Assembly: GCA_947172415.1 (NCBI GenBank)
Contig: OX359193.1
Coordinates: 1,374,501 to 1,438,500, forward strand
DNA length: 64,000 nucleotides
Direction: 5' to 3'
DNA from: Chondrosia reniformis
Lineage: Eukaryota; Porifera; Demospongiae; Chondrillida; Chondrillidae
Numbering within the stretch: the first letter of the stretch is position 1; each line of letters begins with the position of its first letter. Under the pieces are notes generated by a model. The model was not told the origin of the DNA. It did no database searches and worked only from the letters and a program-made list of their open reading frames with translations. The position numbers were made by a program, and so were the translations under genes. Shown in pieces: positions 1 to 64,000 of the stretch.

Positions 1-2644
1 CTTTGGGTTTTGGGATGTTAGTCAATATGATATGGTAATAATTGCTTTGAGTTGCTCTGCAGTTCTTCTTCTTGAGAATGGCTCACAGCTAACTATTAGC
101 CATAATCAACTGCATCTTCCTTATGGCACCATTGTACTTAGTCCAACTCTTAAAGAAAGCTTAACTCATTATTCAACTGTTTGCAATGACATGCAATACA
201 TGCAGGATTACAGAGATCAGACATACATCACAGGATTTGATGGAAAGTGTTTTTTCCAATTAGTAGATGAGCAAGGACAGTTTATAGAAAAGGACCATGT
301 TGAAAAATTTAATGCAAGCATTAATTTTTTAAACAACACTTCTAGATTTTCTAAATTAACTAGGAACTTACCTAAAGAGATACATAATGGGCATCTATAT
401 AATTGTATCCTACAAACAAGAGAAAGCACTGTTTTAGTTGATACAGTATACTTAAAGAAATTTATCCATATTTCTCAGATGAAATCAGCTTTTAAAATTG
501 AAAAAGAAATTCAATCTTATCAGATATGCTTATGTGGTTACACTGTACATGGAGATCTAAAGAATAGATCTAGAACTTTATGGGATTGCAGTGGACAATT
601 AAATTTAGCAATGCACCCTGGAGAAGAAAGTATCATTCTATACATCTCCACAGTAAATGACTTTGGTGAGATATCCGATGGCAGCAAAGTGGAGATTGAC
701 TGCAACAATAACATTTCCTGTAGTAAAGAGGTCTATGTTGATCAGGAGTGTAAGAATATCACAGTCCCAAACATTCCCATTCGCTTGAATCAGACATCAT
801 TAAGGTTAAGATTAGAAACTTATATGCCTGTTCTATTTCCTATTGAAAAGTACTATTCAGCTTATGTGGTAAATATTCTTAGATGTCCCTTTGGATTTAA
901 AGAAGATTTAAATACCATGAAATGTGAACGTGGAAGGTTTTTGAATGACCATCATTTTGAATGCCAATTAACCAAGCTGGGAGGTGTTGATTACAAACAG
1001 GTATTATCTGATAAATATTGGATTGGATTACAGCAAGAAGATCTTGTGTTAAGTGATTTTTGTCTTCGTATGTTTTGCAATAGTCTCATAAAAAGAGGGG
1101 GAGTTTCTTTAGATGAATACAATAAACAATGTAATGAAGAAAATGGCCGAATTGGGTTTGTCTGCAGTGAATGTCCACCTGGTTATAGTTCAGTGTTTGG
1201 AGGATACACATGTACTCAGTGCAATGGACCATGGTTTATACTTATAATTCCTCTGTATGCCCTTGCTGGTCTGGCACTTGTAGCTCTACTTTTCCTATTT
1301 AATTTGACCATTGTACAAGGAACCATCAATGGAATCAGTCTTTATGCCAATATCATGTATCTTTACTATGATGATTTGCAAGTTTATGCAAAAAAACCTT
1401 TTTATAAAATTTTTTCAGCACTTAAATTTGGGATTGGATTTGAACTTTGTCTTTATGATGGTATGAATGAGTTTACAAAGGCCATGCTCCTATTTTCCTT
1501 TCCATTTTATCTGCTACTTATTGTGGTTATCATTATCATTGGGGCTCACAAATTCAACCTCAGAATATTCAAAGTAGAGTTCATAGCTAAAAGAGCAGTA
1601 CCAGTACTGGCGACACTGATGGTGCTGACATATACAAATTTAATTGGACTTGTCATCCATGCCTTAAGGTATACCAACATATATACTCATAATACATTGA
1701 CTGAGGAAGAGACAACATATAGAGTTTGGTTGTATCAACCCAGACTGAGATACTTTGAAAAGGAGCACTTGGCTCTGGGACTGTTGGCTGTTACTGTGAC
1801 TGTTCTCTATCTCCTTCCACTGACTGTAGTCACACTCTTTGGAGATCTCCTGAGGAGAAATTGCATTCGGAGCCTATGGTTCAGTCACTTTCTCGATGTA
1901 TTCCATGGAGCTTATCGCTGGCCACTTGGTTTCTGGCTTGGTCTGAGATTACTGCTCAGGTTGGTACTGATGCTTATTAGCAATCTTTTAAGAAAGTATA
2001 CTTATACTTTTATATTATTATTTACTTGCACTCTTTTTACCTTTGAGGTTTTCCTTCTTAAGCCGTTCCATGGTAGATTTCAAAGTAATCAAGATTTTAT
2101 AAAGAATAGAATTAGTAGAGTGCTGAAATGGTTTCTAAATCCAGTAAATGTGGATGGACTCTTCTTGATGAACATCATATTCTTTTCAGGCATTATAGGT
2201 TTAAACTTTGATGAAAGTAGGTCAGTAGCACTAAGAGCATTCTGTAACATTTCTACATTATTGGTTGTCATAAAAATCTGCTTCATTATGGCTGCTCATG
2301 GTTGGATGTTTTTCCCAGTATCAAAGTACATGAAAGAGACATGGCTCAGATTTAAAGCAGTGCTTCAAAAAAAGGAGGTTAAATATAAGGAACATGAGAA
2401 AGATGTAAACTCAACAGTTGTGGACTGCATTCAACAGTTCCCATTTCGAGACATCCACCATCTTAAAGCTGGTCAACCACAGGAGAATGAGAGCAGTGAT
2501 GAAGATGAAGCATCATTCAGTCAAAGTGGAGATGGGAGTGTACATACACTTGATCATGTATCTGGAGACATTGGAGATCGTAAATATGATTTACCACCAG
2601 TACCTTTGGAGTCAAAAGGACTTACAGAACCCCTGTTACAGTAA
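1..2644 (+). CDS. Array membrane protein, copy 1 (5' end outside window)
   Basis: The reading frame is open from base 2, and its first residues match the interior of the other copies, so the signal peptide and most of the beta-helix domain lie left of the window. What is seen is the end of the ectodomain, a Cys-rich neck with CSECPPGYSS and TCTQC, then about eight hydrophobic segments and an acidic Ser-rich tail ending in EPLLQ. It carries the type-1 C-terminal cassette (KPFHGRFQSNQDF, MAAHGWMFFPVSKY). One conserved neck Cys is replaced (KCERG where others have KCECG). No frameshift is visible in the part present. The family is not one I can name; a surface receptor, channel or adhesion role is inferred from topology only. 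Confidence 0.85.
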   Translation, partial: FGFWDVSQYDMVIIALSCSAVLLLENGSQLTISHNQLHLPYGTIVLSPTLKESLTHYSTVCNDMQYMQDYRDQTYITGFDGKCFFQLVDEQGQFIEKDHVEKFNASINFLNNTSRFSKLTRNLPKEIHNGHLYNCILQTRESTVLVDTVYLKKFIHISQMKSAFKIEKEIQSYQICLCGYTVHGDLKNRSRTLWDCSGQLNLAMHPGEESIILYISTVNDFGEISDGSKVEIDCNNNISCSKEVYVDQECKNITVPNIPIRLNQTSLRLRLETYMPVLFPIEKYYSAYVVNILRCPFGFKEDLNTMKCERGRFLNDHHFECQLTKLGGVDYKQVLSDKYWIGLQQEDLVLSDFCLRMFCNSLIKRGGVSLDEYNKQCNEENGRIGFVCSECPPGYSSVFGGYTCTQCNGPWFILIIPLYALAGLALVALLFLFNLTIVQGTINGISLYANIMYLYYDDLQVYAKKPFYKIFSALKFGIGFELCLYDGMNEFTKAMLLFSFPFYLLLIVVIIIIGAHKFNLRIFKVEFIAKRAVPVLATLMVLTYTNLIGLVIHALRYTNIYTHNTLTEEETTYRVWLYQPRLRYFEKEHLALGLLAVTVTVLYLLPLTVVTLFGDLLRRNCIRSLWFSHFLDVFHGAYRWPLGFWLGLRLLLRLVLMLISNLLRKYTYTFILLFTCTLFTFEVFLLKPFHGRFQSNQDFIKNRISRVLKWFLNPVNVDGLFLMNIIFFSGIIGLNFDESRSVALRAFCNISTLLVVIKICFIMAAHGWMFFPVSKYMKETWLRFKAVLQKKEVKYKEHEKDVNSTVVDCIQQFPFRDIHHLKAGQPQENESSDEDEASFSQSGDGSVHTLDHVSGDIGDRKYDLPPVPLESKGLTEPLLQ

Positions 2645-3779
2645 CTGTATAACCATGCATGCAATTTATAGACATGTATATGGCATAACCTTTATAATCA
2701 CATAACTATTATGTTCAATCCTGCATGTATTTCTTATTTGACTACATATATTATCAATTGCATCTTGAAGTTAACTAATAATGTGCATGCTAAATCTTGA
2801 ACCTGCAAATTCAGCTAAGTATATATATATATAATACAATCAAGTACTACACAGTGCAAGTTACAAATTTATACACGGATGCAAGTGACTCCCAAGATAA
2901 TATAGATAATCACACTGCATGAGGCATATAATACAATACGGATGCAAATGACTCCCAAAATAATCACAATCAGGTATATTAAACGCTACAAGACTTTAGC
3001 CACACTGAAATTCTCAACTGCTGCATACAGAGTAGTAGTCTCTACAGATCATATAAGGTTAAACACATGGCCTTCCAGTTACTTTTTCACACCTTAGTAT
3101 AGACTGAAGATGATGCATCTGCATGCCATTATCAGCAAAAATTCCAGTCTCGTGCAGGGAGTCTCAGCCAATAATCACCGCAGATTTGAGTTGCCTTGAG
3201 TGTGAGCTAGGAGTACCGTTGGTTGCTTGTATGCATTCACATAAACAACAGGGTTAGAGACGATTTGGTAACTTGCACACAGGGACATAAAGGCTGGAGC
3301 CTTTAATTTATTTCATGAACAATGTCCCTTGTGTGCAGGTTACCAAATTGTCTCTAACCCTGTTGTTTATGTGAATGCATGCAAGCAACCAACTTCGCTA
3401 CAACTCGCCTATAAGAAGAGAAGACAGAGCTTAAATTACCGAAGTTTTAATACGGTCGACTAAACGAATTTCTTTTGCATCAATATAAGGACAATTCTGC
3501 CTCAAACTTAACGGGAACGTATACAAATACGCTTTATCTAACCTTCGCTACAACTCGCTTATGCGGTAGCTCCTTCTCGTAGGAGAGCGTCGACTTGTCA
3601 TAGCCGTTCACAAAAGGGATGATCTTCTTATATATATATACATCATATCGTATCATATACAGTGTGAATTACTGATTAATAAGTTATATGCTATAAACAA
3701 GTTTATTCAGAAAGTGAATAAGTGTTTTCTTTGTTGCTGGCTGTTTAGTCACTGGAACAAATTTCACTCATTCATTTTA
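2645..3779. other. 3' flank of copy 1 with unit-specific inserts
   Basis: AT-rich non-coding sequence. The first ~200 bases match the 3' flanks of the other array genes. The stretch from about 3,000 to 3,640 has no counterpart in the other units: it contains a long hairpin (listed separately) and, after it, a less AT-rich stretch bounded by two near-identical copies of CTTCGCTACAACTCGC (near 3,393 and 3,543), which suggests an inserted mobile remnant. No gene is supported. Confidence 0.6.
3218..3393. repeat. Long hairpin, MITE-like inverted repeat
   Basis: Two ~70-base arms (3218-3287 and 3323-3393) are near-perfect reverse complements around a ~35-base loop, with only a few mismatches. The arms start GTTGGTTGCTTG and end in the reverse complement. 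No coding capacity. The other units lack it, so it is a later insertion into this spacer. A foldback or MITE-type element is the best description; target duplication was not resolved. Confidence 0.75.
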
Positions 3780-4030
3780 GTAAAGGCCCCTATAGGTAAA
3801 TAAACCTACTTTATATTGTGAGACATTTTAGTCAACAAATCTCACTCATTCCTTTTTAGTAAAGGCCCCTATAGGGAAATAAACCTAGCAGAGTTTTCTC
3901 TTTCTCTTCTTCACTACAGGCCAGACAGCTGTTTCTGTTAATTCCACCCTTCATCAGTGACCTTGGGAATCTTTGTCTTCTTCTTGATCTTCTGTGAGTC
4001 CCTTGGCATGTACGTACATAATGTAGGGCT
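3780..4030 (-). repeat. Unit repeat block, left (minus) orientation, unit 1
   Basis: A ~170-250 bp block starting near CCCCTATAGGGAAATAAACC and containing CCAGACAGCTGTTTC. The same block recurs after every array gene and, in inverted orientation, on the far side of the NHL fragment (5630-5790 here). Read on the minus strand it gives a Lys/Arg-rich peptide with KTKKKTKI, but frames differ between copies and no complete gene is supported. Confidence 0.65.
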
Positions 4031-4499
4031 GCCTTTTCACAGAATATAACAACATATGCATGTACACCATCATTTATATAGAATACCACAATCTTTACTA
4101 CATAATATACATGTATGACTCCTTTAGATAGGATATAGCTACAATTTAAGCACATGTGTGTTCATATCATTATTATTGCATATAGTCAGTGATTTATTGA
4201 GCTGATGAGACCTCAGGGTTGATATGTCCAAACCTTTTAAATAATATATTGTATGCTCAAATCACTGTTCCACAATGACCACAGCAAATATACGTATGTA
4301 CGTATACTCCTTACTACTTCACCATATGTTTAAAGCTGTCAACTACAATGGTCTTTACTAAGTGTGTAAACAATATTTTGGAGCTTGACATTAATTTACA
4401 TGTACTACATTGATGGTTTGATTACTAAGAGTTTAATTAATTCACAAAAGTGAAAAGGTAAAGTTTGTGCAAGTTACAAAGTCTTAAACAGCTAAATGA

Positions 4500-5222
4500 C
4501 TACAATTCTGTTTTTTCATCATCTGTTACGTAAATAAGTCCATCTTGATCAACTGTTACACCACGAGGACCTTTCAGTCCAATATCAGTCACTTCATGGA
4601 CACACCTTCCAGATTTTGTGAAGATGCTTAGCTTATGAGTGCTATGTGAAACCACCACTATATGCCCGTCACTTGTGGCTGCTATACCAATTGGGCTCTT
4701 TATAATGCCATTTCCAAACTGCCTAATAAAAGAACCATCCTGCTGAAACACCTGAATCTGATCATTTCCCTCATCTGTGACATACACCAATTCACCTTGA
4801 ATGAGAATTTTACTGGGTTTGTAGAAGTTTCCATCTGGGTCACCTTTGTGATCAAAGCTGTATAGGAATGCACCTTCTTCTGTAAACACAGACACACAAT
4901 GACTCCAACGTTCTACCACAAAGACGAGTCCTTCCTTGCTAACTGCCAGACCATCAGGGCCAGACAGCAGATGGCCCTCCTTGGATTTCTCTCTAAATTT
5001 CCTTACAAATTCACCAGCTGCTGTGTAAATAGTGATGGTACCACTTTCATGGTCACTAACTATAATATCACCTGATTTACTGAACGTTATTCCATTCAAC
5101 AAACCAGCATCCTTGACTTTGAAACTTCTTCTAGCTTCACCTTGGGAACTTAGAACATGATCTTTACCAACTCTCTGCAGCTCCTCTAGTGCTGTAGTGT
5201 GAGGTTCTTCTGTCAAACACAA
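4500..5222 (-). pseudogene. 5'-truncated TRIM-NHL copy, unit 1 (NHL blades 2-6)
   Basis: Closely similar to the C-terminal part of the intact TRIM-NHL gene at 58106-60244, beginning at the [10 protein letters not shown] motif and covering NHL blades 2 to 6. The RING, B-boxes, coiled coil and filamin domain are absent. The last codons are frame-shifted by a shorter T run (DDEKTEL instead of [10 protein letters not shown]). The first ~25 residues, beginning [10 protein letters not shown], are not NHL sequence. They arise from antisense reading of a DRG1 exon and a short inverted DRG1 snippet. It is most likely a duplication relic; a translated orphan propeller cannot be excluded. Confidence 0.85.
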
Positions 5223-5289
5223 TCTACAGAGAGTTAGTAAAGATCATGTTTTAAATGATGAAGATATTGTACAATTAGTGAAGAAGTAA
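5191..5289 (+). pseudogene. DRG1 last-exon fragment, unit 1 (with stop)
   Basis: Plus-strand sequence encodes the C-terminal end of the GTPase DRG1 ([22 protein letters not shown] then stop). The conserved Trp codon of VWGSS is changed to TGA (5200-5202), so this copy is dead. Its 5' side abuts the NHL fragment through an inverted 20-odd-base piece of the same exon. Confidence 0.8.
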
Positions 5290-5629
5290 GATCTGTCATA
5301 TATTCAGTGTACAAATGAGAAGATTCAAGGTTTTGCTTCTTGCCGTCTCTCATATTTAGGGTGTAGATGATGTGGACTGGAATGATTTGTGCAGACTTTT
5401 AATCTAGAAATACACAAGTTGTTATAATTTGATTTTTGTAAAATGTTAATCGTTTATAGGCCAAGTTGATATACGTATTTACATATATAGACAAGTGCAT
5501 GTGTTCCTAAAGCCATGTGGTAGGTAGGTAGGTACGTATACACAGTATAATTTGATGCATATATTCAGTTCAGTATAATTAGAGCTACTATATTATAGTA
5601 ACGCATTTATAACCTACTCATGCATGTAG

Positions 5630-5790
5630 GACTCACAACAGATCAAGAAGACAAAGATTCCTGAGGTCACAGATGAAGGGCTGAATTCCCGGAAACAGCT
5701 GTCTGGCCCAGTGGAGAAGAAGAAATGTAGTGTCCTCATCCAAAACTCTCACTAGGTTTAGTTCCCTATAGGCCTTTACTCTAAAGTGGA
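5630..5790 (+). repeat. Unit repeat block, right (plus) orientation, unit 1
   Basis: Reverse-complement relative of the block at 3780-4030 (shares AAACAGCTGTCTGG and CCTATAGG). The two blocks face each other across the NHL fragment, giving an inverted-repeat frame of about 1.6 kb. Confidence 0.65.
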
Positions 5791-6448
5791 TGTAGCAAGA
5801 TGTATGGTGTGTTTCTCAATATTAGTGATTGCCTGGATGTTAATGTACAGGAACAAAATCCTCTCTTGTATATATAGGACAGTTTCAATCTAATGATCTA
5901 TGGATCCGGATTGCCTAATATATTGGTAGATCTTAATGTACGTAAGTATATTAGGTACTGTACGTATATATACGTATAGAGCTTATGACTTAAAAGGAAA
6001 CTACAATGCAAGCATTTTTAATACTTATATATAACAGCTGCAGAGTATATATGCATGTAGCCACACTCAGCATTCCATCTCTTTGAGTGCCTATTAAGCT
6101 ATAGGGGAGATGCTGGTTTGTTATTAAGTTATTCTTTGGTTTTACCCATCATATAATTAGCTTAATATTGCATTACTCATGACATGTAGGAAAATGGTGC
6201 ATGCATTAGACTTTTTATTTTTTGATTTTTTATGCCTTGGGTGGGTTGGGTAAAATTCAGAGTCAATTAAATGATGAAGATACGTATCAATTGCAAAACT
6301 CAGAGATTAGACTTAGATCTTAAACCCCCCTATTTTTTAAATATATTTTTATAGTATGCATTCATCTATATATGTGCATGAATAATCGATGTGATAATCA
6401 AACCACAAGTAATAATCAATCATCATAAAGAGGGAAAAACACGAAAGA

Positions 6449-6521
6449 AGCAATTGCTGGGAATCGAACCCAGGACAGCTGGTTATGACCACCAGTTGCT
6501 CTGCTACTGAGCTACAACTGC
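6449..6521 (-). tRNA. tRNA-like sequence, possible Met(CAT), atypical anticodon arm
   Basis: The minus strand folds as a cloverleaf: 7-bp acceptor stem GCAGTTG/CAATTGC (one G-T pair), D arm GCTC...GAGC with the usual T8-A9, and T arm CTGGG-TTCGATT-CCCAG. The anticodon arm is odd: CTGG/CCAG closes a 9-base loop that contains T-CAT-AA, the usual Met setting. A 7-base loop would instead centre on TCA without the universal U33. It may be a degenerate tRNA or a tRNA-derived element. Short inverted repeats AAGAGGGA/TCCCTCTT flank it, and other units lack it. Confidence 0.5.
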
Positions 6522-7007
6522 CACAGCAATGCCTCTCCCATGTTCTCCCTCTTAAACTAACTACAACAAATAATCAGTGTACATTCCTAATTAGTGGTGA
6601 TTCAATTCATCAGACAAGCTGATAATCAAGACCCAGCCCATTCAAGGTTTAATTACAAACTGTGTTGTGTGTATGACTCCTTACAGCAACTATTAGTGAA
6701 ACTGAGTCAAGTGTTCTGGAGATGGCAGATGTCGCATGGGCATGCATTAATAACTCGAAGCCTTCATGTGGGTATCTAAACATTTGTCACATTTATATAT
6801 ATACATACATTTCTATTGATGTACATACATATTATCCAATGTAAAGATGATGTTATAGCATGTGTTAAGAATAGACACACAGGTCTTCCTTTTAATATAT
6901 TTAATGATTAAGAATGTCACAATGGCCTATTGTTTGGCATGTATACATGTATGTATATGTTGGCATATTCTGTTTCATGTGTATCCTATTCATGTGTACT
7001 TGTGTAG

Positions 7008-7998
7008 GAGTTGGACATAATATACAAGATCCCACATTGTGTACCGATATCTGCTCATCACAAGTGGAATTTTGATGACCTCTTAGAGAAGATGTGGAGA
7101 TATCTGAATTTAATACGAATGTGAGTGAATACATGCCTTACATTCATTATAATCATTATGAAACTGTTGTGTTGTATACAACAGTGTATGTACAGTTAGA
7201 GCTGTTTACTTCATATAGTACTTTATATGTACACTGGCCTATCACATACTGGATGGTGTTCCTATTAGATTTACGGTTAGAACATACTGACATATGAAAA
7301 TCTAATATACCATTTTCCAACATGCTATGCCTATTCTGTAAAAGAGCCTATAGGGTAACTAAACCTGAAGAGAGCTTTGGATGAAGATACAGCAGTCTTT
7401 ACTTCCTTCTATTCCCTTCTTTCATCTTCTTCTCCACTGGGTCAATGTACACATATGTACGTATATGTGCATACCATTTCTATACAAGTTGAATGTGTAG
7501 TTTACCCTATTCTGATGACAGCTGTAAGTTTAAACACAGCCATCTACTGTAGATATGTATGAGCCGTTCTCTTAATCTTGAGTACTTTTTCAACTTTCTT
7601 TTCTCAGCTATACAAAGCCAAAGGGACAGCTACCTGATTATGGTGCTCCAGTTATATTGCATCACGATAGAAGAAGTGTAGAGTGTTTCTGTAATAAATT
7701 ACTCAAGACTCTAATTAAGGAATTAAAATAGTAAGTAAGGGCGTCAAGTGGTTTTCATTACCAGGGGAGTCCCCCTATGTCCCTCCTTTGTAATCAATTA
7801 TCAGCTACTAATAAGTCTATCTGTTTGGTTTTTCAAAGAATAGAAAAGATTTATATACCATGCATACATATACAATACATATGTTCTCCTCTATATAGTG
7901 CTGTAGTGTGGGGTTCTTCTGTCAAACACAATCCGCAGAGAGTTGGTAAAGATCATGTTTTAAATGATGAAGATATTTTACAATTAGTGAAGAAGTAA
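7008..7998 (+). pseudogene. DRG1 last three exons, unit 1-2 spacer
   Basis: Three exons with canonical splice signals. Exon e (7008-7120) encodes [20 protein letters not shown] and onward, and has donor GTGAGT. Exon f (7608-7730) encodes [12 protein letters not shown] and onward, with donor GTAAGT. Exon g (7899-7998) encodes [19 protein letters not shown] and the terminal LVKK stop. Phases fit: the split codons rebuild RIYTKP and LKYAVVWG as in DRG1, a developmentally regulated GTPase that binds RWDD-type partners and ribosomes. The exons are undamaged, but everything upstream, including most of the G domain, is missing here, so it is a 3' gene fragment. Confidence 0.88.
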
Positions 7999-9689
7999 GA
8001 TCTGTCATATATTCAGTGTACAAATGGGAAGATTTAAGGTTTTGCTTCTTTCTGTCTTTCATATTTAGGGTGTAGATGATGTAGACTGGAATGATTTGTG
8101 CAGACTTTTACTCTAGAAATACACAATTTATTATAATTTGATTTTGTGAAATGGTTCATATGTTAATTATCTATAGAGTTAAGTTGATAGAGCAATACAT
8201 TTATATGTACAGACAAGTGTGTTCCAAAAGCCATGTGGTAGGTACGTAGGTACATTATGTGAAGCATATACTTAGAGCTATGTATGTATGTATATATTTA
8301 TATCTTCAGTAATTGACTCTGGATTTACTCCACCCACTCATGTCTCCAGTTAGGGAGCACAATGATCTAATGGATGGACCTAAAGAACAAAATAAACTGA
8401 GTGAATCATTGTGCTCCTCATGCAGGATTAATGGCCTATAACAGTTATATGGGCTAAAATTCAGAGTCAAATGATATGACATCCATCAAAGTGTTTAAGA
8501 TTGGCTTATATCTCAAAATCCCCTTATAATTTAGTAATCAGCCACACTTTTGACTTAAAAGGAAACTACAATGCAAGCATTTTTGATACTTATAACAGCT
8601 GCAGAGTATATATGCATGTAGCCACTGTGACTCAGAATTCTATCTCTTTAAGAGCCTATTAAGCTATAGGGGAGATGCTGGTTTGTTATCAAGTTATTCT
8701 TTGCCGGTTTTTCATATTATTAGCTTATTGCATTACTCATGACATGTAGGAAAATGGTGCATTAGATTTTTTATTTTTCATGGGTGGGTTGGGTAAACTT
8801 CAGAGTCAAATGATAAAGATATCAATTGCAAAAGCTCAAAGATTAGATACTGGCAGTACAAGAAAACAATGCCACTGTAAAAGTCTACAACTGGGGAAAA
8901 AAGTATTTGAGCAGTGAGGTCTGAGTTGCATTCTGTGTGGCAACAATGTCACTTGGCAGATTATCTGTCATCGAATTGCATTACTAAGTTCTACAAGATC
9001 TGTAATTGGTTCAGAAAAAATGGCGGATGGCGGAATTGCGCAATGGCGGATTACTTGTATACTAGTAGCGGTTTAAGCGGTTTGGCGGATTAACGAATAT
9101 TCGCTGTATTTTTATAGTATGTATTCATCTATATATGTACATGCATTCATTTATTCATGTATGGTGCATAAACATATTTAATTATATAATGAAAATGAAA
9201 CAGTTTACCAAGTATAAATTTTAAATTTAAATGATCCTGTAGGCTCATGAAACCTTCAATTTCAATTCAAAATGTCAATCAAATTGAATGTTTATATATG
9301 AAACCATGCATATCTGTTAATACTGTTTATATATATATATATAATTTATACTCAAAATACTCTATCCATGCGCATTTGTGGATAAAAAATAAGAATAAAA
9401 TTAAAAACTATATAATATGTATATACACTCCATGGAGCCATATAATATATGTGTGTAATATTCAGTAAAATACAATTTGGTATATATATATTGCATCATT
9501 GATGCATTACTTGTATATATAATTATATACCTAAAAATTGTACATCAAAATTTATATCCCACTATCTATACATGTATAATACGAGTGAAATCATATTCAT
9601 GCATGAGCTACATGCATATACACATGCGCAAAATATCGTGCATTATATATGTATATAGGCCATTATCCCATGGAATACTATATATACTG

Positions 9690-9885
9690 AGGTTAATTCC
9701 TCGCTCTTTAACATGCCTTCTGTTAATCGATCTGACAATAGCTGTTGTGTTTTTATTCGTTCCGTCTTTGTCTTTTAGCGTCTGTTTTAAAAGGCTAATA
9801 TGCTTGAGTTGTTTTATTTCGTTTTGAAGCTACAACAATGAAATAAAAACGAAACGTTAAGTTTTTAAGACGCATACCGCGCGGC
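9690..9885. repeat. Upstream element with internal inversion, copy 2
   Basis: Insert present upstream of copies 2 and 6 only (43950-44135), starting GGTTAATTCCTCGCTC. Its core, 9758-9842, is the reverse complement of the core in copy 6. The core is flanked by TTTTTATT and AAATAAAAA, so recombination between the short inverted flanks could explain the flip. Confidence 0.6.
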
Positions 9886-9942
9886 CATATATAATAAACA
9901 TGCAGTCAGTGGAAAAAGCAGTGCACACGTATACTATGTTTA

Positions 9943-10060
9943 TATAAGCCTGTAACATCATGCATGCATGCATATCTCTCTCTTTCTCTATAGATGTTTC
10001 ACCACTCTTCTCTCCTTGTAAGTTAAATCCTATATGCATGCACTATTATAAGTGCATTCT
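9943..10060. promoter_or_regulatory. Invertible upstream segment, A orientation, copy 2
   Basis: Contains AAGCCTGTAA, a CT-rich tract ending CTATAG, then ATGTTTCACCACTC and CTTGTAAGTT. The equivalent segment upstream of copies 3, 5 and 7 is the reverse complement, between shared outer flanks. In this orientation it reads like an acceptor, a ~24-base ATG-containing mini-exon and a donor; that is inference. Confidence 0.55.
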
Positions 10061-10224
10061 TCGAATTTCCACTCATTCACTAGAAACCTGCATGCATGGT
10101 CTTTATATATATATATACTCCATAATATTATATATGTTATGGAGAGGAAGAGGAAGTTAATGCACACTATGGATATATATATAATGACATAAATCAAACT
10201 TAAATAAAAGGCTACAATCCCAAA

Positions 10225-13200
10225 ATGAGGAATGATAAAGATTCTTTAACAGGTTCCTTTCTACTGTTTGTCACCTGTTCCTCCCTCGCTACTGGTGAGT
10301 CTCTTTATCACACCTTCTGGGTAACTCCATCTACTAAACAGGGATGTGGTAACAGAACTCCTTGTGATACCATTGATGGATATTACAGTCACACGAAAGA
10401 TATCTTCTCAACTTCAAATGCTACTTGGATCTTTCTGAATGGACATCATCAAGTGAGTAGGAAATTTAACATTTCATTAACAGAAAATGTTACTTTGAAG
10501 GGATTGGAAGGGAATATTCATATTGAAGCAAGCAGGATTACAATAGCAAAGAGTAGTAATATTTCAATAGCAAATGTAAATCTGCATAGTGATGTATTGC
10601 AAATAAAAAATGTTTCTGGTTTCTTTTTAAGCAATTCTTCAATCAATATATCTCTCTATGGCTTTCTAATAACTCCACCAGGAATTTATCACATTAAAAA
10701 TTGTACAATTAGAGGAGCATTTCATATATGGGATTTTGTAGACTTTGATAAATCCGAAATTTTAAATTTGGAGATTGAGGACACAAATTTTACTTCATAT
10801 AGCAGCTTTACAATTTTGATAACCACAGATACCACCTTGACCAATTACACTAGGAAAGTTAGCATTACTTTCAAAAGGTGTACTTTATTAGAAATGACAA
10901 TCACATTGATTGCCAACCCACAAAAAGGCTTCAAGTTATCAGTTCTTGATAGTCTGATTTCTAACATTTTCCTAATTTTTCAAATCTGCAATGCTCCAAT
11001 ATATTTTCCTTCAGTAAAAGTGGTCATACACAATTGTCACTTTAAAAAAAGTTTTGCTGAAAAAAGTGTATTTTCCATTATCCTAGCACCAGGACCTATC
11101 ACTGACAGTCACTATGCATCACTCAGCCAGCAGTGTTCTGTTAAAATCAAAATTAGTAATACTATATTTGAGCAAACTAAATTGTTACTGAGAAATTCTG
11201 CTTCTGATATCCCTAAATCCAGAGAAAAGGATAATATTACCTTTCACAATTGTACTTTTAAGCACTCCCATGGACAAATAGAGAAAACAAATGATGTGGC
11301 CATTGGTAGGTATGTCTTGGTTTTACGTGATTTTCATTTTCCAGTTGTAATGTCAGATTGCAACATAATTGACAATAAAGCTGGTGCTATATTTATGTCT
11401 AACAGTGAACTTCATTTACGAGGTCACAATGTGATCAGAAATAACACATTCAGTAATGACATAGGGGATGTTAGTCAATATGATATGGTAATAATTGCTT
11501 TGAGTTGCTCTCTCCTTCTTCTTGAGAATGGCTCAGAGCTAACTATTAGCCAAAATCAACTGTTTCTTCCTTTTGGTACCATTGTACTTAGTCCAACTCT
11601 TAAACAAAGCTCAACACATTATACAACTGTTTGCAATGATATGCAGGATTACAGAGATCAGACGTACATCACAGGATTTGATGGAAAGTGTTTTTTCCAA
11701 TTAGTAGATGAGCAAGGACTGTTAATAGAAAAGGACCGTGTTGAAAAATTTAATGGAAGTATTAAGTTTTTAAACAACACTTACTTTTTTCCTGATTATA
11801 AAAGTAAAAACTTACCTTGGGAGATATATAACGGGCATCTATATAACTGTATCCTCCAAACAAGAGGAAGTTCCATTAAAGCTGATACAAAACTCTTAAA
11901 GAAATTTATCCATCCTTCATCTCAGACTTCAAGAAAGGAATCAACTAAATATTATGTTATAAAAAGGTATATATCTTATCAGATATGCCTATGTAGTTAC
12001 ACTATACATGCATATGGAGATCCAAAGAAGGAGTCTAGATCTTCATGGGATTGCAGTGGACAGTTAAATTTAGCAATGCATACTGGAGAAGAAAGTATCA
12101 TTCTATACATCTCCACAGTAAATGACTTTGGTGAGATATCCGATGGCAGCAAAGTGGAGATTGACTGCAACAATGACATTTCCTGTAGTAAAGAGGTCTA
12201 TGTTGATCAGGAGTGTAAGAATATCACTGTCCCAAACATTCCCATTCGCTTGAATCAGACATCATTAAGGTTAAGATTAGAGACTGGTTTACCTGTTCTA
12301 GTTCCTATAGATGGGTACTATTCAGCTTATGTGGTAAATATTCTAAGATGTCCATTTGGATTTAAAGAAGATTTAAATACCATGAAATGTGAATGTGGAA
12401 GGTTTTTGATTGATCATCATTTTGAATGCCAATTAACCAAGCTGGGAGGTGTTGATTACAAACAGGTATTATTTGATACATATTGGATTGGATTACAGAT
12501 AGAAGTTCTTGTGTTAAGTGATGATTGCCTTCGTATATTTTGCAATAGTCTCATAAAAAGAGGGGGAGTTTCTATAGATGAATTAAATTTGTCTAATAAT
12601 AACAAGAAACAGTGTAATGAAGAAAATGGCCGAATTGGGTTTGTCTGCAGTGAATGTCCACCTGGTTATAGTTCAGTGTTTGGAGGATACACATGTACTC
12701 AGTGCAATGGACCATGGTTTATACTTTTCATTCCTCTGTATGTTCTAGCTGGTTTGGCCCTTGTAGCTCTACTTTTCCTGTTTAACTTGACCATTGTACA
12801 AGGAAACATCAATGTAATTAGTCTTTATGCCAATATCATGTATCTTTACTATGATGATTTGCAAGATTATGCAGGAAAACCTTTTTATAAAATAATTTCA
12901 CTACTTATATTAATTTTGGGATTGTATTTGAACTTTGTCTTTATGATGGTATGAATGAGTTTACAAAGGCCATGCTCCTATTTTCCTTTCCATTTTATCT
13001 GCTACTGATTGTGGTTCTTATTATCATTGGGGCTCACAAATTCAACCTCAGAATATTCAAAATAGAGTTCGTAGCTAAAAGAGCAGTACCAGTACTGGCG
13101 ACACTGATGGTGCTGACATATACAAGCTTAATTGGACTTGTCATCTATGCCTTAAGGTATACCAACATATATACTCATAATTCATTGACTGAGGAAGAGA

Positions 13201-14124
13201 CAACATATAGAGTTTGGTTGTATCAACCCAGACTGAGATACTTTGAAAAGGAGCACTTGGCTCTGGGGCTGTTGGCTCTTACTGTGACTGTTCTCTATCT
13301 CATTCCACTGACTGTAGTCACACTCTTTGGAGATCTCCTGAGGAGAAATTGCATTCGGAGCCTATGGTTCAGTCACTTTCTCGATGTATTTCATGGAGCT
13401 TATCGCTGGCCACTTGGTTTCTGGCTAGGTCTGAGATTAATGCTCAGGTTGTTAAATGCTTATTAGCACTCTTTTAAAACGTTATACTTATACATTTATA
13501 TTATTATTTACTTGCACTCTTTTTACCTTTGAGATTCTCCTTCTTAAGCCGTTCCATGGTAGATTCCAAAGTAATCAAGATTTTATAAAGAATAGAATTA
13601 ATAGAGTGCTGAAATGGTTTCTAAATCCAGTAAATGTGGATGGACTCTTCTTGATGAACATCATATTCTTTTCAGTCATTTTAGGTTTAAACTTTGATGA
13701 AAGTAGGTCTGTAGCACTAGGGGTATTCTGTAACATTTCTACATTATTGGTTGTCATAAAAATCTGCTTCATTATGGCTGCTCATGGTTGGATGTTTTTC
13801 CCTGTATCAAAGTACATGAAAGAGACATGGCTCAGATTTAAAGCAGTGCTTCAAAAAAAGGAGGTTAAGGAACAAGAGAAAGATGTAAACTCAACAGTCA
13901 CGGACTGTATTCAACAGTTCCAATTTCACGATATCCACCATCTTAAAGCTGGTCTACCACAGGAGAATGAGAGCAGTGATGAAGATGAAGCATCATTCAG
14001 TCAAAGTGGAGATTGGAGTGTACATACACTTGATCATGTATCTGGAGACATTGGAGATCGTAAAAATGATTTACCATCAGTACCTTTGGAGTCAAAAGGA
14101 CTTAGAGAGCCCCTGTTACAGTAA
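10225..14124 (+). pseudogene. Array membrane protein, copy 2, two frameshifts (A type)
   Basis: Start MRNDKDSLTGS with a hydrophobic signal peptide (residues ~8-24), then the beta-helix-like ectodomain rich in N-glycosylation sequons, the Cys-rich neck (CSECPPGYSS, TCTQC), the membrane region with type-1 C-terminal cassette, and the acidic tail. Compared with copy 4 there is a 5-base insertion (TATTA) near 12911 and a 2-base deletion near 13453. The first creates a stop at 12952. Together they add three bases, so the tail returns to the original frame. A product would stop after the first membrane segments. Both changes are small indels in otherwise conserved sequence, so either recent decay or consensus errors could explain them. 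Confidence 0.8.
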
Positions 14125-15004
14125 CTGTACCATGCATGCAATTTATAGACATACGTACATAACCTTTATAATCACAATGTCATATATAAACTGCTATGGT
14201 CAATCCTGCATGTAATTCCTATTTGACTACATATATTATCAATTGCATCTGGAAGTTAACTTATAATGTGATGATTTTGCATATAATGTACATATATGCA
14301 TGAAAAATACTAAATCTTGAACCTGCAAATTGAGCTAAGTATATAAATATATAGATGTATCATATTGAAAAATGGTATTATATTTATAGCCTTGCCATAT
14401 ACGTATCACATATAGTGTGAATTACTGATTAAAAAGTTATATGCTATAAACAAGTTCATACAGAAAGTGAATAAGCGTTTTCTTTGTTGCTGGCTCTTTA
14501 GTCACTGGAAAAAATCTCACTCATTCCTTTTTAGTAAAGGCCCCTATAGGGAAATAAACCTAGTGAGAGCAATGAGGATATAAAAGGTTTCTCTTTCTCT
14601 TCTTCACTACAGGCCAGACAGCTGTTTCTGGGAATTCCACCCTTCATCAGTGACCTTGGGAATCTTTGTCTTCTTCTTGCTCTTTTGTGAGCTCTTGGCA
14701 TGTATAGGGTTCCAAATCCTGCCTTTTCCGAATATAACAATGTACTGTACACCATCATTTATATTATAGAATACCTTTATTTTCATACAACAATCTTTAC
14801 TCCATAATATACAGGTATGACTCCTTTAGATAGGATATAGCTCAATTGTGAACCACAATGGTTTTTAAGTGTGTAAACAATGTTTTAGAGCTTGACATTT
14901 ATATACTACATTGGTGTTTTGATTAATGGAAGGAGTTTTTAATACACAAAAGTGTTTAAATAAAAGGTTAAGTTTGTGCAAGTTACAAAGTCTCAAACAG
15001 CTAA
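14125..15004. other. 3' flank of copy 2 with repeat block
   Basis: Shared 3' flank. The left-orientation unit repeat block is at about 14525-14700, and the remainder is AT-rich and alignable to other units. No gene is supported. Confidence 0.5.
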
Positions 15005-15736
15005 ATGACTACAATTCTGTTTTTTTCATCATCTGTTACGTAAATACGTAAGTCCATCTTGATCAACTGTTCCACCACGAGGACCTTTTAGTCCAATATC
15101 AGTCACTTCATGGACACACCTTCCAGATTTTGTGAAGATGCTTAGCTTATGAGTGCTATGTGAAGTCACCACTATATGCCCGTCACTTGTGGCTGCTATA
15201 CCAGTTGGGCTCTTTACAATGCCATTTCCAAACTGCCTAATAAAAGTACCATCCTGCTGAAACACTTGAATACGATCATTTCCCTCATCTGTGACATACA
15301 CCAATTCACCTTGAATGAGAATTTTACTGGGTTTGTAGAAGTTTCCATCTGGGTCACCTTTGTGATCAAAGCTGTATAGGAATGAACCTTCTTCTGTAAA
15401 CACAGACACACAATGACTCCAACGTTCTACCACCAAGACGAGTCCTTCCTTGCTAACTGCCAGACCATCAGGGCCAGACAGCAGATGGCCATCCTTGGAT
15501 TTCTCTCTAAATTGCCTTACAAATTCACCAGCTGCTGTGTAAATAGTGATGGCACCACTTTCATGGTCACTAACTATAATATCACCTGATTTACTGAGTG
15601 CTATTCCATTCAATAACCCAGCATCTTTGACTTTGAAGCTTCTTCTAGCTTCATCTTGGGAACTTAGAACATGATCTTTACCAACTCTCTGCAGCTCCTC
15701 TAGTGCTGTAGTGTGAGGTTCTTCTGTCAAACACAA
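15005..15736 (-). pseudogene. 5'-truncated TRIM-NHL copy, unit 2
   Basis: NHL blades 2-6 of the intact gene at 58 kb, with the same chimeric N-terminus ([10 protein letters not shown]) as unit 1. A 4-base insertion in the last blade (TACGTAAATACGTAAG instead of TACGTAAATAAG) shifts the frame and removes the terminal strand. Blades 2-5 stay open. No promoter or first exon is present. Confidence 0.85.
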
Positions 15737-15803
15737 TCTACAGAGAGTTAGTAAAGATCATGTTTTAAATGATGAAGATATTGTACAATTAGTGAAGAAG
15801 TAA
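15705..15803 (+). pseudogene. DRG1 last-exon fragment, unit 2 (with stop)
   Basis: Same as the unit 1 fragment, including the Trp-to-TGA change, which indicates that units 1 and 2 share an ancestor after this mutation. It ends in the LVKK stop. It overlaps the chimeric N-terminus of the NHL fragment on the other strand. Confidence 0.8.
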
Positions 15804-16711
15804 GATCTGTCATATATTCAGTGTACAAATGAGAAGATTCAAGGTTTTGCTTCTTGCCGTCTTTCATATTTAGGGTGTAGATGATGTGGACTGGAATGAT
15901 TTGTGCAGACTTTTAATCTAGAAATACACAAGTTGTTATAATTTGATTTTTGTAAAATGTTAATCGTTTATAGGCCAAGTTGATATACGTATTTACATAT
16001 ATAGACTAGTGCATGTGTTCCTAAAGCCATATGGTAGGTAGGTACATATATAATACAGTATAATTTGATACATATATTCAGTTCAGTATAATTAGAGCTA
16101 CTATATTATAGCAACGCATTTATAACCTACTCATGCATGAAGGACTCACAACAGATCAAGAAGACAAAGATTCCTGAGGTCACAGATGAAGGGCTGAATT
16201 CCCGGAAACAGCTGTCTGGCCCAGTGGAGAAGAAGAAATGTAGTGTCCTCATCCAAAACTCTCACTAGGTTTAGTTCCCTATAGGCCTTTACTCTAAAGT
16301 GGATGTAGCAAGATGTATGGTGTGTTTCTCAATATTAGTGATTGCCTGGATGTTAATGTACAGGAACAAAATCCTCTCTTGTATATATAGGACAGTTTCA
16401 ATCTAATGATCTATGGATCCGGATTGCCCAATATTAGTAGATCAGGTACTGTACGTATATATATATATAGAGCTAAGGTAATCTTTAAAATTATCATAAT
16501 GTACGCAACAATGACTACACCATATCACTTCATATAGAGCTAATGGAAAATGTATATGTATGTATATTTTCAGCAATTTTGATCGTGACTCCACCCACTC
16601 ATGTCTCCAGTTGGGGAGCACAATGATCTAATGGGTGGAACCTAGAGAACAATATATATATATAATTGTAGTTTAGAACCTCCAGTGATTTGATTTTTAT
16701 TCCCATTCCAG
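15804..16711. other. Spacer, unit 2
   Basis: Holds the right-orientation unit repeat block (about 16140-16300) and AT-rich sequence shared with units 1 and 4. No gene is supported. Confidence 0.5.
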
Positions 16712-17026
16712 GTTCCACAATCGCAGTTGAATATGGAAACCATCAAGTCTGTACTGTCAGAATATCAGATTCACTATGCAGACATTATTCTAAAGTGTGA
16801 TGCCACAGCAGATGACCTCATTGATTTAGTGGAAGGCAACAGGTAGCTATATAGGTACATGCAGTTAGTGTAGATATGTATGAGCCGTTCTCTTAATCTT
16901 GAGTTATTTTTTTCAACTTTCTTTTCGCAGCTATACAAAGCCAAAGGGACAGCTACCTGATTATGGTGCTCCAGTTATATTGCATCACGATAGCAGAAGT
17001 GTAGAGTGTTTCTGTAATAAATTACT
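16712..17026 (+). pseudogene. DRG1 exon c and truncated exon f, unit 2-3 spacer
   Basis: Exon c (16712-16842, 131 bases) encodes [19 protein letters not shown] and onward, ending LVEGNR, with acceptor and donor in place. The intron then jumps straight to exon f (from 16931), so exons d and e have been deleted through the introns. Exon f is cut at about 17026 after FCNKLL and continues into the sequence that normally follows the last exon. It is a remnant. Confidence 0.85.
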
Positions 17027-17418
17027 TGCTGTCTTTCATATTTAGGGTGTAGATGATGTGGACTGGAATGATTAGTGCAGACTTTTAATCTAGAAATACA
17101 CAAGTTATTATAATTTGATTTTTGTGAAATGGTTCATATGTTAGAGGCTAAGTTGATAGAGCAATACATTTATATGTACAGACAAGTGTGTTCCAAAAGT
17201 GTGTTCCAAAAGCCATGTGGTATGTACGTAGGTACATTATATGATGCATACTATCAGTTCAGTGTATATGTACAGTACTTAGAGCTATATTTGATCATGA
17301 CTCTGGATTTACTTCACCCACTCATGTCTCCAGCTGGGGAGCACATTGATCTAATGGGTGAAACCTAAAGAACAATGATAGAATAATAGAGATTCATTGC
17401 TACATTGTAATTATGATA

Positions 17419-17518
17419 GAGGCATTGGTGAGCCTTCCGTAGCAGGGCGAAACAATCAAGTCATCCTGAAATAATCTTGATTGTTTTCGCCCTGCTATGG
17501 AAAGCTTACTAATTCCTC
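17419..17518. repeat. Hairpin MITE-like element, unit 2-3
   Basis: Arms of about 42 bases (17419-17460 and 17476-17518) with core GCAGGGCGAAACAATCAAG and its complement, around a ~15-base loop. The homologous element is at 51611-51709 in the same position before copy 7. It sits inside the loop of an older inverted pair (GGAGCACA / TGTGCTCC). Confidence 0.75.
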
Positions 17519-18700
17519 CATATATTTTGATAAATCAGTGTGCTCCTCATGCAGGGTTAAGATATAAATGGCCTAACAACCTTTGGCTAAAATTCAAAGT
17601 CAAATGATGATGACATTAAAGTTTAAGATTGGCTTTACATCTTACAAATTCAAGTCCTCTTATTATTTCAGCCACACTTTTGACTAAATAGGAAACTACA
17701 ATGCAAGTGTTTTACATTTGATACTTATGAGCGGAGTATATGTACGTATGTAGCCACTCACAGACTTCTATTGTATGATTGCATGTCATATCTACATATA
17801 TGGTTCGACGATCTTTTTGAGTGCCTATTAAGAGGAGATGCTGGGTTGCCATTAAGTGATGCGTAGCTTATTGTATTCCTCATGGCATGTAGGAAAATGA
17901 TGCATTAGATTTTTCATTTTTTGATTTCCAAGGGTGGGTGGGGTAAAATTCACAGTCAAATGATGAAGATATCAAAAGCTCTAAGATTAGACTTAGATCT
18001 TAAATCCCCCTATTTTAAATATTATTATAGTATGCATTCATCTACATATACGTACATGCATGCATTCATTCAATTCATGTATATGTAGATGAATAAAACA
18101 TATATAATGTATTCAGGTGAATAAACATATATAATGTATTCATTATAATAATGAAAATGAGACAGGATGTCATGTATAGATTTATTTTGAATTTAAATGA
18201 GGTCCCTGCATGTAGACTTTCTCAATAAAATTAATAATTTGTCCATAAATAGAACAAGAACATTCATTATTCATGAAACTTTCAATTTCAATAAAATGTC
18301 AATCATGCGCATGTAAATTGAACATTTAAGCCCATGTATCCTAGCCTTTTCATGCATTTATAATTGTTATTAGTATATAAAAATTATACACAATACGCAA
18401 AATACTTGAAAATTTGCATCTATATATCCATTTAATTGTGGATAGCTACATTTTGTTACATTGCATCATTGATGCATTATTATAGTACTTGTATAATTAT
18501 ATACCTAAAAATTGTACATCAAATTTTTAAATCTCAATATCCAAATATTGAAATCATGCATGAGTTATGTGCATACACATACGTATGTAAAATGTCATGC
18601 ATTATGTATTCGTATAGGCCATTATCCAACACTATATACAGTACAGAATATTAAATATAATACATCCAGTCAGTGGAAAGAGTTCAGATTTTCAGATTCA

Positions 18701-18781
18701 TGTAAGAAGAGTGTACTGATTAAACTTACAAGGAGGGAAGAGTTTAGAGAGATATGCATGAATGGTATTACAGGCTTATTT
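18701..18781. promoter_or_regulatory. Invertible upstream segment, B orientation, copy 3
   Basis: TGTAAGAAGAGTGTACTG...CAGGCTTATT is the reverse complement of the A-type segment before copies 2, 4 and 6, while the sequence on both sides (CAGTCAGTGGAAAGAG left; CACTATATAGAAACCTG right) is collinear with them. Confidence 0.55.
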
Positions 18782-18967
18782 CCATTCACTATATAGAAAC
18801 CTGCATGTCATTATATATCCATAGTTTACATTAACTTCCTCTTCCTCTCCTTCAGCTATATATATAATGGTATATGGGGTGCAACCATTATTGGCTAACA
18901 TATATATACGTATATATATATACGTAGAGTGTATATAGATCATAAATTAATAAACTGCAATCCCAAA

Positions 18968-21900
18968 ATGAAGAATGGTCAATACTCTTCAACAATTATA
19001 TTTCTACTGTTTGTCGCCTGTTCCTCCCTCGCTACTGGTGAGTCTCTTTACCACACCTTCTGGGTAACTCCATCTACTGAACAGGGATGTGGTAACAGAA
19101 CTCCTTGTGATACCATTGATGGATATTACAGTCACACGAAAGATATCTTCTCAACTTCAAATGCTACTTGGATCTTTCTGAATGGACATCATCAAGTGAG
19201 TAGGGAATTAAACATTTTATTAACAGAAAATGTTACTTTGAAGGGATTGGAAGGAAATATTCACATTGAAGCAAGCAGGATTACAATAGCAAAGAGTAGT
19301 AATATTTCAATAGCAAATGTAAATCTGCATAGTGATGTATTGCAAATAAAAAATGTTTCTGGCTTCTTTTTAAGCAATTCTTCAATCAATATATCTCGTC
19401 TCAATGTCTTTCATATAACTCCACCAGGAATTTATCACATTAAAAATTGCACAATTAGAGGACTATTTTTATAAGGGATTCTGTAGACTTTGATAAATCC
19501 GAAATTTTAAATTTGGAGATTGAGGACACAAATTTTAGCAGCTTCAGTTTTTTGATAAACACATATATCACCTTGACCAATTACACTAAGAATGTTAGTG
19601 TTACTTTCAGAAGGTGTACTGTATTAGAAGTGACAATTACAATGATTGCCTACCCACAGAAAGGCTTCAAGTTATCAGTTCTTGATAGTCTGATTTCTAG
19701 CATTTTTCTAATATTTCAAATCTGCAATGCTCCAATATATTTTCCTTCAGTAAAAGTGGTCATACACAATTGTCATTTTAAAAACCATTTTGCTGAAAAA
19801 AGTGTATTTTTAATTGCTCTAAGGCCAGGACCTATCACTGACAGTCACTTTGCATCACTCAGCCAGCAGTGTCCTGTTAAAATCAAAATTAGTAATACTA
19901 TATTTGAGCAAACTACATTGTTACTGAGAAAGTCTGTTTCTGATTTCCCTAAATCCAGAGAAAAAGATAATATTACCTTTCACAATTGTACTTTTAAGCA
20001 CTCCCATGGACAAATAGAGAAAACAAATGATGTGGCCATTGGTAGGTATGTCTTGGTTTTACGTGATTTTCATTTCCCAGTTGTAATGTCAGATTGCAAC
20101 ATAATTGACAATAAAGCTGGTGCTATATTTATGTCAAACAGCAAACTTCAATTACGGGGTCACAATGTCATCAGAAATAACAAAATATTATATAATGACA
20201 TAAGGGATTTTAGTCAAATTGATAATATTATGGTAATAATTGCTTTGATTTGCTTTGATTTGCTCTCTCCTTCTTCTTGAGAATGGCTCAGAGCTAACTA
20301 TTAGCCAAAATCAACTGTTTCTTCCTTTTGGTACCATTGTACTTAGTCCAACTCTTAAACAAAGCTCAGCATATTATACAACTGTTTGCAATGACATGCA
20401 GGATTACAGAGATCAGATATACAGTGCAGGATTTGATGGACAGTGTTTTTTCCAATTAGTAGATGAGCAAGGACTGTTAATAGAAAAGGACCGTGTTGAA
20501 AAATTTAATGGAAGTATTACATTTTCTAACAACACTTACTTTTTTCCTATTAATAAAAGTAAAAACTTACCTTGGGAGATATATAACGGGCATCTATATA
20601 ACTGTATCCTCCAAACAAGAGACAGCCCCATTAAAGCTGATACAAAACTCTTAAAGAAAGTTTTCCATCATTCATCTCAGACTTCAAGAAAGGAATCAAC
20701 TAAATATTATGCGATAAATGGTTATATATCTTATCAGATATGCCTATGTAGTTACACTGTACATGCATATGGAGATCCAAAGAAGGAATCAAGATCTTCA
20801 TGGGATTGTAGTGGACAGTTTAACTTGGCAATGCATACTGGAGAAGAAAGTATCATTCTATACATCTCCACAGTAAATGACTTTGGTGAGATATCCAATG
20901 GCAGCAAAGTGGAGATTGACTGCAACAATGACATTTCCTGTAGTAAAGAGGTCTATGTTGATCAGGAGTGTAAGAATATCACTGTCCCAAAAATTCCCAT
21001 TCACTTGAATCAGACATCATTAAGGTTAAGATTACAGGCTGACTCACCTGCTCAAATAAATAGGCTACTGCCTATAGAAAAGTACTATTCAGCTTATGTG
21101 GTAAATATTCTCAGATGTCCCTTTGGATTTAAAGAAGATTTAAATACAATGAAATGTGAATGTGGAAGGTTTTTGATTGACCATCATTTTGAATGCCAAT
21201 TAACCAAGCTGGGAGGTGTTGATTACAAACAGGTATTATTTGATACATATTGGATTGGATTACAGCAAGAAGATCTTGTGTTAAGTGATTTTTGTCTTCG
21301 TATATTTTGCAATAGTCTCATAAAAAGAGGAGGAGTTTCTTTAGATGAATTAAATTTGTCTAATAATAACAATGAACAGTGTAATGAAGAAAATGGCCGA
21401 ATTGGGTTTGTCTGCAGTGAATGTCCACCTGGTTATAGTTCAGTGTTTGGAGGATACACATGTACTCAGTGCAATGGACCATGGTTTATTCTTTTCATTC
21501 CTCTACATGTTCTAGCTGGTTTGGCACTTGTAGCTCTACTTTTCCTGTTTAACTTGACCAGTGCATGTACAAGGAACCATCAATGGAATCAGTCTTTATG
21601 CCAATATCATGTATCTTTACTATGATGATTTGCAAGATTATGCAAGAAAACCTTTTTATAAAATAATTTCAATACTTAATTTTGGGAGCGAATTTGAAAT
21701 TTGTCTTTATGATGGTATGAATGAGTTTACAAAGGCCATGCTCCTATTTTCCTTTCCATTTTATCTTCTACTTATTGTGGTTCTCATTATCATTGGGGCT
21801 CACAAATTCAACCTCAAAATATTCAAAATAGAGTTCATAGCTAAAAGAGCAGTACCAGTACTGGCGACACTGATGGTGCTGACATATACAAGCTTAATTG

Positions 21901-22892
21901 GACTTGTCATCTATGCCTTAAAGTATATCAACATATATACTCATAATACATTGACTGAGGAAGAGACAACATATAGAGTTTGGTTGTATCAACCCAGACT
22001 TAGATACTTTGAAAAGGAGCACTTGGCTCTGGGACTGTTGGCTGTTACTGTGACTGTTCTCTATCTCATTCCACTGACTGTAGTCACACTCTTTGGAGAT
22101 CTCCTGAGGAGAAATTGCATTCGGAGCCTATGGTTCAGTCACTTTCTCGATGTATTCCATGGAGCTTATCGCTGGCCACTTGGTTTCTGGCTTGGTCTGA
22201 GATTACTGCTCAGGTTGTTACTAATGCTTATTAGCACTCTTTTAAAATGTTATACTTATACATTTATATTATTATTTACTTGCATTCTTTTTACTTTTGA
22301 GATTCTCCTTCTTAAGCCGTTCCATGGTAGATTCCAAAGTAATCAAGATTTTATAAAGAATAGAATTAGTAGAGTGCTGAAATGGTTTCTAAATCCAGTA
22401 AATGTGGATGGACTCTTCTTAATGAACATCATATTCTTTTCAGGCATTTTAGGTTTAAACTTTAATGAAAATAGGTCTGTAGCACTAGGGGTATTCTGTA
22501 ACATTTCTACATTATTGGTTGTCATAAAAATCTGCTTCATTATGGCTGCTCATGGTTGGATGTTTTTCCCTGTATCAAAGTACATGAAAGAGACATGGCT
22601 CAGATTTAAAGCAGTGCTTCAAAAAAAGGAGGTTAAGGAACATGAGAAAGATGTAAACTCAACAGTTGCGGACTGCATTCAACAGTTCCCATTTCATGAC
22701 ATCCACCATCTTAAAGCTGGTCTACCACAAGAGAATGAGAGCAGTGATGAAGATGAAACATCTTTCAGTCAAAGTGGAGATGGGAGTGTACATACACTTG
22801 ATCATGTATCTGGAGACATTGGAGATCCTAAAAATGATTTACCACCAGTACCTTTGGAGTCAAAAGGACTTAGAGAGCCCTTGTTACAGTAA
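18968..22892 (+). pseudogene. Array membrane protein, copy 3, three frameshifts (B type)
   Basis: B-type start MKNGQYSSTII. Three indels break it relative to copy 5: a 1-base deletion near 19463 (stop soon after IRG), a 10-base tandem duplication of GCTTTGATTT near 20242, and a 4-base insertion near 21563 at the first membrane segment. All segments between remain open and highly similar to the other copies, with type-1 C-terminal cassette and acidic tail, so inactivation looks recent. No full-length protein is possible without correction. Confidence 0.85.
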
Positions 22893-23889
22893 CTGTACCA
22901 TGCATGCAATTTATAGACATACATATGGCATAACCTTTATAATCACATAAACTATTATGTTCAATCCTGCATGTAACTCTTATTTGACTACATATATTAT
23001 CAATTGCATCTGGAAGTTAACATATAATGTACATATATGCATGAAAAATACAAAATCTTGAACATGCAAATTCAGCTAAGTACGTATATAGATGTATCAT
23101 ATTGAAAAATGGTATTATATTTATAGCCTTGCCATATATCATATATAGTGTGAATTACTGATTAAAAAGTTATAACAAGTTTACACATGCAGAAAGTGAA
23201 TAAGTGTTTTCTTTGTTATTGGCTCTTTAGTCAACAAATCTCACTCATTCCTTTTTAGTAAAGGCCCCTATAGGAAAATAAACCTACTGTATATAGTGAG
23301 AGCTTTGATAATGAGGATACAAGAGTTTTCTCTTTCTCTTCTTCACTACAGGCCAGACAGCTGTTTCTGGGAATTCCACCCTTCATCAGTGACCTCGGGA
23401 ATCTTTGTCTTCTTCTTGGTCTTTTGTGAGTCCTTGGCATGCATGTATATAATCTAGGGTTCCAAATCCTTCCTTTTCCGAATATAACAACATATGCATG
23501 TACACCATCATTTATATAGAATACCTTTATTTTCATACAACAATCTTTACTACATAATATACAGGTACGACTCCTTTAGATAGGATATAGCTACAATTTA
23601 AGTACATGTGTGTTCATACCATTATTATTGTAGTCAGTGATTTATTTAGCTGTTGTTTAGGGTTGATATGTCCAAACCTTTTAAATTGCCTAAATCACTG
23701 TTTCATAATGACCACAGCAAATATACGTATAGGTGTCAACCACAATGGTTTTTAAGTGTGAAAAACAATATTTTAGAGTTTGACATTCATATACTACATT
23801 GGTGTTTTGATTACTGGAAGGAGTTTTTAATACACAAAAGTGTTTAAATAAAAGGTAGTTTGTGCAAGTTACAAAGTCTTAAACAGCTA
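22893..23889. other. 3' flank of copy 3 with repeat block
   Basis: Nearly identical to 31112-32030 after copy 4, which indicates a recent duplication or conversion. Left-orientation unit repeat block at about 23255-23440. No gene is supported. Confidence 0.5.
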
Positions 23890-24375
23890 AATGACTACAA
23901 TTCTGTTTTTTTCATCACCTGTTACGTAAATCCATTTTGATCAACTGTTACCACGAGGACCTTTCAGTCCAATATCAGTCACTTCATGGACACACCTTCC
24001 AGATTTTGTGAAGATGCTTAGCTTATGAGTGCTATGTGAAGCCACTACTATATGCCCGTCACTTGTGGCTGCTATACCAGTTGGGCTCTTTACAATGCCA
24101 TTTCCAAACTGCCTAATAAAAGAACCATCCTGCTGAAACACTTGAATACGATCATTTCCCTCATCTGTGACATACACCAATTCACCTTGAATGAGAATTT
24201 TACTGGGTTTGTAGAAGTTTCCATCTGGGTCACCTTTGTGATCAAAACTGTATAGGAATGTACCTTCTTCTGTAAACACAGACTCAGCTTCATCTTGGGA
24301 ACTTAGAACATGATCTTTACCAACTCTCTGCAGCTCCTCTAGTGCTGCAGTGTGGGGTTCTTCTGTTAAACACAA
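23890..24375 (-). pseudogene. 5'-truncated TRIM-NHL copy, unit 3, internal deletion
   Basis: As in units 1 and 2, but about 300 bases are deleted between the junction and the middle blades (reading runs from SSQDEAE directly to SVFTEEG), leaving blades 4-6. A 3-base loss and frame change end it at PRGNS. Clear relic. Confidence 0.88.
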
Positions 24376-24442
24376 TCTGCAGAGAGTTGGTAAAGATCAT
24401 GTTTTAAATGATGAAGATATTGTACAATCAGTGAAGAAGTAA
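24344..24442 (+). pseudogene. DRG1 last-exon fragment, unit 3
   Basis: Open through the conserved VWGSSVKHN and [10 protein letters not shown] to the terminal stop. The Trp codon is intact, unlike units 1 and 2. No other DRG1 exon remains in this spacer. Confidence 0.8.
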
Positions 24443-25129
24443 GATCTGTTATATACTCAGTGTACAAATGAGAAGATTCAAGGTTTTGCTCCTTGCTGTC
24501 TTTCATATTTCGGGTGTAGATGATGTGGACTGGAATGATTTGTGCAGAATTTTAATCTAGAAATACACAATTTATTATAATTTGATTTTTGTAAAATTTT
24601 AATCGTTGATAGAGCAATATACGTATTTATACGTATATATAGACAAGTGCATGTGTTCCAAAAGCCATGTGGTGGTAGTTATAGGTACATATATAATATG
24701 ATGCATACATTCAGTTCAGTATAATTAGAGCTACTATATTATAGTAACGCATCTTACCTACTCATGAAGGACTCGCAAAAGACCAAGAAGAAGACAAAGA
24801 TTCCCGAGGTCACTGGTGAAGGACTGAATTCCCGGAAACAGCTGTCTGGCCATGTGGAGAAGAAGAAATGTAGAAATCTCTTGTATCCTCATCCAAAGCT
24901 CTCACTAGGTTTAGTTCCCTATAGGCCTTTACTCTAAAGTAGATGTAGCAAGATGTAAATGGCGTGTTTCTCAATATTAGTGATTGTGCCTGGATGTTAA
25001 TGTACAGGAACAAAATCCTCATCTATATAGTAACTCTCTTGTATATAGGACAGTTTCAATCTAATGATCTATGGATCTGGATTGCCCAATATTGGTAGAT
25101 CTTAATATAAGTATATTAGGCACTGTACG

Positions 25130-25310
25130 TATCAGAGAGTACGGTAGTACTCTAAGTAGGGATGGCCGAAAAAAAAATGGCCTCCCTATCCAACGTATTA
25201 TCAATTAACACCTCATAAATCAACAAAGATAGAAAAATTGGTGGTACTGCCGCCCCCGTGATCGAAAATCGTATCACTTCTATGTTTGGGTGCATCGATG
25301 ATAATCGATG
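25130..25310. mobile_element. Short insert related to the larger element at 35 kb
   Basis: Begins GAGAGTACGGTAGTACTC then AAGTAGGGATGGCC, and ends CACTTCTATGTTTGGGTGCATCGAT. Both ends match the ~700 bp element at 35092-35798, so this looks like an internally deleted relative. No coding capacity is seen. Confidence 0.55.
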
Positions 25311-26903
25311 ATACCTTGCATCTTGATAAGAAGGTGAGATGGTTCCTGTATCTGGTGAGTTTACCAACTGTATTCCTCAATTTGTAGATGTCATAGATTG
25401 TAGTTTCTCTGAGCATTCAATGAAGTGATAAGGATTGTTTGTTGTGATCATGATGATCATTTTTCATATTTGCTGATGAAGACCTACGGGTTGAAACATT
25501 CTATTATCAATCTAGAAATGCACAATTTATTGTAATTTGATTTTTGTGAAATGGTTCATATGTTAATTGTCTATAGAGTTAAGTTGATAGAGCAATACAT
25601 TTATATGTACAGACAAGTGTGTTCTATATAAAAGCCATGTGGTGGGTAGGTACATTATGTGATGCATATATATCTTCAGTATTTGATCATGACTCTGGAT
25701 TTACTCCACCCACTCATGTCTCTAGCTGGGGAGCGCAATGATCTAATAGGTGGAACCCAAAGAACAAATACATATGTACGGAGTAAATCATTGTGCTCCT
25801 CATGCTTAAGATATGTACGTATGAATGGCCTGGTGGCATCATGGGATAAAATTCAGAGTGAAATATTAATGATGCATGATGACATCGATCAAAGTTTTAA
25901 GATTGGCTTTACATCTTAAAAGTCCCCTTATTACTTAATATATAGTCAGCCACATGCACACTTTGACTTAAAAGGAAACTATATATATATGTATATACAA
26001 TGCAAGTTTTGATACTTATAAGCAGACTTTCATTGTATATACGTATGGCATGTCTACTGTGTACGTATATGGTTCGATAATCGTTTTGAGTACCTATTAA
26101 GGGGAGATGCTGGTTTACCATTAAGTGATTGCATTCCTCATAGCAAGTAGGAAAATGGTGCATTAGATGTTTTGACTTCTCATGAGTGGGTGGGGTAAAA
26201 TTCAGAGTCAAATGATAAAGATATCAAAAACTCTAAGATTAGACATAGGTCTATTTTTAATACAAATTGCATTCAATGACATCTATATACGTATATTCAT
26301 TCAATTCATGTATATTCATTCAATTCATGTATAGAGGTGCATAAACAAATATAATGCATTCATTCATTATATATTGAAAATGAGATAGTATGTCATGTAC
26401 TTATTTTGAATTTAAATGACCTTAAGCTTGTAGGCTTTCTCAATAAAGAACAAACATTCAATTTCAATTCAAAATGTCAAATCAAATTGAACATTTAAGC
26501 CTATCATGGTAACCTAGCTTTTTCATGCATCTTTATTAAAAAAATTAAAAATCCATTTGTGGATAAATAAAACTTTAATTTTTTGGAGCCATACATCAAT
26601 GATGCAATGTATATATATGCCAAATTGTATTTATCATGCATATAGTACACTATATATGTATATATTATATACCTAAAAATTAAATCTCAATATCTATATA
26701 TACAATAATGCAAGTGAAATTATGCATGAGAAACTAACATACATGTGCGTAAAATGTCATGCATTATGTGTATAGGCCATTATCCCATGGAACATTATAT
26801 ATATACAGTAAAACTTAAGTATATACCATTTATGCATGGGTCAATATACATAATAAACATGCAGTCAAACATACAGAAAGAGCAGTACATACGTACTATG
26901 TTT

Positions 26904-27012
26904 ATGTAAGCCTGTAACATCATACATGCATATATCTCTCTCTTTCTCTATAGATGTTTCACCACTCTTTTCTCCTTGTATGTTAAATTCCACTATCAGT
27001 GCATTTTTCTTA
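26904..27012. promoter_or_regulatory. Invertible upstream segment, A orientation, copy 4
   Basis: Same orientation as copies 2 and 6 (AAGCCTGTAACATC, CT-rich tract, CTATAGATGTTTCACC, TCCTTGTATGTT). Reverse complement of copies 3, 5 and 7. Confidence 0.55.
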
Positions 27013-27178
27013 TTTCCACTCATTCACTAGAAACCTGTATGTCATTATATATATATCCATATTTTGCATTAACTTCCTCTTCCTCTCCTTCAGATATAAT
27101 TGCATAACATAATATATGTAGAGTATATATATATACGTAGAGAGAGAGAGACCATAAATCAAACTCTACAATTCCAAA

Positions 27179-30100
27179 ATGAGGAATGATAAAGATTCTT
27201 TAACAGGTTCATTTCTACTGTTTGTCGCCTGTTCCTCCCTCACTACTGGTGAGTCTCTTTATCACACCTTCTGGGTAACTCCATCTACTGAACAGGTTTG
27301 TGGAAACAGAACTCCTTGTGATACCATTGATGGATATTACAATCAGGCTAAAGATATCTTTTCAACTTCAAATGCTGCTTGGATCTTTCTGAATGGACAT
27401 CATCAAGTGAGTAATATGGAATTAAGAATTTCATTAACAGAAAATGTTACTTTGAAGGGATTTGAAGGAAATATTCACATAGAAGCAAGAGCCATTATAA
27501 TAACAAAGAGTAGTAATATTTCAATAGCAAATGTAAATCTGCTTAGTTATAGACTGTTTATAAATGTTTCTGGCTTCTTTGTAAGCAATTCTTCAATCAA
27601 AATATCTGTGTATTTCCTTCTTGCAAATCCAACAGGAATTTATCACATAAAAAATTGCACAATTAGAGGAACATTTGAAATATTTGATTATCAAGACTTA
27701 GGCAATGTTAACACTGAATCCAAACTTTTAAATTTAAAGATTGAAGACACATATTTTACCAGCAGCTTGATTATCACATTTCATACCTCAGTCAATTATG
27801 CTAGGAAAGTTGGTGTTGCTTTCAAAAGGTGCATTGTACCAGGTATGATAATTACAATGGTTAGATACCCACAAGAAGGCTTCGAGTTATCATTTTTGGA
27901 TTGTCTGATTCTTGGAGATGTTAACATTTTGCTAATTCAAATCTGCCATACTTCAATATATAATCCATCTGAATCGGTAAAAGTGACTATACACAATTGT
28001 CACTTTCAAAAACGTTTTGCTGAAAATATAGAATTTTCTATTATCCTAGCACCAGGACCTATCACTGACAGTCACTATTCATCACTCAGCCAACAGTGTC
28101 CTGTTAAAATCAAAATTAGTGATACTATATTTGTAGGAACTACATTTATACTGAGAAATTCTATTCCTGATATCCCTAAATCCAGAGAAAAGCATAATAT
28201 TACCATTCACAATTGTACTTTTAGGCACTACCATGGACTAACAGAGGAAACAAATGATGTGGCCATTAGTAACTATGTCTTGGTTCTACATGATTTGCAT
28301 TTTCCAGTTGTAATGTCAGATTGCAAAATAATTGACAATAAAGCTGGTGCTATATTTATGTCATACAGCAAACTGCAATTACGGGGTCACAATGTGATCA
28401 GAAGTAACACATTATGTAATGACAAATTGTGTAATGGCAATAGGTTAACGTATGTTAGTCATTGTTATATGGGAATAATTGCTTTGAGTTGCTCTGCAGT
28501 TCTTCTTCTTGAGAATGGCTCACAGCTAACTATTAGCCATAATCACCTTTATTATCCTTACGGTACCATTGTACTTAGTCCAACTCTTAAACGAAGCTTA
28601 ACACATTATTCAACTGTTTGCAATGACATGCAACACATGCAGGATTACAGAGATCAGACCTACAGCGCAGGATTTGATGGAAAGTGTTTTTTCCAATTAG
28701 TAGATGAGCAAGGACAGTTTATGGAAAAGGACCACATTGAAAACTTTAATGGAAGTATTACATTTTCTAACAACACTTACTTTTTTCCTAATTATAAAAG
28801 TAAAAACTTACCTAAAGAGATATATAATGGGCATCTATATAATTGTATCCTACAAACAAGAGAAAGCACTAATATAGTTGATACAGTACACTTAAAGAAA
28901 TTTATCCATATTTCTCATATGAAATCAGCTGTTGAAATTGAAAGATTTCAATCTTATCAGATATGCCTATGTGGTTATACTGTACATGCATATGTAGATC
29001 TAAAGAATAGATCTAGGTCTTCATGGAATTGCAGTGGACAGTTAAATTTGACAATGCACCCTGGAGAAGAAAGTATCATTCTATACATCTCCACAGTAAA
29101 TGATTTTGGTGAGATATCCGATGGCAGCAAAGTGGAGATTGACTGCAACTGTAACATTTCCTATAGTATAGAGGTCTATATTGATCAGGAGTGTAAGAAT
29201 ATCACAGTCCCAAAAATTCCCATTCACTTAAATCAGACAACATTAAGGTTAAGATTAGAGACTCGTTTACCTGTTCAAACACATAGGCTATTTCCTAAGG
29301 AGAGGTACTATTCAGTCTATGTGGTAAATATTCTCAGATGTCCCTTTGGATTTAAAGAAGATTTAAATACCATGAAATGTGAATGTGGAAGGTTTTTGAT
29401 TAACCATCATTTTGAATGTCAATTAACCAAGCTGGGAGGCATTGATTACAAACAGGTATTATTTGATACATATTGGATTGGATTACAGATAGAAGATCTT
29501 GTGTTAAGTGATTTTTGTCTTCGTATATTTTGCAATAGTCTCATAAAAAGAGGAGGAGTTTCTTTAGATGAATTAAATTCGTCTAATAATAACAATAAAC
29601 AGTGTAATGAAGAAAATGGCCGAATTGGGTTTGTCTGCAGTGAATGTCCGCCTGGTTATAGTTCAGTGTTTGGAGGATACACATGTACTCAGTGCAATGG
29701 ACCATGGTTTATTCTTTTCATTCCTCTACATGTTCTAGCTGGTTTGGCACTTGTAGCTCTACTTTTCCTGTTTAACTTGACCATTGTACAAGGAACCATC
29801 AATGGAATTAGTCTTTATGCCAATATCATGTATCTTTACTATGATGATTTGCAAGATTATGCAAGAAAACCTTTTTATAAAATAATTTCACTACTTAATT
29901 TTGGGAGCGAATTTGAAATTTGTCTTTATGATGGTATGAATGAGTTTACAAAGGCCATGCTCCTATTTTCCTTTCCATTTTATCTTCTACTTATTGTGGT
30001 TCTCATTATCATTGGGGCTCACAAATTCAACCTCAAAATATTCAAAGTAGAGTTCATAGCTAAAAGAGCAGTACCAGTACTGGCGACACTGATGGTACTG

Positions 30101-31111
30101 ACATATACAAACTTAATTGGACTTGTCATCCATGCCTTAAGGTATACCAACATATATACTCATAATACATTGACTGAGGAAGAGACAACGTATAGAGTTT
30201 GGTTGTATCAACCCAGACTTAGATACTTTGAAAAGGAGCACTTGGCTCTGGGACTGTTGGCTGTTACTGTGACTGTTCTCTATCTCATTCCACTGACTGT
30301 AGTCACACTCTTTGGAGATCTCCTGAGGAGAAATTGCATTCGGAGCCTATGGTTCAGTCACTTTCTCGATGTATTCCATGGAGCTTATCGCTGGCCACTT
30401 GGTTTCTGGCTTGGTCTGAGATTACTGCTCAGGTTGTTACTAATGCTTATTAGCACTCTTTTAAAACGTTATACTTATACATTTATATTAATATTTACTT
30501 GCATTCTTTTTACTTTTGAGATTCTCCTTCTTAAGCCGTTCCATGGTAGATTCCAAAGTAATCAAGATTTTATAAAGAATAGAATTAGTAGAGTGCTGAA
30601 ATGGTTTCTAAATCCAGTAAATGTGGATGGACTCTTCTTGATGAACATCATATTCTTTTCAGGCATTTTAGGTTTAAACTTTAATGAAAATAGGTCTGTA
30701 GCACTAGGGGTATTCTGTAACATTTCTACATTATTGGTTGTCATAAAAATCTGCTTCATTATGGCTGCTCATGGTTGGATGTTTTTCCCTGTATCAAAGT
30801 ACATGAAAGAGACATGGCTCAGATTTAAAGCAGTGCTTCAAAAAAAGGAGGTTAAGGAACATGAGAAAGATGTAAACTCAACAGTTGCGGACTGCATTCA
30901 ACAGTTCCCATTTCACGATATCCACCATCTTAAAGCTGGTCTACCACAAGAGAATGAGAGCAGTGATGAAGATGAAACATCTTTCAGTCAAAGTGAAGAT
31001 GGGAGTGTACATACACTTGATCATGTATCTGGAGACATTGAAGATCCTAAAAATGAATTACCACCAGTACCTTTGGAGTCAAAAGGACTTAGAGAGCCCT
31101 TGTTACAGTAA
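27179..31111 (+). CDS. Array membrane protein, copy 4, intact (A type)
   Basis: 1310 residues in a single exon. The start MRNDKDSLTG is conserved among A-type copies. Signal peptide ~1-24. The beta-helix-like ectodomain, ~25-520, has many N-x-S/T sequons and motifs such as DNKAGAIFMSYSKLQLRG. A second extracellular region follows. Cys-rich neck ~720-840 (CPFGFKEDL, CSECPPGYSS, TCTQC). Hydrophobic segments at about 841-868, 925-947, 963-990, 1022-1048, 1073-1093, 1099-1117, 1147-1165 and 1174-1203. The cytosolic tail, ~1204-1310, has an acidic SSDEDE cluster and ends in EPLLQ. Type-1 C-terminal cassette. The tail is probably cytosolic and phosphorylated. Related proteins with a pectin-lyase-like ectodomain and multi-pass region occur in early-branching animals, but I cannot name this family. 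Confidence 0.9.
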   Translation: MRNDKDSLTGSFLLFVACSSLTTGESLYHTFWVTPSTEQVCGNRTPCDTIDGYYNQAKDIFSTSNAAWIFLNGHHQVSNMELRISLTENVTLKGFEGNIHIEARAIIITKSSNISIANVNLLSYRLFINVSGFFVSNSSIKISVYFLLANPTGIYHIKNCTIRGTFEIFDYQDLGNVNTESKLLNLKIEDTYFTSSLIITFHTSVNYARKVGVAFKRCIVPGMIITMVRYPQEGFELSFLDCLILGDVNILLIQICHTSIYNPSESVKVTIHNCHFQKRFAENIEFSIILAPGPITDSHYSSLSQQCPVKIKISDTIFVGTTFILRNSIPDIPKSREKHNITIHNCTFRHYHGLTEETNDVAISNYVLVLHDLHFPVVMSDCKIIDNKAGAIFMSYSKLQLRGHNVIRSNTLCNDKLCNGNRLTYVSHCYMGIIALSCSAVLLLENGSQLTISHNHLYYPYGTIVLSPTLKRSLTHYSTVCNDMQHMQDYRDQTYSAGFDGKCFFQLVDEQGQFMEKDHIENFNGSITFSNNTYFFPNYKSKNLPKEIYNGHLYNCILQTRESTNIVDTVHLKKFIHISHMKSAVEIERFQSYQICLCGYTVHAYVDLKNRSRSSWNCSGQLNLTMHPGEESIILYISTVNDFGEISDGSKVEIDCNCNISYSIEVYIDQECKNITVPKIPIHLNQTTLRLRLETRLPVQTHRLFPKERYYSVYVVNILRCPFGFKEDLNTMKCECGRFLINHHFECQLTKLGGIDYKQVLFDTYWIGLQIEDLVLSDFCLRIFCNSLIKRGGVSLDELNSSNNNNKQCNEENGRIGFVCSECPPGYSSVFGGYTCTQCNGPWFILFIPLHVLAGLALVALLFLFNLTIVQGTINGISLYANIMYLYYDDLQDYARKPFYKIISLLNFGSEFEICLYDGMNEFTKAMLLFSFPFYLLLIVVLIIIGAHKFNLKIFKVEFIAKRAVPVLATLMVLTYTNLIGLVIHALRYTNIYTHNTLTEEETTYRVWLYQPRLRYFEKEHLALGLLAVTVTVLYLIPLTVVTLFGDLLRRNCIRSLWFSHFLDVFHGAYRWPLGFWLGLRLLLRLLLMLISTLLKRYTYTFILIFTCILFTFEILLLKPFHGRFQSNQDFIKNRISRVLKWFLNPVNVDGLFLMNIIFFSGILGLNFNENRSVALGVFCNISTLLVVIKICFIMAAHGWMFFPVSKYMKETWLRFKAVLQKKEVKEHEKDVNSTVADCIQQFPFHDIHHLKAGLPQENESSDEDETSFSQSEDGSVHTLDHVSGDIEDPKNELPPVPLESKGLREPLLQ

Positions 31112-32449
31112 CTGTACCATGCATGCAATTTATAGACATACATATGGCATAACCTTTATAATCACATAAACTATTATGTTCAATCCTGCATGAATCTCTT
31201 ATTTGACTACATATATTATCAATTGCATCTGGAAGTTAACATATAATGTACATATATGCATGAAAAATACAAAATCTTGAACATGCAAATTCAGCTAAGT
31301 ACGTATATAGATGTATCATATTGAAAAATGGTATTATATTTATAGCCTTGCCATATATCATATATAGTGTGAATTACTGATTAAAAAGTTATAACAAGTT
31401 TACACATGCAGAAAGTGAATAAGTGTTTTCTTTGTTATTGGCTCTTTAGTCAACAAATCTCACTCATTCCTTTTTAGTAAAGGCCCCTATAGGAAAATAA
31501 ACCTACTGTATATAGTGAGAGCTTTGATAATGAGGATACAAGAGTTTTCTCTTTCTCTTCTTCACTACAGGCCAGACAGCTGTTTCTGGGAATTCCACCC
31601 TTCATCAGTGACCTTGGTAATCTTTGTCTTCTTCTTGGTCTTTTGTGAGTCCTTGGCATGCATGTATATAATCTAGGGTTCCAAATCCTTCCTTTTCCGA
31701 ATATAACAACATATGCATGTACACCATCATTTATATACTAGAATACCTTTATTTTCATACAACAATCTTTACTACATAATATACAGGTATGACTCCTTTA
31801 GATAGCATATATGTAGCTACAATTTAAGTACGTATACGTACATGTGTGTTCATACCATTATTATTGTAGTCAGTGATTTATTTAGCTGTTGTTTAGGGTT
31901 GATATGTCCAAACCTTTTAAATTGCCTAAATCACTGTTTCATAATGACCACAGCAAATATACGTATAGGTGTCAACCACAATGGTTTTTAAGTGTGAAAA
32001 ACAATATTTTAGAGCTTGACATTCATATACAGTAGAACCTCGGTTATCCGAACCTCAATTAACCGGCTGCTCGGATTATCCGGCCCTAGATTCCGTTCCT
32101 AATTAACGTCCATCGTTTAATAACGTGTACGAGTTTACGACAATGGCTAGCTGTAGCGATGTCTCCTTGAAAAGGAAGCGTTGTTGTGGTACTTTAAAGA
32201 CCAAACTAACTTATTTGAACTACCAATCGACGAAATCAACCGAAATACTACTCGTTCCTCACTTGAAAATCTCGATCGAGGCGGCGTTTCTTTTGCTTCA
32301 CATATCCGGTCGTTTCAGTTATCCGGACATGGTCTGGTCCGGTTGGGTCCGGATAAGCGAGGGTCCACTGTAATATATTGGTGGTTTGATTACTACACAA
32401 AAGTGTTTAAATAAAAGGTAGTTTGTGCAAGTTACAAAGTCACAACTAA
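31112..32449. other. 3' flank of copy 4 with repeat block and DNA transposon
   Basis: Left-orientation repeat block at about 31470-31660. A pogo-like element interrupts at 32030-32370 and is listed separately. The remainder matches the copy 3 flank closely. No other gene. Confidence 0.5.
32030..32370. mobile_element. pogo/Tigger-type non-autonomous DNA transposon
   Basis: 341 bp flanked by TA on both sides. The termini are inverted: left CAGTAGAACCTCGGTTATCC, right (reversed) CAGTGGACCCTCGCTTATCC. The homologous site in unit 3 lacks it, confirming insertion. Inside, from 32142, a short frame starts MASCSDVSLKRKR, resembling the N-terminus of pogo/Tigger transposases, and then degenerates. 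The catalytic DDE domain is absent. TIR and TA target fit the Tc1-mariner/pogo superfamily. Confidence 0.85.
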
Positions 32450-33124
32450 ATGACTACAATTCTATTTTTTTCATCATCTGTTACGTAAATAAGTCCATCT
32501 TGTGAACCTTCCAGATTTTGTGAAAACACTTAGCTTATGAGTGCTATGTGAAGCCACTACTATATGCCCGTCACTTGTGGCTGCTATACCAGTTGGGCTC
32601 TTTACAATGCCATTTCCAAACTGCCTAATAAAAGAACCATCCTGCTGAAACACTTGAATACGATCATTTCCCTCATCTGTGACATACACCAATTCACCTT
32701 GAATGAGAATTTTACTGGGTTTGTAGAAGTTTCCATCTGGGTCACCTTTGTGATCAAAGTTGTATAGGAATGCACCTTCTTCTGTAAACACAGACACACA
32801 GTGACTCCAACGTTCTACCACAAAGACGAGTCCTTCCATGCTAACTGCCAGACCATCAGGGCCAGACAGCAGATGGCCTTCCTTGGATTTCTCTCTAAAT
32901 TGCCTTACAAATTCACCAGCTGCTGTGTAAATAGTGATGGTACCACTTTCATGATCACTAACTATAATATCACCTGATTTACTGAATGCTATTTCATGTA
33001 ATAACCCTGCACCCTTGACTTTGAAGCTTCTTCTAGCTTCACCTTGGGAACTTAGAACATGATCTTTACCAACTCTCTGCAGCTCCTCTAATGCTGTAGT
33101 GTGGGGTTCTTCTGTCAAACACAA
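32450..33124 (-). pseudogene. 5'-truncated TRIM-NHL copy, unit 4
   Basis: Chimeric start as in units 1-3, NHL blades 2-5 open. The beginning of blade 6 (the [15 protein letters not shown] segment) is deleted, so reading passes from KSGRF into an out-of-frame end. Relic of the duplication. Confidence 0.85.
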
Positions 33125-33190
33125 TCCGCAGAGAGTTGGTAAAGATCATGTTTTAATGATGAAGATATTGTACAATTAGTGAAGAAGTAA
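33093..33190 (+). pseudogene. DRG1 last-exon fragment, unit 4 (frameshift)
   Basis: Matches the other last-exon fragments, but one base is lost in GTTTTAATGATG (others GTTTTAAATGATG), which shifts the frame before the terminal LVKK. Confidence 0.78.
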
Positions 33191-34124
33191 GATCTGTCAT
33201 ATATTCAGTGTATAAATGAGAAGATTCAAGGTTTTGCTTCTTGCTGTCTTTCATATTTAGGATGTAAATAATGTGAAACTGGAATGATTTGTGCAGGCTT
33301 TTAATCTAGAAATACACAAGTTATTATACGTAATTTGATTTTTGTAAAATGTTAATCGTTTATAGGCCAAGTTGATATACGTATTTATATGTATATATAG
33401 ACAAGTGCATGTGTTCCTAAAGCCATGTGGTAGGTAGGTAGGTACATATATAATACAGTATAATTTGATGCATATATTCAGTTCAGTATAATTAGAGCTA
33501 CTATTTTATAGCAACGCATTTATAACCTACTCATGCATGAAGGACTCACAAAGACCAAGAAGAAGACAAAGATTCCCGAGGTCACTGGTGAAGGCTGTCT
33601 GCCCCAGTGGAGAAGAAGAAATGTAGATGTAACTCTTGTATCCTCATCTAAAGCTCTCATTAGGTGTAGTTTCCAATAAGCCTTTACTCTAAAGTAGATG
33701 TAGCATGTAAGAAAAATGGTGTGTTTCTCAATATTAGTGATTGCCAGGATGTTAATGTACAGGAACAAAATCCTCATCCATATAGTAACTCTCTTGTATA
33801 TATAGGACAGTTTCAATCTAATGATTCATGGATCCGGATTGCCCAATATTAGTAGATCAGGTACTATACGTATATATATATAGAGCTAAGGTAATCTTTA
33901 AAATTATCATAATGTACGCAACAATGACTACACCATATCACTTCATATAGAGCTAATGGAAAATGTATATGTATGTATATTTTCAGCAATTTTGATCGTG
34001 ACTCCACCCACTCATGTCTCCAGTTGGGGAGCACAATGATCTAATGGGTGGAACCTAGAGAACAAAATATATATATAATTGTAGTTTAGAACCTCCAGTG
34101 ATTTGATTTTTATTCCCATTCCAG
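33191..34124. other. Spacer, unit 4
   Basis: Right-orientation unit repeat block at about 33535-33690, then AT-rich sequence matching 16440-16710 of unit 2. No gene is supported. Confidence 0.5.
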
Positions 34125-34944
34125 GTTCCACAATCACAGTTGAATATGGAAACCATCAAGTCTGTACTGTCAGAATATCGGATTCACAATGCAGACATTA
34201 TTCTAAAGTGTGATGCCACAGCAGATGACCTCATTGATTTAGTGGAAGGCAACAGGTAGCTATATAGGTACATGCAGTTAGTATGTATTTATATAGGTAC
34301 CTATGTATATACGTATATGTATACAGTTAGTACATACGTATACGTATATAAGTACTTACATATTATGTATATGTACGTAGTATGTACGTATAATACTTAG
34401 TAACAATATAATGATAGTTTATTGAATGGGAAATTGCTAAACTATATTTTCTTCTTCCTTTTTAGGGCATATATGCCATGTATTTATCTTTTGAATAAAA
34501 TAGACCAAATTTCTATAGAGGTAAGTATTAGGGACACAGCTGCTAGAATGTACGTATCTTCTGTATGTTGTAATAATAAATTTAATCACTGATCCTCTGG
34601 ATAACACATTTGTCACATTTATATACATACATTTCTATTGATGTACATACATATTATCCAATGTAAAGATGATGTTATAGCATGTGTTAGGAATAGACAC
34701 ACAGGTCTTCCTTTTAATATATTTAATGGTTAAGAATGTCACAATGGCCTATTGTTTAGCATGTATACATGTATGTATATGTTGGCATATTCTGTTTCAT
34801 GTGTATCCTATTCATGGGTATACGTGTGTAGGAGTTGGACATAATATACAAGATCCCACATTGTGTACCGATATCTGCTCATCACAAGTGGAATTTTGAT
34901 GACCTCTTAGAGAAGATGTGGAGATATCTGAATTTAATACGAAT
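34125..34944 (+). pseudogene. DRG1 exons c, d and e, unit 4-5 spacer
   Basis: Exon c 34125-34255 ([19 protein letters not shown] to LVEGNR), exon d 34466-34520 (AYMPCIYLLNKIDQISIE) and exon e 34832-34944 ([14 protein letters not shown] to NLIR) are each bounded by AG and GT and have compatible phases. The NKID sequence is the G4-type guanine-specificity motif of the GTPase. Exons before c and after e are absent; the next expected exon is replaced by a mobile insert at 35092. Confidence 0.88.
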
Positions 34945-35091
34945 GTGAGTGAATACATGCCTTACATTCATTATAATCATTGTGAAACTGTGGTGTTGTA
35001 TACAACAGTGTATGTACAGTTAGAGCTGTTTACTTCATATAGTATTTTATATGTACACTGGCCTATCACATTCTGGATGGTGTTCCTATCA

Positions 35092-35798
35092 TAGAGTACG
35101 GTAGTACCCTATCAGAGAGTACAGTAGTACTCTCTAAGTAGGGATGGCCCGGAAAAAAATGGATGCCGTATTCAATGTAACACCTTATAAGTAGGCAGCG
35201 ATTGCGTTTTCAATTGAGGGAAGTTGTTTTCAAGAGCGCATAAAGGCTCCAAGTTTGTAAAACGGTTTCAGGCCTACTTCCGGTTTTCCTCATTTTCTTC
35301 TTCTTCCTTTTATTTCACGCTAGTACATAAACGCGCTTGTAGATAAATACATCTTAGGGGCTTATCGTCTAAACGTTTTAGCAACTAGGGAATAGGCACC
35401 TTTCTGTCTTCAAACGATCTGTGGAAAGACGGTTTTCTGTGGCGCGTAAGAAAATTCGAACCTTTTTGTCGCCATTTTCTAATTAGGAGTTCTTGGCCAT
35501 CTCCTGATTGTCTTCGACTATGACGTTATATTTCTAGTTATCCCCAAAAAAATTACAAAACTAAATTTATTAAGTATATAACATTACAAAAAAAGAAGGA
35601 ATACAAGTAAATAAAAACATTTATAAAATGCAATGAGAAGTAGGAATGGCTGTCCCTGCAACAGTATCTATCACATCTAGAAAAAGTAATGAAACAAGAA
35701 AGTGATCATATGGTAAGGCTAACATTGCAGAAGTGGCATACTGAAACTTAACTATACACATCACTTCTATGTTTGGGCGCATCGATTCCTACTTCTAG
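35092..35798. mobile_element. Composite non-coding mobile insert
   Basis: Unit 1 runs uninterrupted across this site (7250-7270). The insert begins TAGAGTACGGTAGTACCC with a tandem second copy of that motif, then CTAAGTAGGGATGGCC, and ends ATCGATTCCTACTTCTAG, whose reverse complement resembles the start. Base composition is less AT-rich in the middle (35190-35480). A second terminal-like motif at 35637 (AGAAGTAGGAATGG) suggests nested elements. No protein is recognised. Confidence 0.6.
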
Positions 35799-36700
35799 TA
35801 TATCCACTCACAGACAGACCATTGTATGTCATGTCTACATATATGTATATGGTTCGACGATCTTTTTGACTGTCTATTATAAGAGGAGATGCTGGTCTGT
35901 CATTAGGCTTATTGTATTCCTCATGGCATGTAGGAAAATGATGTATTAGATTTTTGGTTTTTTGGATTAAAGGAGTGGGTGGGGTAAAATTCATAGTCAA
36001 ATGATGAAGATATCAAAAGCTCTAAGATTAGACTTAGATCTTAAATCCCCCTATTTTAAATATTATTATAGGATGCATTCATCTACATATACATGCATGC
36101 ATTCATTCAATTCACGTATAGAGGTGAATAAACACATATATAATGTATTCATTATAATGAAAATGAGACAGGATGTCATGTATAGATTTATTTTGAATTT
36201 AAATGAGGTCCCTGCATGTAGGCTTTCTCAATAAAATGTCCATATATAGAACAAGAACATTCATTATTCATGAAACTTTCAATTTCAATAAAATGTCAAT
36301 CATGCGCATGCAAATCTTATATATCCTAGCTTTTTCATACATATTTATAATTAGTATTAGTGTATAAAAATTACACAATACGCAAAATACTCGAAAATTT
36401 GCATCTATATATATATATATATCCATTTAATTGTGGATATATAGCTACATTTTGTTACATTGCATCATTGATGCATTATTATAGTACTTGTATAATTATA
36501 TACCAAAAAATTGTACATCAAATTTTTAAATCTCAATATCCAAATATATATACATTTGAAATTATGCATGAGTTATGTGCATACACATACGTATATATGT
36601 AAAAATATAAGTATTCGTATAGGCCATTATCCAACACTATACAGTAAGAATATTAAATACATCCAGTCAGTGGAAAGAGCAGTACATACGTACCATCTTC

Positions 36701-36788
36701 ATGTAAGAAGAGTGTACTGATAGTGGGATTAAACTTACAAGGAGGGAAGAGTTTAGAGAGATATGCATGAATGGTATTACAGGCTTAT
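36701..36788. promoter_or_regulatory. Invertible upstream segment, B orientation, copy 5
   Basis: Its GATAGTGGGATTAAACTTAC is complementary to the A-type segment of copy 4 (GTTAAATTCCACTATC), which makes this the clearest B example of the inversion. Confidence 0.6.
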
Positions 36789-36928
36789 TTCCATTCAATA
36801 TAGAAACCTGCATGTCATTATATATCCATAGTTTACATTAACTTCCTCATATGGCGTGCAACCATTATTGGATAACATATATACGTAGAGTATATTTAGA
36901 CCATAAATTAATAGACTGCAATCCCAAA

Positions 36929-39900
36929 ATGAAGAACGGTCAATATTCTTCAACAATTATATTTCTACTGTTTGTCGCCTGTTCCTCCATCCCTATTGGT
37001 GAGTCTCTTTACCACACCTTCTGGGTAACTCCATCTACTGAACAGGGATGTGGTAATAGAACTCCTTGTGATATCATTGATGGATATTACAATCAGACTA
37101 AAGATATCTTCTCAACTTCAAATGCTGCTTGGATCTTTCTGAATGGACATCATCAAGTGAGTAATATGGAATTAAAAATTTCATTAACAGAAAATGTTAC
37201 TTTGAAGGGATTGGAAGGGAATATTCACATTGAAGCAGGCAGGATTACAATAGCAAGGAGTAGTAATATTTCAATAGCAAATGTAAATTTGCATAGTGAT
37301 GTATTGCAAATAAAAAATGTTTCTGGTTTCTTTTTAAGCAATTCTTCAATCAATATATCTCTCTATGGCTTTCAAATAACTCCACCAGGAATTTATCACA
37401 TTAAAAATTGCACAATTATAGGACCATTTGGAATATTGGATTTTGTAGACTTTGATAAATCCGAAACTTTAAATTTGGAGATTGAGGACACAAATTTTAC
37501 TTCATATAGCAGCTTCAGTTTTTTGATAAACACCACCTTGACCAATTACACTAGGAAAGTTAGCATTACTTTCAAAAGGTGTACTGTATTAGAAATGACA
37601 ATTACAATGATGGCCTACCCACAGAGAGGCTTCAAGTTATCAGTTCTTGATAGTCTGATTTCTAACATTTTTCTAATATTTCAAATCTGCAATGCTCCAT
37701 TATATTTTCCTTCAGTAAAAGTGGTCATACACAATTGTCACTTTAAAAAACGTTTTGCTGAAAAAAGTGAATTTTCTATTATCTTAGCACCAGGACCTAT
37801 CACTGACAGTCACCATGCATCACTCAGCCAGCAGTGTCCTGTTAAAATCAAAATTAGTAATACTATATTTGAGAAAACTACATTATTACTGAGAAATTCT
37901 GTTTCTGATTTCCTTAAATCCAGAGAAAAGGATAATATCACCTTTCACAATTGTACTTTTAAGCACTACTGTGGACTAACAGGGGAAACGAATGATGTGG
38001 CCCTTGGTAGGTATGTCTTGGTTTTACGTGATTTTAATTTTCCAGTTGTAATGTCAGATTGCAACATAATTGACAATAAAGCTGGTGCTATATTTATGTC
38101 AAACAGTAAACTTCAATTACGAGGTCACAATGTCATCAGAAATAACAAAATATATAATGACTTTGGGTCTTGGGATGTTAGTATGGTAATAATTGTTTTG
38201 AGTTGCTCTGCAGTCCTTCTTCTTGAGAATGGCTCTAAGCTAACTATTAGCCACAATCAACTGTTTTTTCCTTACGGTACCATTGTACTTAGTCCAACTC
38301 TTAAACGAAGCTCAACACGTTATTCAACTGTTTGCAATGATATACAACACATGCAGGATTACAGAGATCAGACGTACATCACAGGATTTGATGGAAAGTG
38401 TTTTTTCCAATTAGTAGATGAGCAAGGACTGTTAATAGAAAGCAAAAATGTTACAAACTTTAATGGAAGTATTACATTTTCTAACAACACTTACTTTTTT
38501 CCTACTTATAAAAGTACAAACTTACCTAAGGAGATATATAACGGGCATCTATATAACTGTATCCTCCAAACAAGAGTAGGTCCTATTAAAGCTGATACAA
38601 AACTCTTAAAGAAAGTTTTCCATCTTTCATCTCAGACTTCAAGAAAGGAATCAATCAAATATTATGTTATAAACGGTTATATATCTTATCAGATATGCCT
38701 ATGTAGTTACACTGTACATGCATATGGAGATCCAAAGAATAGATCTAGATCTTCATGGGATTGTAGTGGACAGTTTAACTTGGTAATGCATACTGGAGAA
38801 GAAAGTATCATTCTATACATCTCCACAGTAAATGATTTTGGTGAGATATCTGATGGCAGCAAAGTGGAGATTGACTGCAACAATAACATTTCCTGTAGTA
38901 AGGAGGTCTATGTTGATCAGGAGTGTAAGAATATCACTGTCCCTAAAATTCCCATTCAATTGAATCAGACATCATTAAGATTAAGATTAGAGACTCATTC
39001 ACCTGTTCAAAGGCTACTGCCTATAGAGAAGTACTATTCAGCTTATGTGGTAAATATTCTTAGATGTCCATTTGGATTCAAAGAAGATTTAAATACCATG
39101 AAATGTGAATGTAGAAGGTTTTTGATTGACCATCATTTTGAATGCCAATTAACCAAGCTGGGAGGTGTTGATTACAAACAGGTATTATTTGATACATATT
39201 GGATTGGATTACAGAAAGAAGTTCTTGTGATAAGTGATTTTTGTCTTGGTATATTTTGCAATAGTCTCATAAAAAGAGGGGGAGTTTCTTTAGATAAACT
39301 AAATTTGTCTAATAGTAACAATGAACAATGTAATGAAGAAAATGGTCGAATTGGGTTTGTCTGCAGTGAATGTCCACCTGGTTATAGTTCAGTGTTTGGA
39401 GGATACACATGTACTCAGTGCAATGGACCATGGTATATACTTATAATTCCTCTACATGTTCTAGATGGTTTGGCACTTGTTGCTCTACTTTTCCTGTTTA
39501 ATTTGACCATTGTACAAGGAACCATCAATGGAATCAGTCTTTATGCCAATATCATGTATCTTTACTATGATGATTTGCAAGATTATGCAGGAAGACTTTC
39601 TTATAAAATAATTTCACTACTTAATTTTGGGAGCGAATTTGAAATTTGTCTTTATGATGGTATGAATGAGTTTACAAAGGCCATGCTCCTATTTTCCTTT
39701 CCATTTTATCTTCTACTTATTGTGGTTCTTATTATCATTGGGGCTCACAAATTTAACCTCAGAATATTCAAAATAGAGTTCATAGCTAAAAGAGCAGTAC
39801 CAGTACTGGCGACACTGATGATACTGACGTATACAAACTTAATTGGACTTGTCATCCATGCCTTAAGGTATACCAACATATATACTCATAATACATTGAC

Positions 39901-40861
39901 TGAGGAAGAGACAACATATAGAGTTTGGTTGTATCAACCCAGACTTAGATACTTTGAAAAGGAGCACTTGGCTCTGGGGCTGTTGGCTGTTACTGTGACT
40001 GTTCTCTATCTCCTTCCACTGACTGTAGTCACACTCTTTGGAGATCTCCTGAGGAGAAATTGCATTCGGAGCCTATGGTTCAGTCACTTTCTTGATATAT
40101 TCCATGGAGCTTATCGCTGGCCACTTGGTTTCTGGCTTGGTCTGAGATTAATGCTGAGGTTGTTATTGGTAATAGTTAGTGCTTTTCAAAAATCATACAC
40201 TTATTTACTTGTATTTTTATTTGCTTGTTTGCTTTTTTACATGGAATTGCATCTAATTAAACCATTTCATAGCAGATTCCAGAGTAAAACATCTTCGACA
40301 AACACCACCTCTAAGAATAGAATAAGAAATGTGCTAAAGTGGTTTTTAAGTCCAGTAAATGTGGATGGGATCTTCTTAATGAACATTATTTTCTTTTCTG
40401 GAGTGAATACCCTTGTTTCTAACAAAGAAAGGCAATTAACACAAGATGTACAATTAGCAATCAGTGTCATTGCAACTGTTTTAGGTGGTATACAAGTCTG
40501 CCTCGTTATAGTAGCACATGGATGGATGTTCTTCCCTATTCCAAAGTGCTTGAAGGAAAGGTTGCTAGGAATTAAAGCATTACTACCCAGAAGGAAGAAG
40601 ATTAACGAAGGCACACAAGAGATACACCTAAAAGCAGAGAATTACAACCAGACATTCCCATTTCACGACATCCACCATCTTAAAGCTGGTCTACCACAGG
40701 AGAATGAGAGCAGTGATGAAGATGAAACATCTTTCAGTCAAAGTGGAGGTGGGAGTGTACATACACTTGACCATGTATCTGGAGACATTGAAGATCCTAA
40801 ATATGATTTACCACCAGTACCTTTGAAGTCAAAAGGACTTACAGAGCCCCTGTTACAGTAA
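36929..40861 (+). CDS. Array membrane protein, copy 5, intact (B type, cassette 2)
   Basis: 1310 residues from MKNGQYSSTII; an upstream in-frame Met at 36851 is not conserved in the other copies, so 36929 is preferred. Same architecture as copy 4 up to about residue 1078. From there to about residue 1240 it carries a different cassette (VIVSAFQKSYTYLLVFLF, NTTSKNRIRNVLKWF, VIVAHGWMFFPIPKC) and a basic LLPRRKK stretch before rejoining the common tail at FPFHDIHHLKAG. The two cassettes have the same length and hydrophobic pattern but differ at many positions. One neck Cys is altered (KCECRRF where others have KCECGRF). Confidence 0.9.
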   Translation: MKNGQYSSTIIFLLFVACSSIPIGESLYHTFWVTPSTEQGCGNRTPCDIIDGYYNQTKDIFSTSNAAWIFLNGHHQVSNMELKISLTENVTLKGLEGNIHIEAGRITIARSSNISIANVNLHSDVLQIKNVSGFFLSNSSINISLYGFQITPPGIYHIKNCTIIGPFGILDFVDFDKSETLNLEIEDTNFTSYSSFSFLINTTLTNYTRKVSITFKRCTVLEMTITMMAYPQRGFKLSVLDSLISNIFLIFQICNAPLYFPSVKVVIHNCHFKKRFAEKSEFSIILAPGPITDSHHASLSQQCPVKIKISNTIFEKTTLLLRNSVSDFLKSREKDNITFHNCTFKHYCGLTGETNDVALGRYVLVLRDFNFPVVMSDCNIIDNKAGAIFMSNSKLQLRGHNVIRNNKIYNDFGSWDVSMVIIVLSCSAVLLLENGSKLTISHNQLFFPYGTIVLSPTLKRSSTRYSTVCNDIQHMQDYRDQTYITGFDGKCFFQLVDEQGLLIESKNVTNFNGSITFSNNTYFFPTYKSTNLPKEIYNGHLYNCILQTRVGPIKADTKLLKKVFHLSSQTSRKESIKYYVINGYISYQICLCSYTVHAYGDPKNRSRSSWDCSGQFNLVMHTGEESIILYISTVNDFGEISDGSKVEIDCNNNISCSKEVYVDQECKNITVPKIPIQLNQTSLRLRLETHSPVQRLLPIEKYYSAYVVNILRCPFGFKEDLNTMKCECRRFLIDHHFECQLTKLGGVDYKQVLFDTYWIGLQKEVLVISDFCLGIFCNSLIKRGGVSLDKLNLSNSNNEQCNEENGRIGFVCSECPPGYSSVFGGYTCTQCNGPWYILIIPLHVLDGLALVALLFLFNLTIVQGTINGISLYANIMYLYYDDLQDYAGRLSYKIISLLNFGSEFEICLYDGMNEFTKAMLLFSFPFYLLLIVVLIIIGAHKFNLRIFKIEFIAKRAVPVLATLMILTYTNLIGLVIHALRYTNIYTHNTLTEEETTYRVWLYQPRLRYFEKEHLALGLLAVTVTVLYLLPLTVVTLFGDLLRRNCIRSLWFSHFLDIFHGAYRWPLGFWLGLRLMLRLLLVIVSAFQKSYTYLLVFLFACLLFYMELHLIKPFHSRFQSKTSSTNTTSKNRIRNVLKWFLSPVNVDGIFLMNIIFFSGVNTLVSNKERQLTQDVQLAISVIATVLGGIQVCLVIVAHGWMFFPIPKCLKERLLGIKALLPRRKKINEGTQEIHLKAENYNQTFPFHDIHHLKAGLPQENESSDEDETSFSQSGGGSVHTLDHVSGDIEDPKYDLPPVPLKSKGLTEPLLQ

Positions 40862-41814
40862 CTGTATAACCATGCATGCAATTTATAGACATACATAACC
40901 TTTATAATCACATAAATTATTATGTTCAAGTGCAAAAATTATACATATTTCTTATTTGAGTACATAATATTATCAATTGCATCTGCATGGAAGTTAACTT
41001 ATAACATTATGATTTTACATATGATGTACATATTTGCAATAAAAATATTATATCTTGAGCCTGCAAATACAGCTAATTAAGTGTATCATATTGAAAAATG
41101 GTGGACTATATAATAAATATTAGGTGAATTACAGATTAATAAGTAATAAACATTTAGTCAACAAATCTCACTCATTCCTTTTTAGTAAAGGCCCTATAGG
41201 GAAATAAACCTTTTGAGAGCAGTGAGGATATAAGAGTTTTTTCTTTCTCTTCCTCACTACAGGCCAGACAGCTGTTTATGGGAATTCCACCCTTCATCAG
41301 TGACCTTGGTAATCTTTGTCTTCTTCTTGGTCTTTTGTGAGTCCTTGGCATGCATGTATATAATCTAGGGTTCCAAATCCTTCCTTTTCCGAATATAACA
41401 ACATATGCATGTACACCATCATTTATATAGAATATCTTTATTTTCATACAACAATCTTTATTCATATAATTACTACATAATATACAAGTATGACTCCTTT
41501 AGATAGGATATACGTAGCTACAATTTAAGTACATGTGTGTTCATACCATTATAATTGTAGTCAGTGATTTATTGAGCTGATGAGACCTCAGGGTTGAAAC
41601 ATCCAAACCTTTTAAAAATATTATGCTTAAATCATAGATCACTATTTCATAATGACCACAGCAAATATAGGTGTCAACCACAATGGTTTTTAAGTAAACA
41701 ATATTTTAGAGCTTGACATTCATTTACTACATTGGTGTTTTGATTACTACACCAAAGTGTTTAAACAAAAGGTAAAGTTTGTGCAAGTTACAAAGTCTTA
41801 AACAGCTAAATGAC
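40862..41814. other. 3' flank of copy 5 with repeat block
   Basis: AT-rich; left-orientation unit repeat block at about 41180-41350. The 3' flank differs from copies 1-4 soon after the stop codon (TTCAAGTGCA type), as in copies 6 and 7. No gene. Confidence 0.5.
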
Positions 41815-42528
41815 TGCAATACAGTTTTTTTCATCATCTGTTACGTAAATAAGTCCATCTTAATCAATTGTTACACCACGAGGACCTTTCAGCCCAATAT
41901 CAGTCACTTCATGGACACACCTTCCAGATTTTGTGAAAACACTTAGCTTATGAGTGCTATGTGAAGCCACCACTATATACCCGTCACTTGTGGCTGCTAT
42001 ACCAGTTGGGCTCTTTACAATGCCATTTCCAAACTGCCTAATAAAAGAACCATCCTGCTGAAACACTTGAATACGATCATTTCCCTCATCTGTGACATAC
42101 GTACACCAATTCACCTTGAATGAGAATCTTACTGGGTTTGTAGAAGTTTCCATCTGGATCACCTTTGTGATCAAAGCTGTATAGGAATGCACCTTCTTCT
42201 GTAAACACAGACACACAATGACTCCAACGTTCTACCACAAAGATGAGTCCTTCCCATCAGGGCCAGACAGCAGATGACCCTCCTTGGATTTCTCTCTAAA
42301 TTTCCTTACAAATTTACCAGCTGCTGTGTAAATAGTGATGGTATCACTTTCATGGTCACTAACTATAATTATATCACCTGATTTACTGAGTGCTATTCCA
42401 TGCAATAACCCAGCATCCCTGACTTTGAAGCTTCTTCTAGCTTCATCTTGGGAACTTAGAACATGATCTTTACCAACTCTCTGCAGCTCCTCTAGTGCTG
42501 TAGTGTGGGGTTCTTCTGTCAAACACAA
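41815..42528 (-). pseudogene. 5'-truncated TRIM-NHL copy, unit 5, disrupted
   Basis: Chimeric start, then NHL blades 2-6, broken by a ~16-base deletion near 42254 (in the blade with [11 protein letters not shown]) and a 4-base insertion (GTAC) near 42101. The frame is split in at least two places, so no continuous propeller can be made. Confidence 0.88.
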
Positions 42529-42595
42529 TCTACAGAGAGTTGGTAAAGATCATGTTTTAAATGATGAAGATATTGTACAATTAGTGAAGAAGTAA
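42497..42595 (+). pseudogene. DRG1 last-exon fragment, unit 5
   Basis: Open through VWGSSVKHN to LVKK stop. No upstream DRG1 exons are found in this spacer. Confidence 0.8.
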
Positions 42596-43949
42596 GATCT
42601 GTCATATATTCAGTGTACAAATGAGAAGATTCAAGGTTTTGCTTCTTGCTGTCTTTCATATTTAGGGTGTAGATGATGTGGACTGGAATGATTTGTGCAG
42701 AATTTTAATCTAGAAATACACAAGTTATTATAAATTTAATTTTTTTTAAATTTTAATCGTTTAGAGGCCAAGTTGATATATTTATATGTATATAGACTAG
42801 CGCATGTGTTCCTAAAGCCATGTGGTAGGTAGGTAGGTACATATATAATACAGTATAATTTGATGCATATATTCAGTTTAGTATAATTAGAGTTACTATA
42901 TTATAGTAACGCATCTATAACCTATGTACTCATGCATGAAGGACTCACAAAGACCAAGAAGAAGACAAAGATTCCCGAGGTCACTGGTGAAGGCTGTCAG
43001 CCCCAGGGGAGAAGAAGAAATGTAGAAAACTCTTGTATCTTCACCCAAAACTCTCACTAGGTTTAGTTCCTTATAGGCCTTTACTCTAAAGTAGATGTAG
43101 CATGTAAGAAAAATGGTGTGTTTCTCAATATTAGTGATTGCCTGGATGTTAATGTACAGGAACAAAATCCTCTCTTGTATATATAGGACAGTTTCAATCT
43201 AATGATGTATGGATCCGGATTGCCATGTATGGATTTAGATATGAATGGCCTATAACAGCTATTGGCTAAAATACATTACTCATGACATGTAGGAAAATGG
43301 TGCATGCATTAGATTTTTCATTTTTTGATTTTTTATGGGTGGGTTGGGTAAATTCAGAGTCAAAATTTAATGATGAAGATATCAATTGCAAAAGCTCAAA
43401 GATTAGACTTATTTATAGATCCCTTGCCCCTATTTTTGAAATATGTTTTTATAGTATGCATTCATCTATATATGTGCATGCATTCATTTATTCATGTATG
43501 GTGCATAAACATATATATATACGTACATAGTATTCATTAATAATGAAAATGAAACAGTTTATAATTACCAAGTACGTATATATATTTTGAATTCAAATGA
43601 CCCTGTAGGTTCTTGAAACCTTCAATTTCAATTCAAAATGTCAATCAAACTGATATAAGCCTATGTAACCATGTATCTGTTGATATTGTTTATATATACT
43701 ATAGCTATATATGCTCCATGGAGCCATAATTATGTGTGTCTATTCAGTAAAATACAATTGTACATCAAAATTTATATCCCACTATCTATACATGTATAAT
43801 ACGAGTGAAATCATATACATGCATGAGCTACATGCATATACACATGCGCAAAATATCGTGCATTATATATGTATATAGGCCATTATCCTAATATACCATT
43901 TATTCATGCATGCATGGGTCGATATACGGTACATACATCTTACTAGAAA

Positions 43950-44135
43950 ATAAGGTTAATTCCTCGCTCGTTAAACACGTCTTCTGTTAATCGATCTGAC
44001 AATAGCTGTTGTGTTTTTTATTCATTGTTGTAGCTTCAAAACGAAATATACAACTAAAGCATATTAAAAGACGCTAAATAACAAAGACGGAATGAAACAA
44101 AACGAAACGCTATAAGTTTTTTATAAGCCGCACAC
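43950..44135. repeat. Upstream element with internal inversion, copy 6
   Basis: Homologue of 9690-9885. The core 44021-44097 (CATTGTTGTAGCTTCAAAACG to GACGGAAT) is the reverse complement of the copy 2 core. Confidence 0.6.
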
Positions 44136-44194
44136 TGTATATAATAAACATGCAGTCAGTGGAAAAAACATATGTGCACACGTATACTATGTTT

Positions 44195-44311
44195 ATATAA
44201 GCCTGTAACATCATGCATGCATATATATCTCTCTTTCTCTATAGGTGTTTTCACCACTCTTCTCTCCTTGTAAGTTAAATCCTATATGCACTATTATAAG
44301 TGCATTCTTCG
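44195..44311. promoter_or_regulatory. Invertible upstream segment, A orientation, copy 6
   Basis: Same orientation and near-identical to copy 2 (AAGCCTGTAACATCATGC, CTATAGGTGTTTTCACC, CTTGTAAGTT). The in-segment ATG seen in copies 2 and 4 is GTG here. Confidence 0.55.
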
Positions 44312-44411
44312 AATTTCCATTATGCATGGAGAGGAAGAGGAAGTTAATGCAAACTATGCATATATATATAATGACATAAATCAAAATTAATTAAAAGGCT
44401 ACAATCCCAAA

Positions 44412-47400
44412 ATGAGGAATGATAAAGTTTCTTTAACAGGTTCCTTTCTACTGTTTGTCGCCTATTCCTCCATCACTACTGGTGAGTCTCTTTACCACAC
44501 CTTCTGGGTAACTCCATCTACTGAACAGGGATGTGGAAACAGAACTCCTTGTGATACCATTGGTGGATATTACAATCAGGCTAAAGATATCTTCTCAACT
44601 TCAAATGCTACTTGGATCTTTCTGAATGGACATCATCAAGTGAGTAGGGAATTAAACATTTCATCAACAGAAAATGTTACTTTGAAGGGATTGGAAGGGA
44701 ATATTCACATTGAAGCAGGCATTATTATGATAACAAAGAGTAGTAATATTTCAATAGCAAATGTAAATCTGCTTAGTTATAGACTGTTTATAAATGTTTC
44801 TGGCTTCTTTGTAAGCAATTCTTCAATCAAAATATCTCTTCATTTCCTTCTTGCAACTCCAACAGGAATTTATCACATAAAAAATTGCACAATTAGAGGA
44901 GTATTTGAAATATATGATTATGACTTAAGCAATGTTAATGCTGCTTATTCCAAACTTTTAAATATGAAGATTGAGGACACAAATTTTACCTCAAATAGCA
45001 CCTTGATGATCACATTTCATACCTTGGTCAATTACGCTAGGACAGTTAGTGTTGCTTTCAAAAGGTGTATTGTACCAGGAATGACAATTACAATGGTTAG
45101 ATACCCACAAGAAGGCTTCAAGTTATCAGTTTTAGATAGTTTGATTCTTGGAGATGTTAACATTTTGCTAATTCAAATCTGTAATACTTCACTATATAAT
45201 CCTTCTGAATCAGTAAAAGTGAACATACACAATTGTCACCTTAAAAAATGTTTTGCTGAAAAAATTGTATTTTTAATTACCCTAGCACCTATCACTGACA
45301 GTCACTTTACATCACTCAGCCAGCAGTGTCCTGTTAAAATCAAAATTAGTAATACTATATTTGTAGGAGCTACATTTATAATGAGAAATTCTGTTTCTGG
45401 ATTCCCTAAATCCAAGGAAAAGGATAACATTACTTTTCACAATTGTACTTTTAAGCACTACCATGGACTAACAGAGAAAACAAACGATGTGGCCATTAAT
45501 AGCTATGTCTTGGTTTTACGTGATTTTCATTTTCCAGTTGTAATGTCAGATTGCAAAATAATTGACAATAAAGCTGGTGCTATATTTATGTCAAACAGTA
45601 AACTTCACTTACGAGGTCACAATGTCATCAGAAATAACACTGTACGTAATGGCTTTGGGTTTTGGGATGCTGATCAATATCATAAGGTAATAATTGCGTT
45701 GTATTGCTCTCTCCTTCTTCTTGAGAATGGCTCACAGCTAACTATTAGCCATAATCACCTTTATTATCCTTACGGTACCATTGTACTTAGTCCAACTCTT
45801 AAACGAAGCTCAACACGTTATTCAACTGTTTGCAATGACATACAACACATGCAGGATTACAGAGATCAGACGTACATCACAGGATTTGATGGAAAGTGTT
45901 TTTTCCAATTAGTAGATGAGCAAGGACAGTTTATAGAAAAGGACCATGTTGAAAAATTTAATGGAAGTATTACATTTTCTAACAACACTCACTCTTTTCC
46001 TGCTTATAAAAGTAAAAACTTACCTAAGGAGATATATAATGGGCATCTATATAATTGTATCCTACAAACAAGAGAAAGCACTATTAAAGTTGATACAGAA
46101 CTCTTAAAGAAATTTATCCATCATTCGTCTCAGACTTCAAGAAAGGAATCAAATGCATATGTTCAATTTATAAAAACTTTTCAATCTTATCAGATATGCT
46201 TATGTAGTTACACTGTACATGGAGATCCAAAGAAGAGAGCTAAATCTTCATGGGATTGCAGTGGACAGTTTAACTTGGCAATGCATACTGGAGAAGAAAA
46301 TATCATTCTATACATCTCCACAATAAATGACTTTGGTGAGATATCCAATGACAGAAAAGTGGAAATCGACTGCAACAATAACATTTCCTGTAGTAAAGAG
46401 GTCTATGTTGATCAGGAGTGTAAGAATATCACTGTCCCAAAAATTCCCATTCACTTGAATCAGACATCATTAAGGTTAAGACTAGAGACTGAATCACCCG
46501 TTCAAACAAATAGGCTACTGCCTATAGACAAGTACTATTCAGCTTATGTGGTAAATATTCTTAGATGTCCCTTTGGATTTAAAGAAGATTTAAATACCAT
46601 GAAATGTGAATGTGGAAGGTTTTTGATTGACCATCATTTTGAATGCCAATTAACCAAGCTGGGAGGTGTTGATTACAAACAGGTGTTATTTGATACGTAT
46701 TGGATTGGATTACAGCAAGAAGATCTTGTGTTAAGTGATTTTTGTCTTGGTATATTTTGCAATAGTCTCATAAAAAGAGGAGGAGTTTCTTTAGATGAAT
46801 TAAATTTGTCTAATAATAACAATAAACAGTGTAATGAAGAAAATGGCCGAATTGGGTTTGTCTGCAGTGAATGTCCACCTGGATATAGTTCAGTGTTTGG
46901 AGGATACACATGTACTCAGTGCAATGGACCATGGTTTATACTTTTCATTCCTCTGTATGTTCTAGCTGGTTTGGCACTTGTAGCTCTACTTTTCCTGTTT
47001 AACTTGACCACTGTACAAGGAACCATCAATGGAATCAGTCTTTATGCCAATATCATGTATCTTTACCATGATGATTTGCAAGATTATGCAGGAAAACCTT
47101 TTTATAAAATAATTTTACTACTTAATTTTGGGAGCGAATTCGAAATTTGTCTTTATGATGGTATGAATGAGTTTACAAAGGCCATGCTCCTATTTTCCTT
47201 TCCATTTTATCTTCTACTTATTGTGGTTCTCATTATCATTGGGGCTCACAAATTCAACCGCAGAATATTCAAAGTAGAGTTCATAGCTAAAAGAGCCGTA
47301 CCAGTACTGGCGACACTGATGGTACTGACATATACAAGCTTAATTGGACTTGTCATCCATGCCTTAAGGTATACCAACATATATACTCATAATACATTGA

Positions 47401-48362
47401 CTGAGGAAGAGACAACGTATAGAGTTTGGTTGTATCAACCCAGACTGAGATACTTTGAAAAGGAGCACTTGGTTCTGGGACTGTTGGCTGTTACTGTGAC
47501 TGTTCTCTATCTCATTCCACTGACTGTAGTCACACTCTTTGGAGATTTCCTGAGGAGAAATTGCATTCGGAGTCTATGGTTCAGTCACTTTCTTGATGTA
47601 TTCCATGGAGCTTATCGCTGGCCACTTGGTTTCTGGCTTGGTCTGAGATTACTGCTCAGGTTGTTATTGGTAATAGTTAGTGCTTTTCAAAAATCATACA
47701 CTTATTTACTTGTATTTTTATTTGCGTGTTTGCTTTTTTACATGGAATTGCATCTAATTAAACCATTTCATGGCAGATTCCAGAGTAAAGCGTCTTCGCC
47801 AAACACCACCTCTAAGAATAGAATAAGAAATGTGCTAAAGTGGTTTTTAAGTCCAGTAAATGTGGATGGGATCTTCTTAATGAACATTATTTTCTTTTCT
47901 GGAGTGTATGCCCTTGTTTCTAACAAAGAAAGGCAATTATCACAAGATGTACAATTAGCAATCAGTGTCATTGCAACTGTTTTAGGTGGTATACAAGTCT
48001 GCCTCATTATAGTAGCACATGGATGGATGTTCTTCCCTATTCCAAAGTGCTTGAAGGAAAGGTTGCTAGGAATTAAAGCATTACTACCCAGAAGGAAGAA
48101 GATTAATGAAGACATGCAAGAGATACACCTAAAAGCAGAGAATTACAACCAGACATTCCCATTTCGAGACATCCACCATCTTAAAGCTGGTCTACCACAG
48201 GAGAATGAGAGCAGTGATGAAGATGAAACATCTTTCAGTCAAAGTGAAGATGGGAGTGTACATACACTTGATCATGTATCTGGAGACATTGAAGATCCTA
48301 AAAATGATTTACCACCAGTACCTTTGAAGTCAAAAGGACTTACAGAGCCCCTGTTACAGTAA
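44412..48362 (+). CDS. Array membrane protein, copy 6, intact (A type, cassette 2)
   Basis: 1316 residues from MRNDKVSLTG. Same domain order as copy 4. The N-terminal beta-helix region resembles copy 4 (SYRLFINVSGFFVSNSSIKIS) rather than 2, 3 or 5, while the C-terminal membrane region is the cassette shared with copies 5 and 7. From the first membrane segment on (LTTVQG, YHDDLQ, KIILLLNF) it is almost identical to copy 7, indicating recent exchange. The tail ends EPLLQ. Confidence 0.9.
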   Translation: MRNDKVSLTGSFLLFVAYSSITTGESLYHTFWVTPSTEQGCGNRTPCDTIGGYYNQAKDIFSTSNATWIFLNGHHQVSRELNISSTENVTLKGLEGNIHIEAGIIMITKSSNISIANVNLLSYRLFINVSGFFVSNSSIKISLHFLLATPTGIYHIKNCTIRGVFEIYDYDLSNVNAAYSKLLNMKIEDTNFTSNSTLMITFHTLVNYARTVSVAFKRCIVPGMTITMVRYPQEGFKLSVLDSLILGDVNILLIQICNTSLYNPSESVKVNIHNCHLKKCFAEKIVFLITLAPITDSHFTSLSQQCPVKIKISNTIFVGATFIMRNSVSGFPKSKEKDNITFHNCTFKHYHGLTEKTNDVAINSYVLVLRDFHFPVVMSDCKIIDNKAGAIFMSNSKLHLRGHNVIRNNTVRNGFGFWDADQYHKVIIALYCSLLLLENGSQLTISHNHLYYPYGTIVLSPTLKRSSTRYSTVCNDIQHMQDYRDQTYITGFDGKCFFQLVDEQGQFIEKDHVEKFNGSITFSNNTHSFPAYKSKNLPKEIYNGHLYNCILQTRESTIKVDTELLKKFIHHSSQTSRKESNAYVQFIKTFQSYQICLCSYTVHGDPKKRAKSSWDCSGQFNLAMHTGEENIILYISTINDFGEISNDRKVEIDCNNNISCSKEVYVDQECKNITVPKIPIHLNQTSLRLRLETESPVQTNRLLPIDKYYSAYVVNILRCPFGFKEDLNTMKCECGRFLIDHHFECQLTKLGGVDYKQVLFDTYWIGLQQEDLVLSDFCLGIFCNSLIKRGGVSLDELNLSNNNNKQCNEENGRIGFVCSECPPGYSSVFGGYTCTQCNGPWFILFIPLYVLAGLALVALLFLFNLTTVQGTINGISLYANIMYLYHDDLQDYAGKPFYKIILLLNFGSEFEICLYDGMNEFTKAMLLFSFPFYLLLIVVLIIIGAHKFNRRIFKVEFIAKRAVPVLATLMVLTYTSLIGLVIHALRYTNIYTHNTLTEEETTYRVWLYQPRLRYFEKEHLVLGLLAVTVTVLYLIPLTVVTLFGDFLRRNCIRSLWFSHFLDVFHGAYRWPLGFWLGLRLLLRLLLVIVSAFQKSYTYLLVFLFACLLFYMELHLIKPFHGRFQSKASSPNTTSKNRIRNVLKWFLSPVNVDGIFLMNIIFFSGVYALVSNKERQLSQDVQLAISVIATVLGGIQVCLIIVAHGWMFFPIPKCLKERLLGIKALLPRRKKINEDMQEIHLKAENYNQTFPFRDIHHLKAGLPQENESSDEDETSFSQSEDGSVHTLDHVSGDIEDPKNDLPPVPLKSKGLTEPLLQ

Positions 48363-49504
48363 CTGTATAACCATGCATGCAATTTATAGACATACATATG
48401 GCATAACCTTTATATAAATCACATAACTATTATTTTCAAGTGCATGTACGTATTTCTTATTTGAGTACATATTATATTATCAATTGCATCTGCTTGGAAT
48501 TCAAAGTTAACTTATAACATGATGATTTTGCATATGATGACATATTTGCATTAAAAATACTATATATTGTACATTTGACCCAGTGGAGAAGAAGATGAAA
48601 GAAGGGAAAAGAAGGAAGAAAAGACTCCTGTATCTTCATCCAAAGCTCTCTTCAGGTTTAGTCCCCCTATAGGCTCTTTTACAGAATAGGCATATAGCAT
48701 GTAGGAAAATGGTATCTTATAGATTTTTCATGCAAATACAGCTAATTAAGTGTATACATGTAACATATTGAAAAATGGTGGACTATATAGATTTATTATT
48801 TTTATAGCCTTGCCATATATCATAATAAATATTAGGTGAATTACAGATTAATAAGTCATATGCCATAAACATTTTAGTCAACAAATCTCACTCATTCCTT
48901 TTTAGTAAAGGCCCCTATAGGGAAATAAACCTAGCAGAGTTTTCTCTTTCTCTTCTTCACTACAGGCCAGACAGCTGTTTCTGGGAATTCCACCCTTCAT
49001 CAGCAACCCTGGGAATCTTTGTCTTCTTCTTGGTCTTTTGTGAGCCCTTGGCATGTATAGGGTTCCAAATCCTGCCTTTACACAGAATAAAACAACATAT
49101 GCATGTATATACACCATCATTTATATAGAATACCTTTGTTTTCATATATACAGGTACGACTCCTTTAGATAGGATATAGCTACAATTTAAGCACATGTGT
49201 GTTCATACCATTATTATTGTATATAGTCAGTGATTTATTGAGCTGATGAGACTTAGGGTTGAAACATCCAAACCTTTAAAAATATATTATGCTTAAGTTA
49301 AATCATAGATCACTGTTTCATAATGACCACAGCAAATATAGGTGTCAACCACAACGGTTTTTAAGTGTGTAAACAATATTTTAGAGCTTGACATTCATTT
49401 ACTACATTGGTGTTTTGATTACTGGAAGGAGTTTTTAATACACAAAAGTGTTTAAATAAAAGGTTAAGTTTGTGCAAGTTACAAAGTCTCAAACAGCTAA
49501 ATGA
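48363..49504. other. 3' flank of copy 6 with repeat blocks
   Basis: Nearly identical to 56977-58105. Holds a variant of the unit repeat block in plus orientation (about 48576-48690; its complement is at 7322-7440) and the left-orientation block at about 48895-49050. No gene. Confidence 0.5.
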
Positions 49505-50186
49505 CTACAATTCTGTTTTTTCATCATCTGTTACGTAAATAAGTCCATCTTGATCAACTGTTACACCACGAGGACCTTTCAGTCCAATATCAGTCACTTC
49601 ATGGACATACCTTCCAGATTTTGTGAAGATGCTTAGCTTATGAGTGCTATGTGAAGCCACCACTATATGCCCGTCACTTGTGGCTGCTATACCAGTTGGG
49701 CTCTTTACAATACCATTTCCAAACTGCCTAATAAAAGAACCATCCTGCTGAAACACCTGAATACAATCATTTCCCTCATCTGTGACATACACCAATTCAC
49801 CTTGAATGAGACTGGGTTTGTAGAAGTTTCCGTCTGGGTCACCTTTGTGATCAAAGCTGTATATGAATGAACCTTCTTCTGTAAACACAGACACACAATG
49901 ACTCCAACGTTCTACCACAAAGACGAGTCCTTCCTTGCTAACTGCCAGACCATCAGGGCCTGACAGCAGATGGCCCTCCTTGGATTTCTCTCTAATTTGC
50001 CTTACAAATTCACCAGCTGCTGTGTAAATAGTGATGGCACCACTTTCATGGTCACTAACTATAATATCACCTGATTTACTGAGTGCTATTCCATTCAATA
50101 ATCCAGCATCCCTGACTTTGAAGCTTCTTCTAGCTTCACCTTGGGAACTTAGAACAGTTACCTGCACCAAACACAGGCACACCTGT
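49505..50186 (-). pseudogene. 5'-truncated TRIM-NHL copy, unit 6, primary junction
   Basis: NHL blades 2-6 with a 2-codon in-frame loss (KPSLIQ for KPSKILIQ) and the short-T-run end seen in unit 1. Unlike units 1-5 it keeps the QVTVLSSQ codons. It then skips ~215 bases and carries a 21-base piece (50165-50185, one mismatch) that matches 58996-59016 in the filamin-domain coding region, directly followed by DRG1. This marks the tandem-duplication join. The reading frame can start at an upstream Met inside antisense DRG1, but that is chance. Confidence 0.85.
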
Positions 50187-50981
50187 AGTCTCATATTTAT
50201 TGTGTTGGATTTACTAAAGCCTTTGGAACACAAGCATATTATTGAAAGAGAGCTAGAAACTTACGGAATAAGGTTGGTCTGTACTGTATGATCTGTCAAT
50301 CTCTATGTAGTATCTTTTTACATACGTACACAATATAATACTATTGTTATTTAATGCTAACTTATTTATTCAACTAACTTCAAAGTATCCAATGATGAAT
50401 TTGTGTGCTATTTATTTTGTAATGCTCCTTTGGAATACTTGTATAGTGTGATAAAGATAGGTATGCATACCTACATGTTTAATATGGTTGTATATTGTAA
50501 ATTGCTTGGTTACTGAATTGGTAGTTAAAATTTGAGATTTACTTCCTTGTATTGTTATCTATTGTGCCTTTAATAGCGTCCCCTCCTACTTATATATGTC
50601 TTTAACAGCATCCCCTCCTGTGTCTGCTTAGGCTAAACAAATCTCCTCCAAATATCTATTTCAAGAAGAAGGAAAAGGGAGAAATTAATCTCAATGCAAT
50701 GGTAAGCCAAGACAACATAGTGATGTAACTACCATAGGTTGAAACGGATCATGTAGAGTTTGTGGTCTTTGTCAATGTCAATTACACAATTTTATCTACC
50801 ATGATTGTAGTTTAGAACCTCCAGTGATTTGATTTTCATTCCCATTCCAGGTTCCACAATCACAGTTGAATATGGAAACCGTCAAGTCTGTACTGTCAGA
50901 ATATCGGATTCACAATGCAGACATTACTCTAAAATGTGATGCCACAGCGGATGACCTCATTGATTTAGTGGAAGGCAACAG
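50178..50981 (+). pseudogene. DRG1 exons a (partial), b and c, unit 6-7 spacer
   Basis: Exon a (to 50272) encodes [19 protein letters not shown] and onward to GIR; exon b 50632-50701 encodes LNKSPPNIYFKKKEKGEIN and onward; exon c 50851-50981 encodes [15 protein letters not shown] to LVEGNR. Splice sites and phases fit (AG/GTTGGT, AG/GTAAGC, AG/GTAGCT). Everything upstream of exon a, including the P-loop exons, is replaced by NHL sequence. Truncation on both sides makes it non-functional. Confidence 0.88.
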
Positions 50982-51610
50982 GTAGCTATATAGGTACATG
51001 CAGTTAGTATGTATTTATATATATATACGTATGTATGTATCTACAGTATGTATATACTGTATGTATATATGTATGGATGTATACAGTTAGTATATACATA
51101 TACTGCATATGTATGCATGTGTGTGTGGATAAGTCATAGTGACAATGTAATGATAGTTTATTGCATTAGGAAAATGCAGTGTACAGATGACTGATTTAAG
51201 GTTTTGCTTCTTTCTGTCTTTCATATTTAGGGTGTAGATGATGTGGACTGGAATGATTAGTGCAGACTTTTAATCTAGAAATACACAATTTATTATAATT
51301 TGATTTTTTTGAAATGGTTCATATGTTAGAGGCTAAGTTGATAGAGCAATATATTTATATGTACAGACAAGTGTGTTCCAAAAGCCATGTGGTAGGTACG
51401 TAGGTACATTATGTGAAGCATATGTTTAGTTCAGTGTATATATATACTTAGAGCTATGTATGTGTATACGTATCTTCAGCATTTGATCATGACTCTGGAT
51501 TTACTCCACCCACTCATGTCTCCAGCTGGGGAGCACATTGATCTAATAGGTGGAACCTAGAGAACAATGATAGAATAATAGAGATTCATTACTACGTTGT
51601 AATTATGATA

Positions 51611-51709
51611 GAGGGATTAGTGAGCTTTCCATAGCAGGGCGAAACAATCAAGTCGTCCTGGAATAATGTTGACTGTTTCGCCCTGCTACGGAAAGCTCAC
51701 TAATTCCTC
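51611..51709. repeat. Hairpin MITE-like element, unit 6-7
   Basis: Homologue of 17419-17518; arms centred on AGCAGGGCGAAACAATCAAG and its complement. Shared position before copies 3 and 7 means the insertion predates their separation. Confidence 0.75.
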
Positions 51710-52787
51710 CATTAGAATACGTATATATATTTAATTGCTGAATCATTGTGCTCCTCATGAAGGTTAAAGATATAAATGGCCTATGGCCATTGGCTAAAAT
51801 TCAATGTCAAATGATGATGACATCAAAGTTTTAAGATTGGCTTTACATCTTTTAAATTAAAGTCCTCTTATTATTTAGTAGTCAGCCACACTTTTGACTA
51901 AAAAAGGAAACTACAATGCAAACGTTTTCTTATGAGCAGAGTATATATATACATGTAGCAAGTAGCCACTCACAGACTTCCAGTGTATGTCATGTCTATA
52001 TGGTTCGACAATCCTTTTGAGTGCGTATTAAGAGGAGATGCTGGTTTGCCATTAAGTGATACGTAGCTTATTGCATTCCTCATGGCATGTAGGAAAATGA
52101 TGCATTAAGTTTTTCATTTTTGATTTTCAAGAGTGGGTTGGGTAAAATTCAGAGTCAAATGATGAAGATATCAAAAGCTCTACGATTAGACTTAAATCCC
52201 CCTATTTTAAATATTATTATAGTATTCATTCATCTACATATACATGTATAGATTCATTTAATTCACATATAGAGGTGAATAAACACATATGTATTCAGGT
52301 GAATAAACGTATATATAATGTATTCATAATAATGAAAATGAGACAGGATGTATAGATTTATTTTGAATTTAAATGAGGTCCCTGAATATAGGCTTTCTCA
52401 ATAAAATTATTAATTTGTCCATATATAGAACAAGAATTTTCATTATTCATGAAACTTTTTATATAAAAATTACGCAATACGCAAAATACTCAAAAATTTG
52501 CATCTATCCATTTAATTGTGGATAAATAGAATTAGCTACATTTTGTTACATTGCATACTTGTGTAATTATATACCTAAAAATTGTACATCAAATGTTTTA
52601 ATCTCAATATCCAAATATTGAAATCATGCATGAGTTATGTGCATACACGTACGTATGTAAAATGTCATGTATTATGTATTCGTATATATAGGCCATTATC
52701 CAACACTATATACAGTACAGAATATTAAATATATGTATATAAAATACATCCAGTCAGTGGAAAGAGCAGTGCATACGTACTATCTTC

Positions 52788-52868
52788 ATGTAAGAAGAGT
52801 GTACTGATTAAACTTACAAGGAGGGAAGAGTTTAGAGAGATATGCATGAATGGTATTACAGGCTTATT
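52788..52868. promoter_or_regulatory. Invertible upstream segment, B orientation, copy 7
   Basis: Near-identical to copy 3 (GTAAGAAGAGTGTACTGATT to ACAGGCTTATT); reverse complement of A copies. Confidence 0.55.
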
Positions 52869-53043
52869 TCCATTCACTATATAGAAACCTGCATGTCATT
52901 ATATATCCATAGTTTACATTAACTTCCTCTTCCTCTCTTTCAGCTATATATATAATGGTATATGGGGTGCAACCATTATTGGATAACATATACGTATATA
53001 TACGTAGAGTATAGACCATAAATTAATAGACTGCAATCCCAAA

Positions 53044-56000
53044 ATGAGGAATGGTCAATATTCTTCAACAATTATATTTCTACTGTTTGTCGCCTGTTCC
53101 TCCCTCGCTACTGGCGAGTCTCTTTACTACACCTTCTGGGTAACTCCATCTACTGAACAGGGATGTGGTAATAGAACTCCTTGTGATACCATTAATGGAT
53201 ATTACAAACACACTAAAGATATCTTCTCAACTTCAAATGCTGCTTGGATCTTTCTGAATGGACATCACCAAGTGAGTAGGGAATTAAACATTTCATTAAC
53301 AGAAAATGTTACTTTGAAGGGATTGGAAGGAAATATTCATATTGAAGCAAGCAGAATTACAATAGCAAAGAGTAGTAATATTTCAATAGCAAATGTAAAT
53401 CTGCTTAGTTATAAATTGCTAATAAAAACTGTTTCTGGTTTCTTTTTAAGCAATTCTTCAATCAATATATCTGCTTATTTCTTGCTTAACACTCCAACAG
53501 GAATTTGTCACATAAAAAATTGCACAATTAGAGGAGCATTTGAAATATTGGATTATGCCAACATTGATAAATTCAAAGTTTTAAATTTGGAGATTGAAGA
53601 CACTAATTTTATCTCATATGGCAGCATTAAAATTTTGATGATCACACATTTGGCCTTGACCAATTTTAATTACACTAAGAATGTTAGTGTTACTTTCAGA
53701 AGGTGTACTGTATTAGAAATGACAATTGCAATGATTGGATATCCACAAAAAGGCTTCACGTTATCAGTTCTTGATAGTCTGATTTCTAACATTTTTCTAA
53801 TATTTAAAATCTGCAATGCTCCAATATATTTTCCTTCAGTAAAAGTGGTCATACACAATTGTCACTTTAAAAAACATTTTGCTGAAAAAAGTGTATTTTT
53901 AATTGCCCTAAGGCCAGGACCTTTCACTGACAGTCACTTTGCATCACTCAGCCAGCAGTGTCCTGTTAAAATCAAAATTAGTAATACTATATTTGAGCAA
54001 ACTACATTATTACTGAGAAAGTCTGTTTCTGATTTCCCTAAATCCAGGGAGGATAATATTACCTTTCACAATTGTACTTTTAAGCACTACCGTGGACTAA
54101 CAGGGGAAACAAATGATGTGGCCATTGGTAGGTATGTCTTGGTTCTACGTGATTTTCATTTTCCAGTGGTAATGTCAGATTGCAACATAATTGACAATAA
54201 AGCTGGTGCTATTTTTATGTCTAACAGTAAACTCCAATTACGGGGTCACAATGTGATCAGAAATAACAGAATACATATGACTTTGCAATTGGGTTTTGGG
54301 ATGTTAGTTAATTATAATAATATGGTAATAATTGCTTTGAGTTGCTCTGCAGTCCTTCTTCTTGAGAATGGTTCACAACTAACTATTAGCCAAAATCAAC
54401 TGTATCTTCCTTACGGTACCATTTTACTTAGTCCAACTCTTAAAGAAAGCTCGGCACATTATACAACTGTTTGCAATGACATGCAACACATGCAGGATTA
54501 CAAAGATCAGACGTACATCACAGGATTTGATGGACAGTGTTTTTTTCAATTAGTAGATGAGCAAGGACAGTTTATAGAAAAGAACCATGTTGAAACATTT
54601 AATGCAAGCATTAATTTTTTAAACAACACTTCTAAATATTTTAAATTAACTAGGAACTTACCTAAAGAGATACATAATGGGCATCTATATAATTGTATCT
54701 TACAAACAAGAGAAAGCACTATTAAAGTTGATACAGTACACTTAAAGAAATTTATCCATATTTCTCTGATAAAATCAGCTGTTACAATTAGAAAAAGACT
54801 TCAATCTTATCAGATATGCTTATGTGGTTATGCTGTACATTCATATGGAGATCCAAAGAATAGATCTAGGTCTTCATGGGATTGTAGTGGACAGTTTAAC
54901 TTGGCAATGCATCCTGGAGAAGAAAGTATCATTCTATACATCTCAACAGTAAATGACTTTGGTGAGATATCCGATGGCAGCAAAGTGGAGATTGACTGCA
55001 ACAATGACATTTCCTGTAGTAAAGAGGTCTATGTTGATCAGGAGTGTAAGAATATCACTGTCCCAAACATTCCCATTCGCTTGAATCAGACGACAATAAT
55101 GTTAAGATTAGAAACTTATATGCCTGTTCTATTTCCTATAGAGAGGTACTACTCAGTATATGTGGTAAATATTCTCAGATGTCCCTTTGGATTTAAAGAA
55201 GATTTAAATACCATGAAATGTGAATGTGGAAGGTTTTTGATTGATCATCATTTTGAATGCCAATTAACCAAGCTGGGAGGTGTTGATTACAAACAGGTAT
55301 TATTTGATACATATTGGATTGGATTACAGCAAGAATATCTTGTGTTAAGTGACGATTGTCTTCGTATATTTTGCAATAGTCTCATAAAAAGAGGGGGAGT
55401 TTCTATAGATGAATTAAATTTGTCTAATAATAACAATAAACAATGTAATGAAGAAAATGGCCGAATTGGGTTTGTCTGCAGTGAATGTCCACCTGGTTAT
55501 AGTTCAGTGTTTGGAGGATACACATGTACTCAGTGCAGTGGACCATGGTTTATACTTTTCATTCCTCTGTATGTTCTAGCTGGTTTGGCACTTGTAGCTC
55601 TACTTTTCCTGTTTAACTTGACCACTGTACAAGGAACCATCAATGGAATCAGTCTTTATGCCAATATCATGTATCTTTACCACGATGATTTGCAAGATTA
55701 TGCAGGAAAACCTTTTTATAAAATAATTTTACTACTTAATTTTGGGAGCGAATTCGAAATTTGTCTTTATGATGGTATGAATGAGTTTACAAAGGCCATG
55801 CTCCTATTTTCCTTTCCATTTTATCTTCTACTTATTGTGGTTCTCATTATCATTGGGGCTCACAAATTCAACTTCAAAATATTCAAAGTAGAGTTCATAG
55901 CTAAAAGAGCAGTACCAGTACTGGCGACACTGATGGTACTGACATATACAAACTTAATTGGACTTGTCATCCATGCCTTAAAGTATACCAACATATATAC

Positions 56001-56976
56001 TCATAATACATTGACTGAGGAAGAGACAACATATAGAGTTTGGTTGTATCAACCCAGACTGAGATACTTTGAAAAGGAGCACTTGGCTCTGGGACTGTTG
56101 GCTGTTACTGTGACTGTTCTCTATCTCATTCCACTGACTGTAGTCACACTCTTTGGAGATCTCCTGAGGAGAAATTGCATTCGGAGTCTATGGTTCAGTC
56201 ACTTTCTTGATGTATTCCATGGAGCTTATCGCTGGCCACTTGGTTTCTGGCTTGGTCTGAGATTACTGCTCAGGTTGTTATTGGTAATAGTTAGTGCTTT
56301 TCAAAAATCATACACTTATTTACTTGTATTTTTATTTGCTTGTTTGCTTTTTTACATGGAATTGCATCTAATTAAACCATTTCATAGCAGATTCCAGAGT
56401 AAAACATCTTTGCCAAACAACACCTCTAAGAATAGAATAAGAAATGTGCTAAAGTGGTTTTTAAGCCCAGTAAATGTGGATGGGATCTTCTTAATGAACA
56501 TTATTTTCTTTTCTGGAGTGTATGCCCTTGTTTCTAACACAGAAAGGCAATTAACACAAGATGTACAATTAGCAATCAGTGTCATTGCAACTGTTTTAGG
56601 TGCTATACAAGTCTGCCTCGTTATAGTAGCACATGGATGGATGTTCTTCCCTATTCCAAAGTGCTTGAAGGAAAGGTTGCTAGGAATTAAAGCATTACTA
56701 CCCAGAAGGAAGAAGATTAATGAAGACATACAAGAGATACACCTAAAAGCAGAGAATTACAACCAGACATTCCCATTTCGAGACATCCACCATCTTAAAG
56801 CTGGTCTACCACAGGAGAATGAGAGCAGTGATGAAGATGAAACATCTTTCAGTCAAAGTGGAGATGGGAGTGTACATACACTTGATCATGTATCTGGAGA
56901 CATTGGAGATCCTAAAAATGATTTATCACCAGTACCTTTGGAGTCAAAAGGACTTACAGAGCCCCTGTTACAGTAA
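53044..56976 (+). CDS. Array membrane protein, copy 7, intact (B type, cassette 2)
   Basis: 1310 residues from MRNGQYSSTII. Same domain order. The beta-helix region is itself mosaic: ITIAKSSNISIANVN as in copies 2, 3 and 5, followed by LLSYKLLIK resembling copies 4 and 6. The middle ectodomain (NASINFLNNTS, MPVLFPIE) matches copy 1. The membrane half matches copy 6. A neck residue differs (TCTQCSGPW for CNGPW). Acidic tail and EPLLQ end are retained. It is the copy next to the unduplicated right flank, so it may represent the ancestral position. Confidence 0.9.
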   Translation: MRNGQYSSTIIFLLFVACSSLATGESLYYTFWVTPSTEQGCGNRTPCDTINGYYKHTKDIFSTSNAAWIFLNGHHQVSRELNISLTENVTLKGLEGNIHIEASRITIAKSSNISIANVNLLSYKLLIKTVSGFFLSNSSINISAYFLLNTPTGICHIKNCTIRGAFEILDYANIDKFKVLNLEIEDTNFISYGSIKILMITHLALTNFNYTKNVSVTFRRCTVLEMTIAMIGYPQKGFTLSVLDSLISNIFLIFKICNAPIYFPSVKVVIHNCHFKKHFAEKSVFLIALRPGPFTDSHFASLSQQCPVKIKISNTIFEQTTLLLRKSVSDFPKSREDNITFHNCTFKHYRGLTGETNDVAIGRYVLVLRDFHFPVVMSDCNIIDNKAGAIFMSNSKLQLRGHNVIRNNRIHMTLQLGFGMLVNYNNMVIIALSCSAVLLLENGSQLTISQNQLYLPYGTILLSPTLKESSAHYTTVCNDMQHMQDYKDQTYITGFDGQCFFQLVDEQGQFIEKNHVETFNASINFLNNTSKYFKLTRNLPKEIHNGHLYNCILQTRESTIKVDTVHLKKFIHISLIKSAVTIRKRLQSYQICLCGYAVHSYGDPKNRSRSSWDCSGQFNLAMHPGEESIILYISTVNDFGEISDGSKVEIDCNNDISCSKEVYVDQECKNITVPNIPIRLNQTTIMLRLETYMPVLFPIERYYSVYVVNILRCPFGFKEDLNTMKCECGRFLIDHHFECQLTKLGGVDYKQVLFDTYWIGLQQEYLVLSDDCLRIFCNSLIKRGGVSIDELNLSNNNNKQCNEENGRIGFVCSECPPGYSSVFGGYTCTQCSGPWFILFIPLYVLAGLALVALLFLFNLTTVQGTINGISLYANIMYLYHDDLQDYAGKPFYKIILLLNFGSEFEICLYDGMNEFTKAMLLFSFPFYLLLIVVLIIIGAHKFNFKIFKVEFIAKRAVPVLATLMVLTYTNLIGLVIHALKYTNIYTHNTLTEEETTYRVWLYQPRLRYFEKEHLALGLLAVTVTVLYLIPLTVVTLFGDLLRRNCIRSLWFSHFLDVFHGAYRWPLGFWLGLRLLLRLLLVIVSAFQKSYTYLLVFLFACLLFYMELHLIKPFHSRFQSKTSLPNNTSKNRIRNVLKWFLSPVNVDGIFLMNIIFFSGVYALVSNTERQLTQDVQLAISVIATVLGAIQVCLVIVAHGWMFFPIPKCLKERLLGIKALLPRRKKINEDIQEIHLKAENYNQTFPFRDIHHLKAGLPQENESSDEDETSFSQSGDGSVHTLDHVSGDIGDPKNDLSPVPLESKGLTEPLLQ

Positions 56977-58105
56977 CTGTATAACCATGCATGCAATTTA
57001 TAGACATACATATGGCATAACCTTTATAATCACATAACTATTATTTTCAAGTGCATGTACATATTTCTTATTTGAGTACATATTATATTATCAATTGCAT
57101 CTGCTTGGAATTCAAAGTTAACTTATAACATGATGATTTTGCATATGATGACATATTTGCATTAAAAATACTATATATTGTACATTGACCCAGTGGAGAA
57201 GAAGATGAAAGAAGGGAAAAGAAGGAAGAAAAGACTCCTGTATCTTCATCCAAAGCTCTCTTCAGGTTTAGTCCCCCTATAGGCTCTTTTACAGAATAGG
57301 CATATAGCATGTAGGAAATGGTATCGTATAGATTTTTCATGCAAATACAGCTAATTAAGTGTATACATGTAACATATTGAAAAATGGTGGACTATATAGA
57401 TTTATTATTTTTATAGCCTTGCCATATATCATAATAAATATTAGGTGAATTACAGATTAATAAGTCATATGCCATAAACATTTTAGTCAACAAATCTCAC
57501 TCATTCCTTTTTAGTAAAGGCCCCTATAGGGAAATGAACCTAGCAGAGTTTTCTCTTTCTCTTCTTCACTACAGGCCAGACAGCTGTTTCTGGGAATTCC
57601 ACCCTTCATCAGCAACCCTGGGAATCTTTGTCTTCTTCTTGGTCTTTTGTGAGCCCTTGGCATGTATAGGGTTCCAAATCCTGCCTTTACACAGAATAAA
57701 ACAACATATGCATGTATATACACCATCATTTATATAGAATACCTTTATTTTCATATATACAGGTACGACTCCTTTAGATAGGATATAGCTACAATTTAAG
57801 CACATGTGTGTTCATACCATTATTATTGTATATAGTCAGTGATTTATTGAGCTGATGAGACTTAGGGTTGAAACATCCAAACCTTTAAAAATATATTATG
57901 CTTAAGTTAAATCATAGATCACTGTTTCATAATGACCATAGCAAATATAGGTGTCAACCACAACGGTTTTTAAGTGTGTAAACAATATTTTAGAGCTTGA
58001 CATTCATTTACTACATTGGTGTTTTGATTACTGGAAGGAGTTTTTAATACACAAAAGTGTTTAAATAAAAGGTTAAGTTTGTGCAAGTTACAAAGTCTCA
58101 AACAG
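56977..58105. other. 3' flank of copy 7 with repeat blocks
   Basis: As after copy 6: plus-orientation block variant at about 57184-57300 and left-orientation block at about 57500-57665. No gene. The intact TRIM-NHL gene ends directly to the right. Confidence 0.5.
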
Positions 58106-60244
58106 CTAAATGACTACAATTCTGTTTTTTTCATCATCTGTTACGTAAATAAGTCCATCTTGATCAACTGTTACACCACGAGGACCTTTCAGTCCAATAT
58201 CAGTCACTTCATGGACACACCTTCCAGATTTTGTGAAGATGCTTAGCTTATGAGTGCTATGTGAAGCCACCACTATATGCCCGTCACTTGTGGCTGCTAT
58301 ACCAGTTGGGCTCTTTACAATACCATTTCCAAACTGCCTAATAAAAGTACCATCCTGCTGAAACACTTGAATGCGATCATTTCCCTCATCTGTGACATAC
58401 ACCAATTCCCCTTGAATGAGAATTTTACTGGGTTTGTAGAAATTTCCGTCTGGGTCACCTTTGTGATCAAAGCTATATAGGAATGAACCTTCTTCTGTAA
58501 ACACAGACACACAATGACTCCAACGTTCTACCACAAAGACGAGTCCTTCCTTGCTAACTGCCAGACCATCAGGGCCAGACAGCAGATGGCCCTCCTTGGA
58601 TTTCTCTCTAAATTGCCTTACAAATTCACCAGCTGCTGTGTAAATAGTGATGGTACCACTTTCATGGTCACTAACTATAATATCACCTGATTTATTGAGT
58701 GCTATTCCATTCAATAACCCAGCATCCTTGACTTTGAAACTTCTTCTAGCTTCACCTTGGGAACTAAGAACAGTTACCTGGCCCTTGTCATCTGTACAGT
58801 ACAGCAAACCATCTGGACCTACTGCAACATCCAGATGCTTTCTGACTGTAGCAATTTCACTAGCAGCAACCCTCTTCACCTCCACTGGACAGCCGGCTAT
58901 GTCATGTCCCCTTACTCTTACACTCAATTTGCAGTTCTCAGACGGAACACTTCTAAAGCGTACCTTATACATGCCATCTCCCTTATCTGTTACTTCACCA
59001 AACACAGGAACACCTGCTGTCATGGGATGAAGGACAGCCAGCACTTTCCCACCTCTGCAGACACTGCTGCTCTCATCTCTGGTGATGACATTGAAGTGCA
59101 AGGCAGGTTTCTTAGCCCAGGGCCTGGCTCGGTAGGTTATGACCGAATCCTTCAATTCCAGCCCCTCAATGGTGCAGTTTGGCGGGTGAGCACCATGAGA
59201 GACATTTCCGAGGCACGAGACATCAATTTCAGAACTGATGAAACCAATGGAAGGTTGGATGGATACTGTAGGATTTGATATACTGGAATTGAGAGATGAC
59301 ACACGATTGACGATGCTTTTTGACAATGACATCTGTTCTTCCATTGTTCCCTCCAAACGTATCTCTTCAGATATATTATGGCAGGCTTCAAGCTTCTTCA
59401 GATTAGCTTTCAGCTCGTTCTCCTGTTTTTCAAGTTCTCTTTTTCCCTTCTCTTCTGCTTCCATCACTTCTGCTACAAGATTTTCACATCGAGCATTTAT
59501 CATAGCAATCAAAGACTCTTTTAATTCAGCAATTTCTTCTTCAGCATCCTCAGACTCTTGTTGGATACTAGTTTTGCTGTCCTGTACTTCTTGGAGAGCA
59601 GAACTGATTGCCTTTCTGTGTGTCTGGGCAGATGAAAGGCACTGTTTTAGAGTGGTCTTGTTTAAATCTCCTAGCTTATCATCAATGTACGATATTTGGT
59701 GCGAACCGTGAGATTCAATGGAGCAACTCTGACATATTACTTTATGGCAAGTGTGACAGAAATGATCGCAAGTCTTCTTGTGTGCTGCACATTCGAATGA
59801 AACATTTCTCTTTCCCTCTTGTTCAAATATTTCTTGTAATGACTTCAACTGGTGCTTCCTTAATAGCCTTGAAGAATTATGTAGATCCACGCACTCCTGA
59901 CAGATGAACACATCGCAATTCAGGCAGAAACTAGTGGCCGATCTCTCTTCTTCGTGTTCCTCTTGACAAATGACGCCTTCCTTCTGATACTGGTTACTCA
60001 TAGCTTTCCTCAGGGCGAACGGATGGCTACAAAGATCGTTTGGAGAGAGGAAGAACACTTCCTCGCAAATCTCACAGGAGATTCCGTTATGAATGATCTT
60101 TTCGTGACATTCTACCTTTTCACAGAGGGATAAAGAGTGTAGACAAGGTAGGCATTTTAAATCTTGTACTTGTTCTCCACAATTAACACAAGAGGTACTA
60201 AGTTCATTGAATTGAAGGGGTGGGACTACTGGAAGCTGCGCCAT
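58106..60244 (-). CDS. TRIM-NHL protein (RING-like, two B-boxes, coiled coil, filamin, six NHL blades)
   Basis: 712 residues from MAQLPVV. A Met nine codons upstream (60271) is also in frame, but MAQL has the better context (AAAATGGCG). Order: RING-like zinc site with CVNC, LPCLH and CEIC but atypical spacing; B-box 1 ([12 protein letters not shown]) and B-box 2 ([12 protein letters not shown]...CHKVICQSC); Glu/Lys-rich coiled coil; filamin/ABP280 domain; C-terminal NHL propeller with six blades ([20 protein letters not shown]). This is the layout of the TRIM2/TRIM3/TRIM71 class, which act as E3 ligases or RNA-binding regulators; which role applies here is not shown. It is the intact source of the six NHL fragments in the array. 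Single exon, divergent from the DCXR-like gene. Confidence 0.93.
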
Positions 60245-60336
60245 TTTTGTCTTTATCCGATGGCGCACCAAACGGTGTTCCGATATTTATTGGTAGACTA
60301 TATTTTTCGATATCATTCTTAAGGAGATGTCACACA
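60245..60336. promoter_or_regulatory. Divergent promoter region, TRIM-NHL / DCXR-like
   Basis: Only ~92 bases separate the two preferred start codons, so the genes must share promoter sequence or have overlapping 5' ends. No TATA box at a convincing position is seen. Confidence 0.5.
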
Positions 60337-61098
60337 ATGGCCGAGACAATGGCTGACAGTTTTAGCGCACCCTTTGATTTCTCTGGTAAAAGAGCACTAG
60401 TAACTGGTGCTGGAAAAGGAATAGGACGCGTTACCGCCAAAGCGCTTGTCGAATGTGGAGCGGAGGTAGTAGCATTGAGCAGAACGCAATCAGACTTGGA
60501 TTCTTTGAAAGCAGAAGTACCGACGATAATGACCCTCTGTGTGGACCTCAGCGACACCAAATCTGCAGTAAAGGCAGTACAGTCGCTAGGAGCCGTACAT
60601 TTACTGGTAAACAATGCTGGCGTAACTAAACTTCAGTCATTTTTAGAAGTCACTGAAGAAGCTTACGATTTTGTAATGAATGTAAACTTGAAGGCAGTTC
60701 TCTTTATATCTCAAGTCATAGCAAAAGGTATGGTCGAAAGAGGTCAAGGTGGGGCTATAGTAAACGTCTCCAGTCAGGCTTCGCTGTGTGCTTTGGCGGA
60801 TCACGCAGTTTACTGTTCCTCTAAAGGCGGATTGGATATGCTAGGAGCTGTGATGGGTCTTGAGTTAGGAAAACATGGCGTCAGGGTGAATAGTGTTAAC
60901 CCAACTGTAGTCCTTACAGACATGGGAAAACTAGCTTGGTCTGACCCGAAAAAATCATCGGACATGCTGAATAAGATACCACTCAGGAAGTTTGCTGAAG
61001 AAAAGGATGTTGTCAATCCCATTCTCTTTCTTCTGAGTGATAAAAGTGCCATGATTAATTGTACAAAATTACCAGTTGATGGCGGTTTTCATGCATAA
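60337..61098 (+). CDS. DCXR: L-xylulose reductase-like short-chain dehydrogenase
   Basis: 253 residues from MAETMADSF, close to the ~244 of animal DCXR. The frame extends 39 codons upstream, but that part overlaps the TRIM-NHL 5' end and looks non-coding. Rossmann cofactor motif TGAGKGIG near the N-terminus, LSRT after strand two (NADP-type), NNAG, catalytic Ser (NVSSQAS), and YxxxK (YCSSK). The C-terminus has [12 protein letters not shown] reduces L-xylulose and other dicarbonyls with NADPH (uronate cycle). The gene symbol is by family similarity; another carbonyl reductase paralogue is possible. Confidence 0.88.
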
Positions 61099-61415
61099 CT
61101 TATCAATATTGACAATATTTTTGAAAATGTTTGTAATTATTTAGTAAGGAATTATCGTACATCATTTGGTTGGAATTGAACAAATTATTAATGCAATGTC
61201 TAACAGCCAACCTAGAATACCACTTCGTGATTGTATATAAATGTTTCCTGCACAATCTCTTTTTATATGTGAGGTACATGCATGTAACCATAACACACTC
61301 CCTTACAACACTATAATGTACCACTTCTATTAGATATTAAATAAGTACACACAAGTTAATGACATAATACAGCTAACAAATTTAGTGAATACAGTATTAT
61401 GTCATATATAAAATA
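61099..61415. other. Intergenic, convergent 3' ends
   Basis: 317 bases between the convergent DCXR-like and cyclin C genes. AT-rich; must hold both 3' UTRs. Nothing else is seen. Confidence 0.6.
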
Positions 61416-62243
61416 TTAAGCATTATTACTAGCTGGATTATGAGATGGTTTTTCTGATTGGAGTTTGATTTTTGGACATTTTTCAAAGATTTCCGGTATC
61501 TCCTTTGATTCATCGTACTTCTTCCACAACTCGTACAGATCCAGCAAATGTCGAGTGATGTCCATAACCTTTGTCATATCTACAGAGAGTTCAATAAACC
61601 ACGATTTTATGTCCTTTTTGATGACCACAGCAGCTATGTGAATTGCAGCCAGTGCAATCAAATATGGTGGATACATGAGACATATGTCACATCGATATGA
61701 ATCATTTACAATCCTCCATGCAGTTGGCAGAATTGTATCCTCCTGGCCTATATCAGCTATGTATTGAGTCAATGGACGGTACGGATGGTACACAATGAGG
61801 CAACAATCAAGCATTTCCAGAAGAAGGAATTCACACTCTCCGATACGGCTTGCAGTGTACTTAAAGTCACCAATGGTATCGCTGTATTTTGACTTTACAA
61901 CAGTGGCAACAGAGCCTGTGAACCGGTTGGAGGATTGAACACCATACTCTTCAATCTTTGATGCGAGAAAGAGACATGTAGGTCCTAGTAGTATTGGATC
62001 GACATCACCAAAGGAATTCTTGGCATAAAATCTCCTGAAATATACTATTGCTGTAGCTATTATTTGTTGACGAAATTTCAAATGTTCCCCAATTGCTTGT
62101 ATAAAATTAACGTAAAATATATATAATTTTTGTATCTCCTCGCTTGTGAGTCTCTGTTTGTCCTTAAGTCTTTCTAATTCGAGCTCCTGTTTGTCTAGGA
62201 TCCATTGTTGATAATGGGATGAATGCCAAAAGTTGCCGGCCAT
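61416..62243 (-). CDS. CCNC: Cyclin C, Mediator kinase-module subunit
   Basis: 275 residues, single exon. It begins MAGNFWHSSHYQQW, the highly conserved cyclin C N-terminus, followed by the cyclin box (FRQQIIATAIVYFRRFYAKNS, LFLASKIEEYG) and second fold (VYHPYRPLTQY, ALAAIHIA). Length fits animal cyclin C (~283). It partners CDK8 in the Mediator kinase module in the nucleus. The C-terminal tail is Lys/Pro-rich and variable, as in the family. Divergent from the next gene over ~200 bp. Confidence 0.97.
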   Translation of the reverse strand: MAGNFWHSSHYQQWILDKQELELERLKDKQRLTSEEIQKLYIFYVNFIQAIGEHLKFRQQIIATAIVYFRRFYAKNSFGDVDPILLGPTCLFLASKIEEYGVQSSNRFTGSVATVVKSKYSDTIGDFKYTASRIGECEFLLLEMLDCCLIVYHPYRPLTQYIADIGQEDTILPTAWRIVNDSYRCDICLMYPPYLIALAAIHIAAVVIKKDIKSWFIELSVDMTKVMDITRHLLDLYELWKKYDESKEIPEIFEKCPKIKLQSEKPSHNPASNNA

Positions 62244-62452
62244 TTTCTTACGATTAATTATTCATAGGGGCCTCCTAGGAAATGGCGCCACACCTGATTA
62301 ACAGGAATCTATCGTAGACCTGAAACACGCTGTTATTTGCTGAGGTTAGTGAGCTAAACGCCAATCTTTGTTTGTGTAAATATATATTTTATTACAAGCG
62401 TTGTTCAAATCTACTGATATATGTTATGTTGCGTTCCAATAGAATGCTAAAT
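62244..62452. promoter_or_regulatory. Divergent promoter region, cyclin C / downstream gene
   Basis: About 210 bases between divergent start codons; no clear core element beyond short AT tracts at 62380-62395. Confidence 0.45.
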
Positions 62453-63806
62453 ATGGATCCTCGTATCAGAGATCATGTTAAGTGTGAATTCCCGCCCATA
62501 GAACGGAACAGGGAAGGTAAAAAGAAGCACCATTACAGAAAGAAATCTTTTCTTTTCAAGCAACAATCCAAATCACCACGAAAACCGATTGTAACCATTG
62601 ACACTTACCTGTCACCTGTGAAGAAGCCATTCCAAGTCTCCGGCAAGCAACAACACAGATGGAAACCTACAGTGAATTCTAGCCCTGGTCGAAAGTCGTT
62701 GAACAGATATTTCCAGCTTCCGAAAGTCTATGTTACTGCTGCCAGAGGTATAACCACAAGTGTTAGTAATGTGATTGATCTAACTGCTGATTCTGACGAA
62801 TCCTCATCATCAGAGAATGAGATAATCAATCTCTGCTCGCCATCCTCAAATGTAGACCTGAGTAGTCCAAAGACACCAGGCTGCAGCTCCAATATCCAGC
62901 AACTCACTGTGGCCTCAGACAGCGAGGTGGACATTGAAGTGATGGAGTTGCACAGTGAATTTACACCTAATCAGTCAAGTGTGGACAGCCCTGTGGCCAC
63001 TTATTGTGCAAGTCCTACTAACCTTTTTGAGCAGGTTACAGAAGTAGAGTCGACAGAAATGGTCTCCTTTCAAAAGGCAGAAATCAACATGGACCCTCTC
63101 TTAGAACTGAGTACGTTACTTATAAGAAGAGGCTTACCTATTACCAAGAGACACTTGGTGAGTATTCATCTGTGGGAGGTGAGAGGTCACCAGCTTGGTG
63201 GGGGAGAATCTTTTCATCTGGTAGGGTGGTGCATGATTTCTAAGAAGTTATTTGTATATACTTTTTATGTAGGCTAAAACTGTAAAAATTAAAAATCCTG
63301 AAAGGACTGAAGTAAAGGCATATATAGAGTCTAAATTAATCCCATTCAAGATATCTCTGGCACTGGAGGAAGCCCAAGTTTTCATGATAAAGGACCTCTC
63401 CGAAATGCCTCATCCGAAAATCTTGGTACTGCTTATAGAGAAAGTAATCCTTAATAAGGTAAGCTGACTTATTTCAAAATGAAGGATATCTTGACAGGTG
63501 TGTGTTAACCTTTTTTGGTAACTGATTTATTCCTTGATTTATTCATTGTTGATGTTTTCTTTTAACTACCGATGAGGTGTCAGTCAACATTATTACTTGT
63601 TTATGCTATAGGCATCACTGAGTCAGGAGATTGTCTGGGCCTCTTCACTGCTAGAGAGCTGTCTACGCCAGTTCCCGCCAGACACTTCACCAGAGGTTAG
63701 AAAGGTCTACGCTTCTGTGTTACAGCGACTGGCGGATGTAGAATTACCATTAGCTCAAACAGTACGAGCTTACAAGTTAAAAATTTTATTTCGTTTGATT
63801 CAGTGA
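62453..63806 (+). CDS. Three-exon gene, unrecognised protein with SUMO-interaction-like motifs
   Basis: Exon 1 (preferred start MDPRIRDHV at 62453; Mets at 62444, 62426 and 62372 are alternatives) to 63157 with donor GTGAGT; exon 2 63273-63458; exon 3 63612-63806 with TGA stop. All junctions are phase 0 with AG/GT. The protein is ~360 residues: a basic, disordered N-terminal part (KKHHYRKKS), then VIDLTADSDESSSSENE and EIINLC, hydrophobic cores followed by acidic Ser runs as in SUMO-interaction motifs. A helical, conserved-looking C-terminal part (exons 2-3) includes SLALEEAQVF and LAQTVRAYKLKILF. I do not recognise the family; a nuclear, SUMO-linked role is inference. Confidence 0.7.
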
Positions 63807-64000
63807 GTGGTCAAGTTTCTACATGACAAGTTTTTTCACCACACTACTAAATATCTATTGACACTTTTGTAGTGAAAATGGGTTCCAAATTTAAGTTTCA
63901 TATACACCTATACATTTAGTATCAGGTTTGCTGATTAATATATGGTTTAATGTACTGTTTCATTTTCCATTTACATTTGATCCATTTATCACAATTCATC
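63807..64000. other. 3' flank, window end
   Basis: AT-rich sequence after the last stop codon; nothing recognised. Confidence 0.5.

Follow-up and report, generated by a model that had tools for sequence, protein, structure and literature searches.

An upstream inversion that alternates along a gene array of the sponge Chondrosia reniformis looks like a frozen accident within a micro-inversion hotspot

Bacterial invertible promoters consist of a short invertible segment that lies before a gene. The locus described here, a tandem gene array of the sponge Chondrosia reniformis, resembles them in that a short segment precedes each gene and is inverted before every other one. Unlike those promoters, it showed us no long recombination sites, the frames examined contained no recombinase, and orientation follows sequence class.

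Closer parallels come from micro-inversions. Those reported between human and chimpanzee span 17-33 nt and are abutted by short inverted repeats, whose arms exceed 8 nt in 39% of the cases tallied there, measure 4-8 nt in 50% and 3 nt in 11% (PMC8755829). The sponge array shares with these cases small inversions within collinear DNA and, for one segment in four of six copies, short inverted ends. By contrast, the inverted segments of the array are longer (roughly 50-140 nt), lie in tandem copies rather than between species and are more diverged, and one of them is without clear arms. The avian micro-inversions described in PMC3123225 measure 5-38 bp and occupy two non-coding hotspot loci, where some recur or overlap. 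The array is similar in that several inversions cluster in non-coding DNA without stem-loops, but its segments are longer and adjoining, without demonstrated recurrence at the same site. In the yeast work of PMC8604942, template switching between short inverted repeats inverts the spacer between them. A spacer between short inverted repeats is likewise inverted in the array, although that study concerns coding DNA of yeast strains and we infer the mechanism here.

The window (the whole 64,000-nucleotide stretch that was analysed) holds copies 2-7 of the array (Table 1); copy 1 begins 1219 bases before it. A sequence-only reading of the window had proposed that a segment upstream of the start codon, here called A, alternates in orientation between neighbouring genes. 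This alternation was borne out: A lies one way before copies 2, 4, and 6 and is reverse-complemented before copies 3, 5, and 7. Since A of copy 1 has the odd orientation, the alternation extends to 7/7 copies. In copies 2-7, A is placed at about -276 to -103 relative to the start codon; in copy 1 it is further out (-491 to -420) and has no GTAAG end. The length of A, previously put at 80-120 bp, measured 68-113 bp and is thus nearer 70-110. Its reported ends, GTAAG and CTTAT, hold in copies 3, 4, 5, and 7, where the flanking DNA aligns collinearly as far as GTAAG and again from CTTAT, but not in copies 2 and 6, where they have decayed to ATAAG and CGAAT. Perfect inverted ends amount to 4 bp (TAAG/CTTA) in four of the six copies examined.

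Table 1. Coordinates of the upstream segments, candidate introns, and genes of the array within the window.
Feature	Copy	Position	Strand	Remark
Segment A	2	9949..10061	+	even orientation
Segment A	3	18707..18774	-	odd (inverted) orientation
Segment A	4	26911..27008	+	even orientation
Segment A	5	36708..36783	-	odd (inverted) orientation
Segment A	6	44202..44309	+	even orientation
Segment A	7	52795..52862	-	odd (inverted) orientation
Segment B	2	10097..10189	+	flipped; ends approximate; reverse complement 50-106 vs copies 1, 3, 4, 5, 7
Segment B	3	18807..18945	-	unflipped
Segment B	4	27041..27152	-	unflipped
Segment B	5	36814..36904	-	unflipped; deletion takes out candidate acceptor
Segment B	6	44325..44376	+	flipped, shortened; ends approximate; reverse complement 50-86 vs copies 1, 3, 4, 5, 7
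Segment B	7	52895..53015	-	unflipped
Segment C	2	9738..9850	+	inverted relative to copy 6
Segment C	6	44013..44113	-	inverted relative to copy 2
Segment E	2	9440..9510	+	weaker, near a palindrome
Segment E	4	26588..26665	-	inverted relative to copy 2 only
Candidate 5'-UTR intron	3	18702..18855	+	CAT/GTAAGA to TTCAG
Candidate 5'-UTR intron	4	26906..27093	+	splice-site scoring
Candidate 5'-UTR intron	7	52790..52943	+	splice-site scoring
Gene	2	10225..14124	+	broken: three reading-frame pieces
Gene	3	18968..22892	+	broken: four pieces
Gene	4	27179..31111	+	open frame 1310 aa
Gene	5	36929..40861	+	open frame 1310 aa from homologous start
Gene	6	44412..48362	+	open frame 1316 aa
Gene	7	53044..56976	+	open frame 1310 aa

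Pairs of copies from different orientation classes (n=12, copy 1 included) matched in A with scores of 39-50 in reverse complement compared to 12-18 in the forward direction, and in 12/12 of these pairs, which like all pairs among the copies are mutually dependent, none of 500 dinucleotide shuffles reached the reverse-complement score. Within classes, 9/9 pairs matched forward, with scores of 99-181. The self-complementarity of A scored only 12-28 compared to 39-50 across classes, which implies that A is not a palindrome.

Orientation of A is tied to sequence class. After all copies were brought to one orientation, A was 97.8% identical within the odd class, 92.2% within the even class, and 79.8% between classes. 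Variation is confined to 18 of the 65 ungapped columns, 10 of them with a fixed difference between the classes, 7 variable in one class only, and a single one variable in both, where copy 1 carries a G that copies 2 and 6 also carry. The other 34 ways of splitting the copies into three and four give zero fixed differences in A, and class-specific gaps accompany orientation. We rejected the repeated flipping that the sequence-only reading had entertained, since it is not supported by this pattern of 10 fixed differences and one column variable in both classes.

The class link extends beyond A. Some 1 kb of upstream DNA is also common to the odd copies, and copies 2 and 6 pair with each other in it. 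In five 250-base windows from -1250, the best match of an odd copy was another odd copy in 18/20 comparisons, and copies 2 and 6 were mutual best matches in 5/5. Copy 4 is mixed: across these windows its best matches are copies 3, 1, 1, 2, and a tie of 1 and 2. Downstream, the first 70 or so coding bases find their best match within the class for all seven copies, whereas later coding windows show no class split, the gene bodies being shuffled. Nor do 3' ends or distal spacers follow the even/odd division; the 3' ends group copies 1-4 against copies 5-7. In units spaced 7.5-11.4 kb apart, the linkage spans no more than about 1.3 kb. The suggestion that growth of the array froze one inversion is supported by the fixed differences in A and the sorting of upstream DNA and first codons by class. 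Strictly dimeric growth is weakly supported and not demonstrated, because the linkage is this short, copy 4 is mixed, and the left flank of A is hardly more alike among even copies (73.8%) than between classes (72.4%). On balance, the flip of A has the look of an ancient accident that became frozen as the array evolved, rather than of a functioning switch.

Three further inverted segments, B, C, and a weaker E, were absent from the earlier reading. B is flipped in copies 2 and 6, and 10/10 flipped-versus-unflipped pairs (again mutually dependent) exceeded all 500 shuffles in reverse complement. No clear inverted arms of B were found in the four copies examined, and no end sequence common to A and B was found. 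The reverse complement of C scored 112 compared to a largest shuffled score of 33 in 500 (self-complement 20-42). The corresponding values for E were 75 and 41 (self-complement 27-28); E has a palindromic core and, among the six copies compared, is inverted only against copy 2. A, B, and C each combine a reverse-complement match, a collinear position, and matching flanks, by which we recognize a micro-inversion. None of the four segments is more than about 1 kb away from the start codon. In a scan of alignment gaps, where a gap passed if at most 1 of 200 shuffles reached its score, 18/69 gaps passed; they comprised 17/38 of the gaps that begin in the final 1 kb compared to 1/31 elsewhere, the latter marginal, with pairs not independent throughout. 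Because A, B, C, and probably E fall within it, we class this kilobase as a micro-inversion hotspot, a known kind of locus, with clustering judged against the far gaps of the same scan. Two other candidates were rejected. One is an inverted match in which copies 1, 3, and 7 all pair with one another in reverse, which implies that the sequence is self-complementary, and a spacer sequence of about 195 bp present in both orientations occupies different places in the spacers.

Splice-site scoring, with a set of assumed weights, pointed to a candidate 5'-UTR intron. With these weights, the TTCAG acceptors of copies 1, 3, 4, and 7 stand among the best 0.03% of 17,736 AG sites, and the GTAAG donors of copies 3, 4, 5, and 7 are modest (top 3.5-7.5% of 16,839 GT sites). 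Candidate donor and acceptor are both present, in order, in three of the seven copies (3, 4, and 7); the donor reads CAT/GTAAG in copies 3 and 7 and TAT/GTAAG in copy 4. The sequence-only reading had taken the position of A to suggest an effect on expression; A lies inside the candidate intron in these three copies, so that its orientation may matter little there. The candidate acceptor is lost from copies 2 and 6, where the flip of B takes it off the sense strand, and from copy 5 by deletion. After orientation, and with copy 5 excluded, flipped and unflipped copies of B agree at 93.5-97.9% of positions; this identity could reflect a constraint independent of orientation, as an alternative to a lost splice site.

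We favor, at a probability of roughly 85%, a history in which a single ancient inversion of A was carried by interleaved upstream types, B followed later in the same hotspot, and the flip of A was tolerated within an intron. A single inversion of A, in the progenitor of one of the two upstream types, would have come about between its 4-bp inverted ends through a short-range error of replication or repair, either template switching or microhomology-mediated break repair. The flip was probably tolerated because it lay inside a 5'-UTR intron, between the GTAAG donor and the branch/acceptor region in B. Array growth would then have placed the two types in turn, hence the odd/even alternation, with the gene bodies mixed by gene conversion or unequal exchange. 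B would have flipped later, in the upstream region from which those of copies 2 and 6 both descend, accompanied by loss of the candidate intron in these two copies; with the B flip later than that of A and confined to this lineage, copy 4 would retain the intermediate state. Further micro-inversions (C and probably E) would have arisen in the same kilobase. A bolder version, in which the hotspot is active and its flips make and destroy the 5'-UTR intron, diversifying the regulation of the paralogues stepwise with an intermediate kept in the array, is unlikely.

Selection might instead maintain the alternation, if the two orientations drove different expression of neighbouring genes. The upstream types and first codons have indeed stayed distinct while the gene bodies mixed, but the reading frames of copies 2 and 3 are broken and array history by itself accounts for the pattern, and we regard this sequence-based proposal as improbable.

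It is more doubtful still that A is an invertible element that continues to flip as an expression switch for the array genes. Short inverted ends, an upstream placement, and several inverted segments in one kilobase are what such a switch might present, and A does have one column that is variable in both classes. That column, however, is one base common to copy 1 and copies 2 and 6, set against 10 fixed differences and class-specific gaps that follow orientation. Moreover, the ends of A are only 4 bp long and have decayed in two copies, A and B have no end sequence in common, and a recombinase domain was absent among 13 open frames run through Pfam.

Slightly less credible again is the view that A is a transposable element of small size that entered the two upstream types in opposite directions; its length of about 70-110 bp and its short inverted ends would agree with this. 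That both insertions hit the same base pair would be coincidental, and A is present in 7/7 copies. When two stretches that contain A, in one or the other orientation, were searched against the whole genome as DNA, A was matched in the array only among the matches listed (counts being lower bounds), and we rejected a dispersed element on these matches. One 58-base match, on C8, was to the distal part of B and not to A. Finally, two unrelated upstream regions with a chance AT-rich resemblance can be dismissed: the region is AT-rich, holds simple repeats, and is only about 80% identical between oriented classes, but the shuffle test in all 12 cross-class pairs refutes chance, and the collinear flanks of copies 3, 4, 5, and 7 also speak against it.

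The finding should not be taken as evidence that an animal carries a genetic switch. Neighbouring micro-inversions whose order is partly readable from surviving copies preserve, in little space, a natural trace of the way in which such events build up, and this trace may show what they do to promoters and introns. Such neighbouring inversions also warn that inversions can hide in alignments of paralogues near start codons.

As for the array genes themselves, copy 5 has its homologous start at 36929 and not at 36851. A solved-structure search with the array protein returned nothing up to E = 1, and the four other array frames scanned gave no Pfam match. The copy 7 protein gave one weak Pfam match, below the cut-off. 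Rfam identified one tRNA.

The tandem array consists of long open frames of ~1310 codons each. A protein search of the surrounding 144 kb region, in which 1000 bases read N, found seven copies and no eighth copy; copies 2 to 7 lie in the window, and copy 1 starts 1219 bases before it. Upstream of each start codon lies segment A, a stretch of 68-113 bp in the six copies inside the window, bounded in copies 3, 4, 5, and 7 by GTAAG on the left and CTTAT on the right. The sequence-only reading had described these short flanks as general, but in copies 2 and 6 they have decayed to ATAAG and CGAAT. The stretch between the ends is inverted in copies 2, 4, and 6 (the even class) relative to copies 3, 5, and 7 (the odd class), as that reading had claimed. 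Copy 1, outside the window, was included in a comparison of every pair with 500 dinucleotide shuffles; it carries segment A in the odd orientation and has lost the GTAAG end. All 12 cross-class pairs gave reverse-complement scores of 39-50 compared to forward scores of 12-18, and none of the 500 shuffles reached the reverse score in any of them, which argues against chance inverted similarity. The nine within-class pairs match in the forward direction (scores of 99-181). The orientation of segment A thereby alternates along all seven copies, an arrangement expected once in 35 if three of the seven copies were flipped at random.

Segment A is not the only inverted stretch. Downstream of A and ahead of the start codon lies segment B, which copies 2 and 6 carry in the opposite orientation to copies 1, 3, 4, 5, and 7; all 10 flipped-versus-unflipped pairs exceeded all 500 shuffles (reverse scores of 50-106), and the remaining 11 pairs match forward (66-201). 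Copy 4 combines the A state of copies 2 and 6 with the B state of the odd copies, and this combination implies that copy 4 would be the intermediate of a two-step series in which each step needs one inversion. Copies 2 and 6 carry segment C in opposite orientations within collinear flanks on both sides (reverse score 112, forward score 30, highest of 500 shuffles 33), and segment E has opposite orientations in copies 2 and 4 (reverse score 75, forward score 21, highest of 500 shuffles 41). We are least sure of segment E, because it has a palindromic core and because the E stretch of copy 4 matches copies 1, 3, 5, 6, and 7 better forward than reverse. A scan of 69 unaligned gaps in 21 spacer pairs, in which a passing gap had a reverse score of at least 32 that was reached by no more than 1 of 200 shuffles, yielded 18 passing gaps. 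Seventeen of these are among the 38 gaps that start in the last 1 kb before the start codon (7 for A, 9 for B, and 1 for E), and only 1 of the 31 more distant gaps passed, marginally (36 compared to a shuffle maximum of 33). The scan missed segment C and some of the pairs in which A or B had been shown to differ, and its pairs are not independent, such that it shows clustering of inversions and gives no rate.

Repeated flipping of segment A, one of two explanations offered earlier, would uncouple orientation from sequence. Once oriented, A is 97.8% identical among odd copies, 92.2% among even copies, and 79.8% between classes. Of its 65 ungapped columns, 18 vary, and 10 of these are fixed for different bases in the two orientation classes, against a single column that varies in both classes (a G common to copies 1, 2, and 6); two columns vary in odd copies only and five in even copies only. 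None of the 34 other three-versus-four splits of the seven copies gives a fixed difference in A, and the majority of gaps agree with the orientation classes. The oriented stretch CCACTATCAGT, which copies 1, 4, and 5 have in common and which is altered or absent in the other copies, is read as an ancestral trait. Judged from these alignments, uncoupling has hardly happened, and segment A appears to be frozen rather than flipping.

The other explanation, array growth that froze one inversion, fared better in part: the orientation of A is tied to sequence class, but strict growth by two-gene units is weakly supported for the unit as a whole. Best matches were compared in five windows of 250 bases, which cover -1250 up to the start codon. 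Of the 20 best matches of odd copies, 18 were also odd; copy 5 departed from this in the window at -1250, and copy 1 in that at -250, where it carries a ~200-base insertion. This insertion, between B and the start codon, occupies roughly positions -1490 to -1280 on the scale of the window (before its first base) and is not seen in copies 2 to 7. In all five windows, copies 2 and 6 are reciprocal best matches, and the best matches of copy 4 are mixed (copies 3, 1, 1, and 2, then copies 1 and 2 tied). In the 345-base left flank of A, identity is 92.0% among odd copies, 73.8% among even copies, and 72.4% between classes. These best matches and left-flank identities imply that the odd copies form a tight upstream class and copies 2 and 6 a pair, with which copy 4 sides mainly in A and the initial coding bases. 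The initial 66 coding bases split by class (even 93.9%, odd 92.7%, between 82.8%), and the best match of the 70 coding bases at the gene start is within class for all seven copies; the split is absent in coding bases 67-600, 600-1800, and 1800-2900. At the 3' end, copies 1-4 group against copies 5-7. The last coding kilobase (about +2900 to +3930) has these two types, 80.4-83.0% identical between and 95.4-98.6% within, as a block change that does not follow the odd and even classes. The observed pattern could have arisen if upstream types were interleaved, for which two-gene-unit growth is one route, and gene bodies were mixed by conversion or unequal exchange.

Inversion of A may have been harmless. 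General splice-site weights were used to rank candidate sites among 17,736 AG sites, counted on the two strands of the 144 kb region with the candidates included, and among 16,839 GT sites. In copies 1, 3, 4, and 7, segment B contains a TTCAG acceptor-like site (top 0.03%) with TTAAC and a 19-base pyrimidine tract ahead of it. The GTAAG that bounds A on the left in copies 3, 4, 5, and 7 is a donor-like site of modest rank (top 3.5-7.5%). Both sites occur together only in copies 3, 4, and 7, where they delimit candidate introns enclosing A; copy 1 is without the donor, copy 5 is without the acceptor, and copies 2 and 6 have AT in place of the donor GT and a flipped B. The even copies have an extra acceptor-like site within A (top 0.15-0.16% by the same weights). 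If these introns are real, inversion of A would have turned only the intron interior and hence been harmless, and inversion of B would have accompanied loss of the intron. Segment B could equally be a motif that functions in both orientations instead of a lost splice site: oriented flipped and unflipped copies of B are 93.5-97.9% identical (copy 5 excluded), as similar as the copies inside either group. The evidence speaks against segment A being a mobile element, since whole-genome DNA searches, whose match counts are lower bounds, matched A solely inside this array; one 58-base match, on contig C8, was with distal B.

The inversions in the sponge array are of the same kind as known micro-inversions. 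According to PMC8755829, inverted repeats abut human-chimpanzee micro-inversions, with arms of 4-8 nt in 50% and 3 nt in 11%, and the proposed cause is template switching or microhomology-mediated break-induced replication. The TAAG/CTTA arms of segment A (4 of 6 copies examined) fit these arms, whereas segment B differs in having no clear arms in the four copies examined. Hotspots of several clustered inversions without a stem-loop are described for birds (PMC3123225), and inversion of the spacer between short inverted repeats for yeast (PMC8604942). Compared with these, the inversions in the sponge array are longer (roughly 50-140 bp) and lie between paralogues.

Copy 7 has a weak Pfam Beta_helix match under the curated cut-off, and four other scanned array frames gave no Pfam match. 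Provided that the assembly is the same as one for which a QV of 69.8 is reported, the broken copies 2 and 3 are probably real pseudogenes. Open frames with NHL repeats follow copies 1, 2, 4, 6, and 7 on the minus strand, and so the array unit seems to contain two convergent genes. Additional B-box and filamin matches make the longest frame (721 aa) TRIM-like, and the DNA downstream of copies 3 and 5 matches that of the NHL-frame stretches. A spacer sequence of up to ~195 bp, likely a short dispersed repeat, occurs in several places and also elsewhere in the 144 kb region.

Features of the array and its spacers
Feature	Position	Strand	Remarks
Copy 2 gene	10225-14124		reading frame broken, three pieces
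Copy 3 gene	18968-22892		reading frame broken, four pieces
Candidate intron enclosing A, copy 3			154 bases; splice-like sites
Candidate intron enclosing A, copy 4			188 bases; splice-like sites
Candidate intron enclosing A, copy 7			154 bases; splice-like sites
NHL-repeat open frame	4500-5222	minus	domain match
NHL-repeat open frame	15029-15736	minus	domain match
NHL-repeat open frame	32474-33124	minus	domain match
NHL-repeat open frame	49505-50233	minus	domain match
NHL-repeat open frame	58106-60271	minus	domain match; longest
~195-bp spacer sequence	3852-4001, 5619-5786, 14527-14708, 16132-16299, 23251-23445, 24767-24939, others	both orientations	
tRNA family match	6449-6521	minus	spacer preceding copy 2
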